Origin: Hippasteria phrygiana
Lineage: Eukaryota; Echinodermata; Asteroidea; Valvatida; Goniasteridae
Assembly (NCBI GenBank): GCA_037893225.1
Contig: JAZGUH010000542.1
Coordinates: 124,001 to 188,000 of the forward strand
Direction of reading: 5' to 3'
Length of the DNA stretch: 64,000 nucleotides
Shown here: positions 1-64,000 of the stretch, piece after piece
Position numbering within the stretch: the first letter of the stretch is position 1
How the letters are laid out: every line of letters begins with the position of its first letter
Translations under genes and position numbers: made by a program
Notes under the pieces: model-generated
Databases searched by the model: none
The model's input: the letters and a program-made list of their open reading frames with translations, nothing else
What the model was told of the DNA's origin: nothing

Positions 1-157
1 AAGAAAATAAACATTGCGAGGTTTGAATTTTCTCCACAAGTGTTAACTCTAAGAAGCCGCCGATAATTGCAACATGTAGCGCCAGATCTAAGCTATCCAT
101 ACATGTCAAAATTACTGAATTTGGTTGATATTTCATGCAATTATGAATGAGTAAAGC
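1..157. repeat. Partial monomer at the left edge
   Basis: This is the last 157 bp of a monomer whose class-diagnostic segment lies outside the window, so it cannot be assigned to A, B or C. It carries CAAGTGTTAAC, a variant usually seen in C monomers or in the A monomer just before a C. The array therefore continues to the left of this window. Confidence 0.9.
63..144. other. 9-bp inverted repeat present in nearly every monomer
   Basis: ATAATTGCA at 63-71 is the exact reverse complement of TGCAATTAT at 136-144, with 64 nt between the arms. The pair recurs in most monomers. The left arm is altered in the GATACTTGC and GATATTTGC variants, and the right arm in the TTGTGAAT and TTATAAAT variants at or next to its end. 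Whether it forms a cruciform, binds a protein or is coincidental cannot be told from sequence. Confidence 0.6.
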
Positions 158-389
158 AAGTCCATACCCCAGGGAATTTGACATGCATGGAGCAATAAAT
201 AGACGGTAACATGTACACAGATGTTGGCCGGAAAGAAAATAAACATTGCGAGGTTTGAATTTTCTCCACAAGTTTTAACTCTAAGAAGCCGCCGATAATT
301 GCAACATGTAGCGCCAGATCTAAGCTATCCATACATGTCAAAATTACTGAATTTGGTTGATATTTCATGCAATTATGAATGAGTAAAGC
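158..389. repeat. Reference type A monomer (232 bp)
   Basis: First complete monomer, phased on AAGTC. It shows all five A states: GTCC at 160-163, GACATGCATGG around 180-190, C at 204, C at 210 and T at 214. The A form contains the 8-bp palindrome CATGCATG (with an ATGCAT NsiI site) and the short dyad AACAT-8 nt-ATGTT around TGTACACAG; B lacks both. A-class monomers and their derivatives make up roughly half of the array, in line with a mean period midway between 231 and 232 bp. Confidence 0.95.
162..214. other. 53-bp segment holding all A/B diagnostic sites
   Basis: The five differences that separate A from B map to 162/163 (C present or absent), 184 (T/G), 204 (C/A), 210 (C/T) and 214 (T/C). 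The remaining ~180 bp of the monomer are common to both classes, apart from sporadic secondary variants. Hybrids elsewhere break at different points between these sites, so the segment also records where exchanges have taken place. Confidence 0.9.
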
Positions 390-620
390 AAGTCATACCC
401 CAGGGAATTTGACAGGCATGGAGCAATAAATAGACGGTAACATGTACACAGATGTTGGCCGGAAAGAAAATAAACATTGCGAGGTTTGAATTTTCTCCAC
501 AAGTTTTAACTCTAAGAAGCCGCCGATAATTGCAACATGTAGCGCCAGATCTAAGCTATCCATACATGTCAAAATTACTGAATTTGGTTGATATTTCATG
601 CAATTATGAATGAGTAAAGC
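390..620. repeat. A/B hybrid monomer, B left half and A right half
   Basis: It has GTCAT and GACAGG (B states) followed by GACGGTAACATGTACAC (A states), so the switch lies in the ~20 bp between the second and third diagnostic sites. The same hybrid recurs at 6406, 10110 and 14741, each time just after a C-A pair and before a B with CCATAAATG. The last three are copies carried by the larger duplications. The simplest origin is a crossover or conversion tract ending inside the monomer. Confidence 0.85.
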
Positions 621-1777
621 AAGTCATACCCCAGGGAATTTGACAGGCATGGAGCAATAAATAGAAGGTAATATGCACACAGATGTTGGCCGGAAAGAAA
701 ATAAACATTGCGAGGTTTGAATTTTCTCCACAAGTTTTAACTCTAAGAAGCCGCCGATAATTGCAACATGTAGCGCCAGATCTAAGCTATCCATAAATGT
801 CAAAATTACTGAATTTGGTTGATATTTCATGCAATTATGAATGAGTAAAGCAAGTCCATACCCCAGGGAATTTGACATGCATGGAGCAATAAATAGACGG
901 TAACATGTACACAGATGTTGGCCGGAAAGAAAATAAACATTGCGAGGTTTGAATTTTCTCCACACGTTTTAACTCTAAGAAGCCGCCGATAATTGCAACA
1001 TGTAGCGCCAGATCTAAGCTATCCATACATGTCAAAATTACTGAATTTGGTTGATATTTCATGCAATTATGAATGAGTAAAGCAAGTCATACCCCAGGGA
1101 ATTTGACAGGCATGGAGCAATAAATAGAAGGTAATATGCACACAGATGTTGGCCGGAAAGAAAATAAACATTGCGAGGTTTGAATTTTCTCCACAAGTTT
1201 TAACTCTAAGAAGCCGCCGATAATTGCAACATGTAGCGCCAGATCTAAGCTATCCATACATGTCAAAATTACTGAATTTGGTTGATATTTCATGCAATTA
1301 TGAATGAGTAAAGCAAGTCATACCCCAGGGAATTTGACAGGCATGGAGCAATAAATAGAAGGTAATATGCACACAGATGTTGGCCGGAAAGAAAATAAAC
1401 ATTGCGAGGTTTGAATTTTCTCCACAAGTTTTAACTCTAAGAAGCCGCCGATAATTGCAACATGTAGCGCCAGATCTAAGCTATCCATACATGTCAAAAT
1501 TACTGAATTTGGTTGATATTTCATGCAATTATGAATGAGTAAAGCAAGTCCATACCCCAGGGAATTTGACATGCATGGAGCAATAAATAGACGGTAACAT
1601 GTACACAGATGTTGGCCGGAAAGAAAATAAACATTGCGAGGTTTGAATTTTCTCCACAAGTTTTAACTCTAAGAAGCCGCCGATAATTGCAACATGTAGC
1701 GCCAGATCTAAGCTATCCATACATGTCAAAATTACTGAATTTGGTTGATATTTCATGCAATTATGAATGAGTAAAGC

Positions 1778-2008
1778 AAGTCATACCCCAGGGAATTTGA
1801 CAGGCATGGAGCAATAAATAGAAGGTAATATGCACACAGATGTTGGCCGGAAAGAAAATAAACATTGCGAGGTTTGAATTTTCTCCACAAGTTTTAACTC
1901 TAAGAAGCCGCCGATAATTGCAACATGTAGCGCCAGATCTAAGCTATCCATACATGTCAAAATTACTGAATTTGGTTGATATTTCATGCAATTATGAATG
2001 AGTAAAGC
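1778..2008. repeat. Reference type B monomer (231 bp)
   Basis: Complete B monomer, phased on AAGTC. It differs from type A by loss of one C (GTCATACC), GACAGGCATGG, GAAGG instead of GACGG, TAATATG instead of TAACATG, and GCACAC instead of GTACAC. Outside this segment it matches type A. Its length is 77 codons exactly, but every monomer has stops, so no frame stays open through it. Confidence 0.95.
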
Positions 2009-2932
2009 AAGTCATACCCCAGGGAATTTGACAGGCATGGAGCAATAAATAGAAGGTAATATGCACACAGATGTTGGCCGGAAAGAAAATAAACATTGCG
2101 AGGTTTGAATTTTCTCCACAAGTTTTAACTCTAAGAAGCCGCCGATAATTGCAACATGTAGCGCCAGATCTAAGCTATCCATACATGTCAAAATTACTGA
2201 ATTTGGTTGATATTTCATGCAATTATGAATGAGTAAAGCAAGTCATACCCCAGGGAATTTGACAGGCATGGAGCAATAAATAGAAGGTAATATGCACACA
2301 GATGTTGGCCGGAAAGAAAATAAACATTGCGAGGTTTGAATTTTCTCCACAAGTTTTAACTCTAAGAAGCCGCCGATAATTGCAACATGTAGCGCCAGAT
2401 CTAAGCTATCCATACATGTCAAAATTACTGAATTTGGTTGATATTTCATGCAATTATGAATGAGTAAAGCAAGTCATACCCCAGGGAATTTGACAGGCAT
2501 GGAGCAATAAATAGAAGGTAATATGCACACAGATGTTGGCCGGAAAGAAAATAAACATTGCGAGGTTTGAATTTTCTCCACAAGTTTTAACTCTAAGAAG
2601 CCGCCGATAATTGCAACATGTAGCGCCAGATCTAAGCTATCCATACATGTCAAAATTACTGAATTTGGTTGATATTTCATGCAATTATGAATGAGTAAAG
2701 CAAGTCATACCCCAGGGAATTTGACAGGCATGGAGCAATAAATAGAAGGTAATATGCACACAGATGTTGGCCGGAAAGAAAATAAACATTGCGAGGTTTG
2801 AATTTTCTCCACAAGTTTTAACTCTAAGAAGCCGCCGATAATTGCAACATGTAGCGCCAGATCTAAGCTATCCATAAATGTCAAAATTACTGAATTTGGT
2901 TGATATTTCATGCAATTATGAATGAGTAAAGC
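1778..2932. repeat. Run of consecutive type B monomers, exact 231-bp period
   Basis: Five full B monomers start at 1778, 2009, 2240, 2471 and 2702. The first four look identical and the fifth differs by CCATAAATG. A sixth, diverged B follows at 2933. Elsewhere B occurs singly, in pairs or occasionally threes, so this is the longest single-class run in the window and looks like a recent monomer-level amplification. Confidence 0.85.
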
Positions 2933-3163
2933 AAGTCATACCCCAGGGAATTTGACAGGCATGGAGCAATGAATAGAAGGTAATATGCACACAGATGTTG
3001 GCCGGAAAGAAAATAAACATTGCGAGGTTTGAATTTTCTCCACAAGTTTTAACTCTAAGAAGCCGCCGATAATTGCAACATGTAGCGCCAGATCTAAGCT
3101 ATCCATACATGTCAGAATTACTGAATGTGGTTGATATTTCATGCAATTATGAATGAGTAAAGC

Positions 3164-3394
3164 AAGTCCATACCCCAGGGAATTTGACAGGCATGGAGCA
3201 ATAAATAGACGGTAACATGTACACAGATGTTGGCCGGAAAGAAAATAAACATTGCGAGGTTTGAATTTTCTCCACAAGTGTTAACTCTAAGAAGCCGCCG
3301 ATAATTGCAACATGTAGCACCAGATCTAAGCTATCCATACATGTCAAATTACTGAATTTGGTTGATATTTCATGCAATTATGAATGAGTAAAGC
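3164..3394. repeat. Type C monomer with one-base deletion (231 bp)
   Basis: It combines GTCC (A state), GACAGG (B state), GACGGTAACATGTACAC (A states) and AGTGTTAAC, plus GCACCAG in place of GCGCCAG and CAAATTAC in place of CAAAATTAC. The deletion brings this A-like monomer down to 231 bp. The monomer before it ends in CAGAATTAC. The same linked pair recurs at 24466, 31411, 34420, 37198 and 61042. Confidence 0.85.
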
Positions 3395-4089
3395 AAGTCA
3401 TACCCCAGGGAATTTGACAGGCATGGAGCAATAAATAGAAGGTAATATGCACACAGATGTTGGCCGGAAAGAAAATAAACATTGCGAGGTTTGAATTTTC
3501 TCCACAAGTTTTAACTCTAAGAAGCCGCCGATAATTGCAACATGTAGCGCCAGATCTAAGCTATCCATAAATGTCAAAATTACTGAATTTGGTTGATATT
3601 TCATGCAATTATGAATGAGTAAAGCAAGTCCATACCCCAGGGAATTTGACATGCATGGAGCAATAAATAGACGGTAACATGCACACAGATGTTGGCCGGA
3701 AAGAAAATAAACATTGCGAGGTTTGAATTTTCTCCACAAGTTTTAACTCTAAGAAGCCGCCGATAATTGCAACATGTAGCGCCAGATCTAAGCTATCCAT
3801 ACATGTCAAAATTACTGAATTTGGTTGATATTTTATGCAATTATGAATGAGTAAAGCAAGTCCATACCCCAGGGAATTTGACAGGCATGGAGCAATAAAT
3901 AGACGGTAACATGTACACAGATGTTGGCCGGAAAGAAAATAAACATTGCGAGGTTTGAATTTTCTCCACAAGTGTTAACTCTAAGAAGCCGCCGATAATT
4001 GCAACATGTAGCGCCAGATCTAAGCTATCCATACATGTCAAAATTACTGAATTTGGTTGATATTTCATGCAATTATGAATGAGTAAAGC

Positions 4090-7000
4090 AAGTCCATACC
4101 CCAGGGAATTTGACATGCATGGAGCAATAAATAGACGGTAACATGTACACAGATGTTGGCCGGAAAGAAAATAAACATTGCGAGGTTTGAATTTTCTCCA
4201 CAAGTTTTAACTCTAAGAAGCCGCCGATAATTGCAACATGTAGCGCCAGATCTAAGCTATCCATACATGTCAAAATTACTGAATTTGGTTGATATTTCAT
4301 GCAATTATGAATGAGTAAAGCAAGTCATACCCCAGGGAATTTGACAGGCATGGAGCAATAAATAGAAGGTAATATGCACACAGATGTTGGCCGGAAAGAA
4401 AATAAACATTGCGAGGTTTGAATTTTCTCCACAAGTTTTAACTCTAAGAAGCCGCCGATAATTGCAACATGTAGCGCCAGATCTAAGCTATCCATAAATG
4501 TCAAAATTACTGAATTTGGTTGATATTTCATGCAATTATGAATGAGTAAAGCAAGTCCATACCCCAGGGAATTTGACATGCATGGAGCAATAAATAGACG
4601 GTAACATGTACACAGATGTTGGCCGGAAAGAAAATAAACATTGCGAGGTTTGAATTTTCTCCACAAGTTTTAACTCTAAGAAGCCGCCGATACTTGCAAC
4701 ATGTAGCGCCAGATCTAAGCTATCCATACATGTCAAAATTACTGAATTTGGTTGATATTTCATGCAATTATGAATGAGTAAAGCAGGTCCATACCCCAGG
4801 GAATTTGACATGCATGGAGCAATAAATAGACGGTAACATGTACACAGATGTTGGCCGGAAAGAAAATAAACATTGCGAGGTTTGAATTTTCTCCACAAGT
4901 TTTAACTCTAAGAAGCCGCCGATAATTGCAACATGTAGCGCCAGATCTAAGCTATCCATACATGTCAAAATTACTGAATTTGGTTGATATTTCATGCAAT
5001 TATGAATGAGTAAAGCAAGTCATACCCCAGGGAATTTGACAGGCATGGAGCAATAAATAGAAGGTAATATGCACACAGATGTTGGCCGGAAAGAAAATAA
5101 ACATTGCGAGGTTTGAATTTTCTCCACAAGTTTTAACTCTAAGAAGCCGCCGATAATTGCAACATGTAGCGCCAGATCTAAGCTATCCATAAATGTCAAA
5201 ATTACTGAATTTGGTTGATATTTCATGCAATTATGAATGAGTAAAGCAAGTCCATACCCCAGGGAATTTGACATGCATGGAGCAATAAATAGACGGTAAC
5301 ATGTACACAGATGTTGGCCGGAAAGAAAATAAACATTGCGAGGTTTGAATTTTCTCCACAAGTTTTAACTCTAAGAAGCCGCCGATACTTGCAACATGTA
5401 GCGCCAGATCTAAGCTATCCATACATGTCAAAATTACTGAATTTGGTTGATATTTCATGCAATTATGAATGAGTAAAGCAAGTCATACCCCAGGGAATTT
5501 GACAGGCATGGAGCAATAAATAGAAGGTAATATGCACACAGATGTTGGCCGGAAAGAAAATAAACATTGCGAGGTTTGAATTTTCTCCACAAGTTTTAAC
5601 TCTAAGAAGCCGCCGATAATTGCAACATGTAGCGCCAGATCTAAGCTATCCATACATGTCAAAATGACTGAATTTGGTTGATATTTCATGCAATTATGAA
5701 TGAGTAAAGCAAGTCATACCCCAGGGAATTTGACAGGCATGGAGCAATAAATAGAAGGTAATATGCACACAGATGTTGGCCGGAAAGAAAATAAACATTG
5801 CGAGGTTTGAATTTTCTCCACAAGTTTTAACTCTAAGAAGCCGCCGATAATTGCAACATGTAGCGCCAGATCTATGCTATCCATACATGTCAAAATTACT
5901 GAATTTGGTTGATATTTCATGCAATTATGAATGAGTAAAGCAAGTCCATACCCCAGGGAATTTGACAGGCATGGAGCAATAAATAGACGGTAACATGTAC
6001 ACAGATGTTGGCCGGAAAGAAAATAAACATTGCGAGGTTTGAATTTTCTCCACAAGTGTTAACTCTAAGAAGCCGCCGATAATTGCAACATGTAGCGCCA
6101 GATCTAAGCTATCCATACATGTCAAAATTACTGAATTTGGTTGATATTTCATGCAATTATGAATGAGTAAAGCAAGTCCATACCCCAGGGAATTTGACAT
6201 GCATGGAGCAATAAATAGACGGTAACATGTACACAGATGTTGGCCGGAAAGAAAATAAACATTGCGAGGTTTGAATTTTCTCCACAAGTTTTAACTCTAA
6301 GAAGCCGCCGATAATTGCAACATGTAGCGCCAGATCTAAGCTATCCATACATGTCAAAATTACTGAATTTGGTTGATATTTCATGCAATTATGAATGAGT
6401 AAAGCAAGTCATACCCCAGGGAATTTGACAGGCATGGAGCAATAAATAGACGGTAACATGTACACAGATGTTGGCCGGAAAGAAAATAAACATTGCGAGG
6501 TTTGAATTTTCTCCACAAGTTTTAACTCTAAGAAGCCGCCGATAATTGCAACATGTAGCGCCAGATCTAAGCTATCCATACATGTCAAAATTACTGAATT
6601 TGGTTGATATTTCATGCAATTATGAATGAGTAAAGCAAGTCATACCCCAGGGAATTTGACAGGCATGGAGCAATAAATAGAAGGTAATATGCACACAGAT
6701 GTTGGCCGGAAAGAAAATAAACATTGCGAGGTTTGAATTTTCTCCACAAGTTTTAACTCTAAGAAGCCGCCGATAATTGCAACATGTAGCGCCAGATCTA
6801 AGCTATCCATAAATGTCAAAATTACTGAATTTGGTTGATATTTCATGCAATTATGAATGAGTAAAGCAAGTCCATACCCCAGGGAATTTGACATGCATGG
6901 AGCAATAAATAGACGGTAACATGTACACAGATGTTGGCCGGAAAGAAAATAAACATTGCGAGGTTTGAATTTTCTCCACACGTTTTAACTCTAAGAAGCC

Positions 7001-10000
7001 GCCGATACTTGCAACATGTAGCGCCAGATCTAAGCTATCCATACATGTCAAAATTACTGAATTTGGTTGATATTTCATGCAATTATGAATGAGTAAAGCA
7101 GGTCCATACCCCAGGGAATTTGACATGCATGGAGCAATAAATAGACGGTAACATGTACACAGATGTTGGCCGGAAAGAAAATAAACATTGCGAGGTTTGA
7201 ATTTTCTCCACAAGTTTTAACTCTAAGAAGCCGCCGATAATTGCAACATGTAGCGCCAGATCTAAGCTATCCATACATGTCAAAATTACTGAATTTGGTT
7301 GATATTTCATGCAATTATGAATGAGTAAAGCAAGTCATACCCCAGGGAATTTGACAGGCATGGAGCAATAAATAGAAGGTAATATGCACACAGATGTTGG
7401 CCGGAAAGAAAATAAACATTGCGAGGTTTGAATTTTCTCCACAAGTTTTAACTCTAAGAAGCCGCCGATAATTGCAACATGTAGCGCCAGATCTAAGCTA
7501 TCCATACATGTCAAAATTACTGAATTTGGTTGATATTTCATGCAATTATGAATGAGTAAAGCAAGTCATACCCCAGGGAATTTGACAGGCATGGAGCAAT
7601 AAATAGAAGGTAATATGCACACAGATGTTGGCCGGAAAGAAAATAAACATTGCGAGGTTTGAATTTTCTCCACAAGTTTTAACTCTAAGAAGCCGCCGAT
7701 AATTGCAACATGTAGCGCCAGATCTAAGCTATCCATACATGTCAAAATTACTGAATTTGGTTGATATTTCATGCAATTATGAATGAGTAAAGCAAGTCCA
7801 TACCCCAGGGAATTTGACATGCATGGAGCAATAAATAGACGGTAACATGTACACAGATGTTGGCCGGAAAGAAAATAAACATTGCGAGGTTTGAATTTTC
7901 TCCACAAGTTTTAACTCTAAGAAGCCGCCGATAATTGCAACATGTAGCGCCAGATCTAAGCTATCCATACATGTCAAAATTACTGAATTTGGTTGATATT
8001 TCATGCAATTATGAATGAGTAAAGCAAGTCATACCCCAGGGAATTTGACAGGCATGGAGCAATAAATAGAAGGTAATATGCACACAGATGTTGGCCGGAA
8101 AGAAAATAAACATTGCGAGGTTTGAATTTTCTCCACAAGTTTTAACTCTAAGAAGCCGCCGATAATTGCAACATGTAGCGCCAGATCTAAGCTATCCATA
8201 AATGTCAAAATTACTGAATTTGGTTGATATTTCATGCAATTATGAATGAGTAAAGCAAGTCCATACCCCAGGGAATTTGACATGCATGGAGCAATAAATA
8301 GACGGTAACATGTACACAGATGTTGGCCGGAAAGAAAATAAACATTGCGAGGTTTGAATTTTCTCCACAAGTTTTAACTCTAAGAAGCCGCCGATACTTG
8401 CAACATGTAGCGCCAGATCTAAGCTATCCATACATGTCAAAATTACTGAATTTGGTTGATATTTCATGCAATTATGAATGAGTAAAGCAGGTCCATACCC
8501 CAGGGAATTTGACATGCATGGAGCAATAAATAGACGGTAACATGTACACAGATGTTGGCCGGAAAGAAAATAAACATTGCGAGGTTTGAATTTTCTCCAC
8601 AAGTTTTAACTCTAAGAAGCCGCCGATAATCGCAACATGTAGCGCCAGATCTAAGCTATCCATACATGTCAAAATTACTGAATTTGGTTGATATTTCATG
8701 CAATTATGAATGAGTAAAGCAAGTCATACCCCAGGGAATTTGACAGGCATGGAGCAATAAATAGAAGGTAATATGCACACAGATGTTGGCCGGAAAGAAA
8801 ATAAACATTGCGAGGTTTGAATTTTCTCCACAAGTTTTAACTCTAAGAAGCCGCCGATAATTGCAACATGTAGCGCCAGATCTAAGCTATCCATAAATGT
8901 CAAAATTACTGAATTTGGTTGATATTTCATGCAATTATGAATGAGTAAAGCAAGTCCATACCCCAGGGAATTTGACATGCATGGAGCAATAAATAGACGG
9001 TAACATGTACACAGATGTTGGCCGGAAAGAAAATAAACATTGCGAGGTTTGAATTTTCTCCACAAGTTTTAACTCTAAGAAGCCGCCGATACTTGCAACA
9101 TGTAGCGCCAGATCTAAGCTATCCATACATGTCAAAATTACTGAATTTGGTTGATATTTCATGCAATTATGAATGAGTAAAGCAAGTCATACCCCAGGGA
9201 ATTTGACAGGCATGGAGCAATAAATAGAAGGTAATATGCACACAGATGTTGGCCGGAAAGAAAATAAACATTGCGAGGTTTGAATTTTCTCCACAAGTTT
9301 TAACTCTAAGAAGCCGCCGATAATTGCAACATGTAGCGCCAGATCTAAGCTATCCATACATGTCAAAATGACTGAATTTGGTTGATATTTCATGCAATTA
9401 TGAATGAGTAAAGCAAGTCATACCCCAGGGAATTTGACAGGCATGGAGCAATAAATAGAAGGTAATATGCACACAGATGTTGGCCGGAAAGAAAATAAAC
9501 ATTGCGAGGTTTGAATTTTCTCCACAAGTTTTAACTCTAAGAAGCCGCCGATAATTGCAACATGTAGCGCCAGATCTATGCTATCCATACATGTCAAAAT
9601 TACTGAATTTGGTTGATATTTCATGCAATTATGAATGAGTAAAGCAAGTCCATACCCCAGGGAATTTGACAGGCATGGAGCAATAAATAGACGGTAACAT
9701 GTACACAGATGTTGGCCGGAAAGAAAATAAACATTGCGAGGTTTGAATTTTCTCCACAAGTGTTAACTCTAAGAAGCCGCCGATAATTGCAACATGTAGC
9801 GCCAGATCTAAGCTATCCATACATGTCAAAATTACTGAATTTGGTTGATATTTCATGCAATTATGAATGAGTAAAGCAAGTCCATACCCCAGGGAATTTG
9901 ACATGCATGGAGCAATAAATAGACGGTAACATGTACACAGATGTTGGCCGGAAAGAAAATAAACATTGCGAGGTTTGAATTTTCTCCACAAGTTTTAACT

Positions 10001-11266
10001 CTAAGAAGCCGCCGATAATTGCAACATGTAGCGCCAGATCTAAGCTATCCATACATGTCAAAATTACTGAATTTGGTTGATATTTCATGCAATTATGAAT
10101 GAGTAAAGCAAGTCATACCCCAGGGAATTTGACAGGCATGGAGCAATAAATAGACGGTAACATGTACACAGATGTTGGCCGGAAAGAAAATAAACATTGC
10201 GAGGTTTGAATTTTCTCCACAAGTTTTAACTCTAAGAAGCCGCCGATAATTGCAACATGTAGCGCCAGATCTAAGCTATCCATACATGTCAAAATTACTG
10301 AATTTGGTTGATATTTCATGCAATTATGAATGAGTAAAGCAAGTCATACCCCAGGGAATTTGACAGGCATGGAGCAATAAATAGAAGGTAATATGCACAC
10401 AGATGTTGGCCGGAAAGAAAATAAACATTGCGAGGTTTGAATTTTCTCCACAAGTTTTAACTCTAAGAAGCCGCCGATAATTGCAACATGTAGCGCCAGA
10501 TCTAAGCTATCCATAAATGTCAAAATTACTGAATTTGGTTGATATTTCATGCAATTATGAATGAGTAAAGCAAGTCCATACCCCAGGGAATTTGACATGC
10601 ATGGAGCAATAAATAGACGGTAACATGTACACAGATGTTGGCCGGAAAGAAAATAAACATTGCGAGGTTTGAATTTTCTCCACACGTTTTAACTCTAAGA
10701 AGCCGCCGATACTTGCAACATGTAGCGCCAGATCTAAGCTATCCATACATGTCAAAATTACTGAATTTGGTTGATATTTCATGCAATTATGAATGAGTAA
10801 AGCAGGTCCATACCCCAGGGAATTTGACATGCATGGAGCAATAAATAGACGGTAACATGTACACAGATGTTGGCCGGAAAGAAAATAAACATTGCGAGGT
10901 TTGAATTTTCTCCACAAGTTTTAACTCTAAGAAGCCGCCGATAATTGCAACATGTAGCGCCAGATCTAAGCTATCCATACATGTCAAAATTACTGAATTT
11001 GGTTGATATTTCATGCAATTATGAATGAGTAAAGCAAGTCATACCCCAGGGAATTTGACAGGCATGGAGCAATAAATAGAAGGTAATATGCACACAGATG
11101 TTGGCCGGAAAGAAAATAAACATTGCGAGGTTTGAATTTTCTCCACAAGTTTTAACTCTAAGAAGCCGCCGATAATTGCAACATGTAGCGCCAGATCTAA
11201 GCTATCCATACATGTCAAAATTACTGAATTTGGTTGATATTTCATGCAATTATGAATGAGTAAAGC
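4090..11266. repeat. 16-monomer HOR, 3704-bp offset, about two copies
   Basis: Copy one begins at 4090 and copy two at 7794. The order in both is A, B(CCATAAATG), A(GATACTTGC), A(GCAGGTCC), B(CCATAAATG), A(GATACTTGC), B(AAAATGAC), B(ATCTATGC), C, A, hybrid, B(CCATAAATG), A(CACACG, GATACTTGC), A(GCAGGTCC), B. That is 15 matching monomers; the next position is B at 7563 but A at 11267, where the copies part. One private change seen is T>C at 8631. The offset 3704 equals eight 232-bp plus eight 231-bp monomers. Confidence 0.85.
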
Positions 11267-13582
11267 AAGTCCATACCCCAGGGAATTTGACATGCATGGA
11301 GCAATAAATAGACGGTAACATGTACACAGATGTTGGCCGGAAAGAAAATAAACATTGCGAGGTTTGAATTTTCTCCACAAGTTTTAACTCTAAGAAGCCG
11401 CCGATACTTGCAACATGTAGCGCCAGATCTAAGCTATCCATACATGTCAAAATTACTGAATTTGGTTGATATTTCATGCAATTATGAATGAGTAAAGCAG
11501 GTCCATACCCCAGGGAATTTGACATGCATGGAGCAATAAATAGACGGTAACATGTACACAGATGTTGGCCGGAAAGAAAATAAACATTGCGAGGTTTGAA
11601 TTTTCTCCACAAGTTTTAACTCTAAGAAGCCGCCGATAATTGCAACATGTAGCGCCAGATCTAAGCTATCCATACATGTCAAAATTACTGAATTTGGTTG
11701 ATATTTCATGCAATTATGAATGAGTAAAGCAAGTCATACCCCAGGGAATTTGACAGGCATGGAGCAATAAATAGAAGGTAATATGCACACAGATGTTGGC
11801 CGGAAAGAAAATAAACATTGCGAGGTTTGAATTTTCTCCACAAGTTTTAACTCTAAGAAGCCGCCGATAATTGCAACATGTAGCGCCAGATCTAAGCTAT
11901 CCATACATGTCAAAATTACTGAATTTGGTTGATATTTCATGCAATTATGAATGAGTAAAGCAAGTCATACCCCAGGGAATTTGACAGGCATGGAGCAATA
12001 AATAGAAGGTAATATGCACACAGATGTTGGCCGGAAAGAAAATAAACATTGCGAGGTTTGAATTTTCTCCACAAGTTTTAACTCTAAGAAGCCGCCGATA
12101 ATTGCAACATGTAGCGCCAGATCTAAGCTATCCATAAATGTCAAAATTACTGAATTTGGTTGATATTTCATGCAATTATGAATGAGTAAAGCAAGTCCAT
12201 ACCCCAGGGAATTTGACATGCATGGAGCAATAAATAGACGGTAACATGTACACAGATGTTGGCCGGAAAGAAAATAAACATTGCGAGGTTTGAATTTTCT
12301 CCACACGTTTTAACTCTAAGAAGCCGCCGATACTTGCAACATGTAGCGCCAGATCTAAGCTATCCATACATGTCAAAATTACTGAATTTGGTTGATATTT
12401 CATGCAATTATGAATGAGTAAAGCAGGTCCATACCCCAGGGAATTTGACATGCATGGAGCAATAAATAGACGGTAACATGTACACAGATGTTGGCCGGAA
12501 AGAAAATAAACATTGCGAGGTTTGAATTTTCTCCACAAGTTTTAACTCTAAGAAGCCGCCGATAATTGCAACATGTAGCGCCAGATCTAAGCTATCCATA
12601 CATGTCAAAATGACTGAATTTGGTTGATATTTCATGCAATTATGAATGAGTAAAGCAAGTCATACCCCAGGGAATTTGACAGGCATGGAGCAATAAATAG
12701 AAGGTAATATGCACACAGATGTTGGCCGGAAAGAAAATAAACATTGCGAGGTTTGAATTTTCTCCACAAGTTTTAACTCTAAGAAGCCGCCGATAATTGC
12801 AACATGTAGCGCCAGATCTAAGCTATCCATACATGTCAAAATTACTGAATTTGGTTGATATTTCATGCAATTATGAATGAGTAAAGCAAGTCCATACCCC
12901 AGGGAATTTGACATGCATGGAGCAATAAATAGACGGTAACATGTACACAGATGTTGGCCGGAAAGAAAATAAACATTGCGAGGTTTGAATTTTCTCCACA
13001 AGTTTTAACTCTAAGAAGCCGCCGATACTTGCAACATGTAGCGCCAGATCTAAGCTATCCATACATGTCAAAATTACTGAATTTGGTTGATATTTCATGC
13101 AATTATGAATGAGTAAAGCAGGTCCATACCCCAGGGAATTTGACATGCATGGAGCAATAAATAGACGGTAACATGTACACAGATGTTGGCCGGAAAGAAA
13201 ATAAACATTGCGAGGTTTGAATTTTCTCCACAAGTTTTAACTCTAAGAAGCCGCCGATAATTGCAACATGTAGCGCCAGATCTAAGCTATCCATACATGT
13301 CAAAATTACTGAATTTGGTTGATATTTCATGCAATTATGAATGAGTAAAGCAAGTCATACCCCAGGGAATTTGACAGGCATGGAGCAATAAATAGAAGGT
13401 AATATGCACACAGATGTTGGCCGGAAAGAAAATAAACATTGCGAGGTTTGAATTTTCTCCACAAGTTTTAACTCTAAGAAGCCGCCGATAATTGCAACAT
13501 GTAGCGCCAGATCTAAGCTATCCATACATGTCAAAATTACTGAATTTGGTTGATATTTCATGCAATTGTGAATGAGTAAAGC
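10341..13582. repeat. 7-monomer sub-HOR, 1621-bp period, two copies
   Basis: Units start at 10341 and 11962. Each reads B(CCATAAATG), A(CACACG, GATACTTGC), A(GCAGGTCC), B, A(GATACTTGC), A(GCAGGTCC), B. The unit is two B-A-A triplets, distinguished by CCATAAATG and CACACG, plus a closing B. Nested repeats of monomer, triplet, seven-mer and twenty-mer are therefore visible in one place. Confidence 0.87.
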
Positions 13583-14971
13583 AAGTCATACCCCAGGGAA
13601 TTTGACAGGCATGGAGCAATAAATAGAAGGTAATATGCACACAGATGTTGGCCGGAAAGAAAATAAACATTGCGAGGTTTGAATTTTCTCCACAAGTTTT
13701 AACTCTAAGAAGCCGCCGATAATTGCAACATGTAGCGCCAGATCTAAGCTATCCATAAATGTCAAAATTTATGAATTTGGTTGATATTTCATGCAATTAT
13801 GAATGAGTAAAGCAAGTCCATACCCCAGGGAATTTGACATGCATGGAGCAATAAATAGACGGTAATATGCACACAGATGTTGGCCGGAAAGAAAATAAAC
13901 ATTGCGAGGTTTGAATTTTCTCCACAAGTTTTAACTCTAAGAAGCCGCCGATAATTGCAACATGTAGCGCCAGATCTAAGCTATCCATACATGTCAAAAT
14001 GACTGAATTTGGTTGATATTTCATGCAATTATGAATGAGTAAAGCAAGTCATACCCCAGGGAATTTGACAGGCATGGAGCAATAAATAGAAGGTAATATG
14101 CACACAGTTGTTGGCCGGAAAGAAAATAAACATTGCGAGGTTTGAATTTTCTCCACAAGTTTTAACTCTAAGAAGCCGCCGATAATTGCAACATGTAGCG
14201 CCAGATCTATGCTATCCATACATGTCAAAATTACTGAATTTGGTTGATATTTCATGCAATTATGAATGAGTAAAGCAAGTCCATACCCCAGGGAATTTGA
14301 CAGGCATGGAGCAATAAATAGACGGTAACATGTACACAGATGTTGGCCGGAAAGAAAATAAACATTGCGAGGTTTGAATTTTCTCCACAAGTGTTAACTC
14401 TAAGAAGCCGCCGATAATTGCAACATGTAGCGCCAGATCTAAGCTATCCATACATGTCAAAATTACTGAATTTGGTTGATATTTCATGCAATTATGAATG
14501 AGTAAAGCAAGTCCATACCCCAGGGAATTTGACATGCATGGAGCAATAAATAGACGGTAACATGTACACAGATGTTGGCCGGAAAGAAAATAAACATTGC
14601 GAGGTTTGAATTTTCTCCACAAGTTTTAACTCTAAGAAGCCGCCGATAATTGCAACATGTAGCGCCAGATCTAAGCTATCCATACATGTCAAAATTACTG
14701 AATTTGGTTGATATTTCATGCAATTATGAATGAGTAAAGCAAGTCATACCCCAGGGAATTTGACAGGCATGGAGCAATAAATAGACGGTAACATGTACAC
14801 AGATGTTGGCCGGAAAGAAAATAAACATTGCGAGGTTTAAATTTTCTCCACAAGTTTTAACTCTAAGAAGCCGCCGATAATTGCAACATGTAGCGCCAGA
14901 TCTAAGCTATCCATACATGTCAAAATTACTGAATTTGGTTGATATTTCATGCAATTATGAATGAGTAAAGC

Positions 14972-17900
14972 AAGTCATACCCCAGGGAATTTGACAGGCA
15001 TGGAGCAATAAATAGAAGGTAATATGCACACAGATGTTGGCCGGAAAGAAAATAAACATTGCGAGGTTTGAATTTTCTCCACAAGTTTTAACTCTAAGAA
15101 GCCGCCGATAATTGCAACATGTAGCGCCAGATCTAAGCTATCCATAAATGTCAAAATTACTGAATTTGGTTGATATTTCATGCAATTATGAATGAGTAAA
15201 GCAAGTCCATACCCCAGGGAATTTGACATGCATGGAGCAATAAATAGACGGTAACATGTACACAGATGTTGGCCGGAAAGAAAATAAACATTGCGAGGTT
15301 TGAATTTTCTCCACACGTTTTAACTCTAAGAAGCCGCCGATACTTGCAACATGTAGCGCCAGATCTAAGCTATCCATACATGTCAAAATTACTGAATTTG
15401 GTTGATATTTCATGCAATTATGAATGAGTAAAGCAGGTCCATACCCCAGGGAATTTGACATGCATGGAGCAATAAATAGACGGTAACATGTACACAGATG
15501 TTGGCCGGAAAGAAAATAAACATTGCGAGGTTTGAATTTTCTCCACAAGTTTTAACTCTAAGAAGCCGCCGATAATTGCAACATGTAGCGCCAGATCTAA
15601 GCTATCCATACATGTCAAAATTACTGAATTTGGTTGATATTTCATGCAATTATGAATGAGTAAAGCAAGTCATACCCCAGGGAATTTGACAGGCATGGAG
15701 CAATAAATAGAAGGTAATATGCACACAGATGTTGGCCGGAAAGAAAATAAACATTGCGAGGTTTGAATTTTCTCCACAAGTTTTAACTCTAAGAAGCCGC
15801 CGATAATTGCAACATGTAGCGCCAGATCTAAGCTATCCATACATGTCAAAATTACTGAATTTGGTTGATATTTCATGCAATTATGAATGAGTAAAGCAAG
15901 TCCATACCCCAGGGAATTTGACATGCATGGAGCAATAAATAGACGGTAACATGTACACAGATGTTGGCCGGAAAGAAAATAAACATTGCGAGGTTTGAAT
16001 TTTCTCCACAAGTTTTAACTCTAAGAAGCCGCCGATACTTGCAACATGTAGCGCCAGATCTAAGCTATCCATACATGTCAAAATTACTGAATTTGGTTGA
16101 TATTTCATGCAATTATGAATGAGTAAAGCAGGTCCATACCCCAGGGAATTTGACATGCATGGAGCAATAAATAGACGGTAACATGTACACAGATGTTGGC
16201 CGGAAAGAAAATAAACATTGCGAGGTTTGAATTTTCTCCACAAGTTTTAACTCTAAGAAGCCGCCGATAATTGCAACATGTAGCGCCAGATCTAAGCTAT
16301 CCATACATGTCAAAATTACTGAATTTGGTTGATATTTCATGCAATTATGAATGAGTAAAGCAAGTCATACCCCAGGGAATTTGACAGGCATGGAGCAATA
16401 AATAGAAGGTAATATGCACACAGATGTTGGCCGGAAAGAAAATAAACATTGCGAGGTTTGAATTTTCTCCACAAGTTTTAACTCTAAGAAGCCGCCGATA
16501 ATTGCAACATGTAGCGCCAGATCTAAGCTATCCATACATGTCAAAATTACTGAATTTGGTTGATATTTCATGCAATTATGAATGAGTAAAGCAAGTCATA
16601 CCCCAGGGAATTTGACAGGCATGGAGCAATAAATAGAAGGTAATATGCACACAGATGTTGGCCGGAAAGAAAATAAACATTGCGAGGTTTGAATTTTCTC
16701 CACAAGTTTTAACTCTAAGAAGCCGCCGATAATTGCAACATGTAGCGCCAGATCTAAGCTATCCATAAATGTCAAAATTACTGAATTTGGTTGATATTTC
16801 ATGCAATTATGAATGAGTAAAGCAAGTCCATACCCCAGGGAATTTGACATGCATGGAGCAATAAATAGACGGTAACATGTACACAGATGTTGGCCGGAAA
16901 GAAAATAAACATTGCGAGGTTTGAATTTTCTCCACACGTTTTAACTCTAAGAAGCCGCCGATACTTGCAACATGTAGCGCCAGATCTAAGCTATCCATAC
17001 ATGTCAAAATTACTGAATTTGGTTGATATTTCATGCAATTATGAATGAGTAAAGCAGGTCCATACCCCAGGGAATTTGACATGCATGGAGCAATAAATAG
17101 ACGGTAACATGTACACAGATGTTGGCCGGAAAGAAAATAAACATTGCGAGGTTTGAATTTTCTCCACAAGTTTTAACTCTAAGAAGCCGCCGATAATTGC
17201 AACATGTAGCGCCAGATCTAAGCTATCCATACATGTCAAAATTACTGAATTTGGTTGATATTTCATGCAATTATGAATGAGTAAAGCAAGTCATACCCCA
17301 GGGAATTTGACAGGCATGGAGCAATAAATAGAAGGTAATATGCACACAGATGTTGGCCGGAAAGAAAATAAACATTGCGAGGTTTGAATTTTCTCCACAA
17401 GTTTTAACTCTAAGAAGCCGCCGATAATTGCAACATGTAGCGCCAGATCTAAGCTATCCATACATGTCAAAATTACTGAATTTGGTTGATATTTCATGCA
17501 ATTATGAATGAGTAAAGCAAGTCCATACCCCAGGGAATTTGACATGCATGGAGCAATAAATAGACGGTAACATGTACACAGATGTTGGCCGGAAAGAAAA
17601 TAAACATTGCGAGGTTTGAATTTTCTCCACAAGTTTTAACTCTAAGAAGCCGCCGATACTTGCAACATGTAGCGCCAGATCTAAGCTATCCATACATGTC
17701 AAAATTACTGAATTTGGTTGATATTTCATGCAATTATGAATGAGTAAAGCAGGTCCATACCCCAGGGAATTTGACATGCATGGAGCAATAAATAGACGGT
17801 AACATGTACACAGATGTTGGCCGGAAAGAAAATAAACATTGCGAGGTTTGAATTTTCTCCACAAGTTTTAACTCTAAGAAGCCGCCGATAATTGCAACAT

Positions 17901-18213
17901 GTAGCGCCAGATCTAAGCTATCCATACATGTCAAAATTACTGAATTTGGTTGATATTTCATGCAATTATGAATGAGTAAAGCAAGTCATACCCCAGGGAA
18001 TTTGACAGGCATGGAGCAATAAATAGAAGGTAATATGCACACAGATGTTGGCCGGAAAGAAAATAAACATTGCGAGGTTTGAATTTTCTCCACAAGTTTT
18101 AACTCTAAGAAGCCGCCGATAATTGCAACATGTAGCGCCAGATCTAAGCTATCCATACATGTCAAAATTACTGAATTTGGTTGATATTTCATGCAATTGT
18201 GAATGAGTAAAGC
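14972..18213. repeat. Second pair of the 7-monomer sub-HOR
   Basis: Units start at 14972 and 16593, with the same marker order as the pair at 10341-13582, 4631 bp away. The pair was evidently carried along by the 20-monomer duplication. The final B at 17983 ends in TTGTGAATG, as its counterpart at 13352 does. Confidence 0.87.
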
Positions 18214-18444
18214 AAGTCATACCCCAGGGAATTTGACAGGCATGGAGCAATAAATAGAAGGTAATATGCACACAGATGTTGGCCGGAAAGAAAATAAACA
18301 TTGCGAGGTTTGAATTTTCTCCACAAGTTTTAACTCTAAGAAGCCGCCGATAATTGCAACATGTAGCGCCAGATCTAAGCTATCCATAAATGTCAAAATT
18401 TATGAATTTGGTTGATATTTCATGCAATTATGAATGAGTAAAGC

Positions 18445-21400
18445 AAGTCCATACCCCAGGGAATTTGACATGCATGGAGCAATAAATAGACGGTAACATG
18501 TACACAGATGTTGGCCGGAAAGAAAATAAACATTGCGAGGTTTGAATTTTCTCCACAAGTTTTAACTCTAAGAAGCCGCCGATAATTGCAACATGTAGCG
18601 CCAGATCTAAGCTATCCATACATGTCAAAATGACTGAATTTGGTTGATATTTCATGCAATTATGAATGAGTAAAGCAAGTCATACCCCAGGGAATTTGAC
18701 AGGCATGGAGCAATAAATAGAAGGTAATATGCACACAGATGTTGGCCGGAAAGAAAATAAACATTGCGAGGTTTGAATTTTCTCCACAAGTTTTAACTCT
18801 AAGAAGCCGCCGATAATTGCAACATGTAGCGCCAGATCTAAGCTATCCATACATGTCAAAATTACTGAATTTGGTTGATATTTCATGCAATTATGAATCA
18901 GTAAAGCAAGTCCATACCCCAGGGAATTTGACATGCATGGAGCAATAAATAGACGGTAACATGTACACAGATGTTGGCCGGAAAGAAAATAAACATTGCG
19001 AGGTTTGAATTTTCTCCACAAGTTTTAACTCTAAGAAGCCGCCGATAATTGCAACATGTAGCGCCAGATCTAAGCTATCCATACATGTCAAAATTACTGA
19101 ATTTGGTTGATATTTCATGCAATTATAAATGAGTAAAGCAAGTCATACCCCAGGGAATTTGACAGGCATGGAGCAATAAATAGAAGGTAATATGCACACA
19201 GATGTTGGCCGGAAAGAAAACAAACATTGCGAGGTTTGAATTTTCTCCACAAGTTTTAACTCTAAGAAGCCGCCGATAATTGCAACATGTAGCGCCAGAT
19301 CTAAGCTATCCATACATGTCAAAATGACTGAATTTGGTTGATATTTCATGCAATTATGAATGAGTAAAGCAAGTCCATACCCCAGGGAATTTGACATGCA
19401 TGGAGCAATAAATAGACGGTAACATGTACACAGATGTTGGCCGGAAAGAAAATAAACATTGCGAGGTTTGAATTTTCTCCACAAGTTTTAACTCTAAGAA
19501 GCCGCCGATAATTGCAACATGTAGCGCCAGATCTAAGCTATCCATACATGTCAAAATAACTGAATTTGGTTGATATTTCATGCAATTATGAATGAGTAAA
19601 GCAAGTCATACCCCAGGGAATTTGACAGGCATGGAGCAATAAATAGAAGGTAATATGCACACAGATGTTGGCCGGAAAGAAAATAAACATTGCGAGGTTT
19701 GAATTTTCTCCACAAGTTTTAACTCTAAGAAGCCGCCGATAATTGCAACATGTAGCGCCAGATCTAAGCTATCCTTACATGTCAAAATGACTGAATTTGG
19801 TTGATATTTCATGCAATTATGAATGAGTAAAGCAAGTCCATACCCCAGGGAATTTGACATGCATGGACCAATAAATAGAAGGTAATATGCACACAGATGT
19901 TGGCCGGAAAGAAAATAAACATTGCGAGGTTTGAATTTTCTCCACAAGTTTTAACTCTAAGAAGCCGCCGATAATTGCAACATGTAGCGCCAGATCTAAG
20001 CTATCCATACATGTCAAAATTACTGAATTTGGTTGATATTTCATGCAATTATGAATGAGTAAAGCAAGTCCATACCCCAGGGAATTTGACATGCATGGAG
20101 CAATAAATAGACGGTAACATGTACACAGATGTTGGCCGGAAAGAAAATAAACATTGCAAGGTTTGAATTTTCTCCACAAGTTTTAACTCTAAGAAGCCGC
20201 CGATAATTGCAACATGTAGCGCCAGATCTAAGCTATCCATACATGTCAAAATTACTGAATTTGGTTGATATTTCATGCAATTATGAATGAGTAAAGCAGG
20301 TCCATACCCCAGGGAATTTGACATGCATGGAGCAATAAATAGACGGTAACATGTACACAGATGTTGGCCGGAAAGAAAATAAACATTGCGAGGTTTGAAT
20401 TTTCTCCACAAGTTTTAACTCTAAGAAGCCGCCGATAATTGCAACATGTAGCGCCAGATCTAAGCTATCCATACATGTCAAAATTACTGAATTTGGTTGA
20501 TATTTCATGCAATTATGAATGCGTAAAGCAAGTCATACCCCAGGGAATTTGACAGGCATGGATCAATAAATAGAAGGTAATATGCACACAGATGTTGGCC
20601 GGAAAGAAAACAAACATTGCGAGGTTTGAATTTTCTCCACAAGTTTTAACTCTAAGAAGCCGCCGATAATTGCAACATGTAGCGCCAGATCTAAGCTATC
20701 CATAAATGTCAAAATTTATGAATTTGGTTGATATTTCATGCAATTATGAATGAGTAAAGCAAGTCCATACCCCAGGGAATTTGACATGCATGGAGCAATA
20801 AATAGACGGTAACATGTACACAGATGTTGGCCGGAAAGAAAATAAACATTGCGAGGTTTGAATTTTCTCCACAAGTTTTAACTCTAAGAAGCCGCCGATA
20901 ATTGCAACATGTAGCGCCAGATCTAAGCTATCCATACATGTCAAAATGACTGAATTTGGTTGATATTTCATGCAATTATGAATGAGTAAAGCAAGTCATA
21001 CCCCAGGGAATTTGACAGGCATGGAGCAATAAATAGAAGGTAATATGCACACAGATGTTGGCCGGAAAGAAAATAAACATTGCGAGGTTTGAATTTTCTC
21101 CACAAGTTTTAACTCTAAGAAGCCGCCGATAATTGCAACATGTAGCGCCAGATCTAAGCTATCCATACATGTCAAAATTACTGAATTTGGTTGATATTTC
21201 ATGCAATTATGAATCAGTAAAGCAAGTCCATACCCCAGGGAATTTGACATGCATGGAGCAATAAATAGACGGTAACATGTACACAGATGTTGGCCGGAAA
21301 GAAAATAAACATTGCGAGGTTTGAATTTTCTCCACAAGTTTTAACTCTAAGAAGCCGCCGATAATTGCAACATGTAGCGCCAGATCTAAGCTATCCATAC

Positions 21401-23076
21401 ATGTCAAAATTACTGAATTTGGTTGATATTTCATGCAATTATAAATGAGTAAAGCAAGTCATACCCCAGGGAATTTGACAGGCATGGAGCAATAAATAGA
21501 AGGTAATATGCACACAGATGTTGGCCGGAAAGAAAACAAACATTGCGAGGTTTGAATTTTCTCCACAAGTTTTAACTCTAAGAAGCCGCCGATAATTGCA
21601 ACATGTAGCGCCAGATCTAAGCTATCCATACATGTCAAAATGACTGAATTTGGTTGATATTTCATGCAATTATGAATGAGTAAAGCAAGTCCATACCCCA
21701 GGGAATTTGACATGCATGGAGCAATAAATAGACGGTAACATGTACACAGATGTTGGCCGGAAAGAAAATAAACATTGCGAGGTTTGAATTTTCTCCACAA
21801 GTTTTAACTCTAAGAAGCCGCCGATAATTGCAACATGTAGCGCCAGATCTAAGCTATCCATACATGTCAAAATAACTGAATTTGGTTGATATTTCATGCA
21901 ATTATGAATGAGTAAAGCAAGTCATACCCCAGGGAATTTGACAGGCATGGAGCAATAAATAGAAGGTAATATGCACACAGATGTTGGCCGGAAAGAAAAT
22001 AAACATTGCGAGGTTTGAATTTTCTCCACAAGTTTTAACTCTAAGAAGCCGCCGATAATTGCAACATGTAGCGCCAGATCTAAGCTATCCTTACATGTCA
22101 AAATGACTGAATTTGGTTGATATTTCATGCAATTATGAATGAGTAAAGCAAGTCCATACCCCAGGGAATTTGACATGCATGGACCAATAAATAGAAGGTA
22201 ATATGCACACAGATGTTGGCCGGAAAGAAAATAAACATTGCGAGGTTTGAATTTTCTCCACAAGTTTTAACTCTAAGAAGCCGCCGATAATTGCAACATG
22301 TAGCGCCAGATCTAAGCTATCCATACATGTCAAAATTACTGAATTTGGTTGATATTTCATGCAATTATGAATGAGTAAAGCAAGTCCATACCCCAGGGAA
22401 TTTGACATGCATGGAGCAATAAATAGACGGTAACATGTACACAGATGTTGGCCGGAAAGAAAATAAACATTGCAAGGTTTGAATTTTCTCCACAAGTTTT
22501 AACTCTAAGAAGCCGCCGATAATTGCAACATGTAGCGCCAGATCTAAGCTATCCATACATGTCAAAATTACTGAATTTGGTTGATATTTCATGCAATTAT
22601 GAATGAGTAAAGCAGGTCCATACCCCAGGGAATTTGACATGCATGGAGCAATAAATAGACGGTAACATGTACACAGATGTTGGCCGGAAAGAAAATAAAC
22701 ATTGCGAGGTTTGAATTTTCTCCACAAGTTTTAACTCTAAGAAGCCGCCGATAATTGCAACATGTAGCGCCAGATCTAAGCTATCCATACATGTCAAAAT
22801 TACTGAATTTGGTTGATATTTCATGCAATTATGAATGCGTAAAGCAAGTCATACCCCAGGGAATTTGACAGGCATGGATCAATAAATAGAAGGTAATATG
22901 CACACAGATGTTGGCCGGAAAGAAAACAAACATTGCGAGGTTTGAATTTTCTCCACAAGTTTTAACTCTAAGAAGCCGCCGATAATTGCAACATGTAGCG
23001 CCAGATCTAAGCTATCCATACATGTCAAAATGACTGAATTTGGTTGATATTTCATGCAATTATGAATGAGTAAAGC
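18445..23076. repeat. 10-monomer HOR, 2316-bp period, two tandem copies
   Basis: Units start at 18445 and 20761. The order is A(AAAATGAC), B, A(GAATCAG, then TTATAAATG), B(GAAAACAAAC, AAAATGAC), A(AAAATAAC), B(CCTTACATG, AAAATGAC), hybrid with GGACCAATAA and AAGGTAATATGCAC, A(TTGCAAGG), A(GCAGGTCC), B(GAATGCG, GGATCAATAA, GAAAACAAAC). The final B ends with CCATAAATG and AAAATTTATG in copy one but AAAATGAC in copy two. Most of these markers appear here for the first time and replace those used before 18.4 kb. Confidence 0.88.
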
Positions 23077-24928
23077 AAGTCCATACCCCAGGGAATTTGA
23101 CATGCATGGAGCAATAAATAGACGGTAACATGTACACAGATGTTGGCCGGAAAGAAAATAAACATTGCGGGGTTTGAATTTTCTCCACAAGTTTTAACTC
23201 TAAGAAGCCGCCGATAATTGCAACATGTAGCGCCAGATCTAAGCTATCCATACATGTCAAAATAACTGAATTTGGTTGATATTTCATGCAATTATGAATG
23301 AGTAAAGCAAGTCATACCCCAGGGAATTTGACAGGCATGGAGCAATAAATAGAAGGTAATATGCACACAGATGTTGGCCGGAAAGAAAATAAACATTGCG
23401 AGGTTTGAATTTTCTCCACAAGTTTTAACTCTAAGAAGCCGCCGATAATTGCAACATGTAGCGCCAGATCTAAGCTATCCTTACATGTCAAAATGACTGA
23501 ATTTGGTTGATATTTCATGCAATTATGAATGAGTAAAGCAAGTCCATACCCCAGGGAATTTGACATGCATGGAGCAATAAATAGACGGTAACATGTACAC
23601 AGATGTTGGCCGGAAAGAAAATAAACATTGCGAGGTTTGAATTTTCTCCACAAGTTTTAACTCTAAGAAGCCGCCGATAATTGCAACATGTAGCGCCAGA
23701 TCTAAGCTATCCATACATGTCAAAATTACTGAATTTGGTTGATATTTCATGCAATTATGAATGAGTAAAGCAAGTCATACCCCAGGGAATTTGACAGGCA
23801 TGGAGCAATAAATAGAAGGTAATATGCACACAGATGTTGGCCGGAAAGAAAACAAACATTGCGAGGTTTGAATTTTCTCCACAAGTTTTAACTCTAAGAA
23901 GCCGCCGATATTTGCAACATGTAGCGCCAGATCTAAGCTATCCATACATGTCAAAATTACTGAATTTGGTTGATATTTCATGCAATTATGAATGAGTAAA
24001 GCAAGTCCATACCCCAGGGAATTTGACATGCATGGAGCAATAAATAGACGGTAACATGTACACAGATGTTGGCCGGAAAGAAAATAAACATTGCGAGGTT
24101 TGAATTTTCTCCACAAGTTTTAACTCTAAGAAGCCGCCGATAATTGCAACATGTAGCGCCAGATCTAAGCTATCCATACATGTCAAAATGACTGAATTTG
24201 GTTGATATTTCATGCAATTATGAATGAGTAAAGCAAGTCATACCCCAGGGAATTTGACAGGCATGGAGCAATAAATAGAAGGTAATATGCACACAGATGT
24301 TGGCCGGAAAGAAAATAAACATTGCGAGGTTTGAATTTTCTCCACAAGTTTTAACTCTAAGAAGCCGCCGATAATTGCAACATGTAGCGCCAGATCTAAG
24401 CTATCCTTACATGTCAAAATTACTGAATTTGGTTGATATTTCATGCAATTATGAATGAGTAAAGCAAGTCCATACCCCAGGGAATTTGACATGCATGGAG
24501 CAATAAATAGACGGTAACATGTACACAGATGTTGGCCGGAAAGAAAATAAACATTGCGAGGTTTGAATTTTCTCCACAAGTGTTAACTCTAAGAAGCCGC
24601 CGATAATTGCAACATGTAGCGCCAGATCTAAGCTATCCATACATGTCAGAATTACTGAATTTGGTTGATATTTCATGCAATTATGAATGAGTAAAGCAAG
24701 TCCATACCCCAGGGAATTTGACAGGCATGGAGCAATAAATAGACGGTAACATGTACACAGATGTTGGCCGGAAAGAAAATAAACATTGCGAGGTTTGAAT
24801 TTTCTCCACAAGTGTTAACTCTAAGAAGCCGCCGATAATTGCAACATGTAGCACCAGATCTAAGCTATCCATACATGTCAAATTACTGAATTTGGTTGAT
24901 ATTTCATGCAATTATGAATGAGTAAAGC
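23077..24928. repeat. 8-monomer cassette, first occurrence
   Basis: The order is A(AAAATAAC), B(CCTTACATG, AAAATGAC), A, B(GAAAACAAAC, GATATTTGC), A(AAAATGAC), B(CCTTACATG), A(AGTGTTAAC, CAGAATTAC), C(GCACCAG, CAAATTAC). The same series recurs near 30023, 33032 and 40439. The first monomer has a private A>G at 23170 (GCGGGG). It joins the 10-mer block to the 4-mer block. Confidence 0.82.
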
Positions 24929-27900
24929 AAGTCCATACCCCAGGGAATTTGACATGCATGGAGCAATAAATAGACGGTAACATGTACACAGATGTTGGCC
25001 GGAAAGAAAATAAACATTGCGAGGTTTGAATTTTCTCCACAAGTTTTAACTCTAAGAAGCCGCCGATAATTGCAACATGTAGCGCCAGATCTAAGCTATC
25101 CATACATGTCAAAATGACTGAATTTGGTTGATATTTCATGCAATTATGAATGAGTAAAGCAAGTCATACCCCAGGGAATTTGACAGGCATGGAGCAATAA
25201 ATAGAAGGTAATATGCACACAGATGTTGGCCGGAAAGAAAATAAACATTGCGAGGTTTGAATTTTCTCCACAAGTTTTAACTCTAAGAAGCCGCCGATAA
25301 TTGCAACATGTAGCGCCAGATCTAAGCTATCCATACATGTCAAAATTACTGAATTTGGTTGATATTTCATGCAATTATGAATGAGTAAAGCAAGTCCATA
25401 CCCCAGGGAATTTGACATGCATGGAGCAATAAATAGACGGTAACATGTACACAGATGTTGGCCGGAAAGAAAATAAACATTGCGAGGTTTGAATTTTCTC
25501 CACAAGTTTTAACTCTAAGAAGCCGCCGATAATTGCAACATGTAGCGCCAGATCTAAGCTATCCATACATGTCAAAATTACTGAATTTGGTTGATATTTC
25601 ATGCAATTATGAATGAGTAAAGCAAGTCATACCCCAGGGAATTTGACAGGCATGGAGCAATAAATAGAAGGTAATATGCACACAGATGTTGGCCGGAAAG
25701 AAAATAAACATTGCGAGGTTTGAATTTTCTCCACAAGTTTTAACTCTAAGAAGCCGCCGATAATTGCAACATGTAGCGCCAGATCTAAGCTATCCATAAA
25801 TGTCAAAATTACTGAATTTGGTTGATATTTCATGCAATTATGAATGAGTAAAGCAAGTCCATACCCCAGGGAATTTGACATGCATGGAGCAATAAATAGA
25901 CGGTAACATGTACACAGATGTTGGCCGGAAAGAAAATAAACATTGCGAGGTTTGAATTTTCTCCACAAGTTTTAACTCTAAGAAGCCGCCGATAATTGCA
26001 ACATGTAGCGCCAGATCTAAGCTATCCATACATGTCAAAATGACTGAATTTGGTTGATATTTCATGCAATTATGAATGAGTAAAGCAAGTCATACCCCAG
26101 GGAATTTGACAGGCATGGAGCAATAAATAGAAGGTAATATGCACACAGATGTTGGCCGGAAAGAAAATAAACATTGCGAGGTTTGAATTTTCTCCACAAG
26201 TTTTAACTCTAAGAAGCCGCCGATAATTGCAACATGTAGCGCCAGATCTAAGCTATCCATACATGTCAAAATTACTGAATTTGGTTGATATTTCATGCAA
26301 TTATGAATGAGTAAAGCAAGTCCATACCCCAGGGAATTTGACATGCATGGAGCAATAAATAGACGGTAACATGTACACAGATGTTGGCCGGAAAGAAAAT
26401 AAACATTGCGAGGTTTGAATTTTCTCCACAAGTTTTAACTCTAAGAAGCCGCCGATAATTGCAACATGTAGCGCCAGATCTAAGCTATCCATACATGTCA
26501 AAATTACTGAATTTGGTTGATATTTCATGCAATTATGAATGAGTAAAGCAAGTCATACCCCAGGGAATTTGACAGGCATGGAGCAATAAATAGAAGGTAA
26601 TATGCACACAGATGTTGGCCGGAAAGAAAATAAACATTGCGAGGTTTGAATTTTCTCCACAAGTTTTAACTCTAAGAAGCCGCCGATAATTGCAACATGT
26701 AGCGCCAGATCTAAGCTATCCATAAATGTCAAAATTACTGAATTTGGTTGATATTTCATGCAATTATGAATGAGTAAAGCAAGTCCATACCCCAGGGAAT
26801 TTGACATGCATGGAGCAATAAATAGACGGTAACATGTACACAGATGTTGGCCGGAAAGAAAATAAACATTGCGAGGTTTGAATTTTCTCCACAAGTTTTA
26901 ACTCTAAGAAGCCGCCGATAATTGCAACATGTAGCGCCAGATCTAAGCTATCCATACATGTCAAAATGACTGAATTTGGTTGATATTTCATGCAATTATG
27001 AATGAGTAAAGCAAGTCATACCCCAGGGAATTTGACAGGCATGGAGCAATAAATAGAAGGTAATATGCACACAGATGTTGGCCGGAAAGAAAATAAACAT
27101 TGCGAGGTTTGAATTTTCTCCACAAGTTTTAACTCTAAGAAGCCGCCGATAATTGCAACATGTAGCGCCAGATCTAAGCTATCCATACATGTCAAAATTA
27201 CTGAATTTGGTTGATATTTCATGCAATTATGAATGAGTAAAGCAAGTCCATACCCCAGGGAATTTGACATGCATGGAGCAATAAATAGACGGTAACATGT
27301 ACACAGATGTTGGCCGGAAAGAAAATAAACATTGCGAGGTTTGAATTTTCTCCACAAGTTTTAACTCTAAGAAGCCGCCGATAATTGCAACATGTAGCGC
27401 CAGATCTAAGCTATCCATACATGTCAAAATTACTGAATTTGGTTGATATTTCATGCAATTATGAATGAGTAAAGCAAGTCATACCCCAGGGAATTTGACA
27501 GGCATGGAGCAATAAATAGAAGGTAATATGCACACAGATGTTGGCCGGAAAGAAAATAAACATTGCGAGGTTTGAATTTTCTCCACAAGTTTTAACTCTA
27601 AGAAGCCGCCGATAATTGCAACATGTAGCGCCAGATCTAAGCTATCCATAAATGTCAAAATTACTGAATTTGGTTGATATTTCATGCAATTATGAATGAG
27701 TAAAGCAAGTCCATACCCCAGGGAATTTGACATGCATGGAGCAATAAATAGACGGTAACATGTACACAGATGTTGGCCGGAAAGAAAATATACATTGCGA
27801 GGTTTGAATTTTCTCCACAAGTTTTAACTCTAAGAAGCCGCCGATAATTGCAACATGTAGCGCCAGATCTAAGCTATCCATACATGTCAAAATGACTGAA

Positions 27901-28632
27901 TTTGGTTGATATTTCATGCAATTATGAATGAGTAAAGCAAGTCATACCCCAGGGAATTTGACAGGCATGGAGCAATAAATAGAAGGTAATATGCACACAG
28001 ATGTTGGCCGGAAAGAAAATAAACATTGCGAGGTTTGAATTTTCTCCACAAGTTTTAACTCTAAGAAGCCGCCGATAATTGCAACATGTAGCGCCAGATC
28101 TAAGCTATCCATACATGTCAAAATTACTGAATTTGGTTGATATTTCATGCAATTATGAATGAGTAAAGCAAGTCCATACCCCAGGGAATTTGACATGCAT
28201 GGAGCAATAAATAGACGGTAACATGTACACAGATGTTGGCCGGAAAGAAAATAAACATTGCGAGGTTTGAATTTTCTCCACAAGTTTTAACTCTAAGAAG
28301 CCGCCGATAATTGCAACATGTAGCGCCAGATCTAAGCTATCCATACATGTCAAAATTACTGAATTTGGTTGATATTTCATGCAATTATGAATGAGTAAAG
28401 CAAGTCATACCCCAGGGAATTTGACAGGCATGGAGCAATAAATAGAAGGTAATATGCACACAGATGTTGGCCGGAAAGAAAATAAACATTGCGAGGTTTG
28501 AATTTTCTCCACAAGTTTTAACTCTAAGAAGCCGCCGATAATTGCAACATGTAGCGCCAGATCTAAGCTATCCATAAATGTCAAAATTACTGAATTTGGT
28601 TGATATTTCATGCAATTATGAATGAGTAAAGC
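24929..28632. repeat. 4-monomer HOR, 926-bp period, four tandem copies
   Basis: Units start at 24929, 25855, 26781 and 27707. Each reads A(AAAATGAC), B, A, B(CCATAAATG), which is two A-B dimers told apart by AAAATGAC and CCATAAATG. The four copies look the same except for a private A>T at 27791. This is the most regular block of the window and the one with the highest HOR copy number. Confidence 0.9.
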
Positions 28633-30022
28633 AAGTCCATACCCCAGGGAATTTGACATGCATGGAGCAATAAATAGACGGTAACATGTACACAGATGTT
28701 GGCCGGAAAGAAAATAAACATTGCAAGGTTTGAATTTTCTCCACAAGTTTTAACTCTAAGAAGCCGCCGATAATTGCAACATGTAGCGCCAGATCTAAGC
28801 TATCCATACATGTCAAAATTACTGAATTTGGTTGATATTTCATGCAATTATGAATGAGTAAAGCAGGTCCATACCCCAGGGAATTTGACATGCATGGAGC
28901 AATAAATAGACGGTAACATGTACACAGATGTTGGCCGGAAAGAAAATAAACATTGCGAGGTTTGAATTTTCTCCACAAGTTTTAACTCTAAGAAGCCGCC
29001 GATAATTGCAACATGTAGCGCCAGATCTAAGCTATCCATACATGTCAAAATTACTGAATTTGGTTGATATTTCATGCAATTATGAATGCGTAAAGCAAGT
29101 CATACCCCAGGGAATTTGACAGGCATGGATCAATAAATAGAAGGTAATATGCACACAGATGTTGGCCGGAAAGAAAACAAACATTGCGAGGTTTGAATTT
29201 TCTCCACAAGTTTTAACTCTAAGAAGCCGCCGATAATTGCAACATGTAGCGCCAGATCTAAGCTATCCATACATGTCAAAATGACTGAATTTGGTTGATA
29301 TTTCATGCAATTATGAATGAGTAAAGCAAGTCCATACCCCAGGGAATTTGACATGCATGGAGCAATAAATAGACGGTAACATGTACACAGATGTTGGCCG
29401 GAAAGAAAATAAACATTGCGAGGTTTGAATTTTCTCCACAAGTTTTAACTCTAAGAAGCCGCCGATAATTGCAACATGTAGCGCCAGATCTAAGCTATCC
29501 ATACATGTCAAAATAACTGAATTTGGTTGATATTTCATGCAATTATGAATGAGTAAAGCAAGTCATACCCCAGGGAATTTGACAGGCATGGAGCAATAAA
29601 TAGAAGGTAATATGCACACAGATGTTGGCCGGAAAGAAAATAAACATTGCGAGGTTTGAATTTTCTCCACAAGTTTTAACTCTAAGAAGCCGCCGATAAT
29701 TGCAACATGTAGCGCCAGATCTAAGCTATCCATACATGTCAAAATGACTGAATTTGGTTGATATTTCATGCAATTATGAATGAGTAAAGCAAGTCCATAC
29801 CCCAGGGAATTTGACATGCATGGAGCAATAAATAGACGGTAACATGTACACAGATGTTGGCCGGAAAGAAAATAAACATTGCGAGGTTTGAATTTTCTCC
29901 ACAAGTTTTAACTCTAAGAAGCCGCCGATAATTGCAACATGTAGCGCCAGATCTAAGCTATCCATACATGTCAAAATTACTGAATTTGGTTGATATTTCA
30001 TGCAATTATGAATGAGTAAAGC
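28633..30022. repeat. Linker between the 4-mer and 13-mer blocks
   Basis: The order is A(TTGCAAGG), A(GCAGGTCC), B(GAATGCG, GGATCAATAA, GAAAACAAAC, AAAATGAC), A(AAAATAAC), B(AAAATGAC), A. The first four monomers match 22382-23308 of the 10-mer block, so this is a displaced piece of the same series, not new sequence. Confidence 0.8.
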
Positions 30023-33000
30023 AAGTCATACCCCAGGGAATTTGACAGGCATGGAGCAATAAATAGAAGGTAATATGCACACAGATGTTGGCCGGAAAGA
30101 AAATAAACATTGCGAGGTTTGAATTTTCTCCACAAGTTTTAACTCTAAGAAGCCGCCGATAATTGCAACATGTAGCGCCAGATCTAAGCTATCCATACAT
30201 GTCAAAATAACTGAATTTGGTTGATATTTCATGCAATTATGAATGAGTAAAGCAAGTCATACCCCAGGGAATTTGACAGGCATGGAGCAATAAATAGAAG
30301 GTAATATGCACACAGATGTTGGCCGGAAAGAAAATAAACATTGCGAGGTTTGAATTTTCTCCACAAGTTTTAACTCTAAGAAGCCGCCGATAATTGCAAC
30401 ATGTAGCGCCAGATCTAAGCTATCCTTACATGTCAAAATGACTGAATTTGGTTGATATTTCATGCAATTATGAATGAGTAAAGCAAGTCCATACCCCAGG
30501 GAATTTGACATGCATGGAGCAATAAATAGACGGTAACATGTACACAGATGTTGGCCGGAAAGAAAATAAACATTGCGAGGTTTGAATTTTCTCCACAAGT
30601 TTTAACTCTAAGAAGCCGCCGATAATTGCAACATGTAGCGCCAGATCTAAGCTATCCATACATGTCAAAATTACTGAATTTGGTTGATATTTCATGCAAT
30701 TATGAATGAGTAAAGCAAGTCATACCCCAGGGAATTTGACAGGCATGGAGCAATAAATAGAAGGTAATATGCACACAGATGTTGGCCGGAAAGAAAACAA
30801 ACATTGCGAGGTTTGAATTTTCTCCACAAGTTTTAACTCTAAGAAGCCGCCGATATTTGCAACATGTAGCGCCAGATCTAAGCTATCCATACATGTCAAA
30901 ATTACTGAATTTGGTTGATATTTCATGCAATTATGAATGAGTAAAGCAAGTCCATACCCCAGGGAATTTGACATGCATGGAGCAATAAATAGACGGTAAC
31001 ATGTACACAGATGTTGGCCGGAAAGAAAATAAACATTGCGAGGTTTGAATTTTCTCCACAAGTTTTAACTCTAAGAAGCCGCCGATAATTGCAACATGTA
31101 GCGCCAGATCTAAGCTATCCATACATGTCAAAATGACTGAATTTGGTTGATATTTCATGCAATTATGAATGAGTAAAGCAAGTCATACCCCAGGGAATTT
31201 GACAGGCATGGAGCAATAAATAGAAGGTAATATGCACACAGATGTTGGCCGGAAAGAAAATAAACATTGCGAGGTTTGAATTTTCTCCACAAGTTTTAAC
31301 TCTAAGAAGCCGCCGATAATTGCAACATGTAGCGCCAGATCTAAGCTATCCTTACATGTCAAAATTACTGAATTTGGTTGATATTTCATGCAATTATGAA
31401 TGAGTAAAGCAAGTCCATACCCCAGGGAATTTGACATGCATGGAGCAATAAATAGACGGTAACATGTACACAGATGTTGGCCGGAAAGAAAATAAACATT
31501 GCGAGGTTTGAATTTTCTCCACAAGTGTTAACTCTAAGAAGCCGCCGATAATTGCAACATGTAGCGCCAGATCTAAGCTATCCATACATGTCAGAATTAC
31601 TGAATTTGGTTGATATTTCATGCAATTATGAATGAGTAAAGCAAGTCCATACCCCAGGGAATTTGACAGGCATGGAGCAATAAATAGACGGTAACATGTA
31701 CACAGATGTTGGCCGGAAAGAAAATAAACATTGCGAGGTTTGAATTTTCTCCACAAGTGTTAACTCTAAGAAGCCGCCGATAATTGCAACATGTAGCACC
31801 AGATCTAAGCTATCCATACATGTCAAATTACTGAATTTGGTTGATATTTCATGCAATTATGAATGAGTAAAGCAAGTCCATACCCCAGGGAATTTGACAT
31901 GCATGGAGCAATAAATAGACGGTAACATGTACACAGATGTTGGCCGGAAAGAAAATAAACATTGCGAGGTTTGAATTTTCTCCACAAGTTTTAACTCTAA
32001 GAAGCCGCCGATAATTGCAACATGTAGCGCCAGATCTAAGCTATCCATACATGTCAAAATTACTGAATTTGGTTGATATTTCATGCAATTATGAATGAGT
32101 AAAGCAAGTCCATACCCCAGGGAATTTGACATGCATGGAGCAATAAATAGACGGTAACATGTACACAGATGTTGGCCGGAAAGAAAATAAACATTGCGAG
32201 GTTTGAATTTTCTCCACAAGTTTTAACTCTAAGAAGCCGCCGATAATTGCAACATGTAGCGCCAGATCTAAGCTATCCATACATGTCAAAATTACTGAAT
32301 TTGGTTGATATTTCATGCAATTATAAATGAGTAAAGCAAGTCATACCCCAGGGAATTTGACAGGCATGGAGCAATAAATAGAAGGTAATATGCACACAGA
32401 TGTTGGCCGGAAAGAAAACAAACATTGCGAGGTTTGAATTTTCTCCACAAGTTTTAACTCTAAGAAGCCGCCGATAATTGCAACATGTAGCGCCAGATCT
32501 AAGCTATCCATACATGTCAAAATGACTGAATTTGGTTGATATTTCATGCAATTATGAATGAGTAAAGCAAGTCATACCCCAGGGAATTTGACAGGCATGG
32601 AGCAATAAATAGAAGGTAATATGCACACAGATGTTGGCCGGAAAGAAAATAAACATTGCGAGGTTTGAATTTTCTCCACAAGTTTTAACTCTAAGAAGCC
32701 GCCGATAATTGCAACATGTAGCGCCAGATCTAAGCTATCCATACATGTCAAAATTACTGAATTTGGTTGATATTTCATGCAATTATGAATGAGTAAAGCA
32801 AGTCCATACCCCAGGGAATTTGACATGCATGGAGCAATAAATAGACGGTAACATGTACACAGATGTTGGCCGGAAAGAAAATAAACATTGCGAGGTTTGA
32901 ATTTTCTCCACAAGTTTTAACTCTAAGAAGCCGCCGATAATTGCAACATGTAGCGCCAGATCTAAGCTATCCATACATGTCAAAATTACTGAATTTGGTT

Positions 33001-35346
33001 GATATTTCATGCAATTATGAATGAGTAAAGCAAGTCATACCCCAGGGAATTTGACAGGCATGGAGCAATAAATAGAAGGTAATATGCACACAGATGTTGG
33101 CCGGAAAGAAAATAAACATTGCGAGGTTTGAATTTTCTCCACAAGTTTTAACTCTAAGAAGCCGCCGATAATTGCAACATGTAGCGCCAGATCTAAGCTA
33201 TCCATACATGTCAAAATAACTGAATTTGGTTGATATTTCATGCAATTATGAATGAGTAAAGCAAGTCATACCCCAGGGAATTTGACAGGCATGGAGCAAT
33301 AAATAGAAGGTAATATGCACACAGATGTTGGCCGGAAAGAAAATAAACATTGCGAGGTTTGAATTTTCTCCACAAGTTTTAACTCTAAGAAGCCGCCGAT
33401 AATTGCAACATGTAGCGCCAGATCTAAGCTATCCTTACATGTCAAAATGACTGAATTTGGTTGATATTTCATGCAATTATGAATGAGTAAAGCAAGTCCA
33501 TACCCCAGGGAATTTGACATGCATGGAGCAATAAATAGACGGTAACATGTACACAGATGTTGGCCGGAAAGAAAATAAACATTGCGAGGTTTGAATTTTC
33601 TCCACAAGTTTTAACTCTAAGAAGCCGCCGATAATTGCAACATGTAGCGCCAGATCTAAGCTATCCATACATGTCAAAATTACTGAATTTGGTTGATATT
33701 TCATGCAATTATGAATGAGTAAAGCAAGTCATACCCCAGGGAATTTGACAGGCATGGAGCAATAAATAGAAGGTAATATGCACACAGATGTTGGCCGGAA
33801 AGAAAACAAACATTGCGAGGTTTGAATTTTCTCCACAAGTTTTAACTCTAAGAAGCCGCCGATATTTGCAACATGTAGCGCCAGATCTAAGCTATCCATA
33901 CATGTCAAAATTACTGAATTTGGTTGATATTTCATGCAATTATGAATGAGTAAAGCAAGTCCATACCCCAGGGAATTTGACATGCATGGAGCAATAAATA
34001 GACGGTAACATGTACACAGATGTTGGCCGGAAAGAAAATAAACATTGCGAGGTTTGAATTTTCTCCACAAGTTTTAACTCTAAGAAGCCGCCGATAATTG
34101 CAACATGTAGCGCCAGATCTAAGCTATCCATACATGTCAAAATGACTGAATTTGGTTGATATTTCATGCAATTATGAATGAGTAAAGCAAGTCATACCCC
34201 AGGGAATTTGACAGGCATGGAGCAATAAATAGAAGGTAATATGCACACAGATGTTGGCCGGAAAGAAAATAAACATTGCGAGGTTTGAATTTTCTCCACA
34301 AGTTTTAACTCTAAGAAGCCGCCGATAATTGCAACATGTAGCGCCAGATCTAAGCTATCCTTACATGTCAAAATTACTGAATTTGGTTGATATTTCATGC
34401 AATTATGAATGAGTAAAGCAAGTCCATACCCCAGGGAATTTGACATGCATGGAGCAATAAATAGACGGTAACATGTACACAGATGTTGGCCGGAAAGAAA
34501 ATAAACATTGCGAGGTTTGAATTTTCTCCACAAGTGTTAACTCTAAGAAGCCGCCGATAATTGCAACATGTAGCGCCAGATCTAAGCTATCCATACATGT
34601 CAGAATTACTGAATTTGGTTGATATTTCATGCAATTATGAATGAGTAAAGCAAGTCCATACCCCAGGGAATTTGACAGGCATGGCGCAATAAATAGACGG
34701 TAACATGTACACAGATGTTGGCCGGAAAGAAAATAAACATTGCGAGGTTTGAATTTTCTCCACAAGTGTTAACTCTAAGAAGCCGCCGATAATTGCAACA
34801 TGTAGCACCAGATCTAAGCTATCCATACATGTCAAATTACTGAATTTGGTTGATATTTCATGCAATTATGAATGAGTAAAGCAAGTCCATACCCCAGGGA
34901 ATTTGACATGCATGGAGCAATAAATAGACGGTAACATGTACACAGATGTTGGCCGGAAAGAAAATAAACATTGCGAGGTTTGAATTTTCTCCACAAGTTT
35001 TAACTCTAAGAAGCCGCCGATAATTGCAACATGTAGCGCCAGATCTAAGCTATCCATACATGTCAAAATTACTGAATTTGGTTGATATTTCATGCAATTA
35101 TGAATGAGTAAAGCAAGTCCATACCCCAGGGAATTTGACATGCATGGAGCAATAAATAGACGGTAACATGTACACAGATGTTGGCCGGAAAGAAAATAAA
35201 CATTGCGAGGTTTGAATTTTCTCCACAAGTTTTAACTCTAAGAAGCCGCCGATAATTGCAACATGTAGCGCCAGATCTAAGCTATCCATACATGTCAAAA
35301 TTACTGAATTTGGTTGATATTTCATGCAATTATGAATGAGTAAAGC
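30023..35346. repeat. 13-monomer HOR, 3009-bp period, about 1.8 copies
   Basis: Copy one starts at 30023 and copy two at 33032. The order is B(AAAATAAC), B(CCTTACATG, AAAATGAC), A, B(GAAAACAAAC, GATATTTGC), A(AAAATGAC), B(CCTTACATG), A(AGTGTTAAC, CAGAATTAC), C(GCACCAG, CAAATTAC), A, A, then in copy one B(GAAAACAAAC), B, A. Copy two departs after ten monomers, at 35347, where the 12-mer block begins. The C of copy two has a private A>C at 34685. Confidence 0.85.
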
Positions 35347-38300
35347 AAGTCATACCCCAGGGAATTTGACAGGCATGGAGCAATAAATAGAAGGTAATAT
35401 GCACACAGATGTTGGCCGGAAAGAAAATAAACATTGCGAGGTTTGAATTTTCTCCACAAGTTTTAACTCTAAGAAGCCGCCGATAATTGCAACATGTAGC
35501 GCCAGATCTAAGCTATCCATAAATGTCAAAATTACTGAATTTGGTTGATATTTCATGCAATTATGAATGAGTAAAGCAAGTCCATACCCCAGGGAATTTG
35601 ACATGCATGGAGCAATAAATAGACGGTAACATGTACACAGATGTTGGCCGGAAAGAAAATAAACATTGCAAGGTTTGAATTTTCTCCACAAGTTTTAACT
35701 CTAAGAAGCCGCCGATAATTGCAACATGTAGCGCCAGATCTAAGCTATCCATACATGTCAAAATTACTGAATTTGGTTGATATTTCATGCAATTATGAAT
35801 GAGTAAAGCAGGTCCATACCCCAGGGAATTTGACATGCATGGAGCAATAAATAGACGGTAACATGTACACAGATGTTGGCCGGAAAGAAAATAAACATTG
35901 CGAGGTTTGAATTTTCTCCACAAGTTTTAACTCTAAGAAGCCGCCGATAATTGCAACATGTAGCGCCAGATCTAAGCTATCCATACATGTCAAAATTACT
36001 GAATTTGGTTGATATTTCATGCAATTATGAATGCGTAAAGCAAGTCATACCCCAGGGAATTTGACAGGCATGGATCAATAAATAGAAGGTAATATGCACA
36101 CAGATGTTGGCCGGAAAGAAAATAAACATTGCGAGGTTTGAATTTTCTCCACAAGTTTTAACTCTAAGAAGCCGCCGATAATTGCAACATGTAGCGCCAG
36201 ATCTAAGCTATCCATACATGTCAAAATTACTGAATTTGGTTGATATTTCATGCAATTATGAATGAGTAAAGCAAGTCATACCCCAGGGAATTTGACAGGC
36301 ATGGAGCAATAAATAGAAGGTAATATGCACACAGATGTTGGCCGGAAAGAAAATAAACATTGCGAGGTTTGAATTTTCTCCACAAGTTTTAACTCTAAGA
36401 AGCCGCCGATAATTGCAACATGTAGCGCCAGATCTAAGCTATCCATACATGTCAAACTTACTGAATTTGGTTGATATTTCATGCAATTATGAATGAGTAA
36501 AGCAAGTCATACCCCAGGGAATTTGACAGGCATGGAGCAATAAATAGAAGGTAATATGCACACAGATGTTGGCCGGAAAGAAAATAAACATTGCGAGGTT
36601 TGAATTTTCTCCACAAGTTTTAACTCTAAGAAGCCGCCGATAATTGCAACATGTAGCGCCAGATCTAAGCTATCCATAAATGTCAAAATTTATGAATTTG
36701 GTTGATATTTCATGCAATTATGAATGAGTAAAGCAAGTCCATACCCCAGGGAATTTGACATGCATGGAGCAATAAATAGACGGTAACATGTACACAGATG
36801 TTGGCCGGAAAGAAAATAAACATTGCGAGGTTTGAATTTTCTCCACAAGTTTTAACTCTAAGAAGCCGCCGATAATTGCAACATGTAGCGCCAGATCTAA
36901 GCTATCCATACATGTCAAAATGACTGAATTTGGTTGATATTTCATGCAATTATGAATGAGTAAAGCAAGTCATACCCCAGGGAATTTGACAGGCATGGAG
37001 CAATAAATAGAAGGTAATATGCACACAGATGTTGGCCGGAAAGAAAATAAACATTGCGAGGTTTGAATTTTCTCCACAAGTTTTAACTCTAAGAAGCCGC
37101 CGATAATTGCAACATGTAGCGCCAGATCTAAGCTATCCATACATGTCAAAATTACTGAATTTGGTTGATATTTCATGCAATTATGAATCAGTAAAGCAAG
37201 TCCATACCCCAGGGAATTTGACATGCATGGAGCAATAAATAGACGGTAACATGTACACAGATGTTGGCCGGAAAGAAAATAAACATTGCGAGGTTTGAAT
37301 TTTCTCCACAAGTTTTAACTCTAAGAAGCCGCCGATAATTGCAACATGTAGCGCCAGATCTAAGCTATCCATACATGTCAGAATTACTGAATTTGGTTGA
37401 TATTTCATGCAATTATGAATGAGTAAAGCAAGTCCATACCCCAGGGAATTTGACAGGCATGGAGCAATAAATAGACGGTAACATGTACACAGATGTTGGC
37501 CGGAAAGAAAATAAACATTGCGAGGTTTGAATTTTCTCCACAAGTGTTAACTCAAAGAAGCCGCCGATAATTGCAACATGTAGCACCAGATCTAAGCTAT
37601 CCATACATGTCAAATTACTGAATTTGGTTGATATTTCATGCAATTATGAATGAGTAAAGCAAGTCCATACCCCAGGGAATTTGACATGCATGGAGCAATA
37701 AATAGACGGTAACATGTACACAGATGTTGGCCGGAAAGAAAATAAACATTGCGAGGTTTGAATTTTCTCCACAAGTTTTAACTCTAAGAAGCCGCCGATA
37801 ATTGCAACATGTAGCGCCAGATCTAAGCTATCCATACATGTCAAAATTACTGAATTTGGTTGATATTTCATGCAATTATGAATGAGTAAAGCAAGTCCAT
37901 ACCCCAGGGAATTTGACATGCATGGAGCAATAAATAGACGGTAACATGTACACAGATGTTGGCCGGAAAGAAAATAAACATTGCGAGGTTTGAATTTTCT
38001 CCACAAGTTTTAACTCTAAGAAGCCGCCGATAATTGCAACATGTAGCGCCAGATCTAAGCTATCCATACATGTCAAAATTACTGAATTTGGTTGATATTT
38101 CATGCAATTATGAATGAGTAAAGCAAGTCATACCCCAGGGAATTTGACAGGCATGGAGCAATAAATAGAAGGTAATATGCACACAGATGTTGGCCGGAAA
38201 GAAAATAAACATTGCGAGGTTTGAATTTTCTCCACAAGTTTTAACTCTAAGAAGCCGCCGATAATTGCAACATGTAGCGCCAGATCTAAGCTATCCATAA

Positions 38301-40207
38301 ATGTCAAAATTACTGAATTTGGTTGATATTTCATGCAATTATGAATGAGTAAAGCAAGTCCATACCCCAGGGAATTTGACATGCATGGAGCAATAAATAG
38401 ACGGTAACATGTACACAGATGTTGGCCGGAAAGAAAATAAACATTGCAAGGTTTGAATTTTCTCCACAAGTTTTAACTCTAAGAAGCCGCCGATAATTGC
38501 AACATGTAGCGCCAGATCTAAGCTATCCATACATGTCAAAATTACTGAATTTGGTTGATATTTCATGCAATTATGAATGAGTAAAGCAGGTCCATACCCC
38601 AGGGAATTTGACATGCATGGAGCAATAAATAGACGGTAACATGTACACAGATGTTGGCCGGAAAGAAAATAAACATTGCGAGGTTTGAATTTTCTCCACA
38701 AGTTTTAACTCTAAGAAGCCGCCGATAATTGCAACATGTAGCGCCAGATCTAAGCTATCCATACATGTCAAAATTACTGAATTTGGTTGATATTTCATGC
38801 AATTATGAATGCGTAAAGCAAGTCATACCCCAGGGAATTTGACAGGCATGGATCAATAAATAGAAGGTAATATGCACACAGATGTTGGCCGGAAAGAAAA
38901 TAAACATTGCGAGGTTTGAATTTTCTCCACAAGTTTTAACTCTAAGAAGCCGCCGATAATTGCAACATGTAGCGCCAGATCTAAGCTATCCATACATGTC
39001 AAAATTACTGAATTTGGTTGATATTTCATGCAATTATGAATGAGTAAAGCAAGTCATACCCCAGGGAATTTGACAGGCATGGAGCAATAAATAGAAGGTA
39101 ATATGCACACAGATGTTGGCCGGAAAGAAAATAAACATTGCGAGGTTTGAATTTTCTCCACAAGTTTTAACTCTAAGAAGCCGCCGATAATTGCAACATG
39201 TAGCGCCAGATCTAAGCTATCCATACATGTCAAACTTACTGAATTTGGTTGATATTTCATGCAATTATGAATGAGTAAAGCAAGTCATACCCCAGGGAAT
39301 TTGACAGGCATGGAGCAATAAATAGAAGGTAATATGCACACAGATGTTGGCCGGAAAGAAAATAAACATTGCGAGGTTTGAATTTTCTCCACAAGTTTTA
39401 ACTCTAAGAAGCCGCCGATAATTGCAACATGTAGCGCCAGATCTAAGCTATCCATAAATGTCAAAATTTATGAATTTGGTTGATATTTCATGCAATTATG
39501 AATGAGTAAAGCAAGTCCATACCCCAGGGAATTTGACATGCATGGAGCAATAAATAGACGGTAACATGTACACAGATGTTGGCCGGAAAGAAAATAAACA
39601 TTGCGAGGTTTGAATTTTCTCCACAAGTTTTAACTCTAAGAAGCCGCCGATAATTGCAACATGTAGCGCCAGATCTAAGCTATCCATACATGTCAAAATG
39701 ACTGAATTTGGTTGATATTTCATGCAATTATGAATGAGTAAAGCAAGTCATACCCCAGGGAATTTGACAGGCATGGAGCAATAAATAGAAGGTAATATGC
39801 ACACAGATGTTGGCCGGAAAGAAAATAAACATTGCGAGGTTTGAATTTTCTCCACAAGTTTTAACTCTAAGAAGCCGCCGATAATTGCAACATGTAGCGC
39901 CAGATCTAAGCTATCCATACATGTCAAAATTACTGAATTTGGTTGATATTTCATGCAATTATGAATCAGTAAAGCAAGTCCATACCCCAGGGAATTTGAC
40001 ATGCATGGAGCAATAAATAGACGGTAACATGTACACAGATGTTGGCCGGAAAGAAAATAAACATTGCGAGGTTTGAATTTTCTCCACAAGTTTTAACTCT
40101 AAGAAGCCGCCGATAATTGCAACATGTAGCGCCAGATCTAAGCTATCCATACATGTCAAAATTACTGAATTTGGTTGATATTTCATGCAATTATAAATGA
40201 GTAAAGC
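35347..40207. repeat. 12-monomer HOR, 2778-bp period, about 1.75 copies
   Basis: Copy one is 35347-38124; copy two starts at 38125 and matches for nine monomers. The order is B(CCATAAATG), A(TTGCAAGG), A(GCAGGTCC), B(GAATGCG, GGATCAATAA), B(CAAACTTAC), B(CCATAAATG, AAAATTTATG), A(AAAATGAC), B, A(GAATCAG), then C, A, A in copy one. The copies part after the GAATCAG monomer: copy one continues with CAGAATTAC and C (private T>A at 37554), copy two with TTATAAATG and B(GAAAACAAAC). Confidence 0.86.
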
Positions 40208-42754
40208 AAGTCATACCCCAGGGAATTTGACAGGCATGGAGCAATAAATAGAAGGTAATATGCACACAGATGTTGGCCGGAAAGAAAACAAACATTGCGA
40301 GGTTTGAATTTTCTCCACAAGTTTTAACTCTAAGAAGCCGCCGATAATTGCAACATGTAGCGCCAGATCTAAGCTATCCATACATGTCAAAATGACTGAA
40401 TTTGGTTGATATTTCATGCAATTATGAATGAGTAAAGCAAGTCCATACCCCAGGGAATTTGACATGCATGGAGCAATAAATAGACGGTAACATGTACACA
40501 GATGTTGGCCGGAAAGAAAATAAACATTGCGAGGTTTGAATTTTCTCCACAAGTTTTAACTCTAAGAAGCCGCCGATAATTGCAACATGTAGCGCCAGAT
40601 CTAAGCTATCCATACATGTCAAAATAACTGAATTTGGTTGATATTTCATGCAATTATGAATGAGTAAAGCAAGTCATACCCCAGGGAATTTGACAGGCAT
40701 GGAGCAATAAATAGAAGGTAATATGCACACAGATGTTGGCCGGAAAGAAAATAAACATTGCGAGGTTTGAATTTTCTCCACAAGTTTTAACTCTAAGAAG
40801 CCGCCGATAATTGCAACATGTAGCGCCAGATCTAAGCTATCCTTACATGTCAAAATGACTGAATTTGGTTGATATTTCATGCAATTATGAATGAGTAAAG
40901 CAAGTCCATACCCCAGGGAATTTGACATGCATGGAGCAATAAATAGACGGTAACATGTACACAGATGTTGGCCGGAAAGAAAATAAACATTGCGAGGTTT
41001 GAATTTTCTCCACAAGTTTTAACTCTAAGAAGCCGCCGATAATTGCAACATGTAGCGCCAGATCTAAGCTATCCATACATGTCAAAATTACTGAATTTGG
41101 TTGATATTTCATGCAATTATGAATGAGTAAAGCAAGTCATACCCCAGGGAATTTGACAGGCATGGAGCAATAAATAGAAGGTAATATGCACACAGATGTT
41201 GGCCGGAAAGAAAACAAACATTGCGAGGTTTGAATTTTCTCCACAAGTTTTAACTCTAAGAAGCCGCCGATATTTGCAACATGTAGCGCCAGATCTAAGC
41301 TATCCATACATGTCAAAATTACTGAATTTGGTTGATATTTCATGCAATTATGAATGAGTAAAGCAAGTCCATACCCCAGGGAATTTGACATGCATGGAGC
41401 AATAAATAGACGGTAACATGTACACAGATGTTGGCCGGAAAGAAAATAAACATTGCGAGGTTTGAATTTTCTCCACAAGTTTTAACTCTAAGAAGCCGCC
41501 GATAATTGCAACATGTAGCGCCAGATCTAAGCTATCCATACATGTCAAAATGACTGAATTTGGTTGATATTTCATGCAATTATGAATGAGTAAAGCAAGT
41601 CATACCCCAGGGAATTTGACAGGCATGGAGCAATAAATAGAAGGTAATATGCACACAGATGTTGGCCGGAAAGAAAATAAACATTGCGAGGTTTGAATTT
41701 TCTCCACAAGTTTTAACTCTAAGAAGCCCCCGATAATTGCAACATGTAGCGCCAGATCTAAGCTATCCTTACATGTCAAAATTACTGAATTTGGTTGATA
41801 TTTCATGCAATTATGAATGAGTAAAGCAAGTCCATACCCCAGGGAATTTGACATGCATGGAGCAATAAATAGACGGTAACATGTACACAGATGTTGGCCG
41901 GAAAGAAAATAAACATTGCGAGGTTTGAATTTTCTCCACAAGTGTTAACTCTAAGAAGCCGCCGATAATTGCAACATGTAGCGCCAGATCTAAGCTATCC
42001 ATACATGTCAGAATTACTGAATTTGGTTGATATTTCATGCAATTATGAATGAGTAAAGCAAGTCCATACCCCAGGGAATTTGACAGGCATGGAGCAATAA
42101 ATAGACGGTAACATGTACACAGATGTTGGCCGGAAAGAAAATAAACATTGCGAGGTTTGAATTTTCTCCACAAGTTTTAACTCTAAGAAGCCGCCGATAA
42201 TTGCAACATGTAGCGCCAGATCTAAGCTATCCATACATGTCAAAATGACTGAATTTGGTTGATATTTCATGCAATTATGAATGAGTAAAGCAAGTCCATA
42301 CCCCAGGGAATTTGACATGCATGGAGCAATAAATAGACGGTAACATGTACACAGATGTTGGCCGGAAAGAAAATAAACATTGCGAGGTTTGAATTTTCTC
42401 CACAAGTTTTAACTCTAAGAAGCCGCCGATAATTGCAACATGTAGCGCCAGATCTAAGCTATCCATACATGTCAAACTTACTGAATTTGGTTGATATTTC
42501 ATGCAATTATGAATGAGTAAAGCAAGTCATACCCCAGGGAATTTGACAGGCATGGAGCAATAAATAGAAGGTAATATGCACACAGATGTTGGCCGGAAAG
42601 AAAATAAACATTGCGAGGTTTGAATTTTCTCCACAAGTTTTAACTCTAAGAAGCCGCCGATAATTGCAACATGTAGCGCCAGATCTAAGCTATCCATACA
42701 TGTCAAAATTACTGAATTTGGTTGATATTTCATGCAATTATGAATGAGTAAAGC
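40208..42754. repeat. Linker holding another copy of the 8-monomer cassette
   Basis: After a B(GAAAACAAAC, AAAATGAC) at 40208, the cassette runs from 40439 to 42291 in the order seen at 23077. Its last member differs: the monomer at 42060 has GACAGG but an ordinary AAGTTTTAAC and GCGCCAG, and ends in AAAATGAC, so it looks like C converted back towards A. A private G>C at 41729 turns GCCGCC into GCCCCC. Then follow A(CAAACTTAC) and B. Confidence 0.8.
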
Positions 42755-45530
42755 AAGTCATACCCCAGGGAATTTGACAGGCATGGAGCAATAAATAGAA
42801 GGTAATATGCACACAGATGTTGGCCGGAAAGAAAATAAACATTGCGAGGTTTGAATTTTCTCCACAAGTTTTAACTCTAAGAAGCCGCCGATAATTGCAA
42901 CATGTAGCGCCAGATCTAAGCTATCCATAAATGTCAAAATTTATGAATTTGGTTGATATTTCATGCAATTATGAATGAGTAAAGCAAGTCCATACCCCAG
43001 GGAATTTGACATGCATGGAGCAATAAATAGACGGTAACATGTACACAGATGTTGGCCGGAAAGAAAATAAACATTGCGAGGTTTGAATTTTCTCCACAAG
43101 TTTTAACTCTAAGAAGCCGCCGATAATTGCAACATGTAGCGCCAGATCTAAGCTATCCATACATGTCAAAATGACTGAATTTGGTTGATATTTCATGCAA
43201 TTATGAATGAGTAAAGCAAGTCATACCCCAGGGAATTTGACAGGCATGGAGCAATAAATAGAAGGTAATATGCACACAGATGTTGGCCGGAAAGAAAATA
43301 AACATTGCGAGGTTTGAATTTTCTCCACAAGTTTTAACTCTAAGAAGCCGCCGATAATTGCAACATGTAGCGCCAGATCTAAGCTATCCATACATGTCAA
43401 AATTACTGAATTTGGTTGATATTTCATGCAATTATGAATCAGTAAAGCAAGTCCATACCCCAGGGAATTTGACATGCATGGAGCAATAAATAGACGGTAA
43501 CATGTACACAGATGTTGGCCGGAAAGAAAATAAACATTGCGAGGTTTGAATTTTCTCCACAAGTTTTAACTCTAAGAAGCCGCCGATAATTGCAACATGT
43601 AGCGCCAGATCTAAGCTATCCATACATGTCAAAATTACTGAATTTGGTTGATATTTCATGCAATTATAAATGAGTAAAGCAAGTCATACCCCAGGGAATT
43701 TGACAGGCATGGAGCAATAAATAGAAGGTAATATGCACACAGATGTTGGCCGGAAAGAAAACAAACATTGCGAGGTTTGAATTTTCTCCACAAGTTTTAA
43801 CTCTAAGAAGCCGCCGATAATTGCAACATGTAGCGCCAGATCTAAGCTATCCATAAATGTCAAAATTACTGCATTTGGTTGATATTTCATGCAATTATGA
43901 ATGAGTAAAGCAAGTCATACCCCAGGGAATTTGACAGGCAAGGAGCAATAAATAGAAGGTAATATGCACACAGATGTTGGCCGGAAAGAAAATAAACATT
44001 GCGAGGTTTGAATTTTCTCCACAAGTTTTAACTCTAAGAAGCCGCCGATAATTGCAACATGTAGCGCCAGATCTAAGCTATCCATACATGTCAAAATTAC
44101 TGAATTTGGTTGATATTTCATGCAATTATGAATGAGTAAAGCAAGTCATACCCCAGGGAATTTGACAGGCATGGAGCAATAAATAGAAGGTAATATGCAC
44201 ACAGATGTTGGCCGGAAAGAAAATAAACATTGCGAGGTTTGAATTTTCTCCACAAGTTTTAACTCTAAGAAGCCGCCGATAATTGCAACATGTAGCGCCA
44301 GATCTAAGCTATCCATAAATGTCAAAATTTATGAATTTGGTTGATATTTCATGCAATTATGAATGAGTAAAGCAAGTCCATACCCCAGGGAATTTGACAT
44401 GCATGGAGCAATAAATAGACGGTAACATGTACACAGATGTTGGCCGGAAAGAAAATAAACATTGCGAGGTTTGAATTTTCTCCACAAGTTTTAACTCTAA
44501 GAAGCCGCCGATAATTGCAACATGTAGCGCCAGATCTAAGCTATCCATACATGTCAAAATGACTGAATTTGGTTGATATTTCATGCAATTATGAATGAGT
44601 AAAGCAAGTCATACCCCAGGGAATTTGACAGGCATGGAGCAATAAATAGAAGGTAATATGCACACAGATGTTGGCCGGAAAGAAAATAAACATTGCGAGG
44701 TTTGAATTTTCTCCACAAGTTTTAACTCTAAGAAGCCGCCGATAATTGCAACATGTAGCGCCAGATCTAAGCTATCCATACATGTCAAAATTACTGAATT
44801 TGGTTGATATTTCATGCAATTATGAATCAGTAAAGCAAGTCCATACCCCAGGGAATTTGACATGCATGGAGCAATAAATAGACGGTAACATGTACACAGA
44901 TGTTGGCCGGAAAGAAAATAAACATTGCGAGGTTTGAATTTTCTCCACAAGTTTTAACTCTAAGAAGCCGCCGATAATTGCAACATGTAGCGCCAGATCT
45001 AAGCTATCCATACATGTCAAAATTACTGAATTTGGTTGATATTTCATGCAATTATAAATGAGTAAAGCAAGTCATACCCCAGGGAATTTGACAGGCATGG
45101 AGCAATAAATAGAAGGTAATATGCACACAGATGTTGGCCGGAAAGAAAACAAACATTGCGAGGTTTGAATTTTCTCCACAAGTTTTAACTCTAAGAAGCC
45201 GCCGATAATTGCAACATGTAGCGCCAGATCTAAGCTATCCATAAATGTCAAAATTACTGCATTTGGTTGATATTTCATGCAATTATGAATGAGTAAAGCA
45301 AGTCATACCCCAGGGAATTTGACAGGCAAGGAGCAATAAATAGAAGGTAATATGCACACAGATGTTGGCCGGAAAGAAAATAAACATTGCGAGGTTTGAA
45401 TTTTCTCCACAAGTTTTAACTCTAAGAAGCCGCCGATAATTGCAACATGTAGCGCCAGATCTAAGCTATCCATACATGTCAAAATTACTGAATTTGGTTG
45501 ATATTTCATGCAATTATGAATGAGTAAAGC
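42755..45530. repeat. 6-monomer HOR, 1388-bp period, two copies plus a fragment
   Basis: Units start at 42755 and 44143. Each reads B(CCATAAATG, AAAATTTATG), A(AAAATGAC), B, A(GAATCAG, TTATAAATG), B(GAAAACAAAC, CCATAAATG, CTGCATTTGG), B(GGCAAGGAGC). A third start at 45531 keeps the first monomer's ending, but its left part has switched from B to A (GTCC, GACATG, then AAGGTAATATGCAC), and the order is lost two monomers later. Confidence 0.87.
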
Positions 45531-48076
45531 AAGTCCATACCCCAGGGAATTTGACATGCATGGAGCAATAAATAGAAGGTAATATGCACACAGATGTTGG
45601 CCGGAAAGAAAATAAACATTGCGAGGTTTGAATTTTCTCCACAAGTTTTAACTCTAAGAAGCCGCCGATAATTGCAACATGTAGCGCCAGATCTAAGCTA
45701 TCCATAAATGTCAAAATTTATGAATTTGGTTGATATTTCATGCAATTATGAATGAGTAAAGCAAGTCCATACCCCAGGGAATTTGACATGCATGGAGCAA
45801 TAAATAGACGGTAACATGTACACAGATGTTGGCCGGAAAGAAAATAAACATTGCGAGGTTTGAATTTTCTCCACAAGTTTTAACTCTAAGAAGCCGCCGA
45901 TAATTGCAACATGTAGCGCCAGATCTAAGCTATCCATACATGTCAAAATGACTGAATTTGGTTGATATTTCATGCAATTATGAATGAGTAAAGCAAGTCA
46001 TACCCCAGGGAATTTGACAGGCATGGAGCAATAAATAGAAGGTAATATGCACACAGATGTTGGCCGGAAAGAAAATAAACATTGCGAGGTTTGAATTTTC
46101 TCCACAAGTTTTAACTCTAAGAAGCCGCCGATAATTGCAACATGTAGCGCCAGATCTAAGCTATCCATACATGTCAAAATGACTGAATTTGGTTGATATT
46201 TCATGCAATTATGAATGAGTAAAGCAAGTCATACCCCAGGGAATTTGACAGGCAAGGAGCAATAAATAGAAGGTAATATGCACACAGATGTTGGCCGGAA
46301 AGAAAATAAACATTGCGAGGTTTGAATTTTCTCCACAAGTTTTAACTCTAAGAAGCCGCCGATAATTGCAACATGTAGCGCCAGATCTAAGCTATCCATA
46401 CATGTCAAAATTACTGAATTTGGTTGATATTTCATGCAATTATGAATGAGTAAAGCAAGTCCATACCCCAGGGAATTTGACATGCATGGAGCAATAAATA
46501 GACGGTAACATGTACACAGATGTTGGCCGGAAAGAAAATAAACATTGCGAGGTTTGAATTTTCTCCACAAGTTTTAACTCTAAGAAGCCGCCGATAATTG
46601 CAACATGTAGCGCCAGATCTAAGCTATCCATACATGTCAAACTTACTGAATTTGGTTGATATTTCATGCAATTATGAATGAGTAAAGCAAGTCATACCCC
46701 AGGGAATTTGACAGGCATGGAGCAATAAATAGAAGGTAATATGCACACAGATGTTGGCCGGAAAGAAAATAAACATTGCGAGGTTTGAATTTTCTCCACA
46801 AGTTTTAACTCTAAGAAGCCGCCGATAATTGCAACATGTAGCGCCAGATCTAAGCTATCCATACATGTCAAAATTACTGAATTTGGTTGATATTTCATGC
46901 AATTATGAATGAGTAAAGCAAGTCATACCCCAGGGAATTTGACAGGCATGGAGCAATAAATAGAAGGTAATATGCACACAGATGTTGGCCGGAAAGAAAA
47001 TAAACATTGCGAGGTTTGAATTTTCTCCACAAGTTTTAACTCTAAGAAGCCGCCGATAATTGCAACATGTAGCGCCAGATCTAAGCTATCCATAAATGTC
47101 AAAATTACTGAATTTGGTTGATATTTCATGCAATTATGAATGAGTAAAGCAAGTCCATACCCCAGGGAATTTGACATGCATGGAGCAATAAATAGACGGT
47201 AACATGTACACAGATGTTGGCCGGAAAGAAAATAAACATTGCGAGGTTTGAATTTTCTCAACAAGTTTTAACTCTAAGAAGCCGCCGATAATTGCAACAT
47301 GTAGCGCCAGATCTAAGCTATCCATACATGTCAAAATGACTGAATTTGGTTGATATTTCATGCAATTATGAATGAGTAAAGCAAGTCATACCCCAGGGAA
47401 TTTGACAGGCATGGAGCAATAAATAGAAGGTAATATGCACACAGATGTTGGCCGGAAAGAAAATAAACATTGCGAGGTTTGAATTTTCTCCACAAGTTTT
47501 AACTCTAAGAAGCCGCCGATAATTGCAACATGTAGCGCCAGATCTAAGCTATCCATACATGTCAAAATTACTGAATTTGGTTGATATTTCATGCAATTAT
47601 GAATGAGTAAAGCAAGTCCATACCCCAGGGAATTTGACATGCATGGAGCAATAAATAGACGGTAACATGTACACAGATGTTGGCCGGAAAGAAAATAAAC
47701 ATTGCGAGGTTTGAATTTTCTCCACAAGTTTTAACTCTAAGAAGCCGCCGATAATTGCAACATGTAGCGCCAGATCTAAGCTATCCATACATGTCAAAAT
47801 TACTGAATTTGGTTGATATTTCATGCAATTATAAATGAGTAAAGCAAGTCATACCCCAGGGAATTTGACAGGCATGGAGCAATAAATAGAAGGTAATATG
47901 CACACAGATGTTGGCCGGAAAGAAAACAAACATTGCGAGGTTTGAATTTTCTCCACAAGTTTTAACTCTAAGAAGCCGCCGATAATTGCAACATGTAGCG
48001 CCAGATCTAAGCTATCCATAAATGTCAAAATTACTGAATTTGGTTGATATTTCATGCAATTATGAATGAGTAAAGC
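45531..48076. repeat. Linker of recombined monomers before the 15-mer family
   Basis: The order is hybrid (45531), A(AAAATGAC), B(AAAATGAC), B(GGCAAGGAGC), A(CAAACTTAC), B, B(CCATAAATG), A(AAAATGAC, private C>A at 47260), B, A(TTATAAATG), B(GAAAACAAAC, CCATAAATG). The markers are the ones used in the blocks on both sides but in a different order. I see no internal HOR. Confidence 0.78.
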
Positions 48077-48771
48077 AAGTCCATACCCCAGGGAATTTGA
48101 CATGCATGGAGCAATAAATAGACGGTAACATGTACACAGATGTTGGCCGGAAAGAAAATAAACATTGCAAGGTTTGAATTTTCTCCACAAGTTTTAACTC
48201 TAAGAAGCCGCCGATAATTGCAACATGTAGCGCCAGATCTAAGCTATCCATACATGTCAAAATTACTGAATTTGGTTGATATTTCATGCAATTATGAATG
48301 AGTAAAGCAGGTCCATACCCCAGGGAATTTGACATGCATGGAGCAATAAATAGACGGTAACATGTACACAGATGTTGGCCGGAAAGAAAATAAACATTGC
48401 GAGGTTTGAATTTTCTCCACAAGTTTTAACTCTAAGAAGCCGCCGATAATTGCAACATGTAGCGCCAGATCTAAGCTATCCATACATGTCAAAATTACTG
48501 AATTTGGTTGATATTTCATGCAATTATGAATGCGTAAAGCAAGTCATACCCCAGGGAATTTGACAGGCATGGATCAATAAATAGAAGGTAATATGCACAC
48601 AGATGTTGGCCGGAAAGAAAATAAACATTGCGAGGTTTGAATTTTCTCCACAAGTTTTAACTCTAAGAAGCCGCCGATAATTGCAACATGTAGCGCCAGA
48701 TCTAAGCTATCCATAAATGTCAAAATTACTGCATTTGGTTGATATTTCATGCAATTATGAATGAGTAAAGC
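48077..48771. repeat. Recurring A-A-B cassette (695 bp), representative copy
   Basis: Two adjacent A monomers, the first with TTGCAAGG and the second with GCAGGTCC, are followed by a B with GAATGCG and GGATCAATAA. I find this triplet at 20066, 22382, 28633, 35578, 38356, 48077, 51550, 55486, 58959 and 62200, ten copies in all. The first part is constant, but the end of the third monomer varies (AAAATTTATG, AAAATGAC, AAAATTAC or CTGCATTTGG), so it has been joined to different neighbours. Confidence 0.85.
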
Positions 48772-50854
48772 AAGTCATACCCCAGGGAATTTGACAGGCA
48801 AGGAGCAATAAATAGAAGGTAATATGCACACAGATGTTGGCCGGAAAGAAAATAAACATTGCGAGGTTTGAATTTTCTCCACAAGTTTTAACTCTAAGAA
48901 GCCGCCGATAATTGCAACATGTAGCGCCAGATCTAAGCTATCCATACATGTCAAAATTACTGAATTTGGTTGATATTTCATGCAATTATGAATGAGTAAA
49001 GCAAGTCCATACCCCAGGGAATTTGACATGCATGGAGCAATAAATAGACGGTAACATGTACACAGATGTTGGCCGGAAAGAAAATAAACATTGCGAGGTT
49101 TGAATTTTCTCCACAAGTTTTAACTCTAAGAAGCCGCCGATAATTGCAACATGTAGCGCCAGATCTAAGCTATCCATACATGTCAAACTTACTGAATTTG
49201 GTTGATATTTCATGCAATTATGAATGAGTAAAGCAAGTCATACCCCAGGGAATTTGACAGGCATGGAGCAATAAATAGAAGGTAATATGCACACAGATGT
49301 TGGCCGGAAAGAAAATAAACATTGCGAGGTTTGAATTTTCTCCACAAGTTTTAACTCTAAGAAGCCGCCGATAATTGCAACATGTAGCGCCAGATCTAAG
49401 CTATCCATACATGTCAAAATTACTGAATTTGGTTGATATTTCATGCAATTATGAATGAGTAAAGCAAGTCATACCCCAGGGAATTTGACAGGCATGGAGC
49501 AATAAATAGAAGGTAATATGCACACAGATGTTGGCCGGAAAGAAAATAAACATTGCGAGGTTTGAATTTTCTCCACAAGTTTTAACTCTAAGAAGCCGCC
49601 GATAATTGCAACATGTAGCGCCAGATCTAAGCTATCCATAAATGTCAAAATTTATGAATTTGGTTGATATTTCATGCAATTATGAATGAGTAAAGCAAGT
49701 CCATACCCCAGGGAATTTGACATGCATGGAGCAATAAATAGACGGTAACATGTACACAGATGTTGGCCGGAAAGAAAATAAACATTGCGAGGTTTGAATT
49801 TTCTCCACAAGTTTTAACTCTAAGAAGCCGCCGATAATTGCAACATGTAGCGCCAGATCTAAGCTATCCATACATGTCAAAATGACTGAATTTGGTTGAT
49901 ATTTCATGCAATTATGAATGAGTAAAGCAAGTCATACCCCAGGGAATTTGACAGGCATGGAGCAATAAATAGAAGGTAATATGCACACAGATGTTGGCCG
50001 GAAAGAAAATAAACATTGCGAGGTTTGAATTTTCTCCACAAGTTTTAACTCTAAGAAGCCGCCGATATTTGCAACATGTAGCGCCAGATCTAAGCTATCC
50101 ATACATGTCAAAATTACTGAATTTGGTTGATATTTCATGCAATTATGAATCAGTAAAGCAAGTCCATACCCCAGGGAATTTGACATGCATGGAGCAATAA
50201 ATAGACGGTAACATGTACACAGATGTTGGCCGGAAAGAAAATAAACATTGCGAGGTTTGAATTTTCTCCACAAGTTTTAACTCTAAGAAGCCGCCGATAA
50301 TTGCAACATGTAGCGCCAGATCTAAGCTATCCATACATGTCAAAATGACTGAATTTGGTTGATATTTCATGCAATTATGAATGAGTAAAGCAAGTCATAC
50401 CCCAGGGAATTTGACAGGCATGGAGCAATAAATAGAAGGTAATATGCACACAGATGTTGGCCGGAAAGAAAATAAACATTGCGAGGTTTGAATTTTCTCC
50501 ACAAGTTTTAACTCTAAGAAGCCGCCGATAATTGCAACATGTAGCGCCAGATCTAAGCTATCCTTACATGTCAAAATTACTGAATTTGGTTGATATTTCA
50601 TGCAATTATGAATGAGTAAAGCAAGTCCATACCCCAGGGAATTTGACATGCATGGAGCAATAAATAGACGGTAACATGTACACAGATGTTGGCCGGAAAG
50701 AAAATAAACATTGCGAGGTTTGAATTTTCTCCACAAGTGTTAACTCTAAGAAGCCGCCGATAATTGCAACATGTAGCGCCAGATCTAAGCTATCCATACA
50801 TGTCAGAATTACTGAATTTGGTTGATATTTCATGCAATTATGAATGAGTAAAGC

Positions 50855-51086
50855 AAGTCCATACCCCAGGGAATTTGACAGGCATGGAGCAATAAATAGA
50901 CGGTAACATGTACACAGATGTTGGCCGGAAAGAAAATAAACATTGCGAGGTTTGAATTTTCTCCACAAGTGTTAACTCTAAGAAGCCGCCGATAATTGCA
51001 ACATGTAGCACCAGATCTAAGCTATCCATAAATGTCAAAATTTATGAATTTGGTTGATATTTCATGCAATTATGAATGAGTAAAGC
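50855..51086. repeat. Recombinant C monomer, 3' end replaced
   Basis: It keeps the C markers GACAGG, AGTGTTAAC and GCACCAG, but ends in CCATAAATG and AAAATTTATG in place of CCATACATG and CAAATTAC. The switch lies in the ~20 bp after GCACCAG. Identical recombinants are at 54328 and 57801, while the C at 61274 has the older CAAATTAC ending, so the fourth unit of the 15-mer family did not receive this change. Confidence 0.82.
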
Positions 51087-54000
51087 AAGTCCATACCCCA
51101 GGGAATTTGACATGCATGGAGCAATAAATAGACGGTAACATGTACACAGATGTTGGCCGGAAAGAAAATAAACATTGCGAGGTTTGAATTTTCTCCACAA
51201 GTTTTAACTCTAAGAAGCCGCCGATAATTGCAACATGTAGCGCCAGATCTAAGCTATCCATACATGTCAAAATGACTGAATTTGGTTGATATTTCATGCA
51301 ATTATGAATGAGTAAAGCAAGTCATACCCCAGGGAATTTGACAGGCATGGAGCAATAAATAGAAGGTAATATGCACACAGATGTTGGCCGGAAAGAAAAT
51401 AAACATTGCGAGGTTTGAATTTTCTCCACAAGTTTTAACTCTAAGAAGCCGCCGATAATTGCAACATGTAGCGCCAGATCTAAGCTATCCATACATGTCA
51501 AAATTACTGAATTTGGTTGATATTTCATGCAATTATGAATGAGTAAAGCAAGTCCATACCCCAGGGAATTTGACATGCATGGAGCAATAAATAGACGGTA
51601 ACATGTACACAGATGTTGGCCGGAAAGAAAATAAACATTGCAAGGTTTGAATTTTCTCCACAAGTTTTAACTCTAAGAAGCCGCCGATAATTGCAACATG
51701 TAGCGCCAGATCTAAGCTATCCATACATGTCAAAATTACTGAATTTGGTTGATATTTCATGCAATTATGAATGAGTAAAGCAGGTCCATACCCCAGGGAA
51801 TTTGACATGCATGGAGCAATAAATAGACGGTAACATGTACACAGATGTTGGCCGGAAAGAAAATAAACATTGCGAGGTTTGAATTTTCTCCACAAGTTTT
51901 AACTCTAAGAAGCCGCCGATAATTGCAACATGTAGCGCCAGATCTAAGCTATCCATACATGTCAAAATTACTGAATTTGGTTGATATTTCATGCAATTAT
52001 GAATGCGTAAAGCAAGTCATACCCCAGGGAATTTGACAGGCATGGATCAATAAATAGAAGGTAATATGCACACAGATGTTGGCCGGAAAGAAAATAAACA
52101 TTGCGAGGTTTGAATTTTCTCCACAAGTTTTAACTCTAAGAAGCCGCCGATAATTGCAACATGTAGCGCCAGATCTAAGCTATCCATAAATGTCAAAATT
52201 ACTGCATTTGGTTGATATTTCATGCAATTATGAATGAGTAAAGCAAGTCATACCCCAGGGAATTTGACAGGCAAGGAGCAATAAATAGAAGGTAATATGC
52301 ACACAGATGTTGGCCGGAAAGAAAATAAACATTGCGAGGTTTGAATTTTCTCCACAAGTTTTAACTCTAAGAAGCCGCCGATAATTGCAACATGTAGCGC
52401 CAGATCTAAGCTATCCATACATGTCAAAATTACTGAATTTGGTTGATATTTCATGCAATTATGAATGAGTAAAGCAAGTCCATACCCCAGGGAATTTGAC
52501 ATGCATGGAGCAATAAATAGACGGTAACATGTACACAGATGTTGGCCGGAAAGAAAATAAACATTGCGAGGTTTGAATTTTCTCCACAAGTTTTAACTCT
52601 AAGAAGCCGCCGATAATTGCAACATGTAGCGCCAGATCTAAGCTATCCATACATGTCAAACTTACTGAATTTGGTTGATATTTCATGCAATTATGAATGA
52701 GTAAAGCAAGTCATACCCCAGGGAATTTGACAGGCATGGAGCAATAAATAGAAGGTAATATGCACACAGATGTTGGCCGGAAAGAAAATAAACATTGCGA
52801 GGTTTGAATTTTCTCCACAAGTTTTAACTCTAAGAAGCCGCCGATAATTGCAACATGTAGCGCCAGATCTAAGCTATCCATACATGTCAAAATTACTGAA
52901 TTTGGTTGATATTTCATGCAATTATGAATGAGTAAAGCAAGTCATACCCCAGGGAATTTGACAGGCATGGAGCAATAAATAGAAGGTAATATGCACACAG
53001 ATGTTGGCCGGAAAGAAAATAAACATTGCGAGGTTTGAATTTTCTCCACAAGTTTTAACTCTAAGAAGCCGCCGATAATTGCAACATGTAGCGCCAGATC
53101 TAAGCTATCCATAAATGTCAAAATTACTGAATTTGGTTGATATTTCATGCAATTATGAATGAGTAAAGCAAGTCCATACCCCAGGGAATTTGACATGCAT
53201 GGAGCAATAAATAGACGGTAACATGTACACAGATGTTGGCCGGAAAGAAAATAAACATTGCGAGGTTTGAATTTTCTCCACAAGTTTTAACTCTAAGAAG
53301 CCGCCGATAATTGCAACATGTAGCGCCAGATCTAAGCTATCCATACATGTCAAAATGACTGAATTTGGTTGATATTTCATGCAATTATGAATGAGTAAAG
53401 CAAGTCATACCCCAGGGAATTTGACAGGCATGGAGCAATAAATAGAAGGTAATATGCACACAGATGTTGGCCGGAAAGAAAATAAACATTGCGAGGTTTG
53501 AATTTTCTCCACAAGTTTTAACTCTAAGAAGCCGCCGATATTTGCAACATGTAGCGCCAGATCTAAGCTATCCATACATGTCAAAATTACTGAATTTGGT
53601 TGATATTTCATGCAATTATGAATCAGTAAAGCAAGTCCATACCCCAGGGAATTTGACATGCATGGAGCAATAAATAGACGGTAACATGTACACAGATGTT
53701 GGCCGGAAAGAAAATAAACATTGCGAGGTTTGAATTTTCTCCACAAGTTTTAACTCTAAGAAGCCGCCGATAATTGCAACATGTAGCGCCAGATCTAAGC
53801 TATCCATACATGTCAAAATGACTGAATTTGGTTGATATTTCATGCAATTATGAATGAGTAAAGCAAGTCATACCCCAGGGAATTTGACAGGCATGGAGCA
53901 ATAAATAGAAGGTAATATGCACACAGATGTTGGCCGGAAAGAAAATAAACATTGCGAGGTTTGAATTTTCTCCACAAGTTTTAACTCTAAGAAGCCGCCG

Positions 54001-57000
54001 ATAATTGCAACATGTAGCGCCAGATCTAAGCTATCCTTACATGTCAAAATTACTGAATTTGGTTGATATTTCATGCAATTATGAATGAGTAAAGCAAGTC
54101 CATACCCCAGGGAATTTGACATGCATGGAGCAATAAATAGACGGTAACATGTACACAGATGTTGGCCGGAAAGAAAATAAACATTGCGAGGTTTGAATTT
54201 TCTCCACAAGTGTTAACTCTAAGAAGCCGCCGATAATTGCAACATGTAGCGCCAGATCTAAGCTATCCATACATGTCAGAATTACTGAATTTGGTTGATA
54301 TTTCATGCAATTATGAATGAGTAAAGCAAGTCCATACCCCAGGGAATTTGACAGGCATGGAGCAATAAATAGACGGTAACATGTACACAGATGTTGGCCG
54401 GAAAGAAAATAAACATTGCGAGGTTTGAATTTTCTCCACAAGTGTTAACTCTAAGAAGCCGCCGATAATTGCAACATGTAGCACCAGATCTAAGCTATCC
54501 ATAAATGTCAAAATTTATGAATTTGGTTGATATTTCATGCAATTATGAATGAGTAAAGCAAGTCCATACCCCAGGGAATTTGACATGCATGGAGCAATAA
54601 ATAGACGGTAACATGTACACAGATGTTGGCCGGAAAGAAAATAAACATTGCGAGGTTTGAATTTTCTCCACAAGTTTTAACTCTAAGAAGCCGCCGATAA
54701 TTGCAACATGTAGCGCCAGATCTAAGCTATCCATACATGTCAAAATGACTGAATTTGGTTGATATTTCATGCAATTATGAATGAGTAAAGCAAGTCATAC
54801 CCCAGGGAATTTGACAGGCATGGAGCAATAAATAGAAGGTAATATGCACACAGATGTTGGCCGGAAAGAAAATAAACATTGCGAGGTTTGAATTTTCTCC
54901 ACAAGTTTTAACTCTAAGAAGCCGCCGATAATTGCAACATGTAGCGCCAGATCTAAGCTATCCATACATGTCAAAATTACTGAATTTGGTTGATATTTCA
55001 TGCAATTATGAATCAGTAAAGCAAGTCCATACCCCAGGGAATTTGACATGCATGGAGCAATAAATAGACGGTAACATGTACACAGATGTTGGCCGGAAAG
55101 AAAATAAACATTGCGAGGTTTGAATTTTCTCCACAAGTTTTAACTCTAAGAAGCCGCCGATAATTGCAACATGTAGCGCCAGATCTAAGCTATCCATACA
55201 TGTCAAAATTACTGAATTTGGTTGATATTTCATGCAATTATAAATGAGTAAAGCAAGTCATACCCCAGGGAATTTGACAGGCATGGAGCAATAAATAGAA
55301 GGTAATATGCACACAGATGTTGGCCGGAAAGAAAACAAACATTGCGAGGTTTGAATTTTCTCCACAAGTTTTAACTCTAAGAAGCCGCCGATAATTGCAA
55401 CATGTAGCGCCAGATCTAAGCTATCCATAAATGTCAAAATTACTGAATTTGGTTGATATTTCATGCAATTATGAATGAGTAAAGCAAGTCCATACCCCAG
55501 GGAATTTGACATGCATGGAGCAATAAATAGACGGTAACATGTACACAGATGTTGGCCGGAAAGAAAATAAACATTGCAAGGTTTGAATTTTCTCCACAAG
55601 TTTTAACTCTAAGAAGCCGCCGATAATTGCAACATGTAGCGCCAGATCTAAGCTATCCATACATGTCAAAATTACTGAATTTGGTTGATATTTCATGCAA
55701 TTATGAATGAGTAAAGCAGGTCCATACCCCAGGGAATTTGACATGCATGGAGCAATAAATAGACGGTAACATGTACACAGATGTTGGCCGGAAAGAAAAT
55801 AAACATTGCGAGGTTTGAATTTTCTCCACAAGTTTTAACTCTAAGAAGCCGCCGATAATTGCAACATGTAGCGCCAGATCTAAGCTATCCATACATGTCA
55901 AAATTACTGAATTTGGTTGATATTTCATGCAATTATGAATGCGTAAAGCAAGTCATACCCCAGGGAATTTGACAGGCATGGATCAATAAATAGAAGGTAA
56001 TATGCACACAGATGTTGGCCGGAAAGAAAATAAACATTGCGAGGTTTGAATTTTCTCCACAAGTTTTAACTCTAAGAAGCCGCCGATAATTGCAACATGT
56101 AGCGCCAGATCTAAGCTATCCATAAATGTCAAAATTACTGCATTTGGTTGATATTTCATGCAATTATGAATGAGTAAAGCAAGTCATACCCCAGGGAATT
56201 TGACAGGCAAGGAGCAATAAATAGAAGGTAATATGCACACAGATGTTGGCCGGAAAGAAAATAAACATTGCGAGGTTTGAATTTTCTCCACAAGTTTTAA
56301 CTCTAAGAAGCCGCCGATAATTGCAACATGTAGCGCCAGATCTAAGCTATCCATACATGTCAAAATTACTGAATTTGGTTGATATTTCATGCAATTATGA
56401 ATGAGTAAAGCAAGTCCATACCCCAGGGAATTTGACATGCATGGAGCAATAAATAGACGGTAACATGTACACAGATGTTGGCCGGAAAGAAAATAAACAT
56501 TGCGAGGTTTGAATTTTCTCCACAAGTTTTAACTCTAAGAAGCCGCCGATAATTGCAACATGTAGCGCCAGATCTAAGCTATCCATACATGTCAAACTTA
56601 CTGAATTTGGTTGATATTTCATGCAATTATGAATGAGTAAAGCAAGTCATACCCCAGGGAATTTGACAGGCATGGAGCAATAAATAGAAGGTAATATGCA
56701 CACAGATGTTGGCCGGAAAGAAAATAAACATTGCGAGGTTTGAATTTTCTCCACAAGTTTTAACTCTAAGAAGCCGCCGATAATTGCAACATGTAGCGCC
56801 AGATCTAAGCTATCCATACATGTCAAAATTACTGAATTTGGTTGATATTTCATGCAATTATGAATGAGTAAAGCAAGTCATACCCCAGGGAATTTGACAG
56901 GCATGGAGCAATAAATAGAAGGTAATATGCACACAGATGTTGGCCGGAAAGAAAATAAACATTGCGAGGTTTGAATTTTCTCCACAAGTTTTAACTCTAA

Positions 57001-60000
57001 GAAGCCGCCGATATTTGCAACATGTAGCGCCAGATCTAAGCTATCCATACATGTCAAAATTACTGAATTTGGTTGATATTTCATGCAATTATGAATCAGT
57101 AAAGCAAGTCCATACCCCAGGGAATTTGACATGCATGGAGCAATAAATAGACGGTAACATGTACACAGATGTTGGCCGGAAAGAAAATAAACATTGCGAG
57201 GTTTGAATTTTCTCCACAAGTTTTAACTCTAAGAAGCCGCCGATAATTGCAACATGTAGCGCCAGATCTAAGCTATCCATACATGTCAAAATGACTGAAT
57301 TTGGTTGATATTTCATGCAATTATGAATGAGTAAAGCAAGTCATACCCCAGGGAATTTGACAGGCATGGAGCAATAAATAGAAGGTAATATGCACACAGA
57401 TGTTGGCCGGAAAGAAAATAAACATTGCGAGGTTTGAATTTTCTCCACAAGTTTTAACTCTAAGAAGCCGCCGATAATTGCAACATGTAGCGCCAGATCT
57501 AAGCTATCCTTACATGTCAAAATTACTGAATTTGGTTGATATTTCATGCAATTATGAATGAGTAAAGCAAGTCCATACCCCAGGGAATTTGACATGCATG
57601 GAGCAATAAATAGACGGTAACATGTACACAGATGTTGGCCGGAAAGAAAATAAACATTGCGAGGTTTGAATTTTCTCCACAAGTGTTAACTCTAAGAAGC
57701 CGCCGATAATTGCAACATGTAGCGCCAGATCTAAGCTATCCATACATGTCAGAATTACTGAATTTGGTTGATATTTCATGCAATTATGAATGAGTAAAGC
57801 AAGTCCATACCCCAGGGAATTTGACAGGCATGGAGCAATAAATAGACGGTAACATGTACACAGATGTTGGCCGGAAAGAAAATAAACATTGCGAGGTTTG
57901 AATTTTCTCCACAAGTGTTAACTCTAAGAAGCCGCCGATAATTGCAACATGTAGCACCAGATCTAAGCTATCCATAAATGTCAAAATTTATGAATTTGGT
58001 TGATATTTCATGCAATTATGAATGAGTAAAGCAAGTCCATACCCCAGGGAATTTGACATGCATGGAGCAATAAATAGACGGTAACATGTACACAGATGTT
58101 GGCCGGAAAGAAAATAAACATTGCGAGGTTTGAATTTTCTCCACAAGTTTTAACTCTAAGAAGCCGCCGATAATTGCAACATGTAGCGCCAGATCTAAGC
58201 TATCCATACATGTCAAAATGACTGAATTTGGTTGATATTTCATGCAATTATGAATGAGTAAAGCAAGTCATACCCCAGGGAATTTGACAGGCATGGAGCA
58301 ATAAATAGAAGGTAATATGCACACAGATGTTGGCCGGAAAGAAAATAAACATTGCGAGGTTTGAATTTTCTCCACAAGTTTTAACTCTAAGAAGCCGCCG
58401 ATAATTGCAACATGTAGCGCCAGATCTAAGCTATCCATACATGTCAAAATTACTGAATTTGGTTGATATTTCATGCAATTATGAATCAGTAAAGCAAGTC
58501 CATACCCCAGGGAATTTGACATGCATGGAGCAATAAATAGACGGTAACATGTACACAGATGTTGGCCGGAAAGAAAATAAACATTGCGAGGTTTGAATTT
58601 TCTCCACAAGTTTTAACTCTAAGAAGCCGCCGATAATTGCAACATGTAGCGCCAGATCTAAGCTATCCATACATGTCAAAATTACTGAATTTGGTTGATA
58701 TTTCATGCAATTATAAATGAGTAAAGCAAGTCATACCCCAGGGAATTTGACAGGCATGGAGCAATAAATAGAAGGTAATATGCACACAGATGTTGGCCGG
58801 AAAGAAAACAAACATTGCGAGGTTTGAATTTTCTCCACAAGTTTTAACTCTAAGAAGCCGCCGATAATTGCAACATGTAGCGCCAGATCTAAGCTATCCA
58901 TAAATGTCAAAATTACTGAATTTGGTTGATATTTCATGCAATTATGAATGAGTAAAGCAAGTCCATACCCCAGGGAATTTGACATGCATGGAGCAATAAA
59001 TAGACGGTAACATGTACACAGATGTTGGCCGGAAAGAAAATAAACATTGCAAGGTTTGAATTTTCTCCACAAGTTTTAACTCTAAGAAGCCGCCGATAAT
59101 TGCAACATGTAGCGCCAGATCTAAGCTATCCATACATGTCAAAATTACTGAATTTGGTTGATATTTCATGCAATTATGAATGAGTAAAGCAGGTCCATAC
59201 CCCAGGGAATTTGACATGCATGGAGCAATAAATAGACGGTAACATGTACACAGATGTTGGCCGGAAAGAAAATAAACATTGCGAGGTTTGAATTTTCTCC
59301 ACAAGTTTTAACTCTAAGAAGCCGCCGATAATTGCAACATGTAGCGCCAGATCTAAGCTATCCATACATGTCAAAATTACTGAATTTGGTTGATATTTCA
59401 TGCAATTATGAATGCGTAAAGCAAGTCATACCCCAGGGAATTTGACAGGCATGGATCAATAAATAGAAGGTAATATGCACACAGATGTTGGCCGGAAAGA
59501 AAATAAACATTGCGAGGTTTGAATTTTCTCCACAAGTTTTAACTCTAAGAAGCCGCCGATAATTGCAACATGTAGCGCCAGATCTAAGCTATCCATAAAT
59601 GTCAAAATTACTGCATTTGGTTGATATTTCATGCAATTATGAATGAGTAAAGCAAGTCATACCCCAGGGAATTTGACAGGCAAGGAGCAATAAATAGAAG
59701 GTAATATGCACACAGATGTTGGCCGGAAAGAAAATAAACATTGCGAGGTTTGAATTTTCTCCACAAGTTTTAACTCTAAGAAGCCGCCGATAATTGCAAC
59801 ATGTAGCGCCAGATCTAAGCTATCCATACATGTCAAAATTACTGAATTTGGTTGATATTTCATGCAATTATGAATGAGTAAAGCAAGTCCATACCCCAGG
59901 GAATTTGACATGCATGGAGCAATAAATAGACGGTAACATGTACACAGATGTTGGCCGGAAAGAAAATAAACATTGCGAGGTTTGAATTTTCTCCACAAGT

Positions 60001-62199
60001 TTTAACTCTAAGAAGCCGCCGATAATTGCAACATGTAGCGCCAGATCTAAGCTATCCATACATGTCAAACTTACTGAATTTGGTTGATATTTCATGCAAT
60101 TATGAATGAGTAAAGCAAGTCATACCCCAGGGAATTTGACAGGCATGGAGCAATAAATAGAAGGTAATATGCACACAGATGTTGGCCGGAAAGAAAATAA
60201 ACATTGCGAGGTTTGAATTTTCTCCACAAGTTTTAACTCTAAGAAGCCGCCGATAATTGCAACATGTAGCGCCAGATCTAAGCTATCCATACATGTCAAA
60301 ATTACTGAATTTGGTTGATATTTCATGCAATTATGAATGAGTAAAGCAAGTCATACCCCAGGGAATTTGACAGGCATGGAGCAATAAATAGAAGGTAATA
60401 TGCACACAGATGTTGGCCGGAAAGAAAATAAACATTGCGAGGTTTGAATTTTCTCCACAAGTTTTAACTCTAAGAAGCCGCCGATATTTGCAACATGTAG
60501 CGCCAGATCTAAGCTATCCATACATGTCAAAATTACTGAATTTGGTTGATATTTCATGCAATTATGAATCAGTAAAGCAAGTCCATACCCCAGGGAATTT
60601 GACATGCATGGAGCAATAAATAGACGGTAACATGTACACAGATGTTGGCCGGAAAGAAAATAAACATTGCGAGGTTTGAATTTTCTCCACAAGTTTTAAC
60701 TCTAAGAAGCCGCCGATAATTGCAACATGTAGCGCCAGATCTAAGCTATCCATACATGTCAAAATGACTGAATTTGGTTGATATTTCATGCAATTATGAA
60801 TGAGTAAAGCAAGTCATACCCCAGGGAATTTGACAGGCATGGAGCAATAAATAGAAGGTAATATGCACACAGATGTTGGCCGGAAAGAAAATAAACATTG
60901 CGAGGTTTGAATTTTCTCCACAAGTTTTAACTCTAAGAAGCCGCCGATAATTGCAACATGTAGCGCCAGATCTAAGCTATCCTTACATGTCAAAATTACT
61001 GAATTTGGTTGATATTTCATGCAATTATGAATGAGTAAAGCAAGTCCATACCCCAGGGAATTTGACATGCATGGAGCAATAAATAGACGGTAACATGTAC
61101 ACAGATGTTGGCCGGAAAGAAAATAAACATTGCGAGGTTTGAATTTTCTCCACAAGTGTTAACTCTAAGAAGCCGCCGATAATTGCAACATGTAGCGCCA
61201 GATCTAAGCTATCCATACATGTCAGAATTACTGAATTTGGTTGATATTTCATGCAATTATGAATGAGTAAAGCAAGTCCATACCCCAGGGAATTTGACAG
61301 GCATGGAGCAATAAATAGACGGTAACATGTACACAGATGTTGGCCGGAAAGAAAATAAACATTGCGAGGTTTGAATTTTCTCCACAAGTGTTAACTCTAA
61401 GAAGCCGCCGATAATTGCAACATGTAGCACCAGATCTAAGCTATCCATACATGTCAAATTACTGAATTTGGTTGATATTTCATGCAATTATGAATGAGTA
61501 AAGCAAGTCCATACCCCAGGGAATTTGACATGCATGGAGCAATAAATAGACGGTAACATGTACACAGATGTTGGCCGGAAAGAAAATAAACATTGCGAGG
61601 TTTGAATTTTCTCCACAAGTTTTAACTCTAAGAAGCCGCCGATAATTGCAACATGTAGCGCCAGATCTAAGCTATCCATACATGTCAAAATGACTGAATT
61701 TGGTTGATATTTCATGCAATTATGAATGAGTAAAGCAAGTCATACCCCAGGGAATTTGACAGGCATGGAGCAATAAATAGAAGGTAATATGCACACAGAT
61801 GTTGGCCGGAAAGAAAATAAACATTGCGAGGTTTGAATTTTCTCCACAAGTTTTAACTCTAAGAAGCCGCCGATAATTGCAACATGTAGCGCCAGATCTA
61901 AGCTATCCATACATGTCAAAATTACTGAATTTGGTTGATATTTCATGCAATTATGAATCAGTAAAGCAAGTCCATACCCCAGGGAATTTGACATGCATGG
62001 AGCAATAAATAGACGGTAACATGTACACAGATGTTGGCCGGAAAGAAAATAAACATTGCGAGGTTTGAATTTTCTCCACAAGTTTTAACTCTAAGAAGCC
62101 GCCGATAATTGCAACATGTAGCGCCAGATCTAAGCTATCCATAAATGTCAAAATTACTGAATTTGGTTGATATTTCATGCAATTATGAATGAGTAAAGC

Positions 62200-64000
62200 A
62201 AGTCCATACCCCAGGGAATTTGACATGCATGGAGCAATAAATAGACGGTAACATGTACACAGATGTTGGCCGGAAAGAAAATAAACATTGCAAGGTTTGA
62301 ATTTTCTCCACAAGTTTTAACTCTAAGAAGCCGCCGATAATTGCAACATGTAGCGCCAGATCTAAGCTATCCATACATGTCAAAATTACTGAATTTGGTT
62401 GATATTTCATGCAATTATGAATGAGTAAAGCAGGTCCATACCCCAGGGAATTTGACATGCATGGAGCAATAAATAGACGGTAACATGTACACAGATGTTG
62501 GCCGGAAAGAAAATAAACATTGCGAGGTTTGAATTTTCTCCACAAGTTTTAACTCTAAGAAGCCGCCGATAATTGCAACATGTAGCGCCAGATCTAAGCT
62601 ATCCATACATGTCAAAATTACTGAATTTGGTTGATATTTCATGCAATTATGAATGCGTAAAGCAAGTCATACCCCAGGGAATTTGACAGGCATGGATCAA
62701 TAAATAGAAGGTAATATGCACACAGATGTTGGCCGGAAAGAAAATAAACATTGCGAGGTTTGAATTTTCTCCACAAGTTTTAACTCTAAGAAGCCGCCGA
62801 TAATTGCAACATGTAGCGCCAGATCTAAGCTATCCATACATGTCAAAATTACTGAATTTGGTTGATATTTCATGCAATTATGAATGAGTAAAGCAAGTCA
62901 TACCCAAGGGAATTTGACAGGCATGGAGCAATAAATAGAAGGTAATATGCACACAGATGTTGGCCGGAAAGAAAATAAACATTGCGAGGTTTGAATTTTC
63001 TCCACAAGTTTTAACTCTAAGAAGCCGCCGATAATTGCAACATGTAGCGCCAGATCTAAGCTATCCATACATGTCAAACTTACTGAATTTGGTTGATATT
63101 TCATGCAATTATGAATGAGTAAAGCAAGTCAGACCCCAGGGAATTTGACAGGCATGGAGCAATAAATAGAAGGTAATATGCACACAGATGTTGGCCGGAA
63201 AGAAAATAAACATTGCGAGGTTTGAATTTTCTCCACAAGTTTTAACTCTAAGAAGCCGCCGATAATTGCAACATGTAGCGCCAGATCTAAGCTATCCATA
63301 AATGTCAAAATTTATGAATTTGGTTGATATTTCATGCAATTATGAATGAGTAAAGCAAGTCCATGCCCCAGGGAATTTGACATGCATGGAGCAATAAATA
63401 GACGGTAACATGTACACAGATGTTGGCCGGAAAGAAAATAAACATTGCGAGGTTTGAATTTTCTCCACAAGTTTTAACTCTAAGAAGCCGCCGATAATTG
63501 CAACATGTAGCGCCAGATCTAAGCTATCCATACATGTCAAAATGACTGAATTTGGTTGATATTTCATGCAATTATGAATGAGTAAAGCAAGTCATACCCC
63601 AGGGAATTTGACAGGCATGGAGCAATAAATAGAAGGTAATATGCACACAGATGTTGGCCGGAAAGAAAATAAACATTGCGAGGTTTGAATTTTCTCCACA
63701 AGTTTTAACTCTAAGAAGCCGCCGATAATTGCAACATGTAGCGCCAGATCTAAGCTATCCATACATGTCAAAATTACTGAATTTGGTTGATATTTCATGC
63801 AATTATGAATCAGTAAAGCAAGTCCATACCCCAGGGAATTTGACATGCATGGAGCAATAAATAGACGGTAACATGTACACAGATGTTGGCCGGAAAGAAA
63901 ATAAACATTGCGAGGTTTGAATTTTCTCCACAAGTTTTAACTCTAAGAAGCCGCCGATAATTGCAACATGTAGCGCCAGATCTAAGCTATCCATACATGT
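62200..64000. repeat. Right-hand stretch resembling the 12-mer unit, cut by the window edge
   Basis: The order is A(TTGCAAGG), A(GCAGGTCC), B(GAATGCG, GGATCAATAA), B(CAAACTTAC), B(CCATAAATG, AAAATTTATG), A(AAAATGAC), B, then 181 bp of an A(GAATCAG) from 63820. This matches 35578-37429 of the 12-mer block at a distance of 26622 bp, not the adjacent 15-mer family. The array clearly continues past base 64000. Confidence 0.83.
62906..63365. other. Three private substitutions at the same monomer site
   Basis: In three consecutive monomers the otherwise constant ATACCCCAGG is altered: C>A at 62906 (ACCCAAGG), T>G at 63132 (CAGACCCC) and A>G at 63365 (CATGCCCC). All fall within about 6 bp of the same monomer position, and I see none of them elsewhere in the window. 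Confidence 0.8.

Follow-up and report, generated by a model that had tools for sequence, protein, structure and literature searches.

A 64-kb satellite array with local multi-monomer units and chimeric monomers at some duplication joints

The window, the whole stretch of 64,000 nucleotides that was analysed, was found to contain one satellite array (1–64000, + strand). The array was composed of 276 complete monomers of 230–232 bp, arranged head to tail, and one partial monomer. Tandem Repeats Finder reported a single array from nucleotide 1 to 64000 with a period of 232, 276.5 copies and 97% matches; a period of 463 was also reported. In the stepwise alignment 139 monomers were 232 bp, 136 were 231 bp and one was 230 bp long. 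No insertions were found between the monomers anywhere in the window, and their orientation was uniform. The original prediction that a single 231/232-bp monomer runs throughout the window was thus confirmed over all 64,000 bases by both methods; one monomer length, in the phase of that prediction, is the sequence from nucleotide 158 to 389 (+ strand). The complete monomers comprised 55 distinct sequences, and the mean over all pairs of monomers was 4.81 differences. Only two indel sites were found in the 276 monomers, so that the base quality looks high. The monomer contained 43 variable sites, and its longest invariant block was 13 bp as against a mean of 20.4 bp with random placement; a conserved protein-binding box is therefore not indicated. 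With its long run of near-identical head-to-tail monomers, in which no gene was found, the array has the character of satellite DNA.

Two types of monomer were distinguished. Type A was 232 bp and type B 231 bp long, and the five sites that distinguish them were situated between positions 162 and 214 (53 bp) of the monomer. Neighbouring monomers differed in type at 181 junctions, compared with 135.6 (sd 8.4) in 5000 shuffles. This alternation was inflated by the tandem duplications. The search for inverted repeats covered two monomers, the commonest of each type. The commonest type-A monomer contained an imperfect inverted repeat of borderline strength (36 of 2000 shuffles were as good), and a repeat of this kind was absent from the commonest type-B monomer (594 of 2000).

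Local units were detected as runs of monomers which, at a lag of k monomers, showed at most one difference per monomer pair; a mismatch-tolerant score was also used. Such runs were found at lags 16, 20, 10, 4, 13, 12, 6 and 15, the eight units that had been named from the sequence beforehand, and also at lag 7. All coordinates of these units refer to the + strand. The 16-monomer duplication was present from nucleotide 3933 to 11109 (1.94 copies, unit 3704 bp), and the 20-monomer duplication from 9258 to 18287 (1.95 copies, unit 4631 bp). A 7-monomer duplication was found in copy 1 of the 20-mer (10184–13656, 2.14 copies) and a matching one in copy 2 (14815–18287); since both copies contain it, it is probably older than the 20-mer duplication. 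These were followed by the 10-monomer duplication (18288–22919, 2.00 copies, unit 2316 bp), the 4-monomer unit (25004–28707, 4.00 copies, unit 926 bp), the 13-monomer duplication (29634–35420, 1.92 copies, unit 3009 bp), the 12-monomer duplication (34727–40050, 1.92 copies, unit 2778 bp) and the 6-monomer duplication (42598–45373, 2.0 copies), the weakest among the eight. The 15-mer extended from nucleotide 48152 to 62274 as four successive units of 15, 17, 15 and 14 monomers.

Seven of the eight named units had mismatch-tolerant scores of 10–20 and exceeded every one of 200 shuffles that kept the A/B order (mean maximum 5.37, highest 9). The 6-mer did not exceed them on this score because just six matching pairs precede the break. 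All six of its pairs were exact, whereas exact-type runs were no longer than 5 in 60 shuffles, of which 30 were free and 30 kept the A/B order, and type 30, which lies inside the 6-mer, was confined to monomers 190 and 196. Of the 276 monomers, 216 belonged to a recurring 4-monomer string, whereas three shuffles gave 0, 8 and 0. Most recurrences of such strings (70 of 89) were found within 20 monomers. As had been proposed, none of the units spans the array: at lags of 1–137 monomers the lowest mean difference was 4.04 (lag 30), compared with 4.81 over all pairs, and a single homogenised HOR unit was not found. The naming of all eight as HORs stood for the iterated 4-mer and for the four units of the 14–17-mer. 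HORs, in the sense of multi-monomer tandem units whose copies resemble each other more than do the monomers inside a unit, were present only locally. The 16-, 20-, 13-, 12-, 10- and 6-mers, having 1.92–2.00 copies, are single tandem duplications and not iterated HOR arrays.

Under unequal exchange the monomer at the joint of a duplication is predicted to be chimeric, with its parents in a fixed order (the 5′ part from after, the 3′ part from before). There were 13 informative joint cases, which are not independent as a block contributed up to three. In five of the 13 the joint monomer was an exact chimera with the predicted order of parents, and in none of the 13 with the parents swapped; the background among random triples was 3.5% (1833/52595). 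Four of the exact chimeras, all on the + strand, were monomer no. 34 of the 16-mer duplication (7637–7868, breakpoint between positions 42 and 65), no. 60 of the 20-mer duplication (13657–13888, between 204 and 209), no. 90 of the 10-mer duplication (20604–20835, between 8 and 101) and no. 223 of the 15-mer (51393–51624, between 102 and 148). The 5′ part of monomer 60 matched monomer 80 and its 3′ part monomer 40, and one breakpoint was located within 6 bp. The exact chimera of the 7-mer rests on only two variants, one present in one monomer and the other in two. The remaining eight cases were inexact: all three of the 13-mer, both of the 12-mer, the single case of the 4-mer, and one each of the 16-mer and 20-mer. 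Both 12-mer joints contained one mismatch each; in monomer 162 it was the only departure from a chimera and fell at a variant private to its parent, monomer 150. The 6-mer contained no informative case. The joint monomers thus agreed with the prediction in part.

Among the common variable sites, 72 of 325 pairs showed all four combinations, as recombination within monomers would give. The rarest combination was present in at least two monomers in 43 of the 72 pairs and in a single monomer in 29. When all types were considered, 16 had at least two differences from every other recurrent type, and a single-breakpoint chimera accounted for just 6 of these.

Local copying and re-copying of blocks is an ordinary route of satellite DNA evolution. 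The stretch is very probably part of a eukaryotic satellite array that evolves by recombination between misaligned, in-register copies, and the array probably lies in constitutive heterochromatin (centromeric, pericentromeric or subtelomeric). Unequal sister-chromatid exchange, or a broken replication fork restarting out of register, would add or remove several monomers at a time, with unit sizes of 4–20 monomers (~0.9–4.6 kb) in this array, and each such event would deposit a chimeric monomer where the copies join. Monomers would be tagged by point mutations, and later events would copy the tagged blocks and give a patchwork of local units on the A/B background. That local amplification took place repeatedly on a shared A-B background had been suggested for this DNA; the suggestion is supported, and the chimeric monomers at some joints strengthen it. 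The accompanying suggestion that the newest units replace older ones was not borne out, as both ends of the array lie outside the window and ages could be ordered in one nested case only.

A neutral simulation of in-register exchange was run at six hand-chosen, unfitted settings (8 runs each). It bracketed the number of types, singletons, recurring strings, the lag and, when seeded with strict A/B alternation, the observed alternation without selection. It missed the mean monomer difference (setting means 3.11–4.30 vs 4.8 observed) and the identical pairs (0.08–0.20 vs 0.056 observed). The evolution of the array may be neutral. The exchange events can be partly read as chimeric joints because the monomers are near-alike (4.8 differences per pair) yet marked by variants. 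The array therefore lends itself to testing whether HORs arise by unequal exchange or by break-induced replication. In other respects it is an ordinary satellite.

Exchange between misaligned copies is compatible with a further role, in which the array would be the active centromere satellite of the species, its A and B monomers functionally distinct and its HOR patchwork the kinetochore-forming core. We regard this role as possible, though the balance is somewhat against it. The homogeneous, uninterrupted array, the clustering of the five A/B sites and the above-chance number of A/B junctions are consistent with it, but duplications raised the alternation and the neutral simulation reproduced it. 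WW dinucleotides peaked at ~11.2 bp in a scan of 9.5–11.5 bp, with shuffles as strong in 0 of 1000 for type A and 1 of 1000 for type B, whereas AA/TT by itself showed no periodicity. Monomer 1, folded as single-stranded DNA, exceeded 199 of 200 shuffles (z −2.8), and the inverted repeat of the commonest type-A monomer points in the same direction, whereas the commonest type-B monomer contained no comparable one. A CENP-B box was absent, the best match to the motif being 9/17 and equalled by all 400 shuffles per type; a pJ-alpha-like motif was no better than in shuffles. In alpha satellite the A and B monomers differ at the CENP-B box. By analogy, an undescribed family might form a centromere core in which A and B would have distinct protein-binding roles without a CENP-B box, a proposal that we consider improbable. 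HOR structure is also formed by non-centromeric arrays in Salicaceae, according to PMC12046899, which argues against taking it as a centromeric mark.

Several known systems resemble the array by description. The Drosophila Responder satellite contains left/right repeat dimers of ~120-bp repeats, and Arabidopsis AthCEN178 (formerly CEN180) contains local HORs. Responder shares the two related, alternating monomer types and differs in its repeat length. In Populus, monomers of Palv156 form HORs whose similarity declines with distance (PMC12046899); Palv156 and AthCEN178 differ from the present array in monomer length and are likened to it by description, not by sequence. Human alpha satellite, as described in PMC8997354, shares the head-to-tail monomers, the two alternation-prone types and the intermixing of several HOR sizes in one layer. 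Its monomer is 171 bp as against 230–232 bp here, and in the same text the monomers inside one HOR unit may share only 50–70% identity, whereas A and B differ here at five sites; the lack of a CENP-B box and the roughly two copies in six of the eight units are further contrasts. TmSat1 of Tribolium madens (225 bp) resembles the array in monomer length (231/232 bp), a comparison by description only; it and TmSat2 (704 bp) contain related ~110-bp subunits (PMC13081366). The ungapped cyclic self-identity of the present monomer peaked at 37.5% (offset 36), so that such subunits are not seen here. The mouse minor satellite has a 120-bp monomer and, in some arrays, a 232-bp unit, and PMC3218096 reports no prominent HOR structure; by description only, it shares the unit length, whereas a half-length subunit is not seen here.

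The patchwork could partly be a misassembly, its two-copy duplications having been created when reads from two haplotypes, or repeats at a wrong spacing, were put together. The roughly two copies in six of the eight blocks would fit such joins, as would the abrupt change at 18287/18288, where just the four commonest of the 21 monomer types on the left recur rightward. This explanation is unlikely: the copies have diverged both in the 16-mer (87% of the compared pairs exact) and in the 20-mer (84%), the 4-mer and 15-mer contain four units each, and the base quality is apparently high. The chimeric joints in the predicted order count against misjoining only in part, because a false overlap ending inside a monomer gives them too.

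A tandem array of another function, such as a repeated non-coding RNA gene, a ribozyme-bearing satellite or viral or bacterial repeats, is very improbable. As RNA, the first 463 bases folded somewhat more stably than shuffles (z −2.6 on the minus strand, equalled by 0 of 100 shuffles; z −1.9 on the plus strand, equalled by 5 of 100). No Rfam family reached its gathering score; the best of nine permissive hits in positions 1–930 scored 15.4 bits where the gathering score is 100, and Pol III A and B boxes were no better than in shuffles. In searches from which records of the window's own genome were possibly left out, a 464-base query had no blastn match among plasmids and phages, and exact patterns were found neither in viral contigs (patterns of 21 and 24 bases) nor in contigs of prokaryote genomes (26 and 23 bases). 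The satellite may be undescribed, as had been suggested from its sequence; no relative was found within these records. The window contained no tRNA genes. It contained 123 stop-to-stop open reading frames of at least 110 amino acids, all on the minus strand, the longest having 121 amino acids; a coding array was rejected after two of the 123 were searched and gave no homologues. In the literature, three 16-base fragments in both orientations and phrases giving the exact monomer length had no match; among the looser matches were a PCR fragment and the unit of the mouse minor satellite.

The Tandem Repeats Finder identified a single array from nucleotide 1–64000 with a period of 232, 276.5 copies and 97% matches; a period of 463 was also called for the same array. 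Stepwise alignment to a reference monomer gave 276 complete monomers and one partial monomer in uniform orientation, and no insertion was found among the 276 monomers of the whole window. The original prediction that one 231/232-bp monomer fills the window was thus borne out. The partial monomer was excluded from all monomer counts. The length of the monomer was 232 bp in 139 cases, 231 bp in 136 and 230 bp in one, and the GC content was level along the window (0.378–0.381). The 276 monomers contained 55 distinct sequences, 24 of them singletons.

The two main monomer types, A (232 bp) and B (231 bp), were distinguished by the diagnostic columns 162, 184, 204, 210, and 214. All five A states were found in 125 monomers and all five B states in 128, with 23 mixed; typing by columns 204, 210, and 214 only gave 143 A, 131 B, and 2 mixed monomers. 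The mean number of differences per monomer pair was 2.7 for A-A, 1.6 for B-B, and 7.4 for A-B. The five diagnostic sites were packed into 53 bp (monomer positions 162–214), and 19 of the 21 remaining common variable sites fell outside these positions. Neighbouring monomers formed 181 A/B junctions, where 5000 shuffles gave 135.6 (sd 8.4); this excess of alternation is inflated by local duplications. With respect to recombination inside monomers, the 26 common variable sites were compared in 325 pairs, and all four combinations of the two main states were present in 72 of them; the rarest combination occurred in a single monomer for 29 of these 72 pairs and in at least two monomers for 43.

The multi-monomer units proposed beforehand, with lengths of 16, 20, 10, 4, 13, 12, 6, and 15 monomers, were all recovered as lag runs, together with an additional unit length of 7. 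The mismatch-tolerant scores of the 15-, 20-, 16-, 13-, 4-, 12-, and 10-mer were 10–20, and the maximum in 200 shuffles preserving the A/B order was 9. The 6-mer, where six matching pairs were followed by a break, did not score above these shuffles; it was supported by exact matches in six of six pairs and by one monomer type unique to it, and exact runs of equal types in shuffles (30 free and 30 A/B-preserving) did not exceed 5. Six of the eight named units had a copy number of 1.92–2.00 and are therefore single duplications. The 4-mer was present in 4.00 copies, and the 15-mer formed four consecutive units of 15, 17, 15, and 14 monomers from nucleotide 48152–62274. Recurring 4-monomer strings covered 216 of the 276 monomers (three shuffles gave 0, 8, and 0), and of the 89 string recurrences, 70 were at most 20 monomers apart. 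The 7-mer duplication was found in both copies of the 20-mer and is therefore probably the older of the two; this is the sole relative date obtained.

If a block of k monomers were duplicated by unequal exchange with the break inside a monomer, the middle monomer, where the two copies meet, would be chimeric. The monomer after copy 2 is predicted to supply the 5' part of this chimera, and the monomer before copy 1 the 3' part. The similarity filter was passed by 48 candidate positions with k from 4 to 39, and in 13 of these the joint monomer was unlike either parent and hence informative. Exact chimeras in the predicted orientation were found in five of the 13 informative cases (k = 7, 10, 15, 16, and 20), which are not independent because up to three share one block. 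With swapped parents, none of the 13 was an exact chimera; the background in random triples whose middle monomer differed from both others was 1833 of 52595 (3.5%). The clearest chimera was monomer 60 (nucleotides 13657–13888), with its breakpoint between positions 204 and 209, and the k = 7 chimera was weak, being based on one single-monomer variant and one two-monomer variant. The joints were inexact in the other eight cases: the 13-mer accounted for three of these, the 12-mer for two, and the 4-, 16-, and 20-mer for one apiece. Monomer 162, a joint of the 12-mer, had one mismatched variant, private to its parent monomer 150, so that the misfit would be explained if monomer 150 mutated afterwards.

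In our simulation, blocks of 1 to 20 or 30 monomers were duplicated or deleted in register, with breakpoints inside monomers and random mutation, starting from an alternating A/B array, under six hand-chosen settings of eight runs each. The setting means bracketed the observed number of types (41–82; observed 55), singletons (20–50; 24), monomers in recurring strings (167–241; 216), median lag (13.8–22; 15), and A/B alternation (118–235; 182). All six settings missed the mean difference (3.11–4.30 simulated vs. 4.8 observed) and the identical pairs (0.08–0.20 vs. 0.056). The simulation is no fit, but shows that neutral exchange is sufficient in outline. As modelled, it cannot tell unequal exchange from break-induced replication, and one review sets the two beside each other as models of higher-order repeat (HOR) amplification (PMC8997354).

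The monomer repertoire shifted abruptly at 18287/18288. The array was divided by eye at this point and at 46299/46300, after the type string had been seen. With this post hoc split, 21 monomer types were found left of 18287/18288, of which just the four commonest reappeared rightward, and the second and third domains had 13 types in common. The change at 18287/18288 may mark an old border, with the stretches on its two sides amplified separately, or it may be an assembly join.

Searches of the open-licence literature by sequence fragments and monomer length found no description of the monomer, which may or may not have been described previously; the structure, local units in a satellite array, is of a known kind. 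A putative centromere or heterochromatin function would be plausible. One hint was a WW dinucleotide periodicity, which peaked near 11.2 bp in a scan of 9.5–11.5 bp and was equalled in 0 of 1000 shuffles for type A and 1 of 1000 for type B; the periodicity was absent from AA/TT taken alone. Monomer 1 contained an imperfect 22-nt inverted repeat of 82% (nucleotides 96–117 and 170–191). The inverted repeat of the commonest type-A monomer was a borderline hint (equalled in 36 of 2000 shuffles), and that of the commonest type-B monomer was not beyond shuffles (594 of 2000). A further hint was the single-stranded DNA fold of monomer 1, for which 1 of 200 shuffles was equally good. Two points count against a special role: no invariant block stood out within the monomer, and poplar and willow arrays outside the centromere form HORs as well (PMC12046899).

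Neither a tRNA nor an Rfam family at the gathering score was found in the window, and the monomers contained no CENP-B box. The longest ORF was at most 121 aa, and the two ORFs searched had no protein homologue. No match was found in prokaryote, plasmid, phage, and viral collections, from which records of the own genome were possibly left out. Together with the length of the satellite array, this absence of matches points to a probable eukaryotic origin. The 44 substitution variants across the window comprised 15 transitions and 29 transversions, and the observed/expected ratio of CpG was 0.71; strong CpG decay is therefore not indicated. From the excess of transversions and this CpG ratio, we infer a pattern unlike that of a heavily methylated satellite.
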